A stretch of DNA of 64,000 nucleotides from an uncultured Dokdonia sp. (GTDB lineage: Bacteria; Bacteroidota; Bacteroidia; Flavobacteriales; Flavobacteriaceae): positions 1-64,000 of the forward strand of contig NZ_CALEMI010000044.1 in assembly GCF_937910895.1 (NCBI RefSeq), given 5' to 3'. Within the stretch, counting starts at the first letter, position 1, and every line of letters begins with the position of its first letter. The notes under the pieces were generated by a model that ran no database searches, was not told the origin of the DNA, and saw nothing but the letters and a program-made list of their open reading frames with translations. The position numbers and the translations under genes were made by a program. Shown one piece after another: positions 1 to 64,000 of the stretch.

Positions 1-175
1 CTCATGTGCTGAGAAACCCGCTTGGCTCTTTGCGCCTTCTGTCCGGCGGGGTCGTCTCCGATAGTTCGGACCTTGACCACTTCAGTACCGGATATGAGGC
101 TCGGATATGCGCGGGCAGAGAACTGCAACGCGGCGATGGTCAGGAGAGGGAACTTGACGTTAGAGGCTCCGGGCC
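1..175 (-). other. GC-rich segment resembling a phage portal protein; probable chimeric junction
   Basis: The first 60 bases contain 38 G/C, far above the rest of the window. On the minus strand, in the amidohydrolase frame, it reads WPGASNVKFPLLTIAALQF, then ARAYP, then VKVRTIGDDPAGQKAQRAKR. From memory this resembles the N-terminal region of portal-like proteins of tailed phages and not any amidohydrolase. The switch falls in roughly 171-190, around TTCCC. The likeliest explanation is a chimeric read or contig end; an integrated phage fragment is the alternative. Confidence 0.5.
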
Positions 176-620
176 AAGGGAAGGTCTTGTCTTCCCATGT
201 ATTATGATCCCATCGCCCCCCTATGATCCATTCGCCAGCTGGCGTATTTTGAGCCGCTACACGAACTTTCTCTACGATGTCTTCGTAGCTTTTACTGTCA
301 CTGGTGTACAGTTGTGATAATTGATTGCCTAAACTCACCAGATGGGCATGGGCATCAATCAACCCAGGAAGCACTAGCATATCACTAGCGTCAATAAGCT
401 GTGTACTTTCTCCTCTATATGCTTGGACTTCTTCTTGCGAGCCTACAAACACTATTTTTTTGTCTTTCACCGCTACGGCTTCTTGGATAGAAAACGTACT
501 ATCAACGGTAACTACTTTTCCGTTCAAAATAATCAAGTCAGCGGTGGTATGTGGTGGACTACAGGAGTGGAGTAGTAGCAATCCAAATCCTAGGAAACTA
601 TAGAAAAAGACTTTTATCAT
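1..620 (-). CDS. Amidohydrolase family lipoprotein, N-terminal part only
   Basis: Read on the minus strand from ATG at 620, the protein starts with a hydrophobic lipoprotein signal ending in LLLLHSC (Cys20). An amidohydrolase start follows: a beta segment with NGKVVTVD and the metal-binding HxH in LIDAHAHL (His91, His93). A later GEWIIGGRWDHNTW segment is typical of YtcJ-like Amidohydro_3 enzymes, which hydrolyse amide or similar bonds with a bound metal. From about codon 148 (position ~176) the frame stays open, but the sequence no longer looks like an amidohydrolase (see the segment at 1-175). The rest of the enzyme is not in the window. The family call is firm for 176-620; the substrate is unknown. 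Confidence 0.72.
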   Translation of the reverse strand, partial: MIKVFFYSFLGFGLLLLHSCSPPHTTADLIILNGKVVTVDSTFSIQEAVAVKDKKIVFVGSQEEVQAYRGESTQLIDASDMLVLPGLIDAHAHLVSLGNQLSQLYTSDSKSYEDIVEKVRVAAQNTPAGEWIIGGRWDHNTWEDKTFPWPGASNVKFPLLTIAALQFSARAYPSLISGTEVVKVRTIGDDPAGQKAQRAKRVSQHM

Positions 621-756
621 GGAGAAGTGGTTTTTTCAAAGATAGTGGCATCTAGTAAATAATACGAGTTCGATATAAATTTTCATTCTTTTTCTCTGGT
701 ATACGACAGAATGTAAGTTCTGGGCGAGACGAAGCGATGGAGAAGCTTCTTTGTGG

Positions 757-777
757 TTTTTCGCTTTAAGCGAAAAA
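757..777. repeat. Palindrome TTTTTCGCTTTAAGCGAAAAA, copy 1
   Basis: A near-perfect 21-bp palindrome between the amidohydrolase and the toxin-antitoxin pair. The same 21 bases occur at 58504-58524, and both copies are followed by similar AT-rich sequence (AAGAAATCAAC and AAGAAGTCAGC). It could act as a hairpin at transcript ends; the function is unknown. Confidence 0.6.
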
Positions 778-817
778 ATACCTAAGAAATCAACTAATTA
801 TTTACGTCGAACTCACG

Positions 818-1123
818 TTATTTTAGGTCTCTCCTTAATTTTTTAGGATGCTGTCTTGTATCGAAAATTGTAATTAAGTAAACTGCTTCAGCATCGAATC
901 TATAATATAATGTGATTTGTTTAGTAATGACACATTTATGTAATCCGACTTGTTTATCAGATTCAGGAAAAATCTCGGGAGTTACTTTAATCAGATCAAC
1001 GGATCTGTCTAATTTTTCTATAAAATCAGTTTTTACTTTTTGCGACCAATTTTGGAGAAGGTAATCAAACAACTTTTCAAGTTTTTTTTCGGTTGTTTTA
1101 GAAATTTTAACCTTTCTGTTCAT
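818..1123 (-). CDS. ParE/RelE-superfamily toxin
   Basis: This 101-residue basic protein has the RelE/ParE fold signature. An N-terminal helical pair (KKLEKLFDYLLQNWSQK) is followed by strands with ITKQITLYYRFD and the C-terminal strand VYLITIFDTRQHPKKL, where ParE proteins usually end in a conserved Arg/Lys segment. ParE relatives poison gyrase and RelE relatives cut ribosome-bound mRNA; which applies cannot be told here. The gene starts 2 bp after the stop of the upstream small gene (1126-1347), the standard antitoxin-toxin order of type II modules. Family confidence is good, target is unknown. Confidence 0.82.
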   Translation of the reverse strand: MNRKVKISKTTEKKLEKLFDYLLQNWSQKVKTDFIEKLDRSVDLIKVTPEIFPESDKQVGLHKCVITKQITLYYRFDAEAVYLITIFDTRQHPKKLRRDLK

Positions 1124-1125
1124 TT

Positions 1126-1347
1126 CTATCTATGGTTAACCATAAATGAATTGTAGTCCGTTACTTTTCCTTCTTGGATTTCTGTTATTCCTTGAATGAT
1201 CTCAGCTTGTTGCTCTGAAGACAAATCATCCCAAAAATCAGTTGATTTTTCTTTTTTAAAAATTTGCTTAATTGATTGAATAATTTTAGGGTTGTTAGTG
1301 CTTAACAACAGTTTTGCCAATTCTATTTTTTCTGCTTGAATATCCAT
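1126..1347 (-). CDS. Antitoxin partner of the ParE-like toxin
   Basis: This 73-residue protein (MDIQAEKIELAKLLL...) is helical and hydrophilic. It resembles the short Bacteroidota antitoxins whose central region reads like DDLSSEQQAEIIQGI and lies next to RelE/ParE toxins. It has no clear DNA-binding motif that I can name. It is transcribed first, with a 2-bp gap to the toxin, as expected if the antitoxin is made ahead of the toxin and neutralises it by binding. The assignment rests mainly on this arrangement and on size. Confidence 0.75.
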   Translation of the reverse strand: MDIQAEKIELAKLLLSTNNPKIIQSIKQIFKKEKSTDFWDDLSSEQQAEIIQGITEIQEGKVTDYNSFMVNHR

Positions 1348-1557
1348 TACATATCTGGTTACTTACAAAAATAGCGAATCTTTTCCATTAGTGAAACGCT
1401 GTTTTGAAAAGGTAGGGGTATCTGTTAAATAAACTTGTGTCTCATTGTCAATGAATAGCAAATGCGTACGTTCAAGAGATACTAGGTATGACTTTACTGT
1501 TGAAAAGATGTCGGTTTTTCTTATATACGTTTCATAGTTGCTCCTCTAAAATCCAAA

Positions 1558-3792
1558 CTAGGTTACTTTTGTATCTAAGAGCGTAGCCAATTCTTTGCCA
1601 TAGTCTATAAATGCAATGGTTTCATCGGTACGTGCCAATTTAATTTTATCGAAAATAATGAGTGCTTCCCCATTACTTTCTATATGATAAATCTGATGAT
1701 TTTCGAAAAAACGAATGATTTCATCTGTGAAAAATGATCGAATCTCAGATTCATTATTCCCCATAAGTAAGAATTTTTTAGAAAAATCGGGATACATCTC
1801 AAAATCAATGTCTTTATAGCCTGTAAATGCCATCACTCGATCAAATATTTTTTCTAATACAGCCTCTTTTTCCATGGTAAAAACAGGTATTTTTTTATTC
1901 AATGTTAAGACCATGAGTGTGGTGTTAAACGTTTCAGCTGTAAAAGCCTGGCCTTCATTGAATGTGATATCTGCAATTTCCCAAGACACATCCAAATCTT
2001 TAAATGTTCCTTTTAGACAATTGTATTTGCGCTCTATAGGTCTAATTTCAAAAAAGTGAAACTTCTTTAGATACGTCGTATCCCAATCTACTTGACTTGT
2101 GTATTGATAGTTTTTCTCGGTGGCTAAATTTCGCAATCGTTTCTGCCTTTGCGATAGTTTAGCACCAGCAGATCCAGTGAGGCTAATTTTTAAAGCCTTA
2201 TTATAGGTAGATGATGAAACATGCGAATCTAATCCTGTGATAAAGACCTTACCACCTGTAGCCCTTTGTATTTTTAAGTATTCCACCAGGTAGTCCATAT
2301 AGGTAATGCCGACCAATCGTGTTTCTGATAAATCAATATTGACATTCGCTCCAGAAGGAATTTGAGCCACTAATTTATCGATTTTTATAATGCCTAAAAA
2401 ATTCGCAATCCCTCTAATCTTTAAATCAAAACTGTCATCTGATCGCTGTATCAATTTTGTCCGCGACCTATAAATCATTTTAAAAAATTCAGGGATGGAC
2501 ACCTTCGCTAATAGCATGTGTACGACCAGTGCCAATAATAACCCACCAAGTAAGCCAATTAATAGATTGGTGTAGAGGGTTAAAATCATGGTACCAATAA
2601 AGAACACTAACTGTTCCGTTCCTTGATTATACATTTGTTTAAAGACCGCTGGCGATGCTAATTTAAATCCAGTGTACACCAGTAATATAGCAAAAGCACA
2701 TAGCGGTACTTGTCTCATTACTGGACTCAATACCACGATAAAAAGTAACAACAAAAGTCCTTGATACATATTAGACCACTTAGTCTTCGCACCATTATGG
2801 ATATTGACTGTACTTCGAATAATCACCGCAATGATGGGCAAACCTCCTATGAAACCAGCAACCATGGTACTAAATCCAATCCCTGTCAAATCTTTATTCA
2901 AATCTGTCTTTCGTTTATAAGGGTCAATTTTGTCCACGGCTTTAGCAATGGCTAAGGATTCAATACTTGTGATAATCAACATGGAAAATACGGTCGTCCA
3001 GAATTCAATGGTATTGATTTTACCAAAGTTGGGGTGCATGATGGAATCCGCAATCGAATCGGGAATATCCAACAATAAATCAGGCCCTACTTCATAGGCT
3101 TTTCCAAAAACTGAAAGCGTATGCGGATCAAAGAAATTGAACCCATAGACAAATGGAATAGAAAGCGCGATGACCCACATAGGGGCCGGTAACCAATGGA
3201 AAAACCGATTACTAATTTTGGATTGAAACAGTAATAAAAGCAATCCTGTTAACGCAATAATCACCACAAAAGGATTGGCTTGTGGTAGGTATAGAACGGC
3301 ATCAATAAGATTTTGTACGATGTTTGGACTATCAGAATGCGTGCCCATAGCAACATGGATCTGTTTGGCGAAGATGATAATGCCGATGGCAGCCAAAATA
3401 CCATGTATCACTGAGCTATGGAAAATATCTGCTAACCGACCCAATTTTAAGATCCCTAATAGCATTTGAAGTGCCCCCGAAACCACCACAGCCGCCAATA
3501 CATAATTAAACGCTTGGCCTGTACCATCATCCATTAATACAATCCCCAAAAGGATCACCCCAATAACTCCCTTTGCAGGCCCGTTGACAGATATATGTCC
3601 CCCTCGATAAAAGGTGGTCACCACCCCGCCAATAATGGCAGAAAAGATCCCAGCCATGGCAGGTGCTCCCGCAGCTAGCGCAATCCCTAAGGAAAGCGGT
3701 AACGCAATAAGTGCCACACTCACCGCTGCTATGACATCACTTTGCCAATTTTCAATTAATCCCTGAAACCCTTTTTTTGGTGTACTTTCCAT
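1558..3792 (-). CDS. SulP family inorganic anion transporter with extended C-terminus
   Basis: The protein has 744 residues. Residues ~15-440 form the SulP membrane core, with many hydrophobic helices and the signature GLIENWQSDVIAAVSVALIA followed by ALPLSLGIALAAG. The family moves sulfate, bicarbonate or other anions across the inner membrane, often with Na+ or H+. Residues ~460-560 look like a STAS domain (NVNIDLSETRLVGITYMDYL). Another ~190 residues follow without a recognised domain; similarly extended SulP proteins are common in Bacteroidota. The gene stands alone with no nearby carbon-fixation or sulfur genes, so the substrate is open. The start follows from the core signature lying near the N-terminus. 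Confidence 0.85.
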   Translation of the reverse strand: MESTPKKGFQGLIENWQSDVIAAVSVALIALPLSLGIALAAGAPAMAGIFSAIIGGVVTTFYRGGHISVNGPAKGVIGVILLGIVLMDDGTGQAFNYVLAAVVVSGALQMLLGILKLGRLADIFHSSVIHGILAAIGIIIFAKQIHVAMGTHSDSPNIVQNLIDAVLYLPQANPFVVIIALTGLLLLLFQSKISNRFFHWLPAPMWVIALSIPFVYGFNFFDPHTLSVFGKAYEVGPDLLLDIPDSIADSIMHPNFGKINTIEFWTTVFSMLIITSIESLAIAKAVDKIDPYKRKTDLNKDLTGIGFSTMVAGFIGGLPIIAVIIRSTVNIHNGAKTKWSNMYQGLLLLLFIVVLSPVMRQVPLCAFAILLVYTGFKLASPAVFKQMYNQGTEQLVFFIGTMILTLYTNLLIGLLGGLLLALVVHMLLAKVSIPEFFKMIYRSRTKLIQRSDDSFDLKIRGIANFLGIIKIDKLVAQIPSGANVNIDLSETRLVGITYMDYLVEYLKIQRATGGKVFITGLDSHVSSSTYNKALKISLTGSAGAKLSQRQKRLRNLATEKNYQYTSQVDWDTTYLKKFHFFEIRPIERKYNCLKGTFKDLDVSWEIADITFNEGQAFTAETFNTTLMVLTLNKKIPVFTMEKEAVLEKIFDRVMAFTGYKDIDFEMYPDFSKKFLLMGNNESEIRSFFTDEIIRFFENHQIYHIESNGEALIIFDKIKLARTDETIAFIDYGKELATLLDTKVT

Positions 3793-3964
3793 TCACGTAA
3801 CGATCCAATAATTTATAAATAGGAGCCTAATTGACTAAAATAGTAAATATTTGGAAGTATTCAGGGTGTCGCGGGATGGTTGTTTGGTAGATTGAAAATA
3901 AAACTGTTTTTTTTTGTAAATGAAGGATGGTTTTTTTGAGTGGTTTATAGTGTTTTTTTGTTTT

Positions 3965-3978
3965 GCTTTCGCGAAAGC
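3965..3978. repeat. GCTTTCGCGAAAGC iterated palindrome (representative of 15 exact copies)
   Basis: This perfect 14-bp palindrome occurs at 3965, 9598, 12048, 12231, 17629, 20985, 25210, 29584, 32663, 35335, 41045, 44048, 46788, 52924 and 54981 (start positions). A one-mismatch copy lies at 51425 and a degraded one at 48103. Chance expectation in 64 kb is far below one. Several copies extend to TACGCTTTCGCGAAAGCGTA. Eight of the 15 lie inside coding sequence (recN, miaA, yggS, an oxidoreductase, a glycosyltransferase, cinA, cysS, the sigma factor) and seven lie between genes. Confidence 0.95.
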
Positions 3979-4062
3979 TTGTAAAGGAGGAGTTCTGGAT
4001 GTGGGAGGTGTCTATTGGGAATGGTGCTAGTTGGAAAGTGGTGGGAGAAGGAATTTCTTTTA

Positions 4063-4093
4063 TTTTGGAACGCGATGCAATCGCGCACGAGCG
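4063..4093. repeat. GGAACGCGATGCAATCGCG hairpin repeat, copy 1
   Basis: TTTTGGAACGCGATGCAATC runs on into GCGCACGAGCG. The core CGCGAT-GCA-ATCGCG is a 6-bp stem with a 3-base loop. Related copies lie at 4945-4975 and 61837-61867. Copies 1 and 2 each lie just beyond the stop codon of a minus-strand gene. Confidence 0.7.
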
Positions 4094-4100
4094 GTTTTTT

Positions 4101-4805
4101 TTAATTTTGGTATGAAGTCAATTTACCATTTTCAAAATAAAGATAAATGTCATCATAAACCCATTGCTCATGAACTCCCCAAGAGCCAACAGTTCTGTTA
4201 ATATCATTTGGACTACCTAAAGAAATAGTCGCCATTTCTCTACTCATTCCAGTCCAGTAGTATCCTTCTTTTAATTTTTCATAAGTCTTTTGTCCATACT
4301 TTTTAATGTAATCTTTTTCCAATTTTACAAACTCTGCTTTTTTGAGTTTAAGCTTGTTTTCGTTTTCTAACCTTTTTAATTCTTTTTGCTCTTGCTTTTT
4401 GACTTTAATAAATTCATAAATTTTTTCGTTTTTTTCAATCCATAATTCGCTCATATACCCACAAATCGAATCAGTACAAATGCCAAAATATCCATCAAAG
4501 TAATCTAATAGCAGTACTTGTTTTTTTTCTGTCAACATTGTGATTACTTCGCCCAATACGTTTGATGAATTTAATATATATGCTCCTTTTCTTGCAGTAG
4601 AAACTAAAGTTGAGTCTGAAACCATTTTTTTGATTTCTTTTGATTTTAAAACTGCTATTTGGATGTCAATTTTTTTTACAGAATCATTTAAAATATTTAT
4701 TTCTGTAACTAATACCTGTTTTATCTTCTCCAAATCTGAAATTTCCTTTTTTTGAGAAAAGACATTTAAGGAAACTAGAAGTATAATTAGTATAAAGAAT
4801 TTCAT
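4101..4805 (-). CDS. Secreted protein with SH3-like domain and BamE/SmpA-like tail
   Basis: The protein has 234 residues. Residues 1-18 are a signal peptide ending in VFSQ. Residues 20-65 are a charged helix. Residues ~72-125 look like a bacterial SH3-type beta barrel (GAYILNSSNVLGEVITML ... YFGICTDSICGYMSELWI). Residues 128-170 are a Lys/Glu-rich coiled coil. The end (~180-234, GMSREMATISLGSPNDINRT ... EQWVYDDIYLYFENGKL) resembles the small BamE/SmpA-like module in which a helix and a strand pair follow a Gly-x-Pro turn. A cell-envelope role is likely; no specific function is claimed. It is flanked by copies of one hairpin repeat. Confidence 0.6.
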   Translation of the reverse strand: MKFFILIILLVSLNVFSQKKEISDLEKIKQVLVTEINILNDSVKKIDIQIAVLKSKEIKKMVSDSTLVSTARKGAYILNSSNVLGEVITMLTEKKQVLLLDYFDGYFGICTDSICGYMSELWIEKNEKIYEFIKVKKQEQKELKRLENENKLKLKKAEFVKLEKDYIKKYGQKTYEKLKEGYYWTGMSREMATISLGSPNDINRTVGSWGVHEQWVYDDIYLYFENGKLTSYQN

Positions 4806-4859
4806 TAAAGCTCGATTTTTTTGATGTTTGCCAAGGTCTTGTGTATGAAACCTCGGCTA

Positions 4860-4886
4860 CCGCACGATGTTATCGTGTGGTTTTTT
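4860..4886 (+). terminator. Hairpin with T-run upstream of the SH3-like gene
   Basis: CCGCACGAT (4860-4868) pairs with ATCGTGTGG (4872-4880), with one G-T pair and a GTT loop, and TTTTTT follows. It has the form of a plus-strand terminator, although the flanking genes are on the minus strand, so it may be a repeat-derived hairpin. Confidence 0.4.
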
Positions 4887-4944
4887 AAAATTAGGTTTTA
4901 TTTTCTATTAGTGTTTATGGTAAATGACTTAATGATTTCTCTTT

Positions 4945-4975
4945 TTTTGGAACGCGATACAATCGCGTACCAGCG
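4945..4975. repeat. GGAACGCGATACAATCGCG hairpin repeat, copy 2
   Basis: This copy reads TTTTGGAACGCGATACAATC and then GCGTACCAGCG. Relative to copies 1 and 3 it has ACA in the loop and GTAC for GCAC after the stem; the 6-bp stem is unchanged. It lies about 30 bp beyond the stop of the minus-strand gene at 5007. Confidence 0.7.
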
Positions 4976-5006
4976 TGGGTTGTAATTAGTAGTTTTAGCT
5001 TCCAAA

Positions 5007-6398
5007 TCATTTTTTTTCAACAATTTCAAAGCTATTTACTTTAGTGTTCAGAATTTTTCTTACTTTTTTTACTGCTTTTTTGAAGTTTGGAAAAACATCA
5101 GGATATTTATCTAATAACTCTTCCTGATATTGAAACATTTCGACTGTGTTAATTTCAGCTATATTTTTATTGAGATTTTTTTGACTTAATCGAATTAATT
5201 TAGCTAATTCATCTCTTCTCTTTTTTATTTCGTATCTATTTCTAATTCTATTTTTTTTAGAAATATCTGATGTGCCACTAACATTATTCCATTTAAGATA
5301 ATAATCTATAAATTCTGAAAAAATTCTATTTAGTTCAACACCTCCGTGATATGATTTTGGAAGTTTTGAAATCTCATTTTGTAAAGAATTTAAATCCTTT
5401 CGTACTGCATTGCATATATCATCGCCATACCCCATTTCTTTATAAGATTTTAAATCTTTAACAAGCATTGGTATGAGACTTGATCTTAGTCTGTTTAGGG
5501 TCCATAAAGGAGAGCCTTTTTTTGCATTTAGGATATATTTGTTATTTTCTGATTCTATGATTTCTTTACTGTAAGTGAAAATTTTTTGCTCACTAAATAC
5601 ATAGCGCTCGCTCAAAACATGAAAAACGAGTGACATAGCAGAGTTTGCTGCTCTTGGTTGTGCTTTTTTGTTTTTTCCCCCATCTGCCCAATCACAAATC
5701 CCCTTTATTATTATCCATTCGTGAACATCTTTGTTGATGCAAGCAGACGAGAGCCCAGTGCCTTCCATTTCCCCACCTATTGCTTTTGGAAACATTTTCT
5801 TGAGTTTTTCACAAAACTCATAGTTGTCAATTAACTTTTCGCCGGATAGTAGATCCCCAAAGATGATTTTTACCTTTTGTCTTTTACTTATAAAATGATT
5901 CCAATCAATAACAGAAGAAAAAACATTATACAAAAGCTTTCCACTGTATGGTTTTGAGTCTCTTGGCGTATCTGAATTTTCTCCTGAATTCACTCTAGAT
6001 ATTTCATAATTTATTATTCTTTTAGCTACTAATACATCACCTATTCTTTGCTTCTTTTTGTCAATGCCGAATGCAACACCTACCATAATCACAAGTTTTG
6101 GTTTTATAGTTTGAATGGCATCTGACACTGTTGTCAAGGACCCTCTTTGGTTTGCAGAACCCATACCAGATTCAACGTGTGCAATAAGATGATAACCTAG
6201 ACGACCAATTCTGTAATTTATTTTTTCGTGAACAAAATTTATTATAGCACCTTTAGATGGAATAGGAAGTAAGTATTTTAGAACGCCCTCTCTTTCGGCT
6301 TCATTTACTGAAACTAGTAAAATATCTGTTTTATTAATTAAGTCAGACTCATTTGCATAAGTACTAGTTTCTATCTTCAGATTAAATTCGTATTTCAT
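5007..6398 (-). CDS. Nucleoside phosphorylase/nucleosidase-domain protein with helical C-terminal extension
   Basis: The protein has 463 residues. Residues ~25-265 match the PNP/MTA-SAH nucleosidase fold: an acidic residue in SVNEAERE (Glu33), the glycine-rich VESGMGSANQRGS and VGVAFG (106-111), the substrate-binding EMEG (210-213) and the catalytic-Asp segment KGICDWADG (Asp236). These enzymes cleave purine N-glycosidic bonds. Residues ~275-463 are charged helices that I do not recognise. Simple salvage enzymes end near residue 240, so this is a fusion. PNP domains fused to other modules occur as effectors in phage defence, where some destroy ATP or related nucleotides. The nearby ParA and HEPN genes fit that reading, but the role here is inferred. 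Confidence 0.7.
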   Translation of the reverse strand: MKYEFNLKIETSTYANESDLINKTDILLVSVNEAEREGVLKYLLPIPSKGAIINFVHEKINYRIGRLGYHLIAHVESGMGSANQRGSLTTVSDAIQTIKPKLVIMVGVAFGIDKKKQRIGDVLVAKRIINYEISRVNSGENSDTPRDSKPYSGKLLYNVFSSVIDWNHFISKRQKVKIIFGDLLSGEKLIDNYEFCEKLKKMFPKAIGGEMEGTGLSSACINKDVHEWIIIKGICDWADGGKNKKAQPRAANSAMSLVFHVLSERYVFSEQKIFTYSKEIIESENNKYILNAKKGSPLWTLNRLRSSLIPMLVKDLKSYKEMGYGDDICNAVRKDLNSLQNEISKLPKSYHGGVELNRIFSEFIDYYLKWNNVSGTSDISKKNRIRNRYEIKKRRDELAKLIRLSQKNLNKNIAEINTVEMFQYQEELLDKYPDVFPNFKKAVKKVRKILNTKVNSFEIVEKK

Positions 6399-6552
6399 AA
6401 ATTTTAAGCGGTTAATTAATTTGGTTAGTCAATTCAAAGAATAAGTCTAAAAAAAAATAACTTATAAGTTTTTTACTCTATTGATTCTAACGTTTGGCTA
6501 TGCAAAGTATACCGAAAGGCGTTTCGTACAGGTTGTTGTTGAGTACTATTAT

Positions 6553-7164
6553 TTATTTAACCAAATTATAAATTGTGTTTGCAAGGTTGTTAATAAAATC
6601 TACTGATTGTTGTGTGTCGGAATGAATAATAAGTTGAATATCTCCTGTAAATAATTCAAAATCAGATTCATGAACTATTTGATTTCTGCGAATAACTATA
6701 TTTTTAAGTTCTGTTTTTAAGTCATTTTGATTCATTCCCATTTTTGTTGCTATTTTCTGCCACTTATGATTTTCATGCCATATTAAACTCAGTGCTTCAA
6801 CTACTTTATCTGGGTCCTGAAACGATAAATGTTTATGACTTGAAGTTATTGTTTGTTCGAACACAAATTCTGCAGGAGGCACTGATGCGCTATTAATTGC
6901 ATCAAATTGATTTAAAGAAATACTAAAATTTTTATACGCATTTGTTGGTGTTCGGTGACCTTTAAACGAATCAACCATGCCTGTCTTTACCAAATCGTGT
7001 ATTAATCTATCAAAACTGGAAAGCGAGTATACTATTTCACTTCTTAGTAAATCCGAAACTTCTGAAGGATTGAAACCAAGTTGAGTTGTTAAATGAACAA
7101 ATAAACTATCAATATTGCGAACTCTATTTATTCCGATATCAAATATTTGCTTAGCTCTCAGCAT
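6553..7164 (-). CDS. HEPN-domain protein (RiboL-PSP-HEPN type), putative RNase
   Basis: This all-helical protein of 203 residues carries the HEPN catalytic motif R-x4-H near its end (Arg160-NQIV-His165, inside IRRNQIVHESDF). The N-terminal pattern (helix, then LLRSEIVYSLSSFDRLIHDL) fits the RiboL-PSP-HEPN branch. HEPN proteins with an intact motif usually act as metal-independent RNases in toxin, CRISPR or abortive-infection systems. Its start overlaps the end of the ParA-like gene by 14 bp, so the two are almost certainly co-translated. The family call is fairly firm; RNase activity and target are inferred. Confidence 0.7.
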   Translation of the reverse strand: MLRAKQIFDIGINRVRNIDSLFVHLTTQLGFNPSEVSDLLRSEIVYSLSSFDRLIHDLVKTGMVDSFKGHRTPTNAYKNFSISLNQFDAINSASVPPAEFVFEQTITSSHKHLSFQDPDKVVEALSLIWHENHKWQKIATKMGMNQNDLKTELKNIVIRRNQIVHESDFELFTGDIQLIIHSDTQQSVDFINNLANTIYNLVK

Positions 7165-8185
7165 TTTCTTTTATTTCTTCAATCTTTAAGGCAAACTCAA
7201 CAAACATTTGGTTGAACTCATCTCTTTTATTAATCATCTGTTCTAAAACAGTTCCAGCACGTTCAATTTGAACATCCGAAAGAGCATATACTGGTACACC
7301 AAATTTATGCGATTGAGGTAGAAGGCTTTGAAAGTCTGGGATTTCTGCTAAACAATAATTTGCAGGTATTCCTGTGTGAGTGTACAAGTCTGCCTGAAAA
7401 AGCATTGAATGTTGACCTAATTTAGGAACCAAATCAGTAGTGACAGAAGCTAATATTTCATCCATATTATTTCTGTACGGAGTTGAGGGTCTTCCACTTC
7501 TTATGTTAAATCTTTGGATTACAACACCTGCAAATTTTGGGTTATGATTTGGAAACGGGTATGATGAATTGACAAACGTAGTACGCATTTGTTGAGCAGC
7601 ACTATACCATCGTGGCAAAACATCAGCTAAAGTTCGAACAGCCATTAAAGAGAAAGGATCTGGGTTTGTGGGTACTATAAATATATCAGAGATTGAAAAG
7701 AAATTTTGGTTGATCGCACTTAATCCTGGATTCAAATCAATTAGGACATATTCAATATCATGATGATCAAAACATTTATCAATCAGCGCGTTAAATGACC
7801 CTGGTAAGTTTTGCATAGTAGCAAATGCATTATTTGAGGTTTGTGCAAAACTTAATGCAGGCTCAAGTTCAGTTAAATTTGGATGCCCCGGTAAAAGGAA
7901 TAAGTTTTCGTTATTTGGAACATTATAACAATCAAATGCACTGATTGGTTCAGGTCTTCCTTGAAAAGCTGAATTTACGCCATCCATTAAATTCTTTTTC
8001 CTAGTATTTTCTTCAGTATAATATTGTTCAAAGTTATCCTGCATAATTATTCCAGATAGATTACACTGTGGGTCGGCATCAACTAATAGAACTCTATGAC
8101 CTCTTTGTGAAAGTTTCCATCCTAAATGAAATGTTGTTGTGGTTTTACTTACCCCTCCTTTATGATTGAAGAAAACTATTCTCAT
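7151..8185 (-). CDS. ParA/MinD-like P-loop ATPase
   Basis: The protein has 344 residues. The deviant Walker A motif HKGGVSKTTTT lies at residues 8-18, with the signature Lys9 and catalytic Lys14; the usual Gly before Lys14 is Ser13. A-prime is VLLVDADPQCNLSG (Asp36, Asp38), and the Walker B-like strand is YVLIDLNPGLSAINQNFF. The family forms ATP-dependent dimers that position DNA or protein cargo. No ParB, centromere repeat or replication gene lies nearby, and it shares a 14-bp overlap with the HEPN gene, so plasmid or chromosome partitioning is unlikely. A sensor or switch for the HEPN protein is an inference. Confidence 0.8.
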   Translation of the reverse strand: MRIVFFNHKGGVSKTTTTFHLGWKLSQRGHRVLLVDADPQCNLSGIIMQDNFEQYYTEENTRKKNLMDGVNSAFQGRPEPISAFDCYNVPNNENLFLLPGHPNLTELEPALSFAQTSNNAFATMQNLPGSFNALIDKCFDHHDIEYVLIDLNPGLSAINQNFFSISDIFIVPTNPDPFSLMAVRTLADVLPRWYSAAQQMRTTFVNSSYPFPNHNPKFAGVVIQRFNIRSGRPSTPYRNNMDEILASVTTDLVPKLGQHSMLFQADLYTHTGIPANYCLAEIPDFQSLLPQSHKFGVPVYALSDVQIERAGTVLEQMINKRDEFNQMFVEFALKIEEIKENAES

Positions 8186-8550
8186 TTTATTTTAATTTTA
8201 GTTTCTAATCGTTTTGCAAATTGCATATAATTCATTCAAAACACAACCCCTAAAATAGTGTAATAATTCATAAACCATACATTCATAGGTGTTTAAATAG
8301 ATAAAACCCCCTTTATACTCGTTAAACTACTCAAATACTAGTTTAAAATAATCCCCCAATCTCCAACATCCCCTCCAATAATCGTTACGGTTTCCCGTAA
8401 TCCTCCAAAATAAATTTTGAAGAACAACCCACACAAAACCAATCCAACTCCATAAATTTGGAATATTTCCAAATAATATCAAAATTTCCATTTGAAATCT
8501 AAAAAAACTCTCCTATCTTTACGCAGTTCATTTAAAACGTACCAAAGACA
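8186..8550. promoter_or_regulatory. Divergent promoter region between the ParA-like gene and recN
   Basis: These 365 AT-rich bases separate two divergent genes, so both must be promoted here. TTACGG-TTTC-CCGTAA (8385-8400) is a 6-bp-arm palindrome, related to TTACGGG-TT-CCCGTAA at 57032-57047. Just before recN, CCTATCTTTAC resembles the Bacteroidota -7 box (TAnnTTTG), with a TTTG about 20 bases upstream. No further gene is seen. Confidence 0.5.
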
Positions 8551-10203
8551 GTGCTTACATCCTTATCCATAAAAAATTATGCCCTCATCGAAGAAGCCCA
8601 GCTTCATCTCAATGAAGGTTTTACCGTGATTACAGGAGAAACCGGGGCAGGAAAATCCATTCTTCTCGGTGCGCTCGGACTCATTACGGGCAAGCGAGCG
8701 GATAGCTCGAGTGCGGGGGATATGACGGCCAAATGTATCATAGAAGGCATTTTTGAAGTGTCGGGCTATCAGTTGCAATCGTTTTTTAAGAAGCAAGACC
8801 TAGATTATGAAGATGCGACGATCATTCGTCGGGAGATTTTACCGTCGGGGAAAAGTCGGGCGTTTATCAATGATACACCCGTTACCTTGGCACAACTCGC
8901 TGCGCTCGGAGAGCGATTGGTCGATATTCATAGTCAGCATAAAACATTGGATGTGTTAGAAAATGAGTATCAGTTTGAAGTCCTTGATACCTTTGCCAAT
9001 GCGTTGCCACTGAAACAAAAATACAGCGAACAATACACGCTTTGGAAAGACAAATTAGTGCAATTGCAGCAGATTCAAGAGAAGAAGCAACGCGCCCAAT
9101 TAGAATTTGACTACCAATCCTTTTTATTTACAGAACTCGACGAAGCTAAACTGATAGAAGGCGAATTTGAGCAACTCGAAACACAACTCAAAACCCTAAG
9201 TCACGCTGAGGAAATTCAGGAGAACCTCACGATTGCACAACAAAAGTTAGCACAAGACGAATTGGGAATCATGGATCAGTTGTCAGAAGCACGATCCGCT
9301 TTGTCTCGAATTAGTGGGTTTGGAGCTGAGTATGAGGGATTATATAACAGAGTTCACAGCGTATTTATTGAGGTGGATGATTTGACAGAGGAACTTTCTG
9401 ACCTAGCGAGTAACGTAGACGTAGACCCATTAGCCCTAGAAAAAACCAATACGAGAATTCAGTTACTATACAACCTGATGAAAAAACATCAAGTGGATTC
9501 GGTAACAGAACTCATTGCCATCCGAGAACGCCTAGATGCCGAGTTATACGAAGTACAAAACGTCGATGAACAGATTGCTAGGATGGAGAAAGAGATTGCT
9601 TTCGCGAAAGCGGAATCCCAAAAAATCGCTGTCCAATTACACGAAAAACGTGCTAAAGCTCTTCCTAAATTGAAAGCGTCTATCGAGAAAATATTGGTGG
9701 AATTGGGAATGCCAAACGCACAACTACCAATTACTTTAACGAGTTTAAAAGAATTGGTGGTCAACGGACAAGACGGATTGGAGTTTTTGTTTTCCGCCAA
9801 TAAAGGAATGGACGCAAAACCGCTCGGTAAAGGCGCTTCTGGAGGAGAACTCTCCAGAGTCATGTTGGCCATCAAAGCCGTTTTGAGCCGTCATAAAAAA
9901 CTACCCACGCTTATTTTTGATGAAATTGATACCGGAGTGAGCGGGGAAGTGGCTGTGAAGATGGGCGCGATTTTGAAAGATATGGGGAATACCATGCAAC
10001 TGATCAGCATTACGCACTTACTACAAATCGCAGGACAAGGCGCTTCGCATTTTAAAGTCTTCAAAACCGATGAAGCCGAAAAAACCAAAACCAAGATTGT
10101 GAGCCTTTCTCACGATGATCGTATTGTAGAAATTGCTGCTATGTTAGGGGGTAATAATCAGACGACTGCGGCATTGGAACACGCACGAAATTTGTTGAAT
10201 TAA
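8551..10203 (+). CDS. recN: DNA repair protein RecN
   Basis: This is an SMC-like repair ATPase of 550 residues, the usual RecN length. Walker A is GETGAGKS (~residues 28-35), preceded by the family start LSIKNYALIEEAQL. The middle (~150-370) is coiled coil. The ABC signature is GASGGELSRVMLAI, followed by Walker B LIFDEIDTGVSG and the His loop ITHLLQIA. RecN helps tether and repair double-strand breaks on the nucleoid. The start is GTG, chosen because the conserved N-terminus begins there. The iterated palindrome lies inside the coiled coil at 9598 and is read as part of AFAKA. Confidence 0.96.
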   Translation: MLTSLSIKNYALIEEAQLHLNEGFTVITGETGAGKSILLGALGLITGKRADSSSAGDMTAKCIIEGIFEVSGYQLQSFFKKQDLDYEDATIIRREILPSGKSRAFINDTPVTLAQLAALGERLVDIHSQHKTLDVLENEYQFEVLDTFANALPLKQKYSEQYTLWKDKLVQLQQIQEKKQRAQLEFDYQSFLFTELDEAKLIEGEFEQLETQLKTLSHAEEIQENLTIAQQKLAQDELGIMDQLSEARSALSRISGFGAEYEGLYNRVHSVFIEVDDLTEELSDLASNVDVDPLALEKTNTRIQLLYNLMKKHQVDSVTELIAIRERLDAELYEVQNVDEQIARMEKEIAFAKAESQKIAVQLHEKRAKALPKLKASIEKILVELGMPNAQLPITLTSLKELVVNGQDGLEFLFSANKGMDAKPLGKGASGGELSRVMLAIKAVLSRHKKLPTLIFDEIDTGVSGEVAVKMGAILKDMGNTMQLISITHLLQIAGQGASHFKVFKTDEAEKTKTKIVSLSHDDRIVEIAAMLGGNNQTTAALEHARNLLN

Positions 10204-10471
10204 AAATAGTTCTATTATTGCTATTTGAATAGTATCGATGAATAACTCAAAAACCCCGTAAAACTACCTGTTTTTTTGGCTACGTATATGTCTGGGGTTG
10301 CTTATAGATAATCTCATGTATTTTTACACTATAATTATGGTTTGAGGTTGGTTGCTTGCTAATTTAGTTAGAATGGGGATTTTAATAAAATATATAGCTT
10401 GTGCTATCCTGATATAACAGACAGTGGGTGTTTTGAAGTATCAAAAAAATAGATAATATATTCAAGTTGGG

Positions 10472-10507
10472 AAACCTATAGCTCGTAAGAACTATAGGTT
10501 TTTTTAG
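10472..10507 (+). terminator. Rho-independent terminator hairpin
   Basis: AAACCTATAG (10472-10481) pairs perfectly with CTATAGGTTT (10492-10501), and a T-run follows. It lies 270 bp beyond recN, so it may end a long recN 3' tail or a separate small transcript. Confidence 0.7.
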
Positions 10508-10597
10508 TGAAACTCAATCTTGAGAAGTCTGCAAGACGCACTCAAGATTGTAAGTTGAACTAATCCCGCTTTTTCAGCGGGATCTTTACACTATGAA
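10507..10597 (+). repeat. Structured GTGAAAC...GTTGAAC repeat, copy 1
   Basis: GTGAAAC is followed by a 10-bp stem (10515-10524 with 10541-10550). This encloses AA, an inner stem GTCT-GCA-AGAC and a 3-base gap. Then comes AGTTGAAC and a second hairpin, ATCCCGCT (10563-10570) with AGCGGGAT (10576-10583). Copy 2 starts 91 bp later and is almost identical. Confidence 0.85.
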
Positions 10598-10688
10598 CGT
10601 AAACTCAATCTTGCGAAGTCTGCAAGACGCACTCAAGATTGTAAGTTGAACTAATCCCGCTTTTTCAGCGGGATCTTTACATTATGAG
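10598..10688 (+). repeat. Structured repeat, copy 2 (tandem)
   Basis: This is a near-identical 91-bp tandem copy of 10507-10597. The first stem has one change (CTTGCG for CTTGAG on the left arm), and the second hairpin is the same. Confidence 0.85.
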
Positions 10689-10692
10689 CATA

Positions 10693-10775
10693 AGCGCTGT
10701 TTTAAAAAGTTGCGATGTAACACATTTAAAATGACTAGTTGAACCTGCCTTTGCATCAGGTAGGCTACTCCCGCT
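10693..10775 (+). repeat. Structured repeat, diverged copy 3
   Basis: The sequence differs but the architecture is kept: outer stem GTTTTAAA (10699-10706) with TTTAAAAT (10725-10732), 2 spacer bases, inner stem GTTGC-GAT-GTAAC (10709-10721), 3 spacer bases, then TAGTTGAAC. A different second hairpin follows, CTGCCT with AGGTAG. G-T pairs in both stems fit an RNA read from the plus strand. Confidence 0.65.
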
Positions 10776-10994
10776 TTTTCATTGGAAGTTATGATTTGAA
10801 TTTCATTTTAGATTAGAATACATCAATGCGCGCTTGAGAAATCAAAATAATATTCTGTTGAATACCTCCTGAGCTTGTTCCTTAGGATTATGTGTCATAG
10901 GCTCATATTCTCCAATTACTCGCTTATATATTAAAAAATAAACGCCGATATTTGTCCTTCAAAACGAAAATCAACTTTTAACCGATATTTAGAC

Positions 10995-11822
10995 ATGGGG
11001 TATAATTTACTGAAAGGAAAAAAAGGAATCATTTTTGGCGCATTAGACGAAAACTCAATTGCATGGAAAACCGCAGAGCGTGTCCACGAAGAAGGTGGAA
11101 CGTTTGTATTGACCAATGCACCGATCGCGATGCGTATGGGAACATTAAACAACCTAGCTGAAAAAACAGGTTCTGAAATCATTCCTGCCGATGCAACTTC
11201 TATAGAAGACCTTGAAAATTTAGTAGACAAAGCACAGGAAATTCTAGGCGGAAAACTAGATTTTGTATTACACTCTATCGGGATGTCTGTTAACGTGCGT
11301 AAAGGACGTCACTACACCGATCAAAATTATGCGTGGACTGAAAAAGGATGGGATGTCAGTGCGGTTTCTTTTCATAAAACCATGCAGACGTTATATAAGA
11401 AAGATGCCATGAATGAATGGGGAAGTATTGTTGGCTTGACCTATATGGCAGCACAACGTGTATTCCCTGACTATAACGATATGGCGGATAATAAAGCCTT
11501 TTTAGAATCGATTGCGCGTAGTTTTGGCTACCACTTTGGGAAAGAGAAAAATGTACGTGTGAATACGATTTCTCAATCACCTACACCGACTACGGCTGGA
11601 CAAGGTGTCAAAGGATTTGATGGCTTTATTGCTTTTGCCGAAAAGATGAGTCCGTTAGGAAATGCCACTGCAGATGACTGTGCCAATTATACGGTGACAT
11701 TATTCTCAGACTTGACCAAGCGTGTAACGATGCAAAACCTGTATAATGACGGAGGTTTCAGCAATACTGGCGTGAGCAACGAGGTGATGGATGCTTTTGT
11801 GAGGGATCAGGAGGAAAAATAA
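10995..11822 (+). CDS. fabI: Enoyl-[acyl-carrier-protein] reductase (NADH), FabI
   Basis: This short-chain dehydrogenase-type enzyme of 275 residues performs the last reduction of each fatty-acid elongation cycle, from enoyl-ACP to acyl-ACP with NAD(P)H. It has the FabI cofactor segment FGALDENSIAWKTA, the LDFVLHSIGM strand, and the active-site residues Tyr150 and Tyr160 with Lys167 in YMAAQRVFPDYNDMADNKAF. The Tyr-x6-Lys spacing separates FabI from ordinary SDRs. SQSPTPTTAGQGVKG aligns with the substrate loop. It is a stand-alone gene with the start at the conserved GYNLLKGKKG. Confidence 0.93.
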   Translation: MGYNLLKGKKGIIFGALDENSIAWKTAERVHEEGGTFVLTNAPIAMRMGTLNNLAEKTGSEIIPADATSIEDLENLVDKAQEILGGKLDFVLHSIGMSVNVRKGRHYTDQNYAWTEKGWDVSAVSFHKTMQTLYKKDAMNEWGSIVGLTYMAAQRVFPDYNDMADNKAFLESIARSFGYHFGKEKNVRVNTISQSPTPTTAGQGVKGFDGFIAFAEKMSPLGNATADDCANYTVTLFSDLTKRVTMQNLYNDGGFSNTGVSNEVMDAFVRDQEEK

Positions 11823-12313
11823 AAGCCCCCTAACCCCCGAAGGGGGAATGCTTACTCATTCTTTAAATAAAAACTATAATCTTGGCTTCCCTCCTAGGAA
11901 GGAGGGATTGAGGGAGGTGTGAAAAGTCTTTAACTTCAAAAGGGTAATAAGGAATATAAAACAAAAATAGAGTAGTGTTCTAAAATAGAGTACTACTCTA
12001 TTTTTATTCCCCTAACTCCAAAGGGGGTTTCTAAATTTAGTGTATACGCTTTCGCGAAAGCGTACATGCTATATATAAATTCCTTTTTTGAGGCTAGGAG
12101 CTTTCTCTCCCTTCCGTCTATATCTCGTGCCTCAATATATCCACCTTCCCTCGCTGAGGGAAGGAGCTTTTTGATTTTGTTTTTATAACATATTTAATTT
12201 CCTGTTTCGGGGGTTAGAGAGCTTTTTTACGCTTTCGCGAAAGCGTACACACATCTAAGAGAATTCCCCCTTTGGGGGTTAGGGGGCTTTAAGGGATTAC
12301 TTATCTTTGCGCT
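11823..12313. repeat. Non-coding stretch bounded by 28-bp inverted repeats
   Basis: The arms 11822-11849 (AAAGCCCCCTAACCCCC...) and 12263-12290 are inverted copies with one mismatch in 28. Between them lie further C- or G-rich palindromic pieces (around 11886 and 12143), partial copies of the arm (12009, 12208) and two exact GCTTTCGCGAAAGC palindromes (12048, 12231). No open reading frame is convincing. It looks like an accumulation of small flavobacterial repeats. Confidence 0.7.
12302..12309 (+). promoter_or_regulatory. -7 box TATCTTTG for the glycosyltransferase gene
   Basis: TATCTTTG matches the Bacteroidota -7 consensus TAnnTTTG and ends 4 bases before the ATG, which implies a nearly leaderless transcript. 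I did not find a -33 TTG at ideal spacing. Confidence 0.45.
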
Positions 12314-13315
12314 ATGCAATTATCCTATTCTTTTATCATTCCTGTGTATAATCGTCCCGACGAAATTAAGGAATTGTTGGACAGTTTTGTGAGTCAGGAT
12401 ACGACACTGCCGTTTGAAATTGTGATTATAGAAGATGGATCGTCATTGCCTAGTGATACAGTGATTGCCGAGTATACAGATCGGTTACAGATTACATATC
12501 TCTCAAAAGCCAACTCAGGACCTGGTGCTTCCCGAAATTATGGAATGGCGAGAGCCGCAGGGAACTATTTTATCATTTTAGATTCTGATTGCATTTTGCC
12601 GCCACAGTATGTACGTGTGATGAATGAAGCATTACAGGTTGAATATGTAGATTGTTTTGGCGGACCCGATGCGGCACATCCTTCGTTTTCTACCTTACAG
12701 AAAGCGATTAATTATAGCATGACTTCTTTTTTAACGACAGGCGGTATCCGGGGTGGTAAAAAACAAGTCAACGCTTTTCAGCCGCGAAGTTTTAATATGG
12801 GCTTATCAAAAAAAGGCTTTGAAGCCACTGAGGGGTTTGGAAAAATTCATCCAGGGGAAGATCCAGATTTGGTCTTACGATTATGGGAAAAAGGGTTTGA
12901 AACACGACTTCTTGAAGATGCGTATGTGTATCACAAACGTCGGATCTCTTGGTCCAAATTTTATAAGCAGGTCAATAAGTTTGGGATGGTACGTCCAATT
13001 CTTAATGATTGGCATCCGGGATCAGCAAAAATCACCTATTGGTTTCCTAGTGTATTTTTGATAGGTGTTCTTTTTAGCGTGCTGATGGCTGTCTTGGGCT
13101 GGTACTTTTTTATGTATCTAGTTATAGGGTATTTTGTTTTGATAGGCGTACACGCAACACTAACCACAAAAAGTATTTCTATTGGAGTGATGAGTATCGT
13201 AGCTACTGCCATACAATTTTATGGTTATGGAATCGGTTTTTTAAAATCGACGATAGCGATACAATGGCTAGGAAAGAAACCTCAAAAACGGTTTCCTCAT
13301 TTATTTTTTAAGTAA
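12314..13315 (+). CDS. Family 2 glycosyltransferase with C-terminal membrane segments
   Basis: The protein has 333 residues. The GT-A fold starts at once with SFIIPVYNRPDE, then IVIIEDGSS and the metal/nucleotide-binding ILDSDC. The acceptor region contains GEDPDLVLRLWEKGF. Residues ~240-305 form two or three membrane helices, so the enzyme sits on the inner membrane. It transfers a sugar from an activated donor to a lipid or polysaccharide acceptor. It is followed after 9 bp by the YbbR gene. Donor and acceptor cannot be read from the sequence. Confidence 0.85.
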   Translation: MQLSYSFIIPVYNRPDEIKELLDSFVSQDTTLPFEIVIIEDGSSLPSDTVIAEYTDRLQITYLSKANSGPGASRNYGMARAAGNYFIILDSDCILPPQYVRVMNEALQVEYVDCFGGPDAAHPSFSTLQKAINYSMTSFLTTGGIRGGKKQVNAFQPRSFNMGLSKKGFEATEGFGKIHPGEDPDLVLRLWEKGFETRLLEDAYVYHKRRISWSKFYKQVNKFGMVRPILNDWHPGSAKITYWFPSVFLIGVLFSVLMAVLGWYFFMYLVIGYFVLIGVHATLTTKSISIGVMSIVATAIQFYGYGIGFLKSTIAIQWLGKKPQKRFPHLFFK

Positions 13316-13324
13316 CTTCGAGAT

Positions 13325-14275
13325 ATGTCTATTTTTAAGAAAATCACATTAAGACGATCCCATGTAAGAGAATTTTTATTTTTTCTCTTGCTCACGACCA
13401 TCTTAGCCATTCTTAGTAAACTGTCTAAGGACTATACCAAAATATATAATCTTCCCGTCACCGTTGTTAACGTTCCTATAGATAGGGTAGTTAGTAACCT
13501 AGCGCCTGGAGAATTGGAAGTAACCACACGACTTTCCGGCTTTGCATTACTTTCTAATCAATTTTCAGATCTTGAGCTTGCGATCAATTTTAATCAATTG
13601 GAAAAAACGGGTAATACACAATATCAATACATTCCAGAAGGGCATCCATTAGAAATTGCCAAAACCATTTCTGGTGTTTCTGAAGTCACAGCTATAAGCC
13701 CAAAGCAAGTGAGTATACAAATAGACTCCTTAGCAAGCAAGGAGGTGCCTGTAAAGGCAACGGTTACCACAGACTATAAAACGGGATATGGCCCTAAAGG
13801 GATTCCAGTACTTGATCCCTCTATGGTTCGAATTGTTGGTCCTAAAGCGTATATTGATACGATTACAGCGGTAAAAGCAGTACCCAAAGACCTGACAGAA
13901 ATTTACGAAAACATAGCGTTACAATTAGCTATAGATTCTTTAGCACTTCATAAAGAAGTCAAGGTATCTTCGTATGTAATTACGTATTCTCAGGAAGTTG
14001 TAAAATTTACAGAAGGATCTTTTAGTATCCCTGTAAAACTGATCAACACGAAGGATACAGATGTCAAAATATTTCCTAAAACCGTTGATGTCTATTTTAC
14101 CGTGCCTATAGATCTTTATGAGTCTATTACTGCAAATGACTTTGAAGTGGTATGCGATTTTAATAAGCATAACGCACAAGATGATTTTATTGCATTGGAT
14201 ATTACGAAATCTCCCGAAGACGTAAAGAGTATTCGACTCGCCACTAAACAAATTAAATACATCGTAATTAACTAG
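13325..14275 (+). CDS. YbbR-like domain protein (CdaR family)
   Basis: The protein has 316 residues. One membrane helix near the N-terminus (EFLFFLLLTTILAILSKL) anchors a long extracytoplasmic beta-rich part with YbbR-type repeats (for example VTTRLSGFALLSN, VEVPVKATV-like SKEVPVKATV, and GPKAYIDTITAVKA). In Firmicutes the relative CdaR regulates the diadenylate cyclase CdaA; in Bacteroidota the gene commonly stands before coaE, as here. Whether it acts on c-di-AMP synthesis in this organism is not known. It is 9 bp after the glycosyltransferase and 153 bp before coaE. Confidence 0.78.
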   Translation: MSIFKKITLRRSHVREFLFFLLLTTILAILSKLSKDYTKIYNLPVTVVNVPIDRVVSNLAPGELEVTTRLSGFALLSNQFSDLELAINFNQLEKTGNTQYQYIPEGHPLEIAKTISGVSEVTAISPKQVSIQIDSLASKEVPVKATVTTDYKTGYGPKGIPVLDPSMVRIVGPKAYIDTITAVKAVPKDLTEIYENIALQLAIDSLALHKEVKVSSYVITYSQEVVKFTEGSFSIPVKLINTKDTDVKIFPKTVDVYFTVPIDLYESITANDFEVVCDFNKHNAQDDFIALDITKSPEDVKSIRLATKQIKYIVIN

Positions 14276-14428
14276 ATTTGTTTAATCATAAAGTTGGTTT
14301 ATAAGAGTATAAAGGGATTTTAGATGATAAAAGTTAAACAAAATGAGTTTTTATTACTAATTTTAACAACTGAGAACATAAGTACATCATATAGATAATA
14401 GTGTGTACTAAGATTAATTTGTTATAAA

Positions 14429-15022
14429 ATGATTGTAGGCCTAACGGGAGGTATAGGAAGCGGAAAAACAACAGTAGCAGGCTTTTTTAAAAAGCTGGGT
14501 ATTCCTGTATATATAGCAGATGATGAAGCAAAACGTCTTATGGAGATTTCTCCAGAGATACGTGTAGAAATTATCCAGCTACTGGGTGAAAATGCATATA
14601 TCAAAGAAATTCCCAATAAGAAATATATTGCAGATAAGGTATTTAAAGATCAACTATTATTAGAACAATTAAATGCTATTATACATCCTAGAGTAGCAGC
14701 GCATTTTAAAAACTGGTATAAGCAACAAGAGAGTCCTTATGTGATAAAAGAAGCCGCCATTCTTTTTGAAAATGGAGGGTATAAGCAATGTGATTTTATG
14801 ATTTTAGTGATGGCTCCATTAAAGATACGTATTGAAAGAGTAAAAAAGCGAGATCAAAGTTCTGAAGAAGAAATTTACAAGCGCATGAATGCACAATGGA
14901 GCGATTCAAAAAAAATAGCATTGTCAGATGTTATTATAGAAAATACGTTTCTAGACCAAACAAAAGAAAAAGTAGCACGCATTCATAATCACTTACTTCA
15001 CAGAATTAGCCGTAATTGGTAA
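14429..15022 (+). CDS. coaE: Dephospho-CoA kinase
   Basis: The protein has 197 residues, typical for the family. The P-loop is GLTGGIGSGKTT at residues 4-15, followed by YIADDEAKRL and IHPRV (the dephospho-CoA site), KEAAILFENGG, and a LID-like RVKKRDQSSEEE. It phosphorylates the 3' hydroxyl of dephospho-CoA, the last step of coenzyme A synthesis. It lies between ybbR and a two-component pair, a common flavobacterial order. The start is at the family's conserved MIVGLTGG. Confidence 0.93.
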   Translation: MIVGLTGGIGSGKTTVAGFFKKLGIPVYIADDEAKRLMEISPEIRVEIIQLLGENAYIKEIPNKKYIADKVFKDQLLLEQLNAIIHPRVAAHFKNWYKQQESPYVIKEAAILFENGGYKQCDFMILVMAPLKIRIERVKKRDQSSEEEIYKRMNAQWSDSKKIALSDVIIENTFLDQTKEKVARIHNHLLHRISRNW

Positions 15023-15083
15023 AAGCTGTTAACATTTGGTTAAATGGAAAGCCAGCTAAATGTTAAAATATTACTTTTGAGTA

Positions 15084-16655
15084 GTGAATAAAAAACTGTT
15101 TTACGCTTTAATTATCCTTATGAGCCTGTCTTTGATAGGGATTATATTTGTACAGGGATATTGGATATTGGAGAGTGTACGTGCAAAAAGAGATCAATTT
15201 TCTTTTAGTGCAAAAAGAGCGGTTATTAAAGTAGCCGAAAAAATACAAGAAAGAGAGTTTGAAGAATATTATCATACTGTCGATAAATTAATAGATAGTA
15301 TCGGAATCCCTGATGATCTTACCTTTGATGAATATTTCTTAATAAACGAAGATCCTATTACAAAAGATCTTTTTCTATACAGGAATGGTATTTTACAACA
15401 AGATTTTAAATTATCTGCACCTGCATTTGATAGAGACTTAGATAGCTTAGAATTTAAACGCTATTTCAATCTGAGTTCAAGACAGGTTATAAGTAGAGGT
15501 GGTGCACTAGATGGTACCATATCTAGCGGAGATAAAATTCAAGAGTTTTCTAAAATTGATGATTTTAGAAAGATGAGTTACAAAAATCTAATCAGTGATG
15601 TGTTGGAAAAGAATCCAATCCATAAACGTGTTTCTGTAGAGGAAATACAACGGGTAATGACACTAGAGCTTGTAGAAAGAGACTTAGAGACAGATTTTGA
15701 ATTTGGGATATTTGATAATGACTTATTAACCAAAGTTCGTTCAGAAAATTTTGAATTTGAAGGTTCGTCTCAATTTTATCAAGCACCTATTTTTATAGAT
15801 GAAAATGGTAAAACTGATTATTATCTGTATGCGGAATTTCCAGGAGAGAAGAAAATAGTCATTTCTTCTATCATAGGAATGATTGTGTTATCAGTGATAT
15901 TTACATTGATTATTGTGGTTGCCTATTCAAGTGCGTTACATCAATTAAATAAACAACGTCAAATCTCACAGATCAAGACGGATTTTATTAATAACATGAC
16001 GCACGAGTTTAAAACCCCTATTGCTACGATTAACCTAGCATTAGATTCGGTTAAAAATCCTAAGATATCAGGCGATCCAGAGAAGGTGGCTTATTATCAT
16101 AAGATGATACGAGAAGAAAATAAACGGATGCATGCACAGGTAGAAAATGTGTTGCGTATCTCAAAACTAGAAAAAAACGAACTTGATATTCGTAAAGAGC
16201 GATACAAGTTACACGATATTATAGAAGACGCAGTGGAACATGTAGCACTAATAGTCGAAGACCGTAAGGGGGCTATAACCATGCATCTCGATGCACCAAA
16301 ATCATCAATTTTGGCAAATGAATCACATTTTACCAATGTGATCGTTAATATGTTAGAGAATGCTGTGAAGTATTCTTCAGAGCCACCTAAAATAGATGTC
16401 TATACAGAGAATATAAAGAATTTTATTTTTGTTAAGATTCAAGATCAAGGGGATGGGATGTCTAAGACCGCACAACGTAAAGTTTTTGAAAAATTCTATC
16501 GGGAGCAGTCAGGAAATATTCATAACGTAAAAGGACACGGTTTAGGTTTGGCCTATGCCAGACAGATTGTAGAAGATCATCAAGGAGAAATCTTTGTAGA
16601 AAGTGAAAAGGGGAAAGGAAGCACATTCATCATTAAATTACCACTAATATCATAA
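15084..16655 (+). CDS. Sensor histidine kinase (RprX-like)
   Basis: The protein has 523 residues and starts at GTG. Membrane helices at ~7-27 and ~258-282 flank a ~230-residue periplasmic sensor domain. The HisKA box is NNMTHEFKTPIATI with the phospho-acceptor His307, the N box is NVIVNMLENAVKYS (Asn422, Asn426), and the G boxes are QDQGDGMS and GHGLGLAY. It phosphorylates the response regulator encoded 2 bp downstream. Sequence style and position resemble RprX of Bacteroides, whose pair with RprY has been linked to stress responses. The signal it senses is unknown. Confidence 0.88.
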   Translation: MNKKLFYALIILMSLSLIGIIFVQGYWILESVRAKRDQFSFSAKRAVIKVAEKIQEREFEEYYHTVDKLIDSIGIPDDLTFDEYFLINEDPITKDLFLYRNGILQQDFKLSAPAFDRDLDSLEFKRYFNLSSRQVISRGGALDGTISSGDKIQEFSKIDDFRKMSYKNLISDVLEKNPIHKRVSVEEIQRVMTLELVERDLETDFEFGIFDNDLLTKVRSENFEFEGSSQFYQAPIFIDENGKTDYYLYAEFPGEKKIVISSIIGMIVLSVIFTLIIVVAYSSALHQLNKQRQISQIKTDFINNMTHEFKTPIATINLALDSVKNPKISGDPEKVAYYHKMIREENKRMHAQVENVLRISKLEKNELDIRKERYKLHDIIEDAVEHVALIVEDRKGAITMHLDAPKSSILANESHFTNVIVNMLENAVKYSSEPPKIDVYTENIKNFIFVKIQDQGDGMSKTAQRKVFEKFYREQSGNIHNVKGHGLGLAYARQIVEDHQGEIFVESEKGKGSTFIIKLPLIS

Positions 16656-16657
16656 TT

Positions 16658-17365
16658 ATGGAAACAGAAAACAAAAAGATTTTACTCGTAGAAGATGATC
16701 CAAATTTTGGAACAGTCCTAAAGGATTATCTATCTATGAACGATTACAATGTCACACATGCCAAAAATGGGATGGAAGGCTTCGAAAAATTTAAAAAAGA
16801 CGATTTTGATCTTTGTATACTAGATGTCATGATGCCCTATAAAGATGGGTTTACACTAGCAAAAGAAATCCGTGAGAAAAATGCCGATGTGCCTATTATT
16901 TTCTTAACAGCAAAAGCACTTAAAGAAGATGTTCTTAAAGGATACAAAGTAGGAGCAGACGACTATCTCAACAAGCCTTTTGATAGTGAAGTGCTCTTAA
17001 TGAAAATCAAGGCAATTATCCAGCGTAAGAGTGTTGACTCTGTAGCAGATAGTAAACAATTTGAATTTGTGATCGGGAACTTTCACCTTAATTCAAAACT
17101 TCGTTTTTTAACCTACAAACAAGAAGAGCCTATCAAGCTTTCGCCAAAAGAAAACGAATTATTACGTATGCTAGCTTTACACGAGAATGATTTAATGCCT
17201 CGTGAATTGGCACTTACAAAAATATGGAGAGACGATAATTATTTTACATCACGTAGCATGGATGTATATATCGCAAAGCTTCGTAAATATCTTAAGAAAG
17301 ACGATACCGTGGAGATTTTAAATATTCACGGAGAAGGATTTAGATTGGTTGTGAAAACCATGTAA
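16658..17365 (+). CDS. OmpR-family response regulator (RprY-like)
   Basis: The protein has 235 residues. The receiver domain (residues 1-122) carries the acidic pair ED13D14, the phospho-acceptor Asp56 in LCILDVMMP, Thr in FLTAKA and Lys in YLNKPF. A winged-helix DNA-binding domain follows (PIKLSPKENELLRMLALHEN ... SRSMDVYIAKLRKYLK). It starts 2 bp after the kinase gene, so the two are one transcript. It is probably the transcriptional arm of the pair; the targets are unknown. Confidence 0.9.
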   Translation: METENKKILLVEDDPNFGTVLKDYLSMNDYNVTHAKNGMEGFEKFKKDDFDLCILDVMMPYKDGFTLAKEIREKNADVPIIFLTAKALKEDVLKGYKVGADDYLNKPFDSEVLLMKIKAIIQRKSVDSVADSKQFEFVIGNFHLNSKLRFLTYKQEEPIKLSPKENELLRMLALHENDLMPRELALTKIWRDDNYFTSRSMDVYIAKLRKYLKKDDTVEILNIHGEGFRLVVKTM

Positions 17366-17394
17366 ACGTACGACGGTATTAGTGAAGAAAGTAA

Positions 17395-17425
17395 AAAACG
17401 TCCTGTATCAGCGGGACGTTTTTTT
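17395..17425. terminator. Bidirectional terminator between the response regulator and miaA
   Basis: AAAACGTCC (17395-17403) pairs with GGACGTTTT (17414-17422), with an A-run before and a T-run after, so it can end both converging genes. Confidence 0.85.
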
Positions 17426-18316
17426 ATGTATAAAATCAGCGATTTCTTCAAAAGGCGTTTGATAATCAAACCACGTAATAGTCGGGTCTTTTCGGTACCA
17501 GGTTAATTGTCTTTTGGCAAAACGTCGGGTATTCGTTTTTATATTTTCGATGGCTTGTTCTAGCGTAATAGTTCCTTCAAAATATTCAAAAAGTTCTCGA
17601 TAGCCTACCGTTTGTAAAGCGTTTAACCGCTTTCGCGAAAGCAAACCCTGCACCTCTTCCACCAGTCCATTTTCAATCATTAAATCCACCCGTTTATTAA
17701 TCCGATCATAGATCACTTGCCGATCTGCCGAAAGTCCGATTTTAATAGTTTCAAATGGGCGTTTAGGTTTAGGCTTATCCAGAAATGAAGAAAAAGGTTT
17801 TCCCGATGAGAGGCAAACTTCCAAGGCACGCGTCACCCGTTGCTGATTTTGAATATCTACCCGTTTGTAATGCACAGGATCTTTTTCTTTGAGAAGTTCT
17901 TGTAATGCTTCAATGCCTTCTGTAGCGTAGAGCGTGTTAAGTTGTTCTCTAATCCCAGGAAGTACTTCAGGAAAATGGTCTAGTCCGTTTACCACAGCAT
18001 CTACATACATGCCAGAGCCGCCTACCATAGTCACATAAGGATGCTTTTCATTTAGCGTTTCGAGTAGGTGTATAGCTTCTCTTTCAAAATGTCCTACACT
18101 ATAGGTGTCTTCTATAGAGATATGTTGAATACAGTGATGCGGGGCAGCTGCAAGCTCTTTTGGATCAGGAACAGCAGTACCAATGGTCATTTCTTTATAG
18201 AATTGGCGTGAGTCTGCAGAAATAATTTCCGTTTGAAAATGTTGGGCTATTTTTATAGATGTAGCCGTTTTCCCTATGGCTGTGGGACCTACAATAGCAA
18301 AGAGGTATTTAGTCAT
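17408..18316 (-). CDS. miaA: tRNA dimethylallyltransferase
   Basis: This enzyme adds the dimethylallyl group to N6 of A37 in tRNAs that read codons starting with U. The P-loop is AIVGPTAIGKTATS near the N-terminus, followed by ISADSRQFYKEMTIGTAVP, the signature GGSGMYVDAVVNGL and, near the end, TRRFAKRQLTWYRKD. I place the start at MTKYLFAIVGP (18316) because family members begin just before the P-loop; an open frame continues upstream to 18364 without similarity. This start overlaps the channel gene's stop by 8 bp (ATGACTAA), so they are probably co-transcribed. An iterated palindrome lies inside at 17629. Confidence 0.93.
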   Translation of the reverse strand: MTKYLFAIVGPTAIGKTATSIKIAQHFQTEIISADSRQFYKEMTIGTAVPDPKELAAAPHHCIQHISIEDTYSVGHFEREAIHLLETLNEKHPYVTMVGGSGMYVDAVVNGLDHFPEVLPGIREQLNTLYATEGIEALQELLKEKDPVHYKRVDIQNQQRVTRALEVCLSSGKPFSSFLDKPKPKRPFETIKIGLSADRQVIYDRINKRVDLMIENGLVEEVQGLLSRKRLNALQTVGYRELFEYFEGTITLEQAIENIKTNTRRFAKRQLTWYRKDPTITWFDYQTPFEEIADFIHKKTSR

Positions 18317-19151
18317 CGTGCAAAGCGTATCCACAATTCTTACAGAATGTAGCATTGTCATCATGCTTATCTTGATTACAATTTGAGCAAGACTGCGTAT
18401 TGGTGTGTATGTGTTTATTTGGGTTTTCTAAAGCTCCTTTGGTATACTCAGCACTTACAATACCTGTTGGCACCGCGATAATGCCATATCCCATAATCAT
18501 GATAATAGAAGCTAGAAATTGTCCAAAAGGAGTAATAGGAGCAATATCTCCATAGCCTACAGTTGTTAGGGTAACAATACACCAATAGATGCTAACAGGG
18601 ATATTTCTAAAACCACTTTCTTCGCCTTCTACCAAGTACATAATCGTACCAGAAATGATAGAAATAATAAGCACAGCAAATAAGAAAACACTTATTTTGG
18701 TTTTACTGTCTTTAAGTGCTTTGGTTAATTTATTGGACTCTCCTATATATCGTGTTACTTTTAAGATTCTAAAAATACGTAACAATCGAAGCGCTCTTAC
18801 CGTAAGCAAGGCGTTTGAACCGATTATAAAGAAGGATAGATATAAAGGAATAGTAGATAAAAAATCAATAATTCCATAAAAGCTAAAAATATACTTACTA
18901 GGTTTGTTTACACTGATGATTCTTGCAAAATATTCTAATGTAAAAAAGATGGTAATGATCCATTCACCTGCATAGAAGATATCATGGTATTTGGCATCTA
19001 GATTTTCGACACTTTCCAACATGACAAGTACAATACTAGCGAGAATTAATACGAGAAGAATCACATCAAAGAGTTTTCCGTGAGGAGTATCTGCCTCATA
19101 GATAATCTCGTGCATTTTACGCTTCCAGCTTTTCTTTCTTTGGGTTTCCAA
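18309..19151 (-). CDS. Voltage-gated-type potassium channel with C-terminal zinc ribbon
   Basis: The protein has 280 residues and a six-helix channel layout. S1-S3 lie in ~28-110, an S4-like segment (VRALRLLRIFRILKVTRYIG, ~118-137) has regularly spaced arginines, and S5-pore-S6 contains the K+ selectivity filter TTVGYGD (196-202). The tail carries two CxxC pairs (Cys255/258 and Cys270/273), a zinc-ribbon-like end of the type often found at protein termini. It should conduct K+ across the inner membrane. The 3' end overlaps miaA by 8 bp. The zinc ribbon and the overlap are the unusual points. Confidence 0.87.
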   Translation of the reverse strand: METQRKKSWKRKMHEIIYEADTPHGKLFDVILLVLILASIVLVMLESVENLDAKYHDIFYAGEWIITIFFTLEYFARIISVNKPSKYIFSFYGIIDFLSTIPLYLSFFIIGSNALLTVRALRLLRIFRILKVTRYIGESNKLTKALKDSKTKISVFLFAVLIISIISGTIMYLVEGEESGFRNIPVSIYWCIVTLTTVGYGDIAPITPFGQFLASIIMIMGYGIIAVPTGIVSAEYTKGALENPNKHIHTNTQSCSNCNQDKHDDNATFCKNCGYALHDD

Positions 19152-19185
19152 TAGTGTATTTTAAAAATATAAAAGTACTAAATCC

Positions 19186-20565
19186 TTAGGGATTGGTCAT
19201 TGTAGACAAAGGAATGATCTTATGTGTCTTTTTAGTGCGTAAGTAACTTTGTATAATATGCTGAGCATCTCTATTATTATCCATTTTTGTAATGATGGAT
19301 TTTAAGATGTCTATATTGTTTAATTGAAAGTTTAAATTATAAAAACCAATACCTTGAAAGGTTCCATCTTCTATAAGAACCACAGATCGTTCGTCTACAT
19401 CACGACCTTTGTCAACCACCAGCATACTTTTATTTTCATAACTATAGGTATTGATAAAGTTTTGTGCTCTTTTGTTATATACCTCAGGAGTTTCTTCTTG
19501 AATACAAGCACCTTCACATTTTTTAATCGTATATCCAAAACAGTTGCCATTCGAATTTGTCAGCCCTGTTTTGTTATGACAAAGTGTATAGGTCTCAGTA
19601 ATACGATCTAAATGTGCTTTTGCAGAAGCTATAGAACTATAGGTCGTGATACTCCTTTTACGATCATCTGCCTTTTCTGTTTTAAAATTGATGTACCCTT
19701 CGTCATCTGTAAAATGGCTGAGTTGAATTTTATATTTTGTTCTACGCAATGCTCTATTAAAGACAGGCTTATTGCGTTTGATTTCTTCATTTTCCTTTAA
19801 TAAGGCAATGAGTTCGCTTCCAGTCTCTTCGTAGGTAACAGCTGCCACATCTTCTTGAATTTTCTTACTTTTACGATTGTCACTTGTAAAGTGTTGTGTG
19901 AGTCGTTTTTTTATGTTCTTACTCTTTCCTATGTAGATGATCGTGCCGTTGACATTATGCATATAATACACGCCACAAACAGAAGGAACTTCGTGTATAA
20001 TATCCTTCAATTTTTTGTCCATGTTTTTTCTAGGAAAAGCACGTACAGATTCTTGTATTATTTTTTTCTCTGTGTCTTTTGAGAGTAACATTTTAAAGAG
20101 CTTTACCGTAGCAATAGCATCGCCACTAGCTCTATGTCTATCTGTGATAGGAATTCCAAGTGCTCTGGTGAGTTTTCCTAAGCTATAACTTTTATGACCT
20201 GGCAATAATTCTTGTGAAAGCGCTACAGTACATAATGTCTTTCGCTCATAAGGATAGCCTAATCTATCAAACTCCAAGCTGAGAATGCGGTAGTCAAATT
20301 GTGCATTATGAGCCACAATAATACATCCCTCCGTAATTTCTATAATGCGTTTTGCTACTTCATAAAACTTAGGTGCATTATGTAGCATTTGATTATTGAT
20401 ACCTGTAAGATTGACAACAAATGCTTGTATGGGTCTTTCAGGGTTGACAAGACTTATAAACTGGTCTACTACTTTATGTCCATCAAATCTGTATATGGCA
20501 ATCTCGGTAATACCTTCTTCGTTGTATTTGCCTCCTGTCGTCTCTATGTCTAAAATCGCGTACAT
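19186..20565 (-). CDS. DnaQ-type exonuclease fused to GIY-YIG nuclease domain
   Basis: The protein has 459 residues. Residues 1-165 are a DEDD 3'-5' exonuclease: YAILDIETTGG (Asp4, Glu6), NLTGINNQML, IIVAHNAQFDYRIL, and HRASGDAIATVKLF. Residues ~195-275 are a UvrC-type GIY-YIG domain (CGVYYMHNVNGTIIYIGKS, NIKKRLTQHF). The rest (~280-459) resembles the C-terminal part of Cho-like proteins, with a Cys-containing segment (CFGYTIKKCEGAC). Such polymerase-epsilon-like/UvrC-like fusions are common in Bacteroidota and Actinobacteria and probably act in DNA repair. Substrates are not known. Confidence 0.87.
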   Translation of the reverse strand: MYAILDIETTGGKYNEEGITEIAIYRFDGHKVVDQFISLVNPERPIQAFVVNLTGINNQMLHNAPKFYEVAKRIIEITEGCIIVAHNAQFDYRILSLEFDRLGYPYERKTLCTVALSQELLPGHKSYSLGKLTRALGIPITDRHRASGDAIATVKLFKMLLSKDTEKKIIQESVRAFPRKNMDKKLKDIIHEVPSVCGVYYMHNVNGTIIYIGKSKNIKKRLTQHFTSDNRKSKKIQEDVAAVTYEETGSELIALLKENEEIKRNKPVFNRALRRTKYKIQLSHFTDDEGYINFKTEKADDRKRSITTYSSIASAKAHLDRITETYTLCHNKTGLTNSNGNCFGYTIKKCEGACIQEETPEVYNKRAQNFINTYSYENKSMLVVDKGRDVDERSVVLIEDGTFQGIGFYNLNFQLNNIDILKSIITKMDNNRDAQHIIQSYLRTKKTHKIIPLSTMTNP

Positions 20566-20873
20566 TCTTAATTCCCAGAAATAAGGGAATTTATCATTAT
20601 TTTAAAATTAATAATTCAAACATCATTGGGTAAGTAGATGTTGCATATAAAAGAGTATAAGATACTACTATTTTATAGATTTTGTTTATTTGGTAGTTAT
20701 TTCTACCGATAATTCCGTACTCAAAAATAGCACTTCCTACACGTATCATCGTGCTTCCGTTTTCTATAGCGAGTTCATAATCGGCCTTTATTTTACGGAA
20801 CTATTTTTAGGAATAGTTTTTTAAAAAGATACTATTCCTAAAAATAGACCACCATATTCTCCATGACTTCATT
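20566..20873. other. Intergenic stretch with a 60-bp copy of the yggS 3' end and a 17-bp inverted repeat
   Basis: Bases 20723-20782 are identical to 20889-20948, the last part of yggS, offset by 166 bp. Between the copies CTATTTTTAGGAATAGT (20801-20817) and its exact reverse complement (20831-20847) form a perfect 17-bp inverted repeat with a 13-base loop. No gene is seen. Confidence 0.8.
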
Positions 20874-21524
20874 TTATTTTCTACTTCCAAAAATAGCACT
20901 TCCTACACGTATCATCGTGCTTCCGTTTTCTATAGCGAGTTCATAATCACCACTCATTCCCATGGAGAGGATTTTGAGGTTTTTGCTTTCGCGAAAGCGT
21001 ATAAACAAACTTTCCAACATCTTAAATTCAGTATCGACCTGATTCGTGTCATCTGTAAACGATGCCATTCCCATCAATCCTACGACACGTACATTGGGAT
21101 AGTTGTCTAGTTGATTGCCGTCTAATAAAGCAGTTGCTTCTTGGATAGGCATTCCGTATTTAGACTCTTCTTGGGCGATCTTTACTTGCAATAGCACATC
21201 TATGGTACGATCAACTTGTGCAGCTTGTTTGTTGATTTCTTTAAATAATTTCAGTCTGTCAGCACTGTGAATAAGACTTACATACTCAACCATTTGCTTT
21301 ACCTTATTGGTTTGTACGTGACCAATCATGTGCCATTGAATGTCCTTAGGAAGTTGTTCCCATTTTTCTGACATCTCTTGCACTTTGTTTTCACCAAAAA
21401 TACGTTGCCCACTATCATACGCTTCTTGTAGGTCTGAAATAGGTTTAGTTTTAGAAACCGCAACAAGCGTAACCTTGTCGGGAATTTCCTTTTGAAATTG
21501 TATAATATTTTCTTTAATGCTCAT
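20874..21524 (-). CDS. YggS-family pyridoxal phosphate homeostasis protein
   Basis: The protein has 216 residues, slightly short but complete for the family. VTLVAVSKTKPISDLQEA contains the PLP-binding Lys, and FGENKVQEM, WHMIGHVQTNKVK, SIHSADRLKLFKEIN, GMSGDYELAIENGSTMIRVG and SAIFGSRK complete the signature. These fold-type III proteins bind PLP without known catalysis and help keep vitamin B6 and amino-acid pools balanced. The gene is 27 bp downstream of the DUF1015 gene on the same strand. Its last ~60 coding bases are duplicated downstream. Confidence 0.92.
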   Translation of the reverse strand: MSIKENIIQFQKEIPDKVTLVAVSKTKPISDLQEAYDSGQRIFGENKVQEMSEKWEQLPKDIQWHMIGHVQTNKVKQMVEYVSLIHSADRLKLFKEINKQAAQVDRTIDVLLQVKIAQEESKYGMPIQEATALLDGNQLDNYPNVRVVGLMGMASFTDDTNQVDTEFKMLESLFIRFRESKNLKILSMGMSGDYELAIENGSTMIRVGSAIFGSRK

Positions 21525-21551
21525 AGCTCATGTTGTTGCGTCTGTACGACA

Positions 21552-22790
21552 TTAAAACTCATAAATGGTAATGCCACTCCGTAGTTTAGGTTCGATATAG
21601 GTACTCTTGGGTGGCATGGTATAGCCGTCATCTGCAATGGTTTTAAGTTCATCCATTGTGAGGGGTAACATTCCAAACCCTACGGTATATTCCCCTTTGT
21701 CAATAGCACTTTTTACATAAATCATATCTTTTTTTCCGCCTGCGTAGGATATACGCGCATCGTTACGCAAATCGGAGATTCCTAAAATAGGTTCAAGAAT
21801 GGTTTTGTATAGAATCTGAGTATCTAATGCTTCGAGGGTGTTTTCAAAATTATAATTGCTCTTACGCAAATAGAGCGAATAAAACTCTCCGTCTAGGTAC
21901 ATAGAGAAGTGATGTTTCTTACTAGGATTGTAAGCAGCAACCCCTCTATTTTCGATTCTAAAATAGGTGTCTAATGCAATCAAAAATTCCTCTTTAGAGA
22001 GACCGTTAAGATCTTTGATAAGTCTATTAAATTCATAAATCTGAACATGCGACTCAGGAATAAAGTAGCTCATAAAATAATTATACGAAGCTTCTTGATG
22101 GTATTCAGGGTCATTTTTTTGATGTTCTTTCGCTAACAAATAAGAAGATGATGAGCGATGATGACCATCTGCAATGTACAGTTGTGGCATTTGTGCAAAT
22201 TCTTCTTGAATAGCAGTGATATGCTTAGCATCACTTAACACCCATAAATAATGTGTATCTCTGGTGGTAGATGTAAATTCATACTCGGCACGTTCTTTTG
22301 TGACTTGAGAAATAATAGATGTTATTTTTTTATTATCAGGGTAGGTAAGGAGTACTGCTTCTGCATTAAATCCTACGGTATCTAAATATTCTTTAAATAA
22401 CACCTCTCTGTGTTCAAGGGTGTCTTCGTGCTTTTTGATGAGGTTATTCTCATAATCAAATATACTTGCACCTCCTATGAGTCCACAAAACACCTTCCCA
22501 TTACGATCTACGATTTTATAAATATAAAAGGCAGGTTGTTCTTCTTGTATAAAGATTTCATCTTCTTTAAATTCTTGATATCGGTTACGTACAAGAGCAA
22601 ATACTTTTTTTCCTGTGATTTCTTTATGGTACTTATAGCCAGGATTTACAATATGCAAAAAAGAATACGGATTTCTATCCATTCTAAATTTACGTCCTTT
22701 TTTGGAGTATGATTCGTACGATCTTGCTGCGACAAGACTTACTTTATCTCTGGTAGGACGTACGGCACGAAATGGAATGATTTTAGGCAT
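21552..22790 (-). CDS. DUF1015 family protein
   Basis: This protein of 412 residues carries the DUF1015 hallmarks: the N-terminal PFRAVRPTRDKVSLVAARSY, NPYSFLHIVNPGY, and the central QLYIADGHHRSSSSYLLAKE with its conserved Asp-Gly-His-His, and later YAGGKKDMIYV. The family is widespread in bacteria and archaea and has no established biochemical role; the DGHHR segment suggests an active or metal site. It lies directly upstream of yggS (27 bp) and 13 bp downstream of the small membrane protein gene, so the three likely form an operon. Confidence 0.87.
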   Translation of the reverse strand: MPKIIPFRAVRPTRDKVSLVAARSYESYSKKGRKFRMDRNPYSFLHIVNPGYKYHKEITGKKVFALVRNRYQEFKEDEIFIQEEQPAFYIYKIVDRNGKVFCGLIGGASIFDYENNLIKKHEDTLEHREVLFKEYLDTVGFNAEAVLLTYPDNKKITSIISQVTKERAEYEFTSTTRDTHYLWVLSDAKHITAIQEEFAQMPQLYIADGHHRSSSSYLLAKEHQKNDPEYHQEASYNYFMSYFIPESHVQIYEFNRLIKDLNGLSKEEFLIALDTYFRIENRGVAAYNPSKKHHFSMYLDGEFYSLYLRKSNYNFENTLEALDTQILYKTILEPILGISDLRNDARISYAGGKKDMIYVKSAIDKGEYTVGFGMLPLTMDELKTIADDGYTMPPKSTYIEPKLRSGITIYEF

Positions 22791-22803
22791 TTTTTAGTAG
22801 CAA

Positions 22804-23280
22804 TTAAGTAGTAATATTCTCTTTTATAACAAGTTCAAAATAAGCTCGATCTTCATCTGTTTTAAATGCAGACTTTGGAATATAACTAAAATTATTCTGT
22901 GATAAATATAAAAGATACTCGTGTTCTGTTTGTGTCATTTTAACAAAGGTAGCAACGCTTATTTTTGTTTCATTTTCTGCAATGTCTTTAAAATACAAAA
23001 ATGAATTATCTACTGTCAACGTACTTTCAATAAAGTAATTGGCGTTACTTTTGGCGTATACCCACCTATAAATACGATAGATATTTAATGGGATGTAGAG
23101 CATTCCAAAAATAACAAAAAAGCGAGCAAAGGTATCTTCAGAAAACTTAGGGATATTATAAATAACAATAGCTGCAATCAAAACGATGAGATACCATTTT
23201 TTCTTAAAATATAGTTTTACCAATAAATTAAAATATCGTTCTTTATCTAATCGATAGGGATGAGTTGTGATTTGTCGCAT
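22804..23280 (-). CDS. Small membrane protein, YcxB-like
   Basis: The protein has 158 residues. Two membrane helices at ~28-42 (KWYLIVLIAAIVIYNI) and ~52-70 (FFVIFGMLYIPLNIYRIYRW) precede a soluble beta-rich tail (~85-158: STLTVDNSFLYFKDI ... HEYLLYLSQNNFSYIPKSAF) that resembles YcxB C-terminal domains. These are membrane-associated proteins of unknown role. It is first of the likely operon with the DUF1015 and yggS genes. Confidence 0.6.
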   Translation of the reverse strand: MRQITTHPYRLDKERYFNLLVKLYFKKKWYLIVLIAAIVIYNIPKFSEDTFARFFVIFGMLYIPLNIYRIYRWVYAKSNANYFIESTLTVDNSFLYFKDIAENETKISVATFVKMTQTEHEYLLYLSQNNFSYIPKSAFKTDEDRAYFELVIKENITT

Positions 23281-23344
23281 TTTCTTTTTTATAGACAGTA
23301 CGATCTCAGTTTACGAGATACTTCTTTAATTTTTAAACTATTAT

Positions 23345-23413
23345 TCAACACCTCAACACCTCAACACCTCAACACCTCAACACCTCAACACCTCAACACC
23401 TCAACACCTCAAC
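23345..23413. repeat. Tandem 8-mer TCAACACC, 8.6 copies
   Basis: Eight perfect copies of TCAACACC (23345-23408) plus a partial one. They lie between two convergent-to-tandem gene ends, 7 bp from the stop of the dehydrogenase gene. Length variation by slippage is expected; the repeat does not enter the coding sequence. Confidence 0.95.
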
Positions 23414-23419
23414 TTCAAT

Positions 23420-24307
23420 TTAAGCAAACATCTTTGCTACCGTTTCTGCTTTACGACTTTCTGAATAATCATAAAAACCTTCTCCAGACTTAATCCCTAA
23501 TTTTCCAGCACGTACCATATTGACTAATAATGGACAAGGCGCATATTTAGGATTTTTAAAACCGTCGTGCATCACTTCCAAAATAGAAAGGCATACATCC
23601 AGTCCTATAAAATCAGCCAATTGTAAAGGCCCCATTGGATGTGCCATTCCAAGTTTCATCACAGTATCGATTTCATAGACACCTGCGACACCATTATATA
23701 AGGTCTCAATCGCTTCATTGATCATCGGCATTAAAATACGATTCGCTACAAAGCCAGGATAATCATTTACCTCTACAGGTACTTTTCCTAAGTTTTTAGA
23801 CATCGCCATGATGGTAGTTGTAACCGCATCACTTGTATTATATCCACGTATGATTTCTACCAATTTCATAATCGGTACGGGATTCATAAAGTGCATTCCT
23901 ATGACCAGCTCAGGACGATTGGTGACCGCTGCAATTTGAGTGATGGATATCGATGAGGTATTGGTTGCTAGAATGGTGTCCTCTCCAGTAGCAGCGTCTA
24001 AGTCTCTAAATATTTTAAGTTTCAGATCTACATTTTCTGTAGCAGCTTCTACCACAAGACTAGCATACTCAACGCCTTCACTCATATCTGTGAAGGTTGT
24101 AATGTTGGCAAGTGTCTCTTGCTTCTGAGCTTGAGTAATCTGTTCTTTGGCAACTTGGCGATCTAAGTTTTTGGTAATCGTAGCAATCCCTTTGTCTAAT
24201 GACGCTTGAGAGATGTCAACAAGTTGTACTTTGTATCCACTTTGTGCAAATGTATGTGCAATCCCATTTCCCATGGTTCCTGCACCGATAACGGCTATGT
24301 TTTTCAT
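23420..24307 (-). CDS. 3-hydroxybutyryl-CoA dehydrogenase
   Basis: The protein has 295 residues. The N-terminal Rossmann fold begins at once (IAVIGAGTMGNGIAHTFAQS). The active-site segment is VIGMHFMNPVPIMKLVEII, where the His and the later Glu form the catalytic pair, followed by NDYPGFVANRILMPMINEA and GMAHPMGPLQLADFIGLD. It oxidises or reduces the 3-hydroxy group of short acyl-CoAs with NAD(P), in fatty-acid breakdown or butyrate-type pathways. It is a stand-alone gene with no beta-oxidation partners here. Confidence 0.92.
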   Translation of the reverse strand: MKNIAVIGAGTMGNGIAHTFAQSGYKVQLVDISQASLDKGIATITKNLDRQVAKEQITQAQKQETLANITTFTDMSEGVEYASLVVEAATENVDLKLKIFRDLDAATGEDTILATNTSSISITQIAAVTNRPELVIGMHFMNPVPIMKLVEIIRGYNTSDAVTTTIMAMSKNLGKVPVEVNDYPGFVANRILMPMINEAIETLYNGVAGVYEIDTVMKLGMAHPMGPLQLADFIGLDVCLSILEVMHDGFKNPKYAPCPLLVNMVRAGKLGIKSGEGFYDYSESRKAETVAKMFA

Positions 24308-24328
24308 ATTCTTCTTTTCATTTCCGCA

Positions 24329-24431
24329 CTTCGGCTACGCTCAGCATAGACTTCGACGGAAATCTCAGGTTATTATTTGTTATAAACTCCAATCCTTAGG
24401 CTATACTCGGCATAAACTCTGGCGGAAATCT
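24329..24431. repeat. Two imperfect copies of a flavobacterial GCTACGCTCAGCATA repeat
   Basis: Two stretches (about 24329-24369 and 24393-24431) share the pattern GGCTA-CGCTC-GCATA-ACT-GGCGGAAATCT. They fill the gap between the dehydrogenase start and the next gene's stop. Similar CTGAGCGTAG-type pieces are scattered in many flavobacterial genomes. Confidence 0.55.
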
Positions 24432-24446
24432 TATTTTAATTATACG

Positions 24447-25112
24447 TTAGTTTTTATAAATCAATTCGACTCCATGCCAAGGACAATACTCCCAATTTCC
24501 ATTGAGTTGTTCTTGATCTTCTGGACAGGTTTTTTTCCCAACCATAGCATCTATAGGTAAACGATAGATAAAATCTGTATCATTTACTTTTACAACCAGT
24601 TTTCCTTTATTGTAAGGAGAAATAGCAGTGGTGCCATCTTCCAGATTATTTTTAAAAACATAAAAGATCATCTGTTCTCCCAGTTGCCCAGCCATACTAG
24701 CGAGGGTGGGTCGAAGCAAATTAATGAGTTCTTTGATGTCTGCAGGGATTTCTTCCTGAGTTAATGGCGTAAGGATGGCATTATTGTTTACTATAGTTAT
24801 TGTGGCATCTCTTATTTTAAAACCACCAAACGGACTTATATCCGAATTAACTACAGAAAATAGAGAATATCCTTTTAATTGATTTTCAATATCTAAAATA
24901 ATTTCTTCTCCGACGTTGGGAGAGTCAGATAAGGCGATTCTCCAATATTCACTCGGCAACCACCACACTTGTTTGATGTTTGAATCTACCTTTTTTGTAA
25001 GGATTAAATCTCTCACCATATCAATGAGTTCTACTTTTTCAGCTTTCTGTTGTGCAGTAACTGTCGTGATAGTCACTAAAAAAAAGATGATGGTGATTAG
25101 CTGTTTTGACAT
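24447..25112 (-). CDS. Secreted hypothetical protein
   Basis: The protein has 221 residues. Residues 1-20 are a signal peptide ending in TTVTAQ. The mature part has no domain I can name; it contains a likely amphipathic stretch (EIPADIKELINLLRPTLASM) and a Cys-containing end (KKTCPEDQEQLNGNWEYCPWHGVEL). The two Cys and the HG might suggest a small metal or disulfide site. It starts 9 bp after the stop of the oxidoreductase gene, so the two share a transcript. Confidence 0.6.
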   Translation of the reverse strand: MSKQLITIIFFLVTITTVTAQQKAEKVELIDMVRDLILTKKVDSNIKQVWWLPSEYWRIALSDSPNVGEEIILDIENQLKGYSLFSVVNSDISPFGGFKIRDATITIVNNNAILTPLTQEEIPADIKELINLLRPTLASMAGQLGEQMIFYVFKNNLEDGTTAISPYNKGKLVVKVNDTDFIYRLPIDAMVGKKTCPEDQEQLNGNWEYCPWHGVELIYKN

Positions 25113-25121
25113 CCTTCAGTT

Positions 25122-26081
25122 TTAGAAATTAGCGATGACCATTTTAGCGACACGTAAGGCTTCGGTACCAGCTTCTAAGGATACAATAGGAGTGGTGTTG
25201 GTTTTTATTGCTTTCGCGAAAGCGTCCAACTCATCAAGAATAGCATTATTTGAAGGAACATCAGGGTTATCAAAATAGATTTGTTTTTTAACGCCTTCTG
25301 CATTTTGTAAAATCATCGCAAAATCATCAGGAGTTTCGGGAGCGTCTTTCATCTTGACCACCTCTACTTTCTTCTCTAGGAAGTCAACAGAAATGTAGGC
25401 ATCTTTCTGAAAGAAACGCGCTTTACGCATATTCTTAAGAGAGATCCGACTTGCGGTAAGATTTGCCACACAGCCATTTTCAAACTCAATACGTGCATTG
25501 GCAATATCGGGGGTTTCACTAATCACAGAAACACCACTTGCCGATACATTTTTGACAGGACTTTTCACCACACTCAAAATCGCATCGATATCATGGATCA
25601 TCAAATCTAATACCACGGGAACATCTGTTCCTCTAGGATTAAACTCAGCGAGACGATGCGCCTCAATAAACATCGGTTTTTGTATAGACTCATGTACCGA
25701 CATAAATGCAGGATTAAAACGCTCTACATGACCTACTTGACCTAGTACGTTATGTTTTTTGGCAAGTGCTAACAACTCCTCAGCTTCCTCAACCGTATTG
25801 GTAATCGGTTTTTCTATAAATAGATGCTTTCCAGCCGTAATTACCTTTTTGGCACATTCATAATGAAAGGTCGTTGGCGTCACCACATCTACCATATCAC
25901 TAGCTTCTATAAGCGCTTCCATCGTATCAAAAGCGGTATATCTGAACTCCTCAGAGATAGCTTTGCGAACTTCTGGAGAAGCATCGTAAAAGCCTATAAG
26001 CTCATAATTTTCAGATTGTTGTAAGAGGCGTAAATGTATTTTTCCTAAGTGTCCAGCACCTAGCACTCCAGCTTTAAGCAT
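25122..26081 (-). CDS. Gfo/Idh/MocA family oxidoreductase
   Basis: The protein has 319 residues. The N-terminal NAD(P)-binding fold opens with AGVLGAGHLGKIHLRLL, followed by the family motif HLFIEKPITNTVEEAEEL with its conserved Glu-Lys-Pro and VGHVERFNPAF. The central VVLDLMIHDIDAILSVV carries the catalytic Asp/His region. Members oxidise or reduce sugars and related compounds; the substrate is unknown. It heads a two-gene unit with the small secreted protein. An iterated palindrome lies inside at 25210, read as AFAKA. Confidence 0.86.
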   Translation of the reverse strand: MLKAGVLGAGHLGKIHLRLLQQSENYELIGFYDASPEVRKAISEEFRYTAFDTMEALIEASDMVDVVTPTTFHYECAKKVITAGKHLFIEKPITNTVEEAEELLALAKKHNVLGQVGHVERFNPAFMSVHESIQKPMFIEAHRLAEFNPRGTDVPVVLDLMIHDIDAILSVVKSPVKNVSASGVSVISETPDIANARIEFENGCVANLTASRISLKNMRKARFFQKDAYISVDFLEKKVEVVKMKDAPETPDDFAMILQNAEGVKKQIYFDNPDVPSNNAILDELDAFAKAIKTNTTPIVSLEAGTEALRVAKMVIANF

Positions 26082-26193
26082 AGGGTTGCGTTTTATACAA
26101 AAATAAGGTTATTTAGGGGATTTTTTTAAGAATGTTGTACAGAAAAAAGATGTTCATGAATCTGTTGTAGATTTTTTTGAAAGCTGTATTTTT

Positions 26194-26841
26194 ATGCCAA
26201 TGAAGGATACGACTCGCCATCAAGGAAAACGAAGACAATTGGTAGAGATTGTCAAGAAAAAAGGAATTACAGATACTGCTGTGCTAGCTGCTATAGGAAA
26301 AATACCAAGACATTTTTTTATGGATAGTGGTTTTGTGGATCATGCTTACCAAGACAAAGCCTTTCCTATTGCTGCAGATCAAACCATCTCACAACCGTAT
26401 ACCGTTGCTTTTCAAAGCGAATTACTACAGATCAAACGAGGAGATCAGGTATTAGAAATAGGCACAGGTAGTGGTTATCAAACAGCGGTTTTATGTGAGC
26501 TTGGCGCGAAAGTCTACTCTATAGAACGCCAACAAGAACTCTATAAAAAGACAAAACTCTTTTTATCTAAACTAGGCTACAGACCCAAATTTTTAAGCTT
26601 TGGCGATGGCTATAAAGGTTTACCAGAATATGCGCCTTTTGATAGTATTATCGTGACCGCTGGAGCTCCCTATGTCCCTAAACCCTTATTGAGTCAGCTT
26701 AAAATAGGAGGAAGGCTCGTGATCCCAGTAGGAGATGACTCGCAAGTAATGACACTGTATGTACGTGTAGAAGCGACTAAGTTTGAGAAAAAAGAATTTG
26801 GCGAGTTTCGATTTGTACCTTTGTTGGAAGATAAAAATTAA
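26194..26841 (+). CDS. pcm: Protein-L-isoaspartate O-methyltransferase
   Basis: The protein has 215 residues. It repairs isoaspartyl residues in aged proteins by methylating them with S-adenosylmethionine. The family motifs are FPIAADQTISQPYTVAFQSE, QVLEIGTGSGYQTAVLCELG (SAM loop), VYSIERQ, and YAPFDSIIVTAGAPYVPKPL followed by GGRLVIPVGD. The start is at 26194, although the third codon, also ATG, is equally possible. It is followed after 3 bp by the cyanophycinase-like gene. Confidence 0.92.
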   Translation: MPMKDTTRHQGKRRQLVEIVKKKGITDTAVLAAIGKIPRHFFMDSGFVDHAYQDKAFPIAADQTISQPYTVAFQSELLQIKRGDQVLEIGTGSGYQTAVLCELGAKVYSIERQQELYKKTKLFLSKLGYRPKFLSFGDGYKGLPEYAPFDSIIVTAGAPYVPKPLLSQLKIGGRLVIPVGDDSQVMTLYVRVEATKFEKKEFGEFRFVPLLEDKN

Positions 26842-26844
26842 GAA

Positions 26845-28134
26845 ATGCAAAAAAAGCTTTGTTTACTTTTAACGGTATTGACGTGTACGATGTTACAAGC
26901 ACAGTCATATACCAGCTTTTTTACAGGAGATCCAGCAGATGTAAGTCCAACACCAGACTTTGGAATCTGTTTGATGGGCGGCGCTACAGAAAATGACAAT
27001 GCCATGATTTGGTTTTTAGAAAAAGCAAATGGCGGTGATGTCTTAGTATTGAGAGCTTCTGGTAGTGATGGATATAATGACTACTTCTTTTCTGAACTTG
27101 GCGTCACGATCAATTCGGTAGAAACCATTGTGATTCATAATGCAGCTGGGGCAACAGATCCCTATGTAATCGAACAAATAGAAAATGCAGAAGCTATCTG
27201 GTTTGCTGGTGGCGATCAATATAATTATGTATCCTATTTTAAAGATACTCCTATAGCGCAATTACTCACAGATCATGTGATTGTAAAAGGCGGAGTAATA
27301 GGAGGTACAAGCGCAGGAATGGCAATACTAGGAGATCATTATTTTAGTGCTGAAAATGGCACGGTAACGTCACAGCAAGCCTTGCAAAACCCTTATGATA
27401 CGAGGATGGCGATAGGAAGTCAAGATTTTTTACACCTTCCTTTTTTAGAACATACCATCACCGATACACATTTTGATAGCCCCGATCGTCGAGGGAGAAG
27501 TGCGACGTTTTTAGCACGCATCGCTACCGATTTTCAAATGCGAAGTTTCGGAATTGCCAGTGAAGAATTCACGGCTGTTTGTATCGAAGAAAATGGAGAT
27601 GCCCGAGTCTTTGGGAGTTATCCTGATTTTGATGATTTCGCCTATTTTATGCAGGCCAATTGTACAGATACGTTTGTCCCTGAAAATTGTACCGAAGGGA
27701 ATCCATTAGAGTGGAATCGAGACGGCCAAGCGATTAAAGTATATAAAGTACCTGGGACAGAAGACGGAGTAAACACGTTTAATCTTGCCGATTGGGAAAC
27801 AGGTACTGGAGGTGATTGGGAAAATTGGTCTGTTGTCAATGGAGTATTTCAAACCACATCGGGGTCAAATCCTGAATGTAGTAGTTTAGGACTTCAAGAA
27901 GAAACAGCGATCACAGCCGTTGCCTATCCAAATCCCTTTCAGGATCAGATTCAAGTAGATATAACCACCGATGCTTATTATGAAGTGTACAATATCAACG
28001 GACAGCGTGTTTTATCAGGAATCGTCAGTAGATCAAAAACAATTAAAACACATAATTTAGTTTCTGGAATGTATTTCTTACAGCTTATTACGTCAGCTAC
28101 CGAAACACACGTCCTTAAACTCGTAAAAAAATAA
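26845..28134 (+). CDS. Secreted cyanophycinase-like S51 peptidase with type IX sorting domain
   Basis: The protein has 429 residues. Residues 1-20 are a signal peptide. The body follows the S51 fold: CLMGGATENDNAMIWFLEKA, EAIWFAGGDQYNYV, and the nucleophile elbow GGVIGGTSAGMAIL with Ser156. LEHTITDTHFDSPDRRGRSA supplies the conserved downstream His and Arg region. Residues ~355-429 are a type IX secretion C-terminal domain (AVAYPNPFQDQIQV ... YEVYNINGQRVLSG ... ETHVLKLVKK), so it should be exported and surface-attached or released. It might digest cyanophycin or similar Asp/Arg-type peptides; the real substrate is unknown. Confidence 0.85.
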   Translation: MQKKLCLLLTVLTCTMLQAQSYTSFFTGDPADVSPTPDFGICLMGGATENDNAMIWFLEKANGGDVLVLRASGSDGYNDYFFSELGVTINSVETIVIHNAAGATDPYVIEQIENAEAIWFAGGDQYNYVSYFKDTPIAQLLTDHVIVKGGVIGGTSAGMAILGDHYFSAENGTVTSQQALQNPYDTRMAIGSQDFLHLPFLEHTITDTHFDSPDRRGRSATFLARIATDFQMRSFGIASEEFTAVCIEENGDARVFGSYPDFDDFAYFMQANCTDTFVPENCTEGNPLEWNRDGQAIKVYKVPGTEDGVNTFNLADWETGTGGDWENWSVVNGVFQTTSGSNPECSSLGLQEETAITAVAYPNPFQDQIQVDITTDAYYEVYNINGQRVLSGIVSRSKTIKTHNLVSGMYFLQLITSATETHVLKLVKK

Positions 28135-28158
28135 ACCTAACGTTCGTTACTTAGTAGT

Positions 28159-28776
28159 ATGGAATTCTCTTCAAAATTGCTGGAAAGTGCTGTGTATGAG
28201 ATGTCACAATTGCCTGGTGTGGGAAAGCGCACAGCCTTGCGACTCGTATTGCATTTATTACGACAACCAGAAACCCAAACACATCACTTGGCAGAAGCCT
28301 TGCTCACGATGCGGGATACCATTAAGTTTTGTAAGAAATGTCATAATATTTCAGACGTAGATTTATGCGAGATTTGTGCAAACCCTAACCGAGATACGAC
28401 CTTAGTCTGTGTGGTCGAAGATATCCGAGACGTGATGGCGATAGAAAGCACGAGTCAGTATAAAGGACTTTATCATGTATTAGGCGGAAAGATCAGTCCG
28501 CTGGATGGCATAGGACCTCAAGAGCTGAATATCTATTCCCTCATAGAAAAAGTGAAAGAAGGTGAAGTAAAAGAAGTCATCTTTGCCTTAAGTTCTACGA
28601 TGGAAGGTGACACCACCAATTTTTATATCTATAAACAAATAGAAACCTATACTATACAAACGTCTACCATTGCTCGTGGGATCTCTGTAGGAGATGAATT
28701 GGAATATGCAGATGAGGTGACGTTGGGAAGGAGTATCTTACACCGTATTCCGTTTGAATCCTCATTAAAAAATTAA
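28159..28776 (+). CDS. recR: Recombination protein RecR
   Basis: The protein has 205 residues. A helix-hairpin-helix ([20 protein letters not shown]) precedes the zinc finger ([16 protein letters not shown]), a Toprim domain ([17 protein letters not shown] ... [16 protein letters not shown]), [19 protein letters not shown] and the C-terminal [18 protein letters not shown]. RecR works with RecO and RecF to load RecA on gapped DNA. It is followed after 16 bp by a glycosyltransferase gene. Confidence 0.96.
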
Positions 28777-28792
28777 CCAATACCTAAGGTAG

Positions 28793-29899
28793 TTGAAACA
28801 ACTTTCAGTCGTCATTGTAAACTATAACGTACGTCACTTTTTGGAGCTTTGCTTACAAAGTGTACGAGTCGCTACAACGATGATGGATGCAGAAATTATT
28901 GTGGTAGATAATGCTTCTGTAGATGATAGTTGTGAGATCGTCAAGACACTCTTTCCAGAGGTGATCTTAATCGCAAACAAAGACAATGTCGGCTTTTCAA
29001 CCGCAAATAATCAAGGAGTTGCTATTGCGCAAGGAGATTATGTATGTATTCTTAATCCCGATACCTGTGTTACCGAAGAGACGTTTACAAAGCTCTTAGA
29101 CTTTGCAGAGAAGACTTCCAAAATGGGGGTCGTGGGTACCCGACTCATTGATGGTACTGGACGGTTTCTACCAGAAAGCAAGCGTAATTTGCCTACCCCA
29201 AAAGTGGCATTTCAAAAAATATTTGGAAGCGGAACTTCCTATTATGCGCATCATATTGACCAAACGGCAATAGAGCCTGTGACGGTTCTTGTCGGCGCTT
29301 TTATGTTTTTAAAACGTAGCGTGTACCAAGAAGTAGGCGGCTTTGATGAGCAGTATTTTATGTATGGAGAAGACATCGATTTGTCCTACACCATCACAAA
29401 AGCGGGATACCAAAACTATTATTTCGGCGAGACCACGGTACTTCATTATAAAGGAGAAAGTACCGCCAAAGACACTACCTACCGCAAGCGCTTTTATGGC
29501 GCTATGCGTATCTTTTATCAAAAGCATTTTAAAAGTAATCCGGCAGAATCTTGCGGAGTAAGAATAGGGTTGTGGCTGGCTACGCTTTCGCGAAAGCGTA
29601 CAATAGAAAACCAAATAACACCCCCAACAGCTTATGCTATTGCCACAGAAAATGACGCACTTGGACAACAGCTTTCTGAGGTTTTACAAGCAGATGTTGA
29701 AAAAGTAACACAGATAGAAATACTAAAAGAAGGCACTGAAATTTTTCTTGATGTAGCCCATTTGTCATATATAGGTTGTATGCGGTTGATTTCAGAATCG
29801 GGAGATAAACAATTTACATTTAAGATTATTCCTAAAAATACTACCTTTGCGATTGGAAGTAATAGCAAAGAAGGAAGAGGCGAAGTGCTCCACTTTTAA
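28793..29899 (+). CDS. Family 2 glycosyltransferase (rhamnosyltransferase-like)
   Basis: The protein has 368 residues and starts at TTG, set by the family opening QLSVVIVNYNVRHFLELCL. Later come IIVVDNASVDDS, DYVCILNPDTCVT, VGAFMFLKRSVYQEVGGF and DEQYFMYGEDIDLSYTITKAG, characteristic of GT2 enzymes that add deoxyhexoses to surface glycans. The iterated palindrome at 29584 falls just after the catalytic part (LSRKR). Beyond it, ~100 residues are less conserved and may be a linker or an extra domain. It is co-directional with recR. Confidence 0.86.
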   Translation: MKQLSVVIVNYNVRHFLELCLQSVRVATTMMDAEIIVVDNASVDDSCEIVKTLFPEVILIANKDNVGFSTANNQGVAIAQGDYVCILNPDTCVTEETFTKLLDFAEKTSKMGVVGTRLIDGTGRFLPESKRNLPTPKVAFQKIFGSGTSYYAHHIDQTAIEPVTVLVGAFMFLKRSVYQEVGGFDEQYFMYGEDIDLSYTITKAGYQNYYFGETTVLHYKGESTAKDTTYRKRFYGAMRIFYQKHFKSNPAESCGVRIGLWLATLSRKRTIENQITPPTAYAIATENDALGQQLSEVLQADVEKVTQIEILKEGTEIFLDVAHLSYIGCMRLISESGDKQFTFKIIPKNTTFAIGSNSKEGRGEVLHF

Positions 29900-29944
29900 T
29901 GATAGAATATTATGAATTTGATAATATAAGTTCGTTAAAAATGG

Positions 29945-29952
29945 TATTTTTG
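29945..29952 (+). promoter_or_regulatory. -7 box TATTTTTG for the acyltransferase gene
   Basis: TATTTTTG, followed by CAC, matches TAnnTTTG about 37 bases before the ATG. The closest TTTG upstream (29917-29920) is 24 bases away, slightly more than usual. Confidence 0.4.
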
Positions 29953-29988
29953 CACAAACAATAACAAAAACACCTTTTAAATAAGAAA

Positions 29989-31299
29989 ATGGCAAAATTT
30001 GAACTTAAACTACCAAAGATGGGAGAGAGTGTTGCAGAAGCAACATTAACCTCTTGGCTTAAAGAAGTAGGCGATACTATAGAAGCAGACGAAGCGGTAT
30101 TAGAAATCGCTACCGATAAGGTGGATAGTGAAGTCCCAAGTGAAGTAGATGGTGTTCTTGTAGAAAAACTTTTTGAAATAGACGATGTCATTCAAGTAGG
30201 ACAAACCATTGCCATTATAGAAACAGACAGCGATGTGGCTTCTGATACTGCTCCTGCAGCCGTCGAAGAAACTCCTGCTGCCGAGAAAGCTGTAGCTGCT
30301 GTAGAAAAAACGGTAACTGTCGCAAAAGATACTGTGGCAACCCCAGTGATCAGTTCTGAAGATCGTTTTTATTCTCCACTCGTGAAGAATATGGCAAAAG
30401 AAGAAGGGATTGCACAAGAAGAATTGGATACCATTTCTGGAACAGGAAAAGATGGTCGTGTCACTAAAAATGATATGCTTGCTTATATCGAATCACGCGA
30501 TACTCAAAAACAAGCACCAACAACTGTTGCACCACAAAAAGCGACAACACCTGCTCCAAAAGTAGCGACAAGTCCTGTAAGTGTCAATGGTGGTGATGAG
30601 ATTATAGAAATGACCCGAATGGGTAAATTAATCGCGCATCACATGGTAGCATCTGTGCAAACAAGTGCACACGTACAGTCCTTTATAGAAGCCGATGTAA
30701 CCAATATTTGGAACTGGCGTAAAAAAGTAAAAGATACTTTTGAAAAAAGAGAAGGAGAGAAGCTCACGTTTACGCCTATTTTTATGGAGGCGGTAGCAAA
30801 AGCCATACGTGATTTCCCAATGATCAATATCTCGGTAGATGGAGATCGTATCATTAAACGTAAAAATATTAACCTAGGAATGGCTGCGGCACTTCCAGAT
30901 GGAAATTTAATTGTTCCTGTGATTAAGAATGCAGATCAGTTGAATCTTGTAGGCATGACCAAAGCAGTGAATGATTTGGCTGGACGTTCTCGCGAAGGAA
31001 AATTAAAACCAGATGATACACAAGGTGGAACCTATACGGTAACCAACGTAGGAACGTTTGGAAGTATTATGGGAACTCCTATCATAAACCAACCACAAGT
31101 CGCCATCCTTGCCTTAGGAGCGATACGTAAAGTACCTGCGGTGATCGAAACACCTGACGGCGACTTTATCGGAATCCGTATGAAGATGTTTTTATCACAC
31201 TCGTATGACCACCGTGTGGTGAATGGCGCTTTGGGCGGACAGTTTGTAAAACGCGTAGCTGAGTATTTGGAAGCGTGGGATATGAATAGAGAGATCTAA
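29989..31299 (+). CDS. Dihydrolipoamide acyltransferase (E2 of a 2-oxo acid dehydrogenase)
   Basis: The protein has 436 residues. A single lipoyl domain (1-78) has the lipoylated Lys44 in EIATDKVDSEVPSE. An Ala/Val/Thr-rich linker follows, then an E1/E3-binding domain (~127-167, YSPLVKNMAKEEGIAQEELD). A second linker leads to the catalytic domain (~205-436) ending in SHSYDHRVVNGALGGQF with the active-site His and Asp. The layout and the EMTRMGKLIAHHMV segment fit the branched-chain or generic 2-oxo acid E2 type. E1 and E3 genes are not in the window, so the exact complex is open. Confidence 0.87.
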   Translation: MAKFELKLPKMGESVAEATLTSWLKEVGDTIEADEAVLEIATDKVDSEVPSEVDGVLVEKLFEIDDVIQVGQTIAIIETDSDVASDTAPAAVEETPAAEKAVAAVEKTVTVAKDTVATPVISSEDRFYSPLVKNMAKEEGIAQEELDTISGTGKDGRVTKNDMLAYIESRDTQKQAPTTVAPQKATTPAPKVATSPVSVNGGDEIIEMTRMGKLIAHHMVASVQTSAHVQSFIEADVTNIWNWRKKVKDTFEKREGEKLTFTPIFMEAVAKAIRDFPMINISVDGDRIIKRKNINLGMAAALPDGNLIVPVIKNADQLNLVGMTKAVNDLAGRSREGKLKPDDTQGGTYTVTNVGTFGSIMGTPIINQPQVAILALGAIRKVPAVIETPDGDFIGIRMKMFLSHSYDHRVVNGALGGQFVKRVAEYLEAWDMNREI

Positions 31300-31321
31300 C
31301 AGATAGAATTTAGAATATATC

Positions 31322-31357
31322 AAAAACCTCATTTCATATAGAAATGAGGCTTTTTTT
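31322..31357. terminator. Terminator downstream of the acyltransferase gene
   Basis: CCTCATTTC (31327-31335) pairs exactly with GAAATGAGG (31341-31349), with an A-run before and a T-run after. It can serve both converging genes. Confidence 0.88.
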
Positions 31358-31375
31358 ATGGCGTGTTATTCTTTC

Positions 31376-31990
31376 TTATTCAATCTCTTTCAGCTTTTCC
31401 ATCAGTTGCTCATAAGTTTCTATATCTACAAAAATCTTACCTCCTAAATTTACAATAGGCGTGGTAAGTGAGACGAGTGGTGTCGTAGAGTTTGCAAATG
31501 TCTTTTCTAAGTATTCTTGCATTTTAGGTTGCTCGCTGAGTGGTTGTGTTTTAAAAAGATAGATGCTTTCTTCCAAGCTAGCAATAAGGCTATCACAGCT
31601 TGTACAGGTATCTGTGAGGTAAATAAGGATAGGACGTATTGCTTCTATCTTTACAAGCTCAAAAGGTCTTTTAAGCGCTCTTTTTGAAAGACTATCGTTG
31701 ACCACAATCTCGTACGTATAATTAGGTGTTTTACCGCGCTCAATAATCAAGCTTTTGATATTCACTTTGGATGTCGCCGGAATACGAGTCAGTCTCGGTT
31801 TTGCTTTACTTTGTCTAAAACCAGAGCCCGTCACTGTGATCATCACGTCAAGGTCTTGTTCGTTTTCATTTACTGCATAGAGTAGCAAACGATTCGCTTT
31901 TTGCTCGTCTATAATTTTAATGGGTCTGTCTTGTGCTTTTGAGATAAAAGTCAACAGTAATAATACAATGAGTGGTAGTTTTTTAAGCAT
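31376..31990 (-). CDS. Secreted protein with thioredoxin-like C-terminal part (paralog of 32691-33323)
   Basis: The protein has 204 residues. A signal peptide (1-19, ending in SKAQ) precedes a beta-rich segment (~25-115: RLLLYAVNENEQDLDVMITV, SGFRQSKAKPRLTRIPATSK). A thioredoxin/glutaredoxin-like part follows, with LIYLTDTCTSCDSLIASLEE (a CTSC motif) and TTPLVSLTTPIVNLGGKIF. The same layout is seen in the neighbour at 32691. A periplasmic redox or glutaredoxin-like role is inferred. The CxxC makes this copy the more likely active one. Confidence 0.55.
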   Translation of the reverse strand: MLKKLPLIVLLLLTFISKAQDRPIKIIDEQKANRLLLYAVNENEQDLDVMITVTGSGFRQSKAKPRLTRIPATSKVNIKSLIIERGKTPNYTYEIVVNDSLSKRALKRPFELVKIEAIRPILIYLTDTCTSCDSLIASLEESIYLFKTQPLSEQPKMQEYLEKTFANSTTPLVSLTTPIVNLGGKIFVDIETYEQLMEKLKEIE

Positions 31991-32119
31991 CAGATGTAGG
32001 ATTGATAAAAAGTCATGCTAAGATAAGACTATTCTCTAAGAATTACTTATCTGTTTTTTACGTTTCCAGATTGCTTCCGCGAACCTGTTTGCTAGTAGGC
32101 AGGAGCATATAAAAGGTAC

Positions 32120-32635
32120 TTAAAATGTAATTTCTGAAGTAGGATGAGAAAGATCATCAAAAGTTTTTGTCCACACGCCATCGATGCGTTTTTCTCCATA
32201 TTCATTGAATAATCCTTCAGGTGTCCTTTGGAAAATAAGACGATAATCATCACCCAGCGTGCAGATGAATTTCCCATCTACGATTTGCCCTGTAAAAGGT
32301 CGAACACCTGTGCGTCTAAACGCGTAGTAGTAATATTGTTGCTCTACTACATGGTAATAAATAAGGGTATGCAGACTCAATACGGGCTTTCCATTTCTTA
32401 TAGATCTGTGTTTTAAAACAAGAAGTTCGCCATCCAGATCATAACGAACTTTTGAAAGTACGTCGTAGGGTTTATTTTCGGCTACAGGATATAAAGTGCC
32501 AGAACCTCTCCAATCTCCAATCATAAAAGAGAGTTTTGCTAAAGCTTTTTGTTCTTCGCTTTGCGCGAAAGTCGTTTGCACTATACAAAAAAAGCTTAGG
32601 AATAAGAGGATGGTGAGGTGGTTTGCTATTTTCAT
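32120..32635 (-). CDS. Secreted DUF1579-like beta-barrel protein
   Basis: The protein has 171 residues. A signal peptide (1-24, ending in TTFAQ) precedes a single domain with LSFMIGDWRGSGTLYPV, VRYDLDGELLVLKHRS, HTLIYYHVVEQQYYYYAFR and YRLIFQRTPEG. This is the lipocalin/heme-binding-like barrel pattern of proteins annotated as DUF1579 or THAP4-like. It lies between the two thioredoxin-like paralogs on the same strand. Ligand and role are unknown. Confidence 0.55.
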   Translation of the reverse strand: MKIANHLTILLFLSFFCIVQTTFAQSEEQKALAKLSFMIGDWRGSGTLYPVAENKPYDVLSKVRYDLDGELLVLKHRSIRNGKPVLSLHTLIYYHVVEQQYYYYAFRRTGVRPFTGQIVDGKFICTLGDDYRLIFQRTPEGLFNEYGEKRIDGVWTKTFDDLSHPTSEITF

Positions 32636-32690
32636 TTTTTAGGTATATAAATAGTTTTTATTGCTTTCGCGAAAGCGTATAGAGGAATCA

Positions 32691-33323
32691 TCATTCCACC
32701 TTCTCCCAATCAAAATTCTGTATAAAATGTTCCATACTTATAATATCAAAATACATCGTCTCTTTATGCATAATCACAGGGAGTTTAATGAGTTCATACC
32801 CAGAAACTGAATCCTTCAAATGCGACCACATCAGATCAAAAACTGCACTATTCTTTTTGATGTCTAATGCACGGTGTTTAATTCTTTCGCTGTTGAGGTA
32901 CTCAGTAAGATAAATGCATTTCTCACAATCATCTTCTACAAAAAGCGTAAGCTGTTCAGGATCTACAGGAAGTAAATTAACGTGTTCCTTTTGACCTTCA
33001 CCTTTACGTTTTTTGATCGCTTGTAGTTGCTCCTCAAAAGTAAAAACCTTAGTATAACTAGGGGTGGCGCCTTTTAGCGGTATCAAAATCATCATGACCA
33101 CTTTGCTATGTGGCGGTATTTTTTTGATGATCGGGCGGTCTGCACTCCGTCTAAAACCTTCGCCCTTTACCATCAGGAAAGCTTCTTGCTCTACATCGGT
33201 GTTATTTTGTGCGTATAAGGTCCATCGTTTGGGTTGCTTATCTTCTATAAGCTCGACAGCGGGTGTTTGTGTAGCAAAATGTAAAGTGAATACAAGAAAA
33301 AATAAAAGTAAAGAGAACTTCAT
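32691..33323 (-). CDS. Secreted protein with glutaredoxin-like C-terminal part (paralog of 31376-31990)
   Basis: The protein has 210 residues. A signal peptide (1-18) is followed by a segment with RWTLYAQNNTDVEQEAFLMV and GEGFRRSADRPIIKKIPPHSK, matching SGFRQSKAKPRLTRIPATSK of the paralog. The C-terminal part has LTLFVEDDCEKCIYLTEYLN (CEKC) and SGYELIKLPVIMHKETMYF. The shared order of domains and motifs supports duplication. No function is known beyond a possible disulfide or redox role in the periplasm. Confidence 0.55.
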   Translation of the reverse strand: MKFSLLLFFLVFTLHFATQTPAVELIEDKQPKRWTLYAQNNTDVEQEAFLMVKGEGFRRSADRPIIKKIPPHSKVVMMILIPLKGATPSYTKVFTFEEQLQAIKKRKGEGQKEHVNLLPVDPEQLTLFVEDDCEKCIYLTEYLNSERIKHRALDIKKNSAVFDLMWSHLKDSVSGYELIKLPVIMHKETMYFDIISMEHFIQNFDWEKVE

Positions 33324-33435
33324 AGGATATGCACTTCAATAATAAGTACGCAAGATACATATTCTTATATTTTTAGCAATTACAAAAGGGGCAGATCGCT
33401 TTTCAAATTGTATTTTTGTGGCTCAATAAAAATGT

Positions 33436-34209
33436 ATGAAGCTTAATATAAGTAGACCTATTTGCTTTTTTGACTTGGAAACTACCGGCATTAACGTCGC
33501 TAAAGACCGCATTGTAGAAATTTCCATTTTAAAAGTATTTCCAGACGGAAGAGAAGAAGAATATACCCAACGCATTAATCCAACGGTTCCTATTCCAGCA
33601 GAAACTACAGCCGTACATGGTATTACGGACGCCGATATTACAGATGCACCTACATTTGCTGAGAAAGCTAATGAAATCCATAATTTAATTAAAGATGCAG
33701 ACTTGGCTGGCTTTAATTCGAATCGTTTTGATATTCCTTTATTAGCAGAAGAGTTATTGCGATGTGGTATTGATTTTGACATGAAAAATAGGAATGCAAT
33801 AGATGTACAGAACATTTTTCACAAAATGGAACAGCGTACACTAGTTGCTGCCTATAAGTTTTATTGCGATGAAGACTTAACCAATGCGCACAGTGCTGCT
33901 GCCGATACAAAGGCAACGTATGAGATTTTAAAATCACAGCTAGACCGTTATTACGATTTAGATAATGATATGAAATCTCTAGCCGATTTTAGTACGCGCA
34001 AGAAACTGGCAGATTTTGCAGGATTTATTGGATACAATGACAATGGCTCTGAAATCTTTGCTTTTGGAAAACATAAAGGAAAACTAGTAGAGACTGTATT
34101 AGAACAAGAACCTGGGTATTATGGCTGGATTCAAAATGCAGATTTTCCACTATACACAAAAAAAGTACTGACGGCGATCAAACTCCGCAAACTCAATACA
34201 AAATTATAA
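33436..34209 (+). CDS. 3'-5' exonuclease (DnaQ-like) with C-terminal DUF3820-like tail
   Basis: The protein has 257 residues. The DEDD exonuclease fold is clear: PICFFDLETTGIN (Asp/Glu pair), AVHGITDADITDAPTF, DLAGFNSNRFDIPLL and AHSAAADTKATYEIL. The end (~200-257: FGKHKGKLVETVLEQEPGYY, GWIQNADFPLYTKKVL) matches the small DUF3820-type module often attached to such exonucleases. It degrades DNA or RNA from the 3' end; the cellular role is not defined. It starts a tight run with the FAH, Hpt and cinA genes. Confidence 0.86.
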   Translation: MKLNISRPICFFDLETTGINVAKDRIVEISILKVFPDGREEEYTQRINPTVPIPAETTAVHGITDADITDAPTFAEKANEIHNLIKDADLAGFNSNRFDIPLLAEELLRCGIDFDMKNRNAIDVQNIFHKMEQRTLVAAYKFYCDEDLTNAHSAAADTKATYEILKSQLDRYYDLDNDMKSLADFSTRKKLADFAGFIGYNDNGSEIFAFGKHKGKLVETVLEQEPGYYGWIQNADFPLYTKKVLTAIKLRKLNTKL

Positions 34210-34214
34210 TCGAT

Positions 34215-34826
34215 ATGAAGCTACTCTGTATTGGACGTAATTATGCAAAGCATATTGAAGAACTAGCCAACGAAAAGCCAGTTCATCCCGTTGTCTTTTT
34301 AAAACCAGACTCCGCTATTCTCTTGAAAAAGCATCCTTTTGTGATTCCAGAATTTTCAAAAGATGTACACCATGAGGTAGAAATTCTCGTAAAAATTAAG
34401 AAAATAGGAAAGTATATAGACAAAAAATTTGCGCATACATACTATGACGAAATTGGTTTAGGTATTGACTTTACAGCGCGTGATTTACAATCAGATCTTA
34501 AAGCCAAAGGATTACCTTGGGAAAAGGCTAAAGCCTTTGACGGTGCTGCTGTTATAGGGGAATGGCTCCCAAAAAGTAATTTTGAAAATGTAGATAATAT
34601 CTCATTTAGCTTACAAAAAAATAATACGCTTGTGCAAGAGGGGAATACTGCACAAATGCTATGGAAAATAGACGAATTGATAAGTTATGTCTCTCAATAC
34701 TTTACTCTTAAGATCGGAGATGTTATATTTACAGGTACGCCAGCAGGTGTAGGTCCTGTTGCAGTAAATGATAAATTAAAAGGATTCATAGGAGATGTCG
34801 AGATGTTTTCTATCAACGTAAAATAG
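34215..34826 (+). CDS. Fumarylacetoacetate hydrolase family protein
   Basis: The protein has 203 residues, the short FAH form. The motifs CIGRNYAKHIEEL, PVVFLKPDSAIL, DVHHEVEILVKI with the metal-binding His-Glu-x-Glu, DFTARDLQSDLKAKGLPW and VIFTGTPAGVGPV are all present. Members of this branch act as acylpyruvases, oxaloacetate decarboxylases or isomerases. It starts 5 bp after the exonuclease gene and ends 2 bp before the Hpt gene. Confidence 0.88.
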   Translation: MKLLCIGRNYAKHIEELANEKPVHPVVFLKPDSAILLKKHPFVIPEFSKDVHHEVEILVKIKKIGKYIDKKFAHTYYDEIGLGIDFTARDLQSDLKAKGLPWEKAKAFDGAAVIGEWLPKSNFENVDNISFSLQKNNTLVQEGNTAQMLWKIDELISYVSQYFTLKIGDVIFTGTPAGVGPVAVNDKLKGFIGDVEMFSINVK

Positions 34827-34828
34827 CT

Positions 34829-35170
34829 ATGGCAAAGAATTATAACCTAGAAAAAGTACTGGAAATTGCTGGCGGTGATGAAAGTTTTGTAACTGTCATT
34901 GTAGAAACGTTCTTACAAGAAATTCCACCAGATATGGTCGCTATGCAAACGGCTATAGCAAACGATAACCACAAAATGGCGTATCAATTTGCGCATAAAA
35001 TGAAACCAAATCTAGATATGTTTGGAATCGATTTATTAAAGCAAATTGCTGCGATGGAGAAGTGGTCAGACTCCAATAAACCTACCTCTGCGATACAAGA
35101 ACAACTTGACCAGATTATCACGACACTTAATATCGTGATAGGCGAGTTGAAAGAAGATTTTAACTTCTAG
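34829..35170 (+). CDS. Stand-alone Hpt domain protein
   Basis: This four-helix protein of 113 residues carries the Hpt phosphotransfer site in MAYQFAHKMKPNLDMFGI, where the His is followed by Lys as usual. The preceding helix has VIVETFLQEIPPDMVAM. It can relay phosphate between hybrid sensor kinases and response regulators in the cytoplasm. No hybrid kinase is adjacent. It lies 2 bp after the FAH gene and 5 bp before cinA. Confidence 0.8.
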   Translation: MAKNYNLEKVLEIAGGDESFVTVIVETFLQEIPPDMVAMQTAIANDNHKMAYQFAHKMKPNLDMFGIDLLKQIAAMEKWSDSNKPTSAIQEQLDQIITTLNIVIGELKEDFNF

Positions 35171-35175
35171 CCTTT

Positions 35176-36423
35176 ATGAAAGCACATATTATTACAATAG
35201 GTGATGAGATTCTTATCGGCCAAATTGTAGACACGAATTCTGCCTATATTTCTAAGGCATTGAATGCGATTGGAATTTCTGTATATCAAATTAGCTCTGT
35301 ACAAGATGATAAAGCGCATATTCTGGAAAGTTTTGCTTTCGCGAAAGCGAACTCAGATATTATCATTATCACAGGAGGACTTGGACCTACCAAGGATGAT
35401 ATTACTAAAAGTACTTTTTGTGAGTTTTTTGAAGACCAACTTGTCTTTAATCAAGAGGTATTTGATCACGTCACCTATCTTTTTAAGAAGTATGTAAAAC
35501 AGCCATTATTAGAAGCAAATAAAACGCAAGCCTTGGTCCCTTCTAAAGCTACCATATTGACAAATCGTTTTGGTACAGCACCTGGTATGTGGATGGAAAA
35601 GGACGGAAAAGTATTTGTATCGATGCCTGGCGTTCCTTATGAGATGAAAGCACTTATGGAAGAAGCGGTGTTGCCAAGGCTACAAGAAAAATTTCATCTT
35701 CCCTATATCCTCCACAAAACATTGCTTACTTACGGAATGGGAGAGAGCGCTATTGCGGAGCGTATAGAAATTTTTGAAAACGAACTCCCTAAGGAGATCA
35801 AACTCGCATACTTGCCCTCGTTAGGACGTGTACGCTTACGATTATCTACTATGGGGGCTTTCAAACAAGAAGTAGATACGGCTATGGCTGTACAATTACA
35901 GAAATTAGAAGTGCTGGTAGAAGATATTTTTGTAGGCTATGAAGAAAGCGGATCGCTAGAGATGTTAATCGGACAAGCCCTTGTAGATCGTAATAAAACA
36001 CTTTCTATTGCAGAGAGTTGTACAGGTGGTAGTATAGTGCAACGATTTACCGCAAATGCAGGCGCCTCTAGGTATTTGGCAGGAAGTACGGTTACGTATG
36101 CTACACGATCAAAAACAGAAGTTTTAGGGGTAGATGAATCTCTTATAAAAAAGCATTCTGTGGTAAGTGCAGAAGTTGCAGAAGCGATGGCTGTACAAGT
36201 AAAAAAAATATACAATACGGATTATGCCATTTCAACTACAGGAAATGCAGGACCTACAAAAGGAGATTCTGATGCAGCTGTAGGAACGGTATATATTGGA
36301 ATTGCAACCCCAGAAGGGAGTACAGCACATCTTTTTATGATGGGAAATCATAGAGAAAGAGTGATTGGAAAGACCGTAAACAAGGCATTAGAGCTATTAC
36401 ACGAAGAAATTTTAAAAAACTAG
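35176..36423 (+). CDS. cinA: CinA family protein (competence/damage-inducible, NMN amidohydrolase)
   Basis: The protein has 415 residues. The N-terminal molybdopterin-binding-like part (ITIGDEILIGQIVDTNSAYI, IIITGGLGPTKDDITKSTF, VSMPGVPYEMKALM) is followed by the CinA C-terminal domain (LSIAESCTGGSIVQRFTANA, YLAGSTVTYATRSKTEVL, ISTTGNAGP), which can deamidate nicotinamide mononucleotide. The full-length two-domain form suggests pyridine-nucleotide salvage or repair. It closes the exonuclease-FAH-Hpt-cinA run. One iterated palindrome (35335) lies near the N-terminus and is read as FAFAKA. Confidence 0.92.
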   Translation: MKAHIITIGDEILIGQIVDTNSAYISKALNAIGISVYQISSVQDDKAHILESFAFAKANSDIIIITGGLGPTKDDITKSTFCEFFEDQLVFNQEVFDHVTYLFKKYVKQPLLEANKTQALVPSKATILTNRFGTAPGMWMEKDGKVFVSMPGVPYEMKALMEEAVLPRLQEKFHLPYILHKTLLTYGMGESAIAERIEIFENELPKEIKLAYLPSLGRVRLRLSTMGAFKQEVDTAMAVQLQKLEVLVEDIFVGYEESGSLEMLIGQALVDRNKTLSIAESCTGGSIVQRFTANAGASRYLAGSTVTYATRSKTEVLGVDESLIKKHSVVSAEVAEAMAVQVKKIYNTDYAISTTGNAGPTKGDSDAAVGTVYIGIATPEGSTAHLFMMGNHRERVIGKTVNKALELLHEEILKN

Positions 36424-36430
36424 CAATTTG

Positions 36431-36463
36431 TTTTGGTGTAGCTATAGATTTTACGTAAATTTG
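36431..36463 (+). promoter_or_regulatory. Promoter of the rpmB operon
   Basis: TTTTG (36431-36435), a 20-base spacer and TAAATTTG (36456-36463) fit the Bacteroidota -33/-7 pattern. Transcription would start near 36470, about 30 bases before the L28 start codon. Confidence 0.7.
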
Positions 36464-36499
36464 CACCCTGTTTTGAAATAACAAGAAAAGTTTAGTAAG

Positions 36500-36739
36500 A
36501 TGTCAAGAATTTGTGAGCTCACAGGAAAAAAAGCAATGGTAGGGAACAACGTTTCTCACGCCATGAATAAGACCAAGCGTAAATTTAACGTGAATCTTGT
36601 AAAAAAACGTTTTTATCTTCCTGAAGAAGATAAGTGGATTACACTAAAAGTGTCTACATCTGCTTTAAAAAATATTAATAAGAATGGAATCGCAGCGGTG
36701 CTTAAAGAAGCGCGTTCAAAAGGATTCTTAACTAAATAA
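36500..36739 (+). CDS. rpmB: 50S ribosomal protein L28
   Basis: This basic protein of 79 residues has the L28 pattern: SRICELTGKKAMVGNNVSHA, NKTKRKFNVNLVKKRFYLPE, KWITLKVSTSALKNINKNGI. L28 is part of the large ribosomal subunit. It is first of the rpmB-rpmG-DUF4295 operon and is preceded by a good Bacteroidota promoter. Confidence 0.97.
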   Translation: MSRICELTGKKAMVGNNVSHAMNKTKRKFNVNLVKKRFYLPEEDKWITLKVSTSALKNINKNGIAAVLKEARSKGFLTK

Positions 36740-36759
36740 TCCCATAAAGAGTAACAGAA

Positions 36760-36942
36760 ATGGCCAAGAGAGGGAACAGAGTACAGGTAATCTTAGAGTG
36801 CACAGAGCACAAAGCGACTGGAGAGCCAGGAACTTCAAGATACATCACAACAAAGAATAAAAAGAATACGCCAGATCGTATGGAGTTAAAGAAATTTAAC
36901 GCTGTATTAAAGCGTATGACCGTTCATAAAGAAATTAAATAA
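36760..36942 (+). CDS. rpmG: 50S ribosomal protein L33
   Basis: This small basic protein of 60 residues reads [20 protein letters not shown] and ends [17 protein letters not shown], the L33 pattern. The usual paired Cys are reduced to one (Cys13), so this is a zinc-independent form. It follows L28 by 20 bp and precedes the DUF4295 gene by 9 bp. Confidence 0.96.
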
Positions 36943-36951
36943 GTTTAAGAC

Positions 36952-37104
36952 ATGGCAAAGAAATCAGTAGCATCGTTACAGACAGGATCTAAGCGTTTGA
37001 CAAAAGCGATCAAAATGGTGAAATCTCCAAAATCAGGAGCTTACACTTTTGTTGAAGCCGTTATGGTACCAGAAAAAGTAAATGACTTCTTAGCTAAGAA
37101 ATAA
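36952..37104 (+). CDS. DUF4295 family protein, 50 residues
   Basis: A very short gene read as MAKKSVASLQTGSKRLTKAI ... VMVPEKVNDFLAKK. It is basic and lies 9 bp after L33. The family is restricted to Bacteroidota and is nearly always found after L28 and L33, so a ribosome-linked role is likely, though unproven. It is followed by a strong terminator at 37126. In many relatives ftsY comes next; here it does not. Confidence 0.9.
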   Translation: MAKKSVASLQTGSKRLTKAIKMVKSPKSGAYTFVEAVMVPEKVNDFLAKK

Positions 37105-37125
37105 ATTTTACTTGTATACAATATT

Positions 37126-37157
37126 AAAACCCATTTTCGCAAGAAGATGGGTTTTTT
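37126..37157 (+). terminator. Terminator of the rpmB-rpmG-DUF4295 operon
   Basis: AAAACCCAT (37126-37134) pairs with ATGGGTTTT (37147-37155), followed by further T. Confidence 0.9.
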
Positions 37158-37268
37158 GTGTTTTTTTTTGAAAACAAAGTATATCATCTCTGACGTTAAA
37201 AAAGAAGATTTATATCTTATAGTTGTACCACATCTATATCTCTATTGTAAGTCAGTTAAATAAAACCT

Positions 37269-37982
37269 ATGAGTAATAGAATTTTAGTACTACTTCTTAT
37301 TAGTTTGTCAATCAATTCTTGTGGGATTTTCAAAACGCATCACAAGAGTGAACTGATTGATTTTGAAAATAATTCAATAACCAAGGAATCTTTAAAACTA
37401 GATGGGTATTATTATACAGAATTCGAAATTGAATATGGAAAAAATTCGCCGCCTTTTATTGACGATTACATAAGAAAAACAGGAATAAATAACATAAAAT
37501 ATCTTTCTGTGTTTTTTATTTATGAAGATGGTTTTGCAATTAACATAGGGGGAATCAATGGACTTTCACGCTATTATTGTGCTGAAAAAGAAAATTATGA
37601 AAACACTTATGAAAGTGCACATAAAACAATTGAATTAATGCTTCAAACTCAAAACTCTGAAGAAAAGAGAACCAAAAGAATTTGTGGCTTTAAACCAAAT
37701 GACATAGGAAATAAAGGCTTAGTTAAAATTAACAGCGATAGTATTAAAATACAGTTTTACCGAATTGAAATGCAAAACCCAACTAAAGATTCTTTTAATT
37801 CAGCTTATTTATACGAAGCTAATGGAATTATAAAATCTGACTCAAGTTTTGTACTAAAAACTGAAACTGAATTTAGAACTAACATGACAATAACTAAAAA
37901 TAAGCTATTTCAATTTAGGCAAACTGAACAGAAACCAACTATTGAAAATTATTTTATAAAGAATAAAAATCAATTTCAATAG
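37269..37982 (+). CDS. Hypothetical lipoprotein
   Basis: The protein has 237 residues. Residues 1-18 form a lipoprotein signal ending in SLSINSC, so it is lipid-anchored. The rest has no recognised domain; it is polar, with YYYTEFEIEYGKNSPPFIDD and IKYLSVFFIYEDGFAINIGG suggesting a beta-rich fold. It is more AT-rich than its neighbours and occupies the place where ftsY is often found after the L33 operon, so it may be an insertion. No function is proposed. Confidence 0.6.
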   Translation: MSNRILVLLLISLSINSCGIFKTHHKSELIDFENNSITKESLKLDGYYYTEFEIEYGKNSPPFIDDYIRKTGINNIKYLSVFFIYEDGFAINIGGINGLSRYYCAEKENYENTYESAHKTIELMLQTQNSEEKRTKRICGFKPNDIGNKGLVKINSDSIKIQFYRIEMQNPTKDSFNSAYLYEANGIIKSDSSFVLKTETEFRTNMTITKNKLFQFRQTEQKPTIENYFIKNKNQFQ

Positions 37983-38023
37983 TAGCTTATTACTGCATAG
38001 AATTATTAAAGGTTATTTGCTCA

Positions 38024-38512
38024 TCAATCCCTGTTCCACTCCACAGCATCCCCTATTTCTATGACCCACTCCTCAGCGAGTCCGCCGTTGATTTCTAAGA
38101 CATATTTGGCAGGGACTTGTGATGGTAGTAAAGAAAGATCCATAGGCTTTGCATTTTCAGCAAAAGAAACCACTTTCTTATTAGCATCTATAAAAATAAG
38201 GTCCAACGGAATCAAGGTATTTTTCATATGAAAATTCTGTACACGTTCTTCCTCTAGTATAAATAACATTCCTTGTAAGACTTCCATACTTGATCTGTGC
38301 ATCAATCCTGTCTCACGCTCATAATCGTCTTCAGCGAACTCGATAGCTATTTTTTTAATAAGAGTTCCATCTGCTTTGGTTAATGTAAGGGTGCCTTCTT
38401 TGGTGAAGGCAAAGTCAGTAGGAGTAATGGTTTTCTCTTCTTTTGTTTCCTTACAGCTATACACGCTCATAGAGATGAGGAGGGCAAGTACTATTTTTAA
38501 TACAATCTTCAT
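38024..38512 (-). CDS. DUF192 family lipoprotein
   Basis: The protein has 162 residues. A lipoprotein signal ends in SVYSC (Cys20). The DUF192 domain follows: IKKIAIEFAEDDYERETGLM, GMLFILEEERVQNFHMKNTL, IPLDLIFIDANKKVV and YVLEINGGLAEEW. The family is a small beta barrel of unknown role, usually exported. It starts 3 bp after the lgt gene's stop and is likely co-transcribed with it. Confidence 0.86.
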   Translation of the reverse strand: MKIVLKIVLALLISMSVYSCKETKEEKTITPTDFAFTKEGTLTLTKADGTLIKKIAIEFAEDDYERETGLMHRSSMEVLQGMLFILEEERVQNFHMKNTLIPLDLIFIDANKKVVSFAENAKPMDLSLLPSQVPAKYVLEINGGLAEEWVIEIGDAVEWNRD

Positions 38513-38515
38513 GGC

Positions 38516-39442
38516 TTAAGCTTCTTTTTTTGTCAAAGAAGCATAGACGAGATAGGCACCGATAAGAATAAAAGGAATACTTAAAATTTGACCTGTATTC
38601 AAACCTAGAATCCAATCTTCACGTCCTTCTACTTGTTCTCGCTTAAAGTTTTCTACAATCAAACGTACACCCATTAATAGAAGTAAGAACGTACCAAATA
38701 GCAATCCTATTTTTTCTGATGCTTTTGTTTTCCAATAAAGATATAAGATAATTAAAAAGATAATCCCATAGCCAACAGCTTCCATAAGTTGTCCAGGATA
38801 GCGATACGGAATCTCTGCTATTTTTTCTGCAAATTGCGAATCTTCTGTGAGTGCTTGGTATGCTTTTCTAGGATTACGTATATTGGTAAGAGACATCGCA
38901 CGTCCTTCACTAATTCCGTCTTGTATAAATTGAACTCCTATAGCACTATCTGTTACTTTTCCTACCATTTCTGAATTAAAAAAGTTTCCTACTCTTACAA
39001 ACATAGCGCCTAGTGATACGGGGATAGCGACACGATCTAATACCCAAAAGAATGGTTTCTTCACTACTTTTTTACTGTAGCGATACATTGCATACATTCC
39101 TACAATAAAAGCTCCGTGGCTAGCTAATCCTCTAAATCCTGTAAACTCAAATTCAGGAACAAATTTAAAGGGTAAAAATACTGATAGCGGATCTTCCCAT
39201 AATAATTCTGTTTGATAGAACAAGACATGTCCTAATCGTGCTCCTAAGAGAATAGAAACCACGGCGTATATAAAAATAGAATCTAATTTTTCTAAAGGAA
39301 TCTTTTCGTTGATGTACACTTTTTTCATCAGGTAATATCCTAATGAAAAAGCAACAACAAACATCAGGCTGTAAAAATGAATGGTAATAAAACCAAGGTC
39401 TATTCCCGTAAGTGGATTCCAAGTAAATTTAAGTGCAATCAT
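38516..39442 (-). CDS. lgt: Prolipoprotein diacylglyceryl transferase
   Basis: The protein has 308 residues with seven or so membrane helices. It transfers diacylglycerol from phosphatidylglycerol to the lipobox Cys of exported prolipoproteins, the first step of lipoprotein maturation. The family signature is FRGLASHGAFIVGMYAMYRY with the essential His, ALGMAFVRVGNF-like SLGAMFVRVGNFFNSEMVG, and YPGQLMEAVGYG. The substrates include many of the lipoproteins in this window. It is followed by the DUF192 gene. Confidence 0.95.
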   Translation of the reverse strand: MIALKFTWNPLTGIDLGFITIHFYSLMFVVAFSLGYYLMKKVYINEKIPLEKLDSIFIYAVVSILLGARLGHVLFYQTELLWEDPLSVFLPFKFVPEFEFTGFRGLASHGAFIVGMYAMYRYSKKVVKKPFFWVLDRVAIPVSLGAMFVRVGNFFNSEMVGKVTDSAIGVQFIQDGISEGRAMSLTNIRNPRKAYQALTEDSQFAEKIAEIPYRYPGQLMEAVGYGIIFLIILYLYWKTKASEKIGLLFGTFLLLLMGVRLIVENFKREQVEGREDWILGLNTGQILSIPFILIGAYLVYASLTKKEA

Positions 39443-39645
39443 AATGGTTGTTAGCGTTCAGTTTATGAAATATAGCGTATAAAAAGATACTACATTTAGA
39501 GTTTGGTACTGAACTATTTTTTTGATTTATTTTTTTCAATTCTTAAGGCTAAATTAAAAATTTGGCGGTCATAGAAAATGAACATGAACCTTTCGATTTA
39601 GCACTGATTAGCTATATTTTACACACCGTGTTATACCATAGTTAT

Positions 39646-40377
39646 TTAAAAGTCATTTAATATTCTTTCGTATGATAATATTCTAGTTGTTAATCTATCT
39701 ATTTCATGCATTGTGTAATTCTTTCCTTTTACATGTCTAATATGCGCTATAATATTATCAATTTCGCTTTCTTTCTTTACAATTATATATAGAATTTGAT
39801 TTGCATTAAAATACAATCTTTCATTTTTCAATTTTGAATTACAACTTCTTTTTTTTGCGGGAGTATCATATTGGTTTAAATTATGCCATGCAAAAAAATC
39901 TTCATTAAAAGGAGGTACATATCTCCATTCTCTTTCATCTGCAAATCGGTATTTTTCTATTGTCTTTCCCTTACGAAATAAAGGGCCCTCATAAACCTTA
40001 GAATATCTAATAATATTGGTTTTATTCACTCGCTCTTCTCTTGGAATATCCATATCCCAAGAAACTTCCCTCATATTGTCAATCAAGTCAGCTGCAAATT
40101 TTGAAGAACTATTTAAGTAAACAACTGGGTTTAATCCTTTTTCCACTGCCCATTCTTTGCTAAGCCCTATTCCATAATGACCGTATTTTTCAATATGTTC
40201 TGTTATTTCAGATATTTTTATATCACAAAATGAAACCATAGGAATTGCAACTTCTACTGGCCTAGTGCTATGATTAAGCTTTTCTACACAATATTTCAAT
40301 TTAAAATTATCGCTTAATATTCCTTCAAGTCCTTTTTTTGAAGTAAAGTGAAAAACAGTTGATGGAGAAATACTCAT
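39646..40377 (-). CDS. AbiGi-like abortive infection antitoxin, without partner
   Basis: The protein has 243 residues. The start (STVFHFTSKKGLEGILSDNF, KYCVEKL), then VEVAIPMVSFCDIKISEITE, HIEKYGHYGIGLSKEWAVEK, LNPVVYLNS and DEREWRYVPPF follow the pattern of AbiGi, described as the antitoxin half of the type IV AbiG phage-exclusion pair. The His/Phe/Thr opening and the DEREWR segment are typical. The usual toxin AbiGii is absent: the neighbours are lgt and yidD. It may act alone, have a distant partner, or be a domain of broader use. The flanking DNA is AT-rich. Confidence 0.7.
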   Translation of the reverse strand: MSISPSTVFHFTSKKGLEGILSDNFKLKYCVEKLNHSTRPVEVAIPMVSFCDIKISEITEHIEKYGHYGIGLSKEWAVEKGLNPVVYLNSSSKFAADLIDNMREVSWDMDIPREERVNKTNIIRYSKVYEGPLFRKGKTIEKYRFADEREWRYVPPFNEDFFAWHNLNQYDTPAKKRSCNSKLKNERLYFNANQILYIIVKKESEIDNIIAHIRHVKGKNYTMHEIDRLTTRILSYERILNDF

Positions 40378-40627
40378 GTTCTTGCTTTAATTTATCTTAA
40401 AAATCAACCTACTTTGCAGGTGGTTATGTTCTTTTGGCTTTGCCTGTACTGCACAATTTTTTGAATCCGATTATATACTTGAGACAGTTAATTCAGTAAA
40501 TAAAAGTTGCCAAGGTTGCCTTTATAGAGGCTTTCCAAAGCCACCTTCTAAGAAGGTGTGATTTTTACTTACGTATAACACATAAGTAAAGATAACAAAG
40601 TCAGTTTTTCCTAACCGTATTCTGACC

Positions 40628-40879
40628 TTATTTTTTAGCATCTTCTTTTGGAGGTACAGGGTCATAGCCTTGCCTGCCCCATGGATGACAAGAAAAAATA
40701 CGTTTTATAGATAAGCCACCACCTTTGATGAGTCCGTGGGTTTGTAACGCCTCTTGGGTATAATGCGAACAGGTAGGTGTAAATCTACAGGTAGAGGGTG
40801 TCCAAGAGGAGATCAACTTTTGGTATAACCAAATAATACCTAAAAAAGGTGCAATAGCTATTTTTTTAAAGGAAGCCAT
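40628..40879 (-). CDS. yidD: Membrane protein insertion efficiency factor YidD
   Basis: This small protein of 83 residues has an amphipathic N-terminal helix and the family signature [21 protein letters not shown]-like [27 protein letters not shown] and [20 protein letters not shown]. It helps YidC/Sec insert membrane proteins. It overlaps the last base of cysS, so the two are co-transcribed, as in many Bacteroidota. Confidence 0.93.
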
Positions 40880-42363
40880 TAGTTCACAGTAAAGGTGGTG
40901 CCTTCACGACCATCTTTCAGCTGAATTCCTAAGGCTAATAACTCATCACGAATCTTGTCGCTAGTGGCAAAGTCTTTATTCTCACGTGCTTCTTTACGTA
41001 ATTTGATCAATAACTCAACAGCGCCAGAGAGTTTGGAATCGTCCGCTTTCGCGAAAGCGTCCCCATCTTCAAGACCCAACACATCAAAAACAAAGGCATT
41101 CATCGTCTGTGTAAGCAGTTTCAGATCGTCTGCTGTGATGGTTGCTTTCTCGTCTTTAATTAGGTGTATTTGCTTTACAGCTTCAAAAAGTTGCGCAATT
41201 AGAATAGGACTGTTAAAGTCATCATTCATTGCATCATAACAAGATTGTTTCCAAGCAGGAACATCCATCGTACTCGTTGTATCAGTCGGTAATGACTTCA
41301 TCACTTTCAACGCATCCATCAATCTACCGAAGCCTTTTTCACTAGCGATCAAAGCATCATTACTAAAGTCAAGAATACTTCTGTAATTGGCTTGTAGCAC
41401 AAAGAAACGAGCAGCACTCGGTGCAAACCCTTTACTTAAATGCGGACTATCGCCAGTAAAGATTTCGCCTGGGTTAATACTATTGCCTGTACTTTTTGAC
41501 ATCTTTTGTCCATTAAGCGTAAGCATATTGGCATGCATCCAATAGCGTACGGGAACAGTGCCTATAGCGGCTTCGTTTTGTGCAATCTCACACTCGTGAT
41601 GTGGGAATTTTAAATCCATACCACCACCGTGGATATCAAATTGATCTCCTAGATATTTGGTACTCATCGCTGTACATTCTAGATGCCAACCTGGAAAACC
41701 ATCTCCCCAAGGGCTAGGCCAGCGCATAATATGTTCTGGTCCTGCTTTTTTCCAAAGCGCAAAATCCTGAGGGTTTTCTTTTTCATCTTGTGCGTTGAGC
41801 GCACGAGTATTGGCGATCATATCTTCCAGCTTACGACCACTTAATTTGCCGTACTCGTGATCTTTATTGAAGGTAACGACATCAAAATAGACAGAGCCGT
41901 TTTTTTCATAAGCATAGCCGTTTTCTAGAATTTTTTTAATAATCTCAATTTGCTCTATGATATGTCCCGTTGCTGTCGGCTCAATACTAGGCGGCAGAAA
42001 ATTAAAAGTATTTAAGATATTATGGAAGTCAACAGTATATTGTTGAACCACTTCCATAGGTTCTATTTTTTCAAGACGTGCTTTTTTGGCAATCTTATCT
42101 TCACCTTGATCGCCATCATCGGTAAGGTGACCAGCATCGGTGATATTACGGACATAACGTACTTTATATCCTAAATGCTTTAGGTATCTAAAAATCATAT
42201 CAAAGCTCATAAACGTACGTACATTCCCTAAGTGTACATTACTATATACAGTAGGACCACAAACATACATTCCAATATGTCCTTCGAGGAGGGGAATAAA
42301 ATCTTCTTTCTTTCCTGTAAGAGAGTTGTATATTTTTAAGGATTGCTCTTTATATAATGCCAT
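40879..42363 (-). CDS. cysS: Cysteine--tRNA ligase
   Basis: This class I synthetase of 494 residues loads Cys onto tRNA-Cys. It has the HIGH-type motif in [20 protein letters not shown], a zinc site with [15 protein letters not shown] and [12 protein letters not shown], and the KMSKS motif in [14 protein letters not shown]-terminal helical domain (DALIT-like) ends with [14 protein letters not shown]. The iterated palindrome at 41045 encodes AFAKA near the C-terminus. It overlaps yidD by one base. The upstream region 42364-42795 contains its promoter. Confidence 0.96.
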
Positions 42364-42397
42364 TCGTTGGTCTTTTAAATGATAGTGAATTTTATTA

Positions 42398-42480
42398 GTG
42401 AAACTCGATTTTGAGAAGTCTGTAAGACGACCTCAAAATTGTAAGTTGAACTAATCCCGCTTTTTGGCGGGACTTTGGTT
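42398..42480 (+). repeat. Structured GTGAAAC...GTTGAAC repeat, copy 4
   Basis: The first stem is GATTTTGAG with CTCAAAATT. Relative to copy 1 a C-G pair has become T-A on both arms, and one pair is G-T. The inner stem is GTCT-GTA-AGAC, and the 3-base gap and AGTTGAAC are kept. The second hairpin is TCCCGC with GCGGGA. Confidence 0.8.
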
Positions 42481-42528
42481 TAATATTTTTTTATTGTTAA
42501 CGAAGATAGTACGCTTTGTGTCAAAATC

Positions 42529-42558
42529 AAAAGCGATAACAGAGAGTTATCGCTTTTT
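42529..42558. terminator. Terminator hairpin after repeat copy 4
   Basis: AAAAGCGATAAC (42529-42540) pairs exactly with GTTATCGCTTTT (42546-42557), followed by T. No annotated gene ends here, which suggests that a short transcript containing the repeat ends at this point. Confidence 0.8.
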
Positions 42559-42795
42559 TGAAGAATATCTATTCTTTTTATACTATAAAGTTTCTGTAGG
42601 GTACTATAAGACTATGTATTTATGAATTTCTTTTTGACGATAAAAGTGATGTTCAAGTATCAGAATGGCAGTATTTTACGGTTTTTCCGCACATTTTATT
42701 TTTTTTGGGTAATGAAATAAAACACCTGTTACTATGAAGTAGAGGCGGAATCCGAAAAGCCTAAGATAGAGTAGGAAACAAGTAACCATTAAGTC

Positions 42796-43815
42796 ATGAA
42801 AAAACTATTAACACTACTACTCATGAGTGCACTATTGTTTGCATGTAGTAAAGAAGATGCTGTTGAAGAACTTCAACAAGAAACCGATTCATTAAACCTA
42901 ACCCAAGAAAGAAATACGGATGCTGAATCGTCTGCTGAAATGTTAGAATTTGGATCTTTTGACGAACTAGAAGCTTTTATAAGTCAACTCCAAGAGTCTG
43001 ATGCAGATTTATTAGACGAGGCAATGAGTATGTCTGCCGAGAGTGGACATCATTCGTTATTGTATATCTATGATGCAGATTTAGCTACATTAGATGAATT
43101 AGGAATTCGTATGGAAGATGTTGCCGTGGTGCACTCCTATGATGATATGCTACATCTTTTATTAAACCAAAATGGAGAGGTAAAAGTCGCTAATCAAATT
43201 TATAGAATAGATGGAGAGTTTGTGTATCAATATGCAGAGGGATCTAGTAATCAGATTTCAACGTTCCTAGCAAATTATAATGCAGGTGAGATTCGTTTAG
43301 AGAAAGGCGATTCAGAGCAAATCAGTGAAGAATTGTTAGTGTATCGTCATAATAACGATGAAGATATTACTGGAGATTTAGATAGAGAAGCTACCGAAAA
43401 TGAAAGAGGGGTAGCGGCTTATGATTATTTTTCTGGAGGACAATACCGTATGAGATCTAGACAATTTAATGGATACTGGTGGTTTTACAGTAACATAGGT
43501 TTCTCTACTAAAGTGCAACAAAGAAAACGGTATTGGTTTTTTGGATGGCGTTATTACTGGAGTACAGTACAGAGATATAACCGTTTAAACTATGAAGTTT
43601 CTTACACAGGAAATGGCGTAGGATATCCTTCGTATGTCAATAATGCGCAAGGCGCCAAAGATTGTTTTTGTAATATAGCTTCGAGGACTATAGATTGGTC
43701 TGTAGGATTCCCTGCGGCTCCTTTTTATTATACCATGAACTCAGGTCAAAGTAATCATTGGGCACATGAGTTTAGTGTCTCTCCAAATACTGTGAGTAGG
43801 ACGTTTAATTATTAA
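42796..43815 (+). CDS. Hypothetical lipoprotein with acidic N-terminal part
   Basis: The protein has 339 residues. The lipoprotein signal is MKKLLTLLLMSALLFACSKE (Cys17). A long acidic stretch (~18-75, many Glu/Asp/Ser) follows. The middle contains HSLLYIYDADLATLDELGIR and a YRIDGEFVYQY segment. The end (~215-339) is rich in Tyr, Trp and Arg (FNGYWWFYSNIGFSTKVQQR, YWFFGWRYYWSTVQRY), which suggests a beta-rich binding surface. I do not recognise a family. It sits between two same-direction copies of the structured repeat (42398 and 43874). Confidence 0.6.
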   Translation: MKKLLTLLLMSALLFACSKEDAVEELQQETDSLNLTQERNTDAESSAEMLEFGSFDELEAFISQLQESDADLLDEAMSMSAESGHHSLLYIYDADLATLDELGIRMEDVAVVHSYDDMLHLLLNQNGEVKVANQIYRIDGEFVYQYAEGSSNQISTFLANYNAGEIRLEKGDSEQISEELLVYRHNNDEDITGDLDREATENERGVAAYDYFSGGQYRMRSRQFNGYWWFYSNIGFSTKVQQRKRYWFFGWRYYWSTVQRYNRLNYEVSYTGNGVGYPSYVNNAQGAKDCFCNIASRTIDWSVGFPAAPFYYTMNSGQSNHWAHEFSVSPNTVSRTFNY

Positions 43816-43838
43816 TACATTGTTTCTAGTATAAACAG

Positions 43839-43869
43839 AAAGATCGTCTAGTAATAGACGATCTTTTTT
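43839..43869 (+). terminator. Terminator of the 42796 lipoprotein gene
   Basis: AAAGATCGTCTA (43839-43850) pairs with TAGACGATCTTT (43855-43866), followed by T. Confidence 0.92.
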
Positions 43870-43873
43870 GTTA

Positions 43874-43953
43874 GTGAAACGTTGTTTTTCAAAGTCCAAA
43901 AGACGCATACAAAATGGGTAGTTGAACTAATCCCGCTGAAAAGCGGGATTTAT
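43874..43953 (+). repeat. Structured repeat, diverged copy 5
   Basis: It starts GTGAAAC, keeps the inner GTC...GAC stem, the GCA gap, TAGTTGAAC and the second hairpin (ATCCCGCT with AGCGGGAT). The outer stem is weakened to T-A and G-T pairs (TTGTTTT with AAAATGG). Confidence 0.65.
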
Positions 43954-44064
43954 GGTTTAATACCTCGACTCTTGGGTCGATTTTTAGTGTCCAGAGTTTC
44001 TATGGAGTTTAAGATCTTTATTATGCTGAGTATGCTACTTCCATTACGCTTTCGCGAAAGCGTA

Positions 44065-44760
44065 CTAAAAATCAGTATCTAATTTTATATAATCCAGAAA
44101 TTCCCTACGGGTTTCTATTTCTTTAAATTTCCCTCCAAACTCACTGGTGACCGTACTACTTTCTATATCGCGAATCCCACGGCTATTCACACACAAATGC
44201 TTTGCATCTATCACACAAGCGACGTCTTGAGTTCCTAGTACTTCTTGAAGCTCTTGTACGATTTGCATCGTAAGGCGTTCTTGTACTTGAGGACGTTTTG
44301 CATAATAATCTACAATACGATTCATTTTAGAAAGTCCTACTACAGAACCATTAGAGATATAGGCTACGTGTGCTCTGCCTACGATGGGTAAGAGGTGATG
44401 TTCACAAGTAGAGTACACCACAATATTTTTTTCTACAAGCATTTCTCCATACTTGTAATTATTGTCAAATGTAGATGCTTTGGGTTTGCGATCTGGATGT
44501 AAACCTCCAAAAATTTCATTCACAAACATCTTTGCTACACGAGTAGGTGTTCCTTTAAGGCTATCGTCAGTCATATCAAGACCTAGCGTTTCCATGATGT
44601 GTGCAACGTCTTTTTTGATACTCGCTATTTTTTCGATATCACTTAGTTCAAAAGCATCATCCCTTAGTGGAGTAATAGCACTTGAGCCTACGTGATCATT
44701 ACCCATTGCTTCGATTTGCTCTTGGTAACGCTCTGTGTTTTTTTCTATTTCTGTTTTCAT
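44065..44760 (-). CDS. folE: GTP cyclohydrolase I
   Basis: This enzyme turns GTP into dihydroneopterin triphosphate, the first step of tetrahydrofolate or biopterin synthesis. The zinc site is CEHHLLPIVGRAHVAYI (Cys and His) together with KHLCVNSRGIRDIES (second Cys). TPTRVAKMFVNEIFGGL, VVGLSKMNRIVDYYAKRPQV and QERLTMQIVQELQ complete the signature. I take the start at MKTEIEKNTE (44760); in-frame ATGs at 44766 and 44781 are possible. It is a stand-alone gene. Confidence 0.94.
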   Translation of the reverse strand: MKTEIEKNTERYQEQIEAMGNDHVGSSAITPLRDDAFELSDIEKIASIKKDVAHIMETLGLDMTDDSLKGTPTRVAKMFVNEIFGGLHPDRKPKASTFDNNYKYGEMLVEKNIVVYSTCEHHLLPIVGRAHVAYISNGSVVGLSKMNRIVDYYAKRPQVQERLTMQIVQELQEVLGTQDVACVIDAKHLCVNSRGIRDIESSTVTSEFGGKFKEIETRREFLDYIKLDTDF

Positions 44761-44890
44761 TAGCATGTCATTTCTTACCAAAGGTCATACATATATAAAC
44801 TCCGTTAGAAATATTTTAGTGTTATCCTGCTTTATGTCGAAACAAAGTAAACAGGCTTGCAAAGATAATTAATATAGTTATTATAGCTCA

Positions 44891-45592
44891 TTATTTTATT
44901 GAAGTAAGACGTTGAGCCACGGGATCTCTGTAACTCCTACTTATAGGAATGGCAGTACGTCCTATAGTAATCTGTTCATTTGTAAAGCTATCAATTTTTG
45001 AAATGTTTACAATAAACGAACGATGTGTGCGTATAAATTGCTGCTCAGGAAGTTTATCTATAACCGTAGTTGTTGTTTCTCTGGTGATACATGTTTCTTG
45101 TGATGTATGTAGCTTTATATAGTCACCGTAACTTTCTGTATATAATAGTTCATCAAAGGCGATTTTGACCATTTTACGATCACATCTAAAAAAAGTAAAA
45201 TCATACGTTTCCTGTTGTTGTACAGACACTGACTGTTCTTCTATAAATTTATGAACCGCTTTCATAAGACGTTCTAAAGAGATCGGTTTTAACAAATAAT
45301 CTACCGCTTGAAGCTCGAAACCATCTACAGCATATTCTCTGTATGCAGTAGTAAAGATTACTTTACTATTCCCTTGAATTGCTTTGGCAAACATAAGTCC
45401 TGTTATTTCAGGCATATTAATGTCTAAGAACACAAGATCTATCTGTTGCTTACTTACTACAGAAAAAGCTTCGGAAGCATTTTTACAACAAGCCACGACA
45501 GTTATCATCTCTATTTTACTAAGATGTGTTGCAAGAATATCTCGTGCTGTAGGTTCATCATCTACAAGTATGGCAGTATAGGTTTTGGTCAT
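44891..45592 (-). CDS. LytTR-family response regulator
   Basis: The protein has 233 residues. The receiver domain has the acidic pair DDE near residue 11, the phospho-acceptor Asp57 in LVFLDINMPEITG, and TAYREYAVDGF and DYLLKPISLERL. The second half is a LytTR DNA-binding domain (LLYTESYGDYIKLHTSQETC, FIRTHRSFIVNISKIDSF). It overlaps the kinase gene by 4 bp. It is probably the partner of that kinase and may control the divergent ExbB-like gene; targets are unknown. Confidence 0.88.
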   Translation of the reverse strand: MTKTYTAILVDDEPTARDILATHLSKIEMITVVACCKNASEAFSVVSKQQIDLVFLDINMPEITGLMFAKAIQGNSKVIFTTAYREYAVDGFELQAVDYLLKPISLERLMKAVHKFIEEQSVSVQQQETYDFTFFRCDRKMVKIAFDELLYTESYGDYIKLHTSQETCITRETTTTVIDKLPEQQFIRTHRSFIVNISKIDSFTNEQITIGRTAIPISRSYRDPVAQRLTSIK

Positions 45593-46635
45593 AATTGTAT
45601 CTCTAGTTGCACGGTATAGGAGTGCTCGTTTTCTGTATGTGAGAGTGTATATTGACCTGGATACAGTGTTTCTAATCGTTTTTTGGTATTCTCAAGCCCA
45701 ATCCCATGACTCTCTGAAGGACTGTTATTTTTGCTGTTCGTATTTTGAATGGTAAAAAGCAAGTGGGTAGGTGTTGTTTCTAAATGAATCTCAATATCTA
45801 AAAATCCGTTGATAGGTGTTCCATGTTTAAATGCATTTTCTACAAAAGCTATAAACAACATAGGCGGGATCTGAATTTCTTTTTGAACGTCTTTTGTAAA
45901 ACGCACACGCAATGTATCTCTAAAGCGTACCTGTTCCAATCCAATATAGGCATCTATATGTTTAATTTCTTCGGTTAATGGGACTAAGGGCTTTTCTATT
46001 TGATTCAGAATATAATCTAACAGGTTAGAGAGTTTAAGAATCAGATCTGGAGTTTCTTTAGACCCTTTAAGCGCAAAACCATATACAGTATTCAAGGTGT
46101 TGAATAAGAAATGTGGATGTATTTGCTGTTTTAAATAGTGGAGTTCTTTTTGTTTCAGCAAGAGTTTTCCTTCTAACAATTTATTCTCCAACTCTTTATT
46201 TCTATTGGAAGTCTTGTGATTATATCTCAATAATTGAACAAAACAAACCATGCAAACAACGAGATAAACGAGAATCAAAACAAAGACGACATTGCGAGTA
46301 AGCAACGGCATTTTCCGAATAGAAAAGTCAGAAAGAAAAATGAGATTGACAAACGTAATAATGAGTATGAGATATATGGAGCAAACCACCGTATACAACA
46401 AATACAGACTAAACTGAACGTACTTTTTGGGGATCAGGTATTTAGGAATCAGCAGATATGATATAAAATAGGTAATGGCAGCCGTCACAGGTAATAAACT
46501 TGTAGAAAACCAAAAAACAAAATCCTCATTATTAGATCCGTAACTAAAAAAATAACTGTAAAACAACCATACGCCTACCCATAATAAAAGATGTAGTGGT
46601 GTGAATTTTAATTCCTTTAAAAGTGGTTTTAACAT
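45589..46635 (-). CDS. LytS-type sensor histidine kinase
   Basis: Four membrane helices in the first ~150 residues are followed by a His_kinase domain with HYLKQQIHPHFLFNTLNTVY (the phospho-acceptor His lies in HPHFLFN) and a HATPase part ending in ESHGIGLENTKKRLETLYPG. The partner regulator gene overlaps its end by 4 bp. I start at the internal ATG (46635), because CACCTTTG just before it resembles a promoter box and an open frame continues upstream to 46662 without support. The signal is unknown. Confidence 0.86.
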   Translation of the reverse strand: MLKPLLKELKFTPLHLLLWVGVWLFYSYFFSYGSNNEDFVFWFSTSLLPVTAAITYFISYLLIPKYLIPKKYVQFSLYLLYTVVCSIYLILIITFVNLIFLSDFSIRKMPLLTRNVVFVLILVYLVVCMVCFVQLLRYNHKTSNRNKELENKLLEGKLLLKQKELHYLKQQIHPHFLFNTLNTVYGFALKGSKETPDLILKLSNLLDYILNQIEKPLVPLTEEIKHIDAYIGLEQVRFRDTLRVRFTKDVQKEIQIPPMLFIAFVENAFKHGTPINGFLDIEIHLETTPTHLLFTIQNTNSKNNSPSESHGIGLENTKKRLETLYPGQYTLSHTENEHSYTVQLEIQL

Positions 46636-46847
46636 CGTGCAAAGGTGTACAAAATCTTTCAACTATATAGGTTTTTGAGATAGATTACACATTTTCCGCT
46701 TTGAATGACATTTTTGCATATAGATTTGTACATTGGATGCTATATTTGGTTATAACGGGTTTTAAAAAAGGGATTGGTCGTAATTACGCTTTCGCGAAAG
46801 CGTATACAGCTACTTTTACGACATAATAACTTTTAAAAATAAAAATT

Positions 46848-47225
46848 ATGTCGCAATTAGTAGATCGCATTCAGGAAGGTGGACCTGTATTTATGGTGCC
46901 TTTGGTTATTCTTATCATTACCATCATTGTTTTATTTGTCATTGCTTTATTAGGGAAGAAGAACATACTTCATACCAATCAGCTGATAGGTCACTTGAGT
47001 CTTTTTGCGATGATGTGGGGATTTTTAGGATCTACGATAGGACTTATAGCAGCCTTTGACGCAATTGAATCTGTAGATAGTATATCGCAACCTATGTTTG
47101 CAGGTGGTCTTAAAGTCGCTTTATTAACGACTGTATTTGGGTTTGTGACTTTTTTAATAGGAAGATTAGCAATGCTAATATTGACGATAAAATCTCAAAA
47201 GTCAACCACAGTAGCGGAAGCTTAG
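46848..47225 (+). CDS. Small MotA/TolQ/ExbB-type membrane protein
   Basis: The protein has 125 residues with three predicted helices: ~15-36 (FMVPLVILIITIIVLFVIAL), ~48-70 and ~88-115. The last two with GLIAAFDAIESVDSISQPMF and GGLKVALLTTVFGFVTFLIG match the conserved GLLGTVxGM-like core of ExbB/TolQ. It is shorter than ordinary ExbB and has no ExbD next to it. The divergent position beside a LytTR pair suggests that the pair controls it. An iterated palindrome (46788) lies in the shared promoter region. Confidence 0.7.
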   Translation: MSQLVDRIQEGGPVFMVPLVILIITIIVLFVIALLGKKNILHTNQLIGHLSLFAMMWGFLGSTIGLIAAFDAIESVDSISQPMFAGGLKVALLTTVFGFVTFLIGRLAMLILTIKSQKSTTVAEA

Positions 47226-47245
47226 TACCTATCGCATAGAATTTC

Positions 47246-47277
47246 AAAAGCCCTTTTCTGTGTGGAAAAGGGCTTTT
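47246..47277. terminator. Bidirectional terminator between the ExbB-like gene and lptB
   Basis: AAAAGCCCTTTTC (47246-47258) is the exact complement of GAAAAGGGCTTTT (47265-47277), giving a 13-bp stem with a 6-base loop between converging genes. Confidence 0.93.
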
Positions 47278-47291
47278 GAAGTTTATCAATG

Positions 47292-48035
47292 TTATTGATC
47301 TAATATTTTTTTCTTTCGAAGTTCAAAATTCTGTCCGAGATATACTTTACGTACCATTTCATCGGCAGCTAGTTCTTCGGGGACTCCGTGTTTTAAGATA
47401 CTTCCTTCAAACATCAAGTAGGTACGATCTGTAATGGCAAGGGTTTCTTGAACGTTGTGATCGGTAATAAGGATCCCAATGTTTTTGTCTTTAAGTTGTG
47501 CTACAATACGCTGGATGTCTTCTACAGCCACAGGATCTACCCCTGCAAAAGGTTCATCCAAAAGTATAAAATTAGGAGAGGTGGCAAGCGCACGTGCAAT
47601 CTCTGTACGACGACGTTCTCCTCCAGATAATAAATCGCCTCTGCTTTTACGGATATGACCAAGGCTAAACTCTTCTATGAGTTCTTCCATCTTATGGAGT
47701 TGTTCTTTTTTTGAAAGTTTGGTCAGTTGTAATACGCTTAAAATATTATCTTCAATGCTCAATTTTCTAAATACCGAAGCTTCTTGCGCGAGATATCCAA
47801 TCCCGTTTTGAGCACGTTTGTACATTGGATATTTGGTAATCTCTTGATTTTCTAAATAGATATTTCCTCCGTTAGGTTTGACCAACCCTACGATCATATA
47901 AAAAGAAGTTGTCTTTCCAGCTCCATTAGGTCCTAGCAATCCAACAATTTCTCCTTGATTTACTTCTACAGAAATCCCTTTGACCACTTTTCGGCCTTTA
48001 TAGGATTTCATAAGATTTTCTGCGCGTAGTTTCAT
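47292..48035 (-). CDS. lptB: LPS export ABC transporter ATP-binding protein LptB
   Basis: The protein has 247 residues. Walker A is [20 protein letters not shown], the Q loop is [18 protein letters not shown], the signature is [17 protein letters not shown], Walker B is [20 protein letters not shown] and the His switch is ITDHNVQ. These are the hallmarks of LptB, which powers lipopolysaccharide extraction from the inner membrane with LptFG. It is last of the kpsF-tatC-CMD-lptB row, a frequent flavobacterial order linked to envelope biogenesis. Confidence 0.95.
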
Positions 48036-48247
48036 CTATTTTAAATTTTTATTTCATTAGAAATGAAACAAATAAAAATGTATTTCTTGGGTTCAATGCT
48101 ACGCTTTCGCGAAAAAAGCTACTTCATTTACAAGATAAACAATACATTAAATTTGTTTATGCTCATTTCATAGATGCTAAAGATACAAGTTTCAAAAGAT
48201 TCGTAATAGGCTACGGATTACTTTAGGAATGTATTAACGCTAGTTGT

Positions 48248-48598
48248 CTAGGCGTTTTGTGTTTCTAATTCGTGCCAAAACTCTCTTGCTCTACGTAGAT
48301 GAGGTATTACAATTGTCCCTCCCACAAGGGTAGCAATACTCATGGTTTCCATCATTTCTTCGGTAGTGACGCCTTCTTTATAAGCAGTTTCAAGATGGTA
48401 TTTGATACAATCATCACAGCGTAACACTGCAGAGGCGACTAAGCCTAAAAGTTCTTTGGTTTTTACATCCAGTGCTCCAGGAGTATAGGAATTGGTATCT
48501 AAATTGTAAATACGCTTAATCACTTTATTATTATCACCAAGTATCATCTCGTTCATACGCGTACGATACTCATTAAATTCTTCTATTTTCTTACTCAT
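48248..48598 (-). CDS. Carboxymuconolactone decarboxylase family protein
   Basis: This helical protein of 116 residues carries the CMD/AhpD motif LRCDDCIKYHLETAYKEGVT with Cys-x-x-Cys and the nearby His, and TTEEMMETMSIATLVGGTIVI. AhpD-like members are alkylhydroperoxidase partners; others are decarboxylases. The CxxC plus His favours a redox role. It lies between tatC and lptB. Confidence 0.88.
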   Translation of the reverse strand: MSKKIEEFNEYRTRMNEMILGDNNKVIKRIYNLDTNSYTPGALDVKTKELLGLVASAVLRCDDCIKYHLETAYKEGVTTEEMMETMSIATLVGGTIVIPHLRRAREFWHELETQNA

Positions 48599-48803
48599 GA
48601 TTATTTACTTTCATCCCCGTGAAGACGAGGATCATATTTATTGACCGTAATTTTATTTTTTCAACGTATAGATCAGCATAAACTCCAATAAGAACCTTAC
48701 TATATTAAATCTATATTTTAATTAAATTTAGGAATCTTATTTTTATTCTAACCGTGGTTTCAGCACACTGTTCGTATTTCTTTTTTCAAGGTTCGCATTT
48801 TGT

Positions 48804-49646
48804 TTACGCCATTTGTCTCTTGGCTCTTTTTTCTTCCCGTTTTAAAACAATACGACTTATGATAATACTTACTTCATATAAAATCAAGATAGGCACTGCT
48901 ACTATGACTTGCGTCGAAATATCTGGAGGTGTGATAATCGCAGAGAGAATCAGTACAATCACAAGTGCATACTTACGGTTTTTTCTAAGAAACTCAGGTG
49001 TCACTAATCCAATTTTTGTTAAGAAATAAATAATAATTGGAAGCTCAAATATGATCCCTGCCGCTAGGACAGATGATCTAACCAAGCTAATGAAAGAGTC
49101 AATATCGAATTCATTTTGTATAATTTCAGAAATCTTAAATCCAGCTAAAAAGTTGACTGATAATGGGGTGATGACATAGTATCCAAAAAAGGCTCCCATA
49201 AAAAATAATAGGGAGGCAATGAATATAAATCCTCTAGATGTTTTCCGTTCATTGTCGTATAATCCAGGAGAAATAAACTTCCAAAATTCATAGAGTATAT
49301 ATGGAAAACCGACAACGACTCCCGCCGTAATAGACGTCCATATCGCCGCATTAAACTGCCCTGCTACCTTACGACTTTGAACAATAAAATCTAAATCTCC
49401 TTCTCCTATACATCCTTTTTCCATTCCCACTAAATTAGATATCCTACAAAGAATATCATAGGATATAAAATCAGCATCTTTTGGACCAAAAATAATAACA
49501 TCAAATAAAAATTTTCTAAATACAAAAGCAACGGTAGCAATAACAAGAACAGCTATAGTAGATCGTATTAAATGCCAACGTAATTCTTCTAAATGGTCTA
49601 GAAAAGACATTTCAGATTGTGGAGTCTTGGTTTTTTTTGCAGCCAT
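48804..49646 (-). CDS. tatC: Sec-independent protein translocase TatC
   Basis: The protein has 280 residues with six membrane helices. The family opening MSFLDHLEELRWHLIRSTIA, FWKFISPGLYDNERKTSRGF and ELPIIIYFLTKIGLVTPEFL followed by RKNRKYALVIVLILSAIITPPD are diagnostic. TatC recognises twin-arginine signal peptides and, with TatA, exports folded proteins. It overlaps kpsF by one base. An extra ~35-residue loop (CRISNLVGMEKGCIGEGDLD) between helices 1 and 2 is common in flavobacteria. Confidence 0.96.
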   Translation of the reverse strand: MAAKKTKTPQSEMSFLDHLEELRWHLIRSTIAVLVIATVAFVFRKFLFDVIIFGPKDADFISYDILCRISNLVGMEKGCIGEGDLDFIVQSRKVAGQFNAAIWTSITAGVVVGFPYILYEFWKFISPGLYDNERKTSRGFIFIASLLFFMGAFFGYYVITPLSVNFLAGFKISEIIQNEFDIDSFISLVRSSVLAAGIIFELPIIIYFLTKIGLVTPEFLRKNRKYALVIVLILSAIITPPDISTQVIVAVPILILYEVSIIISRIVLKREEKRAKRQMA

Positions 49647-50611
49647 TAAATGATTCCTTCTTTTATTAAATCGTGTATGTGTACTACACCACTATAATTT
49701 CCTTGATCTGTTGCTAGTAATTGACTAATCCCGTGCTCTTCCAAAATGCGTTTTGCAGTAATTGCCATCTCATTATTATCTACTGTTTTTGGAGCCGCAC
49801 TCATAATATCTCGTGCCGTCAGTCCTTCAAGCGTATCATTTTTAGAGAGCATTCTACGTAAATCACCATCGGTGATGATCCCTATTATTTTTTTGTCTTC
49901 AATCACTGCAGTAACACCTAAGCGTTTGGCAGAAATTTCTATGATGACTTCTTTAATACTAGCTTCTGGAGCAACGACTGGTTTTTCATGTATTTGAGTA
50001 ATATCACTTACACGTAAATATAATTTTTTCCCTAAAGCACCTCCTGGGTGATATTTTGCAAAATCTTTTTCAGAAAAACCTCTCAAATCTAATAATGCAA
50101 TTGCAACCGCATCACCAATCACTAATTGTGCGGTTGTACTTGTGGTAGGCGCTAGGTTATTAGGACAGGCTTCTACTTCTACATACGCATGCAACACATA
50201 GTCGGCTTGCGTCCCTAAAAAAGAATCTCTATTGGAAGTAATCGCGATTAATGGATTATTTGTCTTCTTTATCAGCGGTACTAAGACTTTAATTTCTGGT
50301 GTATTACCACTTTTAGAAATACAGATGACCGTATCATCTTGTTGAATGGTTCCTAAATCTCCGTGTATAGCATCGGCAGCATGCATAAAGATAGCGGGTG
50401 TTCCTGTGCTATTCAATGTGGCTACAATTTTTTGTGCAATAATGGCGCTTTTGCCTATACCTGTTATGATGACGCGTCCTAAAGACTTGTAAATCACAGA
50501 CACTGCTTGTGCAAATTCTTCGTCTATTAATGTTTGAAGATGGGCAATAGCTTTCTGTTCTATAGCTATGGTTTTCTGGGCGCTAGCAATTATCTGCTGT
50601 GAAATATTCAA
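49646..50611 (-). CDS. Arabinose-5-phosphate isomerase (KpsF/GutQ family)
   Basis: The protein has 321 residues. A SIS sugar-isomerase domain (~30-180: GRVIITGIGKSAIIAQKIVA, GTPAIFMHAADAIHGDLG, VICISKSGNTPEIKVLVPLI) is followed by two CBS domains (~205-320: ISAKRLGVTAVIEDKKIIGI, ITDGDLRRML, HIHDLIKEGI). It converts ribulose 5-phosphate to arabinose 5-phosphate, the precursor of KDO for lipopolysaccharide. It faces recQ divergently and shares one base with tatC. Confidence 0.94.
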   Translation of the reverse strand: MNISQQIIASAQKTIAIEQKAIAHLQTLIDEEFAQAVSVIYKSLGRVIITGIGKSAIIAQKIVATLNSTGTPAIFMHAADAIHGDLGTIQQDDTVICISKSGNTPEIKVLVPLIKKTNNPLIAITSNRDSFLGTQADYVLHAYVEVEACPNNLAPTTSTTAQLVIGDAVAIALLDLRGFSEKDFAKYHPGGALGKKLYLRVSDITQIHEKPVVAPEASIKEVIIEISAKRLGVTAVIEDKKIIGIITDGDLRRMLSKNDTLEGLTARDIMSAAPKTVDNNEMAITAKRILEEHGISQLLATDQGNYSGVVHIHDLIKEGII

Positions 50612-50696
50612 AATTTAGTTTTTATAGGGTTTGTATACCGTAAGGAATTCACTATATTTATGTAATACAAAGGTATGCAAAAATGCAGAAGAATAC

Positions 50697-52892
50697 ATGA
50701 ATACGGAGCAATTAGACTTACACGCAGCACTTAAAAAATATTTTGGTTTTTCCCAGTTTAAAGGACTTCAAGAAGAAGTTATAAAAAGCATTGTTGGAGG
50801 AGAGCACACATTTGTGATTATGCCTACAGGAGGCGGGAAATCACTGTGTTACCAACTACCAGCGTTACTACATGAGGGTACGGCAATTGTGGTTTCGCCA
50901 TTAATTGCGTTAATGAAGAACCAAGTGGATGCATTGCGCGGAATCTCTCAAGAAAATGGGATTGCGCACGTTTTAAACTCTTCACTGACCAAAGGGGAGA
51001 TTAAAACGGTAAAAGAAGATATTTCCCGCGGGGTTACAAAACTTTTATATGTAGCTCCAGAATCCTTAACCAAAGAAGAAAACGTAGAATTTTTACGATC
51101 AGTTCCTATTTCATTTCTAGCAATAGATGAGGCACACTGTATTTCTGAATGGGGTCATGATTTTAGACCAGAATATCGCAACTTGCGTAGTATTCTTAAA
51201 AGAATTGGAGACAATATTCCTATTATAGCAGTCACCGCAACAGCAACGCCTAAAGTACAAGAAGATATTCTCAAGAATTTAGGAATTACGGATGCCAATA
51301 CTTTTAAAGCATCTTTTAATAGACCTAATTTATATTATGAAATACGTCCTAAAACCAAGGATGTAGATGCAGATATCATTCGGTTTGTAAAACAAAATGA
51401 AGGAAAGAGTGGAATTATTTATTGTCTTTCGCGAAAGCGAGTAGAAGAATTAGCTCAAACCCTACAAGTAAATGGATTGAAAGCAGTTCCCTATCACGCG
51501 GGACTCGATGCAAAAACAAGGGTTAGACATCAGGATATGTTCTTGATGGAAGATACAGACGTTGTGGTTGCTACCATTGCTTTTGGAATGGGAATCGATA
51601 AACCTGATGTGCGTTTTGTAATTCATCACGATATTCCCAAAAGTATAGAAAGTTATTACCAGGAGACTGGACGCGCGGGACGTGATGGTGGAGAAGGACA
51701 CTGTCTGGCATTTTATGCATATAAAGATATAGAAAAGCTCGAAAAATTTATGAGCGGAAAACCTGTCGCAGAGCAGGAGATAGGTCAGGCATTATTACAA
51801 GAAGTCGTTGCCTACGCAGAGACGAGTATGTCAAGACGTAAGTTTATCTTGCATTACTTTGGAGAAGAGTTTGACAATGAAACTGGAGAAGGGGGAATGC
51901 TAGATGATAATATGCGCTACCCAAAGAAAAAACATGAAGCAAAAGATGAGTTGGTAAAGTTGCTTAAAGTTGTACGCGATACCAATCAAATATACAAGAG
52001 TAAAGAGTTAGTCTTTACCATGCTAGGTAAAGAAAATGCTATTATTACATCTCATAAAACCCATTTGCAACCATTTTTTGGTTGTGGTAAAGAGCGAGAA
52101 AAAACCTATTGGCATGCCTTAATACGCCAAGCACTTGTAGCAGGTTATATCTCCAAGGATATAGAAACGTATGGTGTCATTAAAATCAAAGAAAAAGGAC
52201 TAGAATATATAGAAGCCCCTTCTTCATTTATGATGACCGATGATCATACCTATGATGATAGTACCAATAATCAGATTGTCTCTGGAGCGAAAGCGGGTGG
52301 TGCTGATAAGAAGCTGGTTGAGATGCTTAAAGACCTTCGTAAAAAGGTATCAAAGAAGCTGAATATACCTCCCTACATTGTTTTTCAAGATCCATCTATA
52401 GAAGACATGGCGATCAAATATCCTCTCACGATTGACGAGCTTTCATCGGTACACGGTGTTGGTGATGGAAAAGCCAAAAAATATGGAAAAGAGTTTATAG
52501 CACTTATTAGTCAATATGTAAAAGACAATGACATTTTACGTCCAGATGACCTCATTGTAAAAAGTACAGGCGCCAATAGCGGACTCAAATTATACATTAT
52601 TCAAAATGTAGATCGTAAGTTGCCTTTGGATGATATCGCAGCGGCTAAGGGGAAGCCCATGGTAGATTTTATCAAAGAGATGGAAGCCATTGTCTACAGT
52701 GGAACTAAGCTCGATATTTCTTATTGGATTGATGATCTTTTGGATGAAGAGCAACAAGAAGAACTTCACGAATACTTTATGGAGTCTGAAACCGATGGAA
52801 TTGAAGCGGCACTCGAAGAATTTGATGGAGATTATGATGATGAAGAATTACGTCTGTATCGAATCAAATTTATCAACGAAGTCGCTAACTAA
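50697..52892 (+). CDS. recQ: ATP-dependent DNA helicase RecQ
   Basis: The helicase core has motif I (FVIMPTGGGKSLCYQLPALL), the DEAH box in FLAIDEAHCISEWGHDFRPE, TATATPKVQEDILKNL and the arginine finger YQETGRAGRDG. An RQC region with zinc-type segments and an HRDC domain (NIPPYIVFQDPSIEDMAIKY) follow, then a further ~150 residues usual in Bacteroidota RecQ. I start at 50697 (MNTEQLDLHAALKKYFGFSQ) because the family begins there; an open frame upstream is not conserved. RecQ unwinds DNA in recombination and repair. A one-mismatch iterated palindrome is at 51425. Confidence 0.96.
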   Translation: MNTEQLDLHAALKKYFGFSQFKGLQEEVIKSIVGGEHTFVIMPTGGGKSLCYQLPALLHEGTAIVVSPLIALMKNQVDALRGISQENGIAHVLNSSLTKGEIKTVKEDISRGVTKLLYVAPESLTKEENVEFLRSVPISFLAIDEAHCISEWGHDFRPEYRNLRSILKRIGDNIPIIAVTATATPKVQEDILKNLGITDANTFKASFNRPNLYYEIRPKTKDVDADIIRFVKQNEGKSGIIYCLSRKRVEELAQTLQVNGLKAVPYHAGLDAKTRVRHQDMFLMEDTDVVVATIAFGMGIDKPDVRFVIHHDIPKSIESYYQETGRAGRDGGEGHCLAFYAYKDIEKLEKFMSGKPVAEQEIGQALLQEVVAYAETSMSRRKFILHYFGEEFDNETGEGGMLDDNMRYPKKKHEAKDELVKLLKVVRDTNQIYKSKELVFTMLGKENAIITSHKTHLQPFFGCGKEREKTYWHALIRQALVAGYISKDIETYGVIKIKEKGLEYIEAPSSFMMTDDHTYDDSTNNQIVSGAKAGGADKKLVEMLKDLRKKVSKKLNIPPYIVFQDPSIEDMAIKYPLTIDELSSVHGVGDGKAKKYGKEFIALISQYVKDNDILRPDDLIVKSTGANSGLKLYIIQNVDRKLPLDDIAAAKGKPMVDFIKEMEAIVYSGTKLDISYWIDDLLDEEQQEELHEYFMESETDGIEAALEEFDGDYDDEELRLYRIKFINEVAN

Positions 52893-52998
52893 AAACAATT
52901 CTCTTTTTATAACATATTATTTCGCTTTCGCGAAAGCAAAAAAATCAGGTAAGCATATACTAATACTTGCCTGATCTTAAATGAAGTGTGTTATAAAA

Positions 52999-53337
52999 CT
53001 ACTTTACCAATTTACGTGTTAGGAAAAAACCTGTGAGTAAGCCCGTTCCTGCCATTAAAAAGATGACTCCTGGATATAGTGCATTCTTGTATCCTACCGC
53101 TTCTTCAAGCATCAATGCGAATAAAATTCCAAGACCAATTCCCATTAATAATAAAGCAAGATTTAAGATGAGTACTTTCCAGATAGGTGCTGTTTCCTTA
53201 GATTGTTTAAAGATGCCAGCATCCATCCCTTTTTCTATAAGTGCCAGCCGCTCTTTGTTACGTGTAGAATAATGTAAGTACGCAATCCCGAAGATAGCGA
53301 CAAAAATACACACGAATACAATAATTTCTCCTCCCAT
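52999..53337 (-). CDS. DUF6249 family membrane protein
   Basis: The protein has 112 residues: an N-terminal helix (IIVFVCIFVAIFGIAYLHYS), a short charged segment (RNKERLALIEKGMDAGIFK) and two further helices (VLILNLALLLMGIGLGILFA, LYPGVIFLMAGTGLLTGFFL). The ERLALIEKG pattern after the first helix is typical of DUF6249. Such genes are often found near an ECF sigma factor and a small membrane regulator in flavobacteria, and such a pair lies 1.4 kb away at 54727. Confidence 0.75.
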   Translation of the reverse strand: MGGEIIVFVCIFVAIFGIAYLHYSTRNKERLALIEKGMDAGIFKQSKETAPIWKVLILNLALLLMGIGLGILFALMLEEAVGYKNALYPGVIFLMAGTGLLTGFFLTRKLVK

Positions 53338-53510
53338 AATTGTTGATTTTTTAATTGATTACTATTTATTGATTTGTCCATAAGACGGGAGATTCTTGAA
53401 AACGGTTACAGATTGGTAAAGTTTTTTTTTTGCGTGGTAGGTTTTTGATAGTTAGTTTAAGTAATCACAACGACCTATACAACAATAGGCACATATAGTT
53501 TACAATTCTT

Positions 53511-54335
53511 TTAGTTGAGTTTTGTAATATCATCTAAATATATATTTAAAGCATTCTTTGCATTATCTGATATACTTGGATAGATAAATGATTTAGTAAT
53601 CATTTTCTTTTTTAATCTTCTTCTAATGTATTCTGCCATATGTTTATGAATATTAATACAGTAAATAGGTTTATTTTCAGAAGGGCTATTTCTAAAATAA
53701 TCTTCAAAAGGAGTGTCTGGAAAAGGATTAAAAATAAGCAACCCTTCTTGAGGAATTATATTTTGATTGTAAATTGATGTAAATTGACTTATGATATTTT
53801 TCCTCGTAATCATTTTATCTTCAAAATCTGATAAAAAGTAAATAAGGTTTTCTTGATCAATATACCTATAATAATCATCTACTTTTGGAGTCTCATTTCT
53901 TGGTATTCCTTTTAGATTAATAAAATTATAATTTGAATTAAGCTCTTTGTCAATTTTGTAAATCGAAAAATAATCTTTAATGGAATTAGAAGTTCCAAAA
54001 TAACTTATTTTTTCGGTGGCAAAGTACAAGGCAACGTCAAAATTATATGTCCAGTCTAAAAGTGGAGTTGGTGCACCATAGTGCTGAAGTATACTCATTA
54101 ATGGAAAATCAATTTCCCAATTTTTTAATCTATAGAATTCGAATACTTTTTTGAAAAGGAAATCTTTCTTTGCCCTATTAAGCATAAATTTGAACATTTT
54201 AAGATATTCAATATTTTCTTTACCCTTCCATTTTGTAAGTGAGTTGAGTATCCAAAATCTTTGAGCAGAGTTGTATAGTTTATATTCTGCAGAATTCATT
54301 CCTCTATAGATGAATCTTTTTGTTTCAGTATTCAA
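53511..54335 (-). CDS. FRG-domain protein; possible interrupted start
   Basis: The FRG domain is clear: RFIYRGMNSAEYKLYNSAQR near the start and FPLMSILQHYGAPTPLLDWT, YNFDVALYFATEK. FRG proteins occur near phage-defence and mobile genes, and their biochemistry is unknown. The only usable start in the open frame is TTG at 54335. The same frame continues upstream in coding-like form (TIDTIEQFDDWYNSELYL), and a better ATG at 54464 reaches it only through a TAA at 54446-54444. So the gene either starts at TTG, losing a plausible N-terminus, or has a nonsense mutation or base-call error at codon 7. Confidence 0.65.
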   Translation of the reverse strand: MNTETKRFIYRGMNSAEYKLYNSAQRFWILNSLTKWKGKENIEYLKMFKFMLNRAKKDFLFKKVFEFYRLKNWEIDFPLMSILQHYGAPTPLLDWTYNFDVALYFATEKISYFGTSNSIKDYFSIYKIDKELNSNYNFINLKGIPRNETPKVDDYYRYIDQENLIYFLSDFEDKMITRKNIISQFTSIYNQNIIPQEGLLIFNPFPDTPFEDYFRNSPSENKPIYCINIHKHMAEYIRRRLKKKMITKSFIYPSISDNAKNALNIYLDDITKLN

Positions 54336-54726
54336 ATAAAGTTCACTATTATACCAATCATCAAATTGTTCAATCGTATCAATTGTATAATGATGACTAT
54401 TGTATGATGTGCTAAAAGTATTTCTCTTATCATTTAGATTATTTTATATGTCTAAATTATCCATATGGTCTTTGATTTTAGTTAGCGATTACAAGGATGT
54501 AGTGACAACAATGCTTAGATAACTCATAGCGTGTTTACTTGTAAATATAATTGATTTATAATAGTTTATAGAGTTGTAAAGTTATTATGCTATGATTTAA
54601 TTACTATGTTTAGTTCATAGTTAAAAAGCATTTTCCTTTTAACACATAAACAATATATCTTCTTTTCACTAACTTTTCTAACAAATTCTGTAACCAAATC
54701 TGATAGTAAGGAGTCTTACCCATATC

Positions 54727-55311
54727 ATGACCCATCAAGATGATCAAATTTTTATAACCAAAACATTGGCAGGCGAGGTAAATGCCTTTGCGGTTCTCAT
54801 CGATCGGTATAAACACATGGTCTATACGTTGAGTTTACGGATGATGAAAAGTACTGAAGATGCAGAAGAAATAGCTCAAGATGTGTTTCTAAAAGCGTTT
54901 CAGAAATTGGAAACGTATAAAGGAACCTCTAAGTTCAGTACGTGGTTATATAGTATTACGTATCATAGATGTCTGGATGCGCTTTCGCGAAAGCGAAGAC
55001 AACCTATACATCATGCTACAGAGATATTAGAAGAAATTACTGGAGAAAAAACAGCGGGTATTCTCGAAGCCATCGAAGCAGATGAATTAAAAGAACAGCT
55101 AGAAGAATGTATCCAGCAATTACGAGAAGAGGATGCTTTTTTAGTTACTTTGTATTATCTTGAAGAGCAAACACTAGAAGAAATTGCAACGGTAACGGGA
55201 ATGACAAAAAATAATGTAAAAGTGAAGATTTTTCGGAGTCGGAAGAAATTATATACGATCATGGCATCACAATTACCTAAAGATATAGTAGCGCGATATG
55301 AAAGGAACTGA
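54727..55311 (+). CDS. ECF-type RNA polymerase sigma factor
   Basis: The protein has 194 residues. Region 2 (NAFAVLIDRYKHMVYTLSLR, EEIAQDVFLKAFQKLETYKG, TSKFSTWLYSITYHRCLDAL) and region 4 (YLEEQTLEEIATVTGMTKNN, VKVKIFRSRKKLY) are typical. It directs RNA polymerase to a dedicated promoter set. The iterated palindrome at 54981 lies between the regions (ALSRKRR). The downstream membrane gene overlaps it by 14 bp and is the likely regulator. Confidence 0.92.
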   Translation: MTHQDDQIFITKTLAGEVNAFAVLIDRYKHMVYTLSLRMMKSTEDAEEIAQDVFLKAFQKLETYKGTSKFSTWLYSITYHRCLDALSRKRRQPIHHATEILEEITGEKTAGILEAIEADELKEQLEECIQQLREEDAFLVTLYYLEEQTLEEIATVTGMTKNNVKVKIFRSRKKLYTIMASQLPKDIVARYERN

Positions 55312-55717
55312 AGAAAAACAACTAGACAACGTCATGTCTAAAGCGATACAAAAGGCAGCCGTACAATCACCATCAAATGATTTTACGCAAACGCTTATGC
55401 ATAAAATTCAAGCAGCACAAACTTCTCAAACCACCATTGTTTATCAACCCCTTATTTCACGTCGTATATGGGGACTTTTGGGTATTATTTTTGGACTTTT
55501 AATCGGGTATGTCAACCTAAGTAATATAAGTTTTACCGCAGTGTCTGATTTGATAGAAGAGACATCAGATACGATGGGAACTTGGAATGTACCTGCGTGG
55601 GAGTTTCCTAGCATTGATTTTTCTTTAGCGACCACAAGTCCTTTTGTATACGGCGCATTGATCCTCGTTGGTTTCTTATTTGTAGAAATTGTAGTGTTAA
55701 AACGAAAGTATTCTTAA
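55298..55717 (+). CDS. Small membrane protein, probable regulator of the sigma factor
   Basis: The protein has 139 residues: a cytoplasmic part (1-55), a helix (~58-78, RIWGLLGIIFGLLIGYVNLS), an outer loop, and a second helix (~115-135, FVYGALILVGFLFVEIVVL). It overlaps the sigma-factor gene by 14 bp, a translational-coupling arrangement typical of anti-sigma factors. It lacks a recognisable zinc-binding anti-sigma motif. The assignment rests on context. Confidence 0.65.
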   Translation: MKGTEEKQLDNVMSKAIQKAAVQSPSNDFTQTLMHKIQAAQTSQTTIVYQPLISRRIWGLLGIIFGLLIGYVNLSNISFTAVSDLIEETSDTMGTWNVPAWEFPSIDFSLATTSPFVYGALILVGFLFVEIVVLKRKYS

Positions 55718-55730
55718 CACCATACACTTT

Positions 55731-56843
55731 CTAATAATAAGAAATTTGTAGTCGAGTTGACTTATCTAATATTTTCTCACCATCAACAATAATATAAGAG
55801 GTGATGTCGGTAGGATTATGATGCTCATCATATACATATTCATACATAAGGTCTCTGTGAATTAGGACGTCGTTATATTGGTCATAATCATCTCTAGCTA
55901 CTTGTATGACTTTATCGAAATAATTACTGTACGTTACATTATAGGATTCTCTGTTCTTATTAGAATCTGTTTTGACATAGGTTTGTATGTTGTCCTCTAT
56001 ATCATAGGAGACGTTGACTATTGTTTCTAGATACATCCCATCTACAGTATCATTATTTTTTAATTTCCATTTTTTAGGATGTTTCCTTAACTGTTTAAAT
56101 GTTAGGAAATACCTGTTAGAAATGGCTTCTATACTTTCAAATCGCCCTTTGTCATCATAGTTGTAACTATACTGATACCCATCTACAAGATCATTTTCTA
56201 CTGTAAATTCGTATTGTTTTAAGGAGCGTATTTGTCCTTTTTTGTTATATCTAGCTTTATCATACGCATAGATACTAAATTCTGGAAAGTACATAGTAGA
56301 GTCATCAATCTCTCCATTCTCTAAAAATACTACGTCAATAGCACCTTGCGATCGGTAGTGTGTACGTGTATGTAAATGATCTTTTTTATACGTGTAGACG
56401 ATGCTGTCTCTGGTACCTCCATCAACGTCATACGCCATATATTTCATAAGTTTCCCATCAGTATACATATAAGTATAGAAATCTTCTTTGATGATGGTAT
56501 CGTGTTGAACTGCTGGTCGTAATGCTTGATTCAAATACGGAATCGTAGTATCATCGTAACGATCATTGGTAATATATTCTGTGATTTCTTTATCTCTTTT
56601 AAGCCGATAAAAATAGTTAGTCATATATACCTCTTCATTATCTGGAGATATATGTAGTATATACGTGCGATTGACATCTCTAACAGGACCTTTTAAATAT
56701 ATTGGATTCAATACCTTTTTTTCATCCAGAAGTTTGTAAAAATCATTTTGAGGACTAGGAAATGTAGGAAAGTCTCTCGTTTGAGCGTTACTAGTGTAGA
56801 TGCAGCAAAGAACAAATAGGGTAATATATAAGTAGTTATACAT
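55731..56843 (-). CDS. Secreted hypothetical protein with YD-like beta repeats
   Basis: The protein has 370 residues. The signal peptide is MYNYLYITLFVLCCIYTSNA. The body has several strand pairs of the type YTYKKDHLHTRTHYRSQGAI, YAYDKARYNKKGQIRSLKQY, YNYDDKGRFESIEAIS and YEYVYDEHHNPTDITSY, like the YD/RHS-type repeats found in flavobacterial secreted proteins. It is probably exported to the periplasm or outer membrane. No catalytic motif is evident, and no function is proposed. Confidence 0.6.
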   Translation of the reverse strand: MYNYLYITLFVLCCIYTSNAQTRDFPTFPSPQNDFYKLLDEKKVLNPIYLKGPVRDVNRTYILHISPDNEEVYMTNYFYRLKRDKEITEYITNDRYDDTTIPYLNQALRPAVQHDTIIKEDFYTYMYTDGKLMKYMAYDVDGGTRDSIVYTYKKDHLHTRTHYRSQGAIDVVFLENGEIDDSTMYFPEFSIYAYDKARYNKKGQIRSLKQYEFTVENDLVDGYQYSYNYDDKGRFESIEAISNRYFLTFKQLRKHPKKWKLKNNDTVDGMYLETIVNVSYDIEDNIQTYVKTDSNKNRESYNVTYSNYFDKVIQVARDDYDQYNDVLIHRDLMYEYVYDEHHNPTDITSYIIVDGEKILDKSTRLQISYY

Positions 56844-57031
56844 ATAGCGTTTGATGGATTAGTATATTACTAGTACTAAACGCTAAAATAGTTAGATTAT
56901 GATATTGTGAACTATCACAAAAAAAAAGCGCCTACCCTTCCCCGTGGCAAGCACTTTTGTCATATAATCGTAAAAATTAACTAACTCTTAATTTTCAACC
57001 CCCAAATATCTAAAAATGATTTGAAACATCT

Positions 57032-57047
57032 TTACGGGTTCCCGTAA
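57032..57047. promoter_or_regulatory. Palindrome TTACGGG-TT-CCCGTAA
   Basis: A perfect 7-bp-arm palindrome with a TT centre lies between two terminator-like segments. A slightly shorter version (TTACGG-TTTC-CCGTAA) is at 8385-8400 before recN. It has the form of a dimeric regulator site; no regulator can be named. Confidence 0.45.
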
Positions 57048-57067
57048 TCGAAGTAATTTTATGACAG

Positions 57068-57121
57068 TTTTTACAAAAAAAAAAGCAACTACCATTTTTC
57101 TGGTAAGTGCTTTTAGTATAT
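57068..57121. terminator. Terminator-like hairpin of the 57134 gene and its partial copy at 56926-56970
   Basis: AGCAACTACCA and TGGTAAGTGCT pair imperfectly around TTTTTC between an A-run and a T-run, just beyond the minus-strand gene. About 150 bp further on, a related block (AAAGCGCCTACCCTTCCCCG, then TGGCAAGCACTTTTG) repeats the pattern and includes a second AAAAATTA-CTAA segment like the gene's own 3' end. Confidence 0.6.
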
Positions 57122-57133
57122 ATCAAGTAAAAA

Positions 57134-58348
57134 TTAGCTAATGGAACTTATCACTTGTGTTGCGCTATGTAATGTCTTGTGTACAGGACATTTATCGGCT
57201 ATTTGTAAAATACGTTCTTTTTGTTTGTCATCCAGCCCATCTGCCGTTAGTTTGATCACACGTATAAACGTATCAATTTTTGCGGTAGGATCATCTTCAC
57301 AAGCTTCACAGTCTTTTGGATATGATTTTGAGTAACTCGTATGCACCTCTACATTATCTATTTTCCAACCTTTACGGCGCACATACATTTGGATGGTCAT
57401 TGCTGTACAGGCAGAGAGTCCTGCGGCTACAAGTTCGTAAGGAGTAGGACCATAATCATTTCCGCCTACACTAGCGGGTTCATCTGCTTTTAGATAATGA
57501 TTCCCGAGTTTAAGTTGTGTGGTATATCCATCTTCATCATCTAGGCTGGCAGCTACTTGGTGCGTGGTGTTTATCGTTTCTATTTCTGGTTCAGGAATGT
57601 AACGTGCAGCCCATCCTGCAACGATCTTACCCACATAAGAAGCGTTTTTCTTATCAATCAATAAATGCTCAGAGCCGTCTAGGGTTACAAAACTTTTTGG
57701 GTGATGTGCTGCAAGATAAATCTCCTCTGCGTTTTTTATAGATACCGTAGCATCTTGTGGTGAGTGTAAAATCAATAATGCTTTATGTAAGTGACGAGCT
57801 GCTTCTACACAAGAGCTTGCCTCCAGATCATCTATAAATTGTTTTTTAAACGTAAAATCACGTCCTGCAAGAATCACATTTGCTTGTCCTTGTTTAATGA
57901 GTTCTAGCTGACTCCCTAATTGTTTCTGAACATGTTTGGGATTACTAGGTGCTCCAATAGTCGCAACCGCTTTTATACTTTCAATCTGACCACCCGCAAA
58001 AATGGCAGCAGCACCACCTAAAGAATGTCCTATAATAAGTGTAGGGGCTTTAAAATCCTTTGTCAGAAAATCTGCAGCGCTGATGAGATCTGTGACATTA
58101 CTAGAAAAATTAGTATCAGCAAAATCACCTTCACTGTCTCCCAATCCCATAAAATCAAATCGCAATACCCCAAAACCCTCGGATGCCAAGGCACGACTCA
58201 CATTACGTACCGCGCTAAAATCCTTACTACACGTAAAACAGTGTGCGAAAATGGCAAAGTTATGTGGGTTCTGATTAGCAGGAAAATCTAAACGCGCTGA
58301 TAAAGTTTTTCCTTCAGCGTTTGTGAATGTTAATTTACGAGATCTCAT
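57134..58348 (-). CDS. Alpha/beta hydrolase fused to an OsmC-family domain
   Basis: The protein has 404 residues. Residues ~1-255 form an alpha/beta hydrolase with FDFMGLGDSEGDF and LIIGHSLGGAAAIFAGG (nucleophile Ser in GHSLGG, ~108-113) and a late His in DGSEHLLIDKK. Residues ~265-404 are an OsmC/Ohr domain with GLSACTAMTIQMYVRRKGW and ILQIADKCPVHKTLHSATQV, whose two Cys reduce organic hydroperoxides. The fusion suggests esters or peroxides of lipid-like substrates. Such bifunctional proteins are frequent in Bacteroidota. It is a stand-alone gene. Confidence 0.9.
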   Translation of the reverse strand: MRSRKLTFTNAEGKTLSARLDFPANQNPHNFAIFAHCFTCSKDFSAVRNVSRALASEGFGVLRFDFMGLGDSEGDFADTNFSSNVTDLISAADFLTKDFKAPTLIIGHSLGGAAAIFAGGQIESIKAVATIGAPSNPKHVQKQLGSQLELIKQGQANVILAGRDFTFKKQFIDDLEASSCVEAARHLHKALLILHSPQDATVSIKNAEEIYLAAHHPKSFVTLDGSEHLLIDKKNASYVGKIVAGWAARYIPEPEIETINTTHQVAASLDDEDGYTTQLKLGNHYLKADEPASVGGNDYGPTPYELVAAGLSACTAMTIQMYVRRKGWKIDNVEVHTSYSKSYPKDCEACEDDPTAKIDTFIRVIKLTADGLDDKQKERILQIADKCPVHKTLHSATQVISSIS

Positions 58349-59046
58349 GAAATTATTTTTTTGATGGTACTTTAGGTCGGGATCATTTTAGAATCCTAAC
58401 GGTTAGGAGCTGTTAAGTTACAAATATTCCTCTTTCTATCAGGACATTTTTTGTGAACACTAGACACCAAAAGGAGGAGGTATCATTTTTTAAAGAGCTA
58501 TACTTTTTCGCTTTAAGCGAAAAAAATAAATCAAGAAGTCAGCGTATATTCTCCCTATTACAGCTTCTAATAGCGTATCTTTAGTAACGTATTATGTAGT
58601 TATTGATATTCATTATCCCTTCCCACCACTTCGGCGAATGGATAAGGCTCTCTTTCCTAAAGTCTTTATTTACACTCATAAAACACTAGCAATCATATTG
58701 ATGCCTGATTTCTAGACTATAATTACACAGTAGTGATTTTAACATACGGTTTGCAGATGTCATTAGACTGTACTTCGTTTCAACATAAAAGTACATGATT
58801 TTATTGACAAGAAGCATTCACTTTATACCCAAAATAAAAGGATGCATTCGGTATGCACTTTTTTAATTTGGGCGTGACCTTCTTCCTGAACTTGATTCAG
58901 GAAGAAGGTCGGGCTTTCCGCTACAATTCCTCGCTCTTTCCCAATCGCGATTGGGAAAGAACTGTGGGATTTTCACTGCAATCCCTCACGCAACATCGTA
59001 ACACATAAAAATATTGGGAGATTCAATTACCCAACCAAAACAAAAC
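58349..59046. other. Long intergenic region with palindromic repeats
   Basis: It lies between divergent genes. It contains the TTTTTCGCTTTAAGCGAAAAA palindrome (58504-58524) and a 122-bp two-hairpin element (58870-58991). The remaining ~350 bases hold nothing I recognise. A reading frame from 59014 (TTG) precedes the methyltransferase ATG but is not conserved. Confidence 0.6.
58870..58991. repeat. Two-hairpin REP-like element with inverted GCGTGA/TCACGC ends
   Basis: The ends are GCGTGA (58872-58877) and TCACGC (58986-58991). Inside, GACCTTCTTCCTGAA (58876-58890) pairs exactly with TTCAGGAAGAAGGTC (58896-58910). TCTTTCCCAATCG (58935-58947) and its exact complement (58948-58960) form a 26-bp palindrome. 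GGGCTTTCCGCTACAAT and GGGATTTTCACTGCAATCCC follow the two hairpins. From memory, similar GGGCTTTCCGCT-type elements are scattered in many Bacteroidota genomes. Confidence 0.75.
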
Positions 59047-60123
59047 ATGAGTACAGATCTACAAATACACAGGCCAGAACCTATTAGTAAGGCAAAACAA
59101 GTAACCCGGTTTGATAATGAAACAGACGTAAAGCAAGCCATCAAAACATTGGAAGCTGGTAAGTCTATCATGATAGAAGGCTTTTATAGCAATGGCTTAA
59201 TACTGCTCAAAGCATTGAAAGTACACCTTGATAAAAAGCTCCCTAACGAATCTTTTCAGGAACAACGTGCTTATCGCGCAGCCTATCATAAATTGTCCAA
59301 CGGTATTCTCATCGAAATCGAAGATCATAAAGTCGCTCTTAAAAAAGCACCTTTTATTGGTTGGTTAGAAAAGCTATATCCAGAAACGAGTGATTTTGTA
59401 TTGTCCTTCCCACAAATACAAGGACTCAATAGTTCGTGGCAATGGTATACAAATGGAATTTCTGTTCCTGTATTACGTAATAAAGTCCACCCCTATTATG
59501 GGACGTATTTCCCAACACGTTTTGATCACGTCATCCTTTTTGATAATTGGTTAAAACGGTATGAAGGACTTAAAAAAACGGCGATAGATGTTGGGATAGG
59601 AAGTGGGGTACTTTCTTTTCAGCTTTTAAAATATGGATTTCAGACGGTATATGGTACAGATACCAATCCGAATGCCATTATTGGATTAACAGAGTTTATG
59701 GGAGACACGAAGTTGTCACGAAAAATAACCCTAGATCATGCGCCTCTTTTTGGAAAATTTGATGCTCCAACAGAGCTGATCGTTTTCAATCCACCGTGGT
59801 TGCCTAAAATTAATCAGTTAGAGAATTTGGATGAAGCCATGTACTATGATGAAAACTTATTCCCTGATTTTTTCGCGGAAGCAAAAAAACATTTATTACC
59901 CGACGGACAATTGGTAGTTTTATTCTCAAATTTAGCCCAAATCACACATTTCAAAACAGCACATCCTATAGAAAAAGAATTGTCTGAAGGCGGACGATTC
60001 CGATTAGAACGCTGTTTTAAGAAACGTGTCAAAGAAGCTTCTATACAAACAAAGCGTGATCAGCACTGGCGTGGCTCTGAAGAAGTAGAACTTTGGGTGT
60101 TGATGCATAAGTTGAGTCTATGA
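59047..60123 (+). CDS. Class I SAM-dependent methyltransferase (RlmG/PrmC-like)
   Basis: A ~150-residue N-terminal part is followed by a Rossmann methyltransferase with IDVGIGSGVLSFQLLKYGFQ (SAM loop), VYGTDTNPNAIIGL and IVFNPPWLPKI. The NPPW motif is typical of enzymes that methylate amino groups on bases or Gln. LVVLFSNLAQI follows. The start is placed at ATG 59047; an in-frame TTG at 59014 is less likely. Substrate (rRNA, tRNA, protein) is unknown. Confidence 0.82.
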   Translation: MSTDLQIHRPEPISKAKQVTRFDNETDVKQAIKTLEAGKSIMIEGFYSNGLILLKALKVHLDKKLPNESFQEQRAYRAAYHKLSNGILIEIEDHKVALKKAPFIGWLEKLYPETSDFVLSFPQIQGLNSSWQWYTNGISVPVLRNKVHPYYGTYFPTRFDHVILFDNWLKRYEGLKKTAIDVGIGSGVLSFQLLKYGFQTVYGTDTNPNAIIGLTEFMGDTKLSRKITLDHAPLFGKFDAPTELIVFNPPWLPKINQLENLDEAMYYDENLFPDFFAEAKKHLLPDGQLVVLFSNLAQITHFKTAHPIEKELSEGGRFRLERCFKKRVKEASIQTKRDQHWRGSEEVELWVLMHKLSL

Positions 60124-60395
60124 GTTGTGAGTCGTTGAGTTTAAATGTTTAAAAGGTCAAATGTTTAAAAGTTATAATTTGATGAGTCTATATTCTATGA
60201 GCGAAGCGGTCTATATTCTTTCAGCATAGCGTTCTTCCTAAAAAAAGTCGATGAGTCGAGGTGTCGATGAGTTTAAATATTTAAAAGTTATAATTTTAGG
60301 AGTCTATACTCTATGAGCGAAGCGGTCTATATTCTTTCAGCGTAGCGTTCTTCCTAAAAAAAGTCGATGAGTATAGAAGATTATATACTCCGCAT
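60124..60395. repeat. Tandem 116-bp imperfect duplication
   Basis: GAGTCTATA...GAGCGAAGCGGTCTATATTC ... GTTCTTCCTAAAAAAAGTCG starts at 60184 and again at 60300, a period of 116 bp, nearly identical. The preceding TTTAAAAGTTATAATTT is also repeated. It fills the gap between two converging genes. No terminator of the usual kind is evident. Confidence 0.85.
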
Positions 60396-61577
60396 CTATT
60401 CCTCTAGATCATGAACTGCAACGGCAATTTTGGAATCGGCAGTGCCGTAATAAAGAAACCAATTGCCTTTAAATTTGACCAATCCTTCTACAAAACAAAC
60501 TTCATTAACCTCTCCGATTTTCTCGTAATCCTTATCAGGATATATAAAATAGGAGGGAGTTCTGTCAAGTAATTGATACGGATGGTTTTTGTCAAAAAGT
60601 GCTTGACCCGCAGCATAGGTGAATTTTGGTAAGTCGGAATCATTGAAATTAGCCGCATTACTCCCATTATAAATGAGTAAGATGCCTTCCTCTTTATAGA
60701 TCGCAAAAGGACCTGGCTCTACCAATCGACTATCAAAATACCCACTTCTAGGATATAATACTGAGATCATTTTTTGATTCTCTTCGTTAATGGCAACGTC
60801 CCAATGAATCAAATCGTCTGAGGTAGCTATATACAAATTAGTATCTCCAAAATACATCCAGTATTTCCCATCGATCTTTTTAGCAATATTTTTATCTCCA
60901 ACTACTTCTACGACAATCGCACCCGATTTTGACCAGAGATCCTTGTAAATATCTTGGCTGAGTACGAGTCCGTGCTTTGTCCAGTTGATTAAATCTTTAG
61001 AAGAGGCAATCGCTAGTCTTGCTGTTTTTCCGTCGTAAGCGGTGTAGGTCATGATATAAGTCCCATCTGCACTTTCGATAATTCTTGGATCTTCAACACC
61101 ATCAAAATAACAACTTTTACAATCCTCTACAAGTGACTCACCATTCAGTTTTCTATAATTCCACTCGTAGGGTTTCATCGCATCTTCATCAGGATAAAAT
61201 ACAGGAGTTTCTTGTTTTGTAAAATGAAGCCCATCGTCACTGATCGCAAGACCAATACGAGAAGTTCCCATAGAATCCTGTGCTCTATAAAACAAATACA
61301 CCTGATCGTCTTTGACAATCGCAGACGGGTTGAGTACATTGCGTTCTTCCCAATTGCGTTCTTCTTTTGTGATCGGGCATTCAAATTGTAAACTAGTGGT
61401 GGGTTTTAAAATAGGATTGATACTATCTATTTTTGTGAAATTGGTGAATGCCCAATGATCTATATCTTGATGTAATTCAGCTGTTTCTACAGATTCTTTT
61501 TGGCAGCTACAAAAGAAAATAGCTATTAAAATTATTGAATACATAGATTTTATGAAGGAAGTAGCTATACGCATCAT
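60396..61577 (-). CDS. GH130-like glycosidase/phosphorylase lipoprotein
   Basis: The protein has 393 residues. The lipoprotein signal ends in IFFCSC (Cys25), so it is membrane-anchored on the periplasmic or outer side. The body is a five-bladed beta propeller with the GH130/GH43 motifs NVLNPSAIVKDDQVYLFYRA, ISDDGLHFTKQETPVFYPDE, YFDGVEDPRIIESADGTYIM (161-165 is VEDPR) and YTAYDGKTARLAIASSKDL. GH130 enzymes act on beta-mannosides, often by phosphorolysis; periplasmic members may be hydrolases. No SusC/SusD or other polysaccharide-use genes lie nearby. Confidence 0.8.
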   Translation of the reverse strand: MMRIATSFIKSMYSIILIAIFFCSCQKESVETAELHQDIDHWAFTNFTKIDSINPILKPTTSLQFECPITKEERNWEERNVLNPSAIVKDDQVYLFYRAQDSMGTSRIGLAISDDGLHFTKQETPVFYPDEDAMKPYEWNYRKLNGESLVEDCKSCYFDGVEDPRIIESADGTYIMTYTAYDGKTARLAIASSKDLINWTKHGLVLSQDIYKDLWSKSGAIVVEVVGDKNIAKKIDGKYWMYFGDTNLYIATSDDLIHWDVAINEENQKMISVLYPRSGYFDSRLVEPGPFAIYKEEGILLIYNGSNAANFNDSDLPKFTYAAGQALFDKNHPYQLLDRTPSYFIYPDKDYEKIGEVNEVCFVEGLVKFKGNWFLYYGTADSKIAVAVHDLEE

Positions 61578-61880
61578 GTTTGTTGAGGTTTAGGTGGATG
61601 TAGTGGAAAGATACAGGTTTTAAACGGAGGAGTTTTTATAATAAGACGGATTACTTTTTTGAAAGTTCTTTAGTTTTTGATATAAAGGGGTTTAAGTGAA
61701 AAGTGAAAAGTGAAAAGTGAAAATGGAAATCTTGGCTTCACTTTTTTAAATATGGTCTTTTGGAGTGGGTATGGTGGTGTGTTTTGTATGGGAAGATGTT
61801 GGGGATTAGGAGAAGGTGAATTCTAAACTACCAAGTTTTTGGAACGCGATGCAATCGCGCACCAGCGTCATAGGTTTTCG
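61578..61880. other. Intergenic region with a 7-mer tandem repeat and hairpin repeat copy 3
   Basis: GTGAAAA occurs four times in tandem (61696-61723). Copy 3 of the GGAACGCGATGCAATCGCG hairpin repeat is at 61837-61867, right where the group II intron remnant begins, so the element may mark the junction. No other gene is supported. Confidence 0.6.
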
Positions 61881-62136
61881 TACGTGTAGGCTTCCCTGTA
61901 AGCTTACAATAGCTTATGCATGGAGTCGCACACGAATGGGAGGTTGGGCAGTCGCCCAAAGCCCTATTTTAGGAACGACCATTACCATAAAACGGTTAAA
62001 GATGAGAGGGTATATTAGTTTAATCGATTATTACAAACGAGAAGTATAATTATCGAACCGCCGTATACGAGACCCGTATGTACGGTGGTGTGAGAGGCGC
62101 AGTGGCGGTTATCTGACCGTCACCCGTCTACTCGAT
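61868..62136 (+). mobile_element. 3' remnant of a group II intron (domains V and VI retained)
   Basis: After the maturase end, ACCGCCGTA (62057-62065) pairs with TACGGTGGT (62081-62089), and TACG with CGTA inside, leaving a two-base bulge; TGAGAGG follows. This is the domain V hairpin. GTGGCGGTTATCTGACCGTC is a domain VI-like hairpin, and CTACTCGAT (62128-62136) is a typical intron 3' end. The 5' domains and most of the reverse transcriptase are lost. The 5' boundary is estimated. Confidence 0.8.
61880..62049 (+). pseudogene. C-terminal remnant of a group II intron reverse transcriptase/maturase
   Basis: The frame ends with the segments AYAWSRTRMGGWAVAQSP, ILGTTITIKRL and RGYISLIDYYKREV, then a stop. 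This matches the end of domain X in maturases encoded by bacterial group II introns. About 50 to 70 residues remain; the reverse transcriptase palm and fingers are missing, so it is not functional. An open frame continues upstream to ATG 61816, but that part looks like random translation of the hairpin repeat. Confidence 0.8.
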
Positions 62137-62146
62137 TAGCAAACGT

Positions 62147-64000
62147 TTATTTTTCATATTCTTCTTTCCAAATGTCAAAATAAATTAGGTCACTTCTTCC
62201 TAGATTAGTGTAAAGTAAATATTCAGGGATAACTTCGGAAAAAAATAATCTTTTGGAACTATTTAAATTAGATATTCTATTGTTCATTTCCTTAAATAAC
62301 TTTCTTCTTTTAGAGAAATACATAGACTCTATTAAATCATAAGAATTTGAAGAGATAAGCTTGTCTTCATCTATGTTGTCATCTTTATTAAATGCCATCA
62401 TGTAAGCTTCGATCATTCCAGATGTTCTTAAGATATGAGAAACATAGCTTAACCAATTTTTATGTAAGCCATTTTGACTAGCCTCTCCTAACATATTCAA
62501 AAGTCTGAAGTAAAGGGTTGAAGCAGCATTGATGGAAATAGGTAAATATGTAGATGTTACTGATAAAGCTCCAGTCTCAAAAAACGCATTACCAATAGGA
62601 TTTATTGTTCCATATGTTGGAGCTGTTCCACATGCAGATAAAAACACAATTGGAGCGGTGATATTATTTTTTATGATATCGTCACCAAATAATTTTTCAT
62701 CTCCAATCCATAAATATGAAGACCTTGATTCCTCATCGTAATCACCATGGCAATCAAATATTAGTAAGTCTGGTTGTATTTCTGAAATAGCAAGTTTAAC
62801 TTCATCAATAGAATTGCATTTTTTAATGATAAATTTTTTAATTTTTGATAATTCATAAACTTGCTCTTGCCATACTTTAAATTCATCTTCATCAGTACCC
62901 ATTATTACTAATGTTTTTTCCAAAATATTTCTAGGAATTGAATAATTAAAGGTTTTGTTTGAAACAAAAATTGACATCAAACCATGAAGTGTCGTTTCAG
63001 GTAAGCGACATATATCATGTGTGAATGATAATGGTACATCATCGATTAAAAGCCATTCGATTGGAATGTCTGATACGCAAACTATTTGTCCATCTCTTGC
63101 TTTAATTAATTTCGATAAGTCTTCAGAAAGTATTTTGCTTTTTAATGTTTTACCAAATTTATATATTGATTTTTTTATGTTTCTCCAATTTTTTGAAGTG
63201 GTTAAATTTGGAAAAGCTTGGGTGCGGAAAAAGGATAGCTCTCTATAAATTGATTTTCCTCGAATAGGAAACCTGATAATTGGACTATAGGAAAAAGATG
63301 AATGTAAATAAGCAATATCATCTAAATATTTTAGTCTCATTTGTAATACCTTCATTCCTGCATTATATATTTCTATACCTATATTCTCTTTTTTTTCAAC
63401 TTCATTAATATAATTTTCAGTTTGCTCAACTAATATTGTTTCAATTTTAGGATCTCCTCCATATATTTTTTTAACATCTGGATTATGAAAAGGTAAAATC
63501 ATAATTAATGGCGCTAAATTTGAATCATTTTCATTAATAGGTCTTATTAGATTTTCTGCATAACAGATTTTTGTAAAAAAATCAATATTATTTATCTGTT
63601 CTATAAATAAATTTTGTCTATTGAAAGAGTGCCTATTTAAGTGAGCTTTTCTAGATTCTTCATCTGAATAGTCTTTATTGTTTTCAGATGAGAACTCTGA
63701 TGTATTAATTCCGCAATTTCCAATTATTTGATTTAGTATATAATAATTTCCTCTGGAAGGTGAAAAGTAAGGAAATGGAACATATGATTTATAATCAATT
63801 AATGTTTTAGGTTTTAATTCGATCTTGGCTACGTTTAATGCGGTAAAAATTGAATTTTGATTTTTTATTAATTGGATTATGAATTCGTTGGGTGAGTTTA
63901 TTGATTTATTATTTTTTAACTCATTTGGTAAGCTGTTGAACAAGTAAGTATAAATTAATTCACTTTTTAAGTCAATTAATTTATTATAAGCTATTACTTG
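62147..64000 (-). CDS. CHAT-domain protein, N-terminus beyond the window
   Basis: At least 617 residues; the frame is open to the window edge (QVIAYNKLIDLKSELIYTYL and on), so the true start lies outside; an internal TTG at 63943 is not the start. The CHAT caspase-like domain is in the last ~300 residues: PDLLIFDCHGDYDEESRSSY (catalytic His) and APIVFLSACGTAPTYGTINP (catalytic Cys), followed by GNAFFETGALSVTSTYLPIS. The N-terminal part has no recognised TPRs. CHAT proteases cut protein targets in some defence systems and in other pathways. The upstream gene would show which. Confidence 0.82.
   Translation of the reverse strand, partial: QVIAYNKLIDLKSELIYTYLFNSLPNELKNNKSINSPNEFIIQLIKNQNSIFTALNVAKIELKPKTLIDYKSYVPFPYFSPSRGNYYILNQIIGNCGINTSEFSSENNKDYSDEESRKAHLNRHSFNRQNLFIEQINNIDFFTKICYAENLIRPINENDSNLAPLIMILPFHNPDVKKIYGGDPKIETILVEQTENYINEVEKKENIGIEIYNAGMKVLQMRLKYLDDIAYLHSSFSYSPIIRFPIRGKSIYRELSFFRTQAFPNLTTSKNWRNIKKSIYKFGKTLKSKILSEDLSKLIKARDGQIVCVSDIPIEWLLIDDVPLSFTHDICRLPETTLHGLMSIFVSNKTFNYSIPRNILEKTLVIMGTDEDEFKVWQEQVYELSKIKKFIIKKCNSIDEVKLAISEIQPDLLIFDCHGDYDEESRSSYLWIGDEKLFGDDIIKNNITAPIVFLSACGTAPTYGTINPIGNAFFETGALSVTSTYLPISINAASTLYFRLLNMLGEASQNGLHKNWLSYVSHILRTSGMIEAYMMAFNKDDNIDEDKLISSNSYDLIESMYFSKRRKLFKEMNNRISNLNSSKRLFFSEVIPEYLLYTNLGRSDLIYFDIWKEEYEK

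Follow-up and report, generated by a model that had tools for sequence, protein, structure and literature searches.

The palindrome-associated transposable elements (PATEs) of the haloarchaeon Haloquadratum walsbyi are transposase-free, lack terminal inverted repeats, carry near-terminal palindromes and do not duplicate their target (PMC3119063). A conserved terminal oligonucleotide doubles as the target, the ends are related to those of IS200/IS605-type elements, other small repeats form nested insertions, and strain-specific insertions are seen in a strain with all its IS200-type genes disrupted (PMC3119063). Two further sources describe IS608 and ISDra2, of the IS200/IS605 group, as having hairpins near their ends, a target beside the left end and a lagging-strand orientation (PMC6006769, PMC5371812). 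One of these sources links REP/REPIN sequences with TnpA-REP (RAYT) and reports 'atypical secondary structures' flanking the Bacteroidetes subclass 2.6 (PMC6006769). Pneumococcal BOX elements have been presented as modular, hairpin-rich, dispersed and non-coding, and were judged parasitic (PMC3049150).

A window of 64,000 nucleotides from an uncultured Dokdonia sp. (contig NZ_CALEMI010000044.1) contains five structured repeats, which are probably copies of a small, non-autonomous, PATE-like element of the IS200/IS605 type that is mobilised in trans, when folded as a single strand at the replication fork. This large, gene-free family has spread through marine bacterial genomes by transposition, most likely in single-stranded form while the DNA is being replicated and with an enzyme borrowed from a known kind of transposon. 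Among the open-licence papers listed in literature searches, no title or abstract opening described the element. Bacteroidota gain a multi-copy, gene-free element, probably of single-strand DNA, for which the ends are defined, empty sites exist and a partner enzyme can be proposed.

Copies in the window and their structure

The five repeats lie at the positions given by the initial annotation, and all were matched by a covariance model, R1 (Table 1). Of the window copies, 1, 4 and 5 were among the 23 sequences underlying R1, and 2 and 3 were not; 32 copies in the first stretches gave 29 aligned rows, 23 of which were kept.

Table 1. Repeat copies and associated features in the window
Feature	Position	Strand	Evidence
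Intrinsic terminator hairpin of the upstream gene, AACCTATAG / CTATAGGTT and T-run	10473..10505	+	Sequence; target entered by copy 1
Copy 1: hairpin 1, in which the feet are conserved and the stem varies, and hairpin 2 (ATCCCGC/GCGGGAT)	10501..10585	+	R1 100.3 bits, E 1.1e-16
Copy 2: in tandem with copy 1, 5' foot changed to CGTAAAC	10591..10676	+	R1 69.6 bits
Copy 3: different stem subtype, decayed, without 5' foot	10690..10764	+	R1 34.0 bits, E 0.006
Small palindrome CCTGCC...GGTAGG nested in copy 3, after GTTGAA and ahead of the second hairpin	10744..10764	+	Sequence
Copy 4: short form	42397..42495	+	Empty site in G007; absent from G015, G011 and G014
Terminator hairpin AAGATCGTCT / AGACGATCTT and T-run, directly 5' of copy 5	43840..43869	+	Sequence
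Copy 5: long form	43873..44022	+	R1 88.3 bits at 43868-43951; family right-end pattern; end by eye

The element proper of copy 1 begins at A10506. By eye, the terminator that it entered carries no recognisable element in the relatives G007 and G011 and a decayed trace in G015. Copy 4 (R1 95.7 bits, E 9.6e-16, at 42392-42475) is a net insertion of 99 bases between direct TTTTATT motifs at 42390-42396 on the left and 42489-42495 on the right. In copy 5, hairpin 1 and hairpin 2 are followed by an IS200-like right-end hairpin TCGACTCTTGGGTCGA, another hairpin and the end GGAGTTTAAGATCTTTATT; with this long-form right end the copy seems, by eye, to extend to about 44022, beyond the span first noted. 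The shared GTGAAAC proposed for all five copies is present in copies 1, 4 and 5, with CGTAAAC in copy 2 and CATAAGC in copy 3. In copy 3 the second hairpin is displaced by the nested palindrome; the same nesting occurs in L066 and at C73 of G000, the genome carrying the window. A terminator had also been assigned to copy 4. This hairpin, at about 42528-42560, does not belong to the element, because it is present at the empty site in G007, G015, G011 and G014. That a lipoprotein gene stands between copies 4 and 5 looks incidental: copy 4 is missing from G007, G011 and G015, and so, as a separate absence, is the entire block of lipoprotein gene and copy 5.

The main form reads 5'-AGTGAAAC-hairpin 1-GTTGAACTAAT-hairpin 2-(optional extra hairpins)-GGTTTAATACC-TTTTATT-3', which places palindromes near both ends, with hairpin 1 at the 5' end and hairpin 2 and the right-end hairpins before the 3' end. 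Hairpin 1 has conserved feet, TTAGT-GA-AAC / GTT-GA-ACTAA. Its outer stem is real and longer than was first described, as TTAGT/ACTAA pairing continues past a 2x2 GA/GA internal loop; a 2-nt bulge lies on its 3' side, and GA/GA and AA/GCA form the non-Watson-Crick loops. Folded as DNA, copies 1 and 4 were better than all 200 shuffles (z -5.9 for copy 1). The fold of copy 5 (143 nt with the right end) was equalled by one of 200 shuffles, and its best fold does not contain hairpin 1.

The stem covariation noted at the outset proved to exceed chance in shuffle tests. Nine pairs changed on both sides among the 23 copies and 26 of 28 among 100 distinct rows, values reached by none of 500 shuffles in either case. 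Moreover, across 60 distinct arms, 8.57 of 10 positions paired with their own partner, compared with 6.57 with shuffled partners. Covariation is usually taken as a sign of functional RNA; here it is better explained by the folding of mobile DNA, and covariation-based RNA-discovery pipelines can therefore take such elements for regulatory RNAs.

Spread, empty sites and targets

Further homologs exist: the R1 search gave 82 matches in G000, all but four of which were fetched, together with relatives in other genomes, mostly of Flavobacteriaceae. A motif search in G000 returned 59 matches (one for the reversed control). Matches were present in 12 of 59 genomes, G000 included. A Flavobacteriales-wide survey of low sensitivity, in which 15 candidates were scored per genome and G000 showed 15 of its 82 matches, found the family in 4 of 296 genomes at E up to 1e-4, again including its own. 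Plasmid, phage and viral collections gave zero family matches. None of 17 right-end matches in 80 named loci, which had been chosen for the core, was a right-end module without it.

The family is mobile, because genomes of the same genus show empty sites, that of window copy 4 among them: this copy is matched by an empty site or absence in G007, G015, G011 and G014, the site C126:103770 is empty in G007, G011 and G014, and C126:111683 is empty in G007, G014 and G017. Insertion occurs 3' of TTATT or T-runs, often in the T-tract of a terminator. Among copies whose start could be recognised and whose flank was long enough (67 of 78 in G000, 72 of 87 named), a terminator-like hairpin stood upstream of 17 of the 67 and 24 of the 72, compared with 1-6 in each of four controls; none of the former and one of the latter lay inside a long ORF. 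In the tandem array L144, the junction reads TTTTATT|AGTGAAAC.

No target duplication was seen: the left flank motif of a copy was no more like its own right flank motif than like those of other copies. The two 7-mers were equal in 8 of the 49 copies with a readable right end (shuffled pairings: mean 6.5, maximum 12). The right 7-mer was exactly TTTTATT in 19 of these 49 and within one base in 31; the corresponding counts for the left were 16 and 36. In 10 of 139 copies, a stretch of at least 9 bases from the left flank recurred in the downstream DNA, where mismatched pairs led to an expectation of 3.4; one of the 10 is the L144 array, and several are T-rich. In local alignments of the flanks, 6 of 148 copies scored at least 26, with 1.0 expected. 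The leading case, Arenibacter copy L161, is an exception that the mechanism proposed below does not predict: it lies between a 34-nt direct duplication with one mismatch. These data also bear on the possibility that the element is a MITE mobilised by a DDE transposase. For a MITE, the small size, lack of coding capacity, multiple copies and precise insertion would be suitable. However, general target duplication was not found, and inspection of the ends gave no convincing match of the 5' AGTGAAAC to the 3' GGTTTAATACC-TTTTATT as a terminal inverted repeat, leaving this explanation highly improbable.

A folded single-stranded DNA site for a tyrosine recombinase, of the integron attC kind, would have a variable stem, conserved feet and bulged bases, and could occur in tandem arrays, as is the case here. 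The attC consensus boxes are R'' RYYYAAC ... R' GTTRRRY; GTTGAAC fits the latter, but GTGAAAC does not fit the former. Nor is any protein family common to more than a few loci around the copies: when ORFs near the fetched copies were grouped by similarity, no group exceeded four members, and in the 80 named loci the common neighbours were for the most part genes at sites that the loci share, with an ABC-ATPase-like protein, in eight loci, the most widespread. Such a site is extremely unlikely.

Replication-strand orientation and the partner enzyme

With the leading strand taken, by composition, as the G-rich one, copies lay on the G-rich strand in 52 of 59 regions (p 1.4e-9), and 54 of 75 copies in a second set had the replication-strand orientation. 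The intergenic target motifs are unbiased by strand (TTTATT 142:129, TTTTATT 56:63). Within single genomes, the small-locus strand test of G000 was null (0.005 +- 0.026, n=15), and larger regions of it then gave 19 of 27 in this orientation; G216 had five copies with the trend, two against and one unclear, and G030 gave a mean of zero with 5 of 7 positive. Orientation follows replication better than gene direction, for which gene frames gave 62-66%.

This last comparison counts against the idea of a regulatory or stabilising RNA at transcript 3' ends that spread through its usefulness. Strong sense-strand covariation with G-U pairs, an intergenic placement often behind genes, and five loci from at least three genera where copies hold common positions beside the same gene neighbours would all be in its favour. 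Yet the copies often follow a terminator expected to stop the upstream transcript, relatives have empty sites, and copies decay and carry nested insertions. Furthermore, the window copies and 14 other loci matched no Rfam family at the gathering score (the best weak match, OrzO-P, reached 29.5 bits against a gathering score of 60), and the Flavo-1 motif, suggested for comparison by the initial annotation, was not among the Rfam matches at E up to 10. The RNA was accordingly rejected on its placement, the empty sites and the lack of an Rfam family, and is quite improbable. The first proposal, 'unnamed RNA or mobile hairpin element', with selection on RNA or single-stranded DNA structure, therefore survives in its mobile, single-stranded DNA half, which is favoured by the empty sites, the Y1 right end and the strand orientation; the RNA half found no support, given the negative Rfam result and the frequent position directly after terminators.

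The right end suggests a link between the family and Y1 transposases. In Gelidibacter, three copies agree at both ends and lie in different flanking DNA; the last 35 nt of one, L171, are identical (35/35, E 1.4e-12) to the right end of L384, an IS200-type Y1 transposase element, while L120 is one base off and L128 identical by eye. The right-end hairpins of Dokdonia and Arenibacter scored 35 and 37 (shuffled maxima 26 and 24), a weaker homology. The search for a Y1 element whose left end is hairpin 1 covered 60 loci among the Y1 matches listed, most with about 1.5 kb on each side: 30 gave zero R1 matches at E up to 1, and another 30 a single one of 17 bits (E 0.42). Y1 transposases and family copies showed no clean co-occurrence. 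Of the 19 genomes of named copies that were searched, 16 had Y1 matches and three bore copies without Y1; in a further comparison, Y1_Tnp was found in 6 of 9 genomes with copies and in 3 of 10 without, and was absent from G015 (39 copies), G011 (11 copies) and G017 (one copy). The Bacteroidetes TnpA subclass 2.6 was rejected as partner, the two inspected genes carrying other hairpins (the regex used missed several loci).

A structured RNA retrotransposed by the reverse transcriptase of a group IIC intron, or a like enzyme, and inserted beside terminators should also be considered. Group IIC introns insert at the same kind of site, the T-tract of an intrinsic terminator or TTATT; the replication-strand bias would fit as well, and 5'-truncated tandem copies occur, G000 also having 5'-truncated remnants. 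Against it, RVT_1 had no match in G015 and G011, despite their 39 and 11 copies, nor in G023 and G017; it was present in 4 of 8 genomes with copies and in 6 of 11 without, which is no clean association. No intron domain was recognised, and the right end matches a Y1 element. Such retrotransposition is very unlikely.

Under the favoured reading, a PATE-like element moved in trans, the fork would expose the lagging-strand template, and the element strand would fold. A Y1 (HUH) transposase from an IS200-type element elsewhere would recognise the near-terminal hairpins, with hairpin 1 as the putative left recognition end, and cut 3' of TTATT on the left side and 3' of TTTTATT or TTCATT on the right side. 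The resulting single strand, a presumed DNA intermediate, would be pasted 3' of another T-rich site in exposed template, preferably the T-tract of an intrinsic terminator, and the target would not be duplicated. As the target motif recurs at the right end, an existing copy could also receive a new one behind it, which would produce tandem arrays; the stems would covary because hairpin shape, rather than sequence, must be kept. To judge from the sequences, Y1 enzymes may have mobilised all subfamilies. Linking single-strand transposition to terminator T-tracts makes target choice at forks testable. It is also conceivable, if rather doubtful, that hairpin 1 serves, as left end or recombination site, a separate Bacteroidota single-strand DNA mobility system, which would read the GA/GA and AA/GCA loops rather than sequence, aim at terminator T-tracts at the fork and pick up IS200 right ends in some lineages.

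Comparison with known systems

Compared with BOX, the element is similarly modular, hairpin-rich, dispersed and non-coding, whereas BOX has ISSpn2-like terminal inverted repeats, tandem boxB, and another sequence and host (PMC3049150). With REP/REPIN it shares dispersed intergenic hairpins linked to Y1 enzymes and differs in lacking a GTAG tag at the hairpin foot. Unlike in RAYT systems, R1 copies do not flank Y1 genes in the 60 loci among the Y1 matches listed; the two inspected genes of YIHNNP type (L389 and L380) are flanked by other hairpins.

The likeness to IS200/IS605 elements includes near-end hairpins, a left-end target and lagging-strand orientation, and extends to the shared 35-nt right end of the Gelidibacter copies. 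On the other hand, the element has no transposase gene, and its left end is unmatched to any Y1 element examined. In IS608 the hairpin lies about 20 nt inside the cleavage point, whereas hairpin 1 starts at it.

From PATEs the element differs in its Bacteroidota hosts, its preference for terminator T-tracts, its strong stem covariation and a hairpin 1, with its two loops, that was not found on an autonomous element. It resembles them in having no transposase, no terminal inverted repeats and no target duplication, and in its near-terminal palindromes, conserved end serving as target, nested insertions and, as far as the right end suggests, ends related to the IS200/IS605 type.

Fold, Covariation, and Distribution of the Repeat Family

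The hairpin repeats of the window are best read as copies of a non-autonomous IS200/IS605-type element of Bacteroidota that resembles palindrome-associated transposable elements (PATEs) and that most likely moves at replication forks in the form of a folded single DNA strand. In its 5' hairpin (hairpin 1), the paired feet TTAGT...ACTAA are separated from AAC/GTT by a GA/GA internal loop, and further inward come first a 2-nt bulge, then a stem of about 10-11 bp that varies among copies, then a second internal loop (AA/GCA), and at the apex a small hairpin. Hairpin 2 (ATCCCGC/GCGGGAT) is located immediately 3' of hairpin 1. By DNA folding, copies 1 and 4 adopt this hairpin 1 fold, and hairpin 1 is absent from the best fold of copy 5 taken with its right end. 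The folding of the window copies described in the initial annotation was borne out, the actual structure being richer than stated; GTGAAAC, which had been considered common to all five copies, is kept by copies 1, 4, and 5 only. Small palindromes, CCTGCC..GGCAGG and CTGAACTTGTTTCAG, are nested inside copy 3 and copies at other loci (L066; L150, L170, and L199); the CTGAACTTGTTTCAG palindrome sits in the hairpin 2 loop and makes the stem longer.

Coordinates of features in the window and of the Y1 match in its genome
Feature	Position	Remark
Dispersed short stretch (putative)	about 9584-9626	Matches many places in most genomes of the genus
Copy 1	about 10501-10585	
Copy 2	about 10591-10676	
Copy 3	about 10690-10764	
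Nested palindrome	10744-10764	In copy 3
Copy 4	about 42397-42495	
Block with lipoprotein gene, DUF805b motif, and copy 5	about 42570-44040	Missing from G007, G011, and G015, separately from copy 4
DUF805b RNA (Rfam RF02914)	42742-42777	Scores 47.2 bits against a cut-off of 35.6; lies shortly before the start of the lipoprotein-like gene
Lipoprotein-like gene	42796-43815	
Copy 5	about 43873-44022	
Dispersed repeat with ACGCTTTCGCGAAAGCGT (putative)	44043-44079	Matches many places in most genomes of the genus
L029, Y1 match	G000:C161:104961-105320	Sole Y1_Tnp match of the window genome (G000); IS200-type, hairpin ends, right end GTTCATT

Judged from these matches, the two putative entries appear to be other dispersed repeats.

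The stem covariation reported initially was confirmed by three tests. In an alignment of 23 copies, both sides had changed in nine pairs, and four of five measures were reached by none of 500 shuffles, while the measure of further pair types was reached by 100 of 500. In 100 distinct rows from named loci, an alignment that had been fitted to the structure, 26 of 28 pairs had changed on both sides (0/500 shuffles on every measure). The third test used no model-based alignment: in a set of 60 distinct 5' arms, 8.57 of 10 positions paired when each arm was matched to its own 3' arm, compared with 6.57 for shuffled partners (maximum 7.02 in 500). Hence, the fold of the element is under selection.

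The motif AGTTGAACTAATCCCGC (up to two mismatches) had 59 matches in the window genome versus 1 for the reversed control. Further homologs of the five initially annotated copies were found when flavobacterial genomes were searched with a covariance model built from the 23 copies, which gave 82 matches at E <=0.01 in the window genome (150 of 4190 candidates scored). Under stricter filters, matches were very unevenly distributed over 12 of 59 genomes, own included (39 in G015, 13 in G030, and 11 in G011), with none in 11 of the 17 other same-genus genomes. When named genomes were searched with the two-feet pattern alone, with 30-60 free bases between, at least 117 stretches matched; most hosts of the 80 listed stretches belong to Flavobacteriaceae, among them Arenibacter, Gelidibacter, Kordia, and Aquimarina, and the remainder include one record each from Bacteroidales, Draconibacterium, Vicingus, and Chlorobiota. 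Five loci from different genera or species (L130, L135, L172, L178, and L197) have copies at the same place, with the same gene neighbours and different stems, and so does a second group (L138, L169, and L173); either these places were targeted repeatedly, or the copies are old and their stems have undergone compensatory change.

Mobility, Ends, and Target

Comparison with genomes of the same genus revealed that the element is mobile. Copy 4 is absent from G007, G015, G011, and G014, and the empty site in G007 reads AATTTTATT/GATAACG versus AATTTTATT/AGTGAAAC ... TTTTATT/GTTAACG in the window. Another site of the window genome, C126:111683, is filled in G000, G011, and G015 and empty in G007, G014, and G017. 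At C126:103770, G007, G011, and G014 have an empty site, and in G015 an element of another stem subtype lies at the same terminator, indicating either a target hot spot or conversion. At the site of copies 1-3, the upstream terminator is kept in G007 and G011 without a recognisable element, and G015 has a decayed trace.

The 3' end of the main family, located near +80 in the short form and at +133 to +184 in the long form with extra hairpins, consists of GGTTTAATACC and TTTTATT or a close variant, beyond which the sequence is unique; a GGTTTAATACC-like motif (up to two changes) is present in 73 of 152 distinct copies. Among the 49 copies whose terminal motif was script-readable, the right 7-mer is TTTTATT in 19 (within one base in 31) and the left in 16 (36 when one change is allowed). 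The two 7-mers were equal in 8 of the 49, within the range of 500 shuffled pairings (mean 6.5, maximum 12); therefore, the same motif lies on both sides of copies, yet it is not a duplication made per insertion. Units of the tandem array L144 are joined as TTTTATT/AGTGAAAC, in keeping with a right end that can itself serve as a target. Around position 4076 of locus L161, a 34-nt direct duplication (one mismatch), which begins and ends with TTTATT, flanks a copy and does not fit the single-strand element reading.

Copies with enough flank (67 in G000 and 72 named) had a T-rich left flank (six or more T among the final eight bases) in 42/67 and 47/72, and a hairpin of at least 6 pairs, at least 3 of them G-C, ending just upstream in 17/67 and 24/72. 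For this hairpin, each of four controls gave 1 to 6, and shuffled sequence gave 1.5 to 2.1. Copies are intergenic, with 0/67 and 1/72 inside a long ORF.

Orientation Relative to Replication

Third-position GC skew was compared between genes running along and against the written strand of the element, a difference implying that the element is consistently oriented with respect to the replication strand. Of 80 named loci, 59 had sufficient data for both strands, and in 52 of these the genes along the element were more G-rich (orientation bias p = 1.4e-9), and the skew half-difference in named loci was 0.098 ± 0.012. The bias persists where the upstream gene points the opposite way (0.84, n = 19), and frames set by genes instead gave 0.66 (n = 56) and 0.62 (n = 55). 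No orientation bias was found in intergenic target motifs (TTTATT 142:129, TTTTATT 56:63, and TTTTTT 286:249). Short G000 loci, examined earlier, showed no effect; in a second set of 15-19 kb regions, where copies within one region are not independent, 54 of 75 copies were positive versus 36 that ran in the direction of most local genes (G015 20/27, G000 19/27, G011 7/8, G030 5/7, G023 2/4, and G012 1/2). Twenty places were sampled in G216, a single-contig genome: all 7 between 0.33 and 1.7 Mb gave a positive value, and 9 of the 11 between 1.93 and 4.18 Mb gave a negative one; five copies lay with the orientation, two against, and one was unclear. Because genes along the element are the more G-rich, the written strand lies on the G-rich strand. 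The leading strand is usually G-rich, and if so here, the written strand is the lagging-strand template.

Relationship to IS200/IS605 Elements

Three Gelidibacter loci (L120, L128, and L171) carry nearly identical copies with different flanks that end in TGATACCTCGTACCCTTGGGTCGAGGTTGTTCATT, with one base changed in L120. An IS200-type element in an Algibacter genome (L384) has these same 35 bases, with the same final base, as its right end (E 1.4e-12), where the TGA is the stop codon of the Y1 (HUH) transposase gene. Related stretches (76-89%) occur shortly 3' of the Y1 matches L298 and L300-L303, and L029 has a right-end stretch of the same plan. Right-end hairpins of one Dokdonia and two Arenibacter copies scored 35, 37, and 25 against the L384-type end (shuffled maxima 26, 24, and 21), and L120 also contains a piece like an IS left end, sharing 19 of 21 bases with L029. 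The shared right end, left-end-like piece, and different flanks of the Gelidibacter copies suggest that some copies at least consist of a core and transposase-less IS200 ends moving as one unit. Hairpin 1 was not found as the left end of any Y1 gene (60 Y1 loci among the matches listed), and no family copy adjoins L029.

Y1 genes were present in 6/9 copy-bearing versus 3/10 copy-free genomes, with no match in G015, G011, and G017; in the genomes of named copies, a copy-bearing set only, 16/19 had Y1 matches, many of them weak. Reverse transcriptase genes showed no association with copies.

The family as such was absent from the libraries searched, and the kind of element is already known. The probable orientation of copies on the lagging-strand template is like that of IS200/IS605 elements, as described in two reports (PMC5371812, PMC6006769). 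Similarly, the presence of copies in genomes without a Y1 gene match resembles the situation in Haloquadratum, for which one report describes fresh IS605-type insertions where all IS200-type genes are disrupted (PMC3119063).
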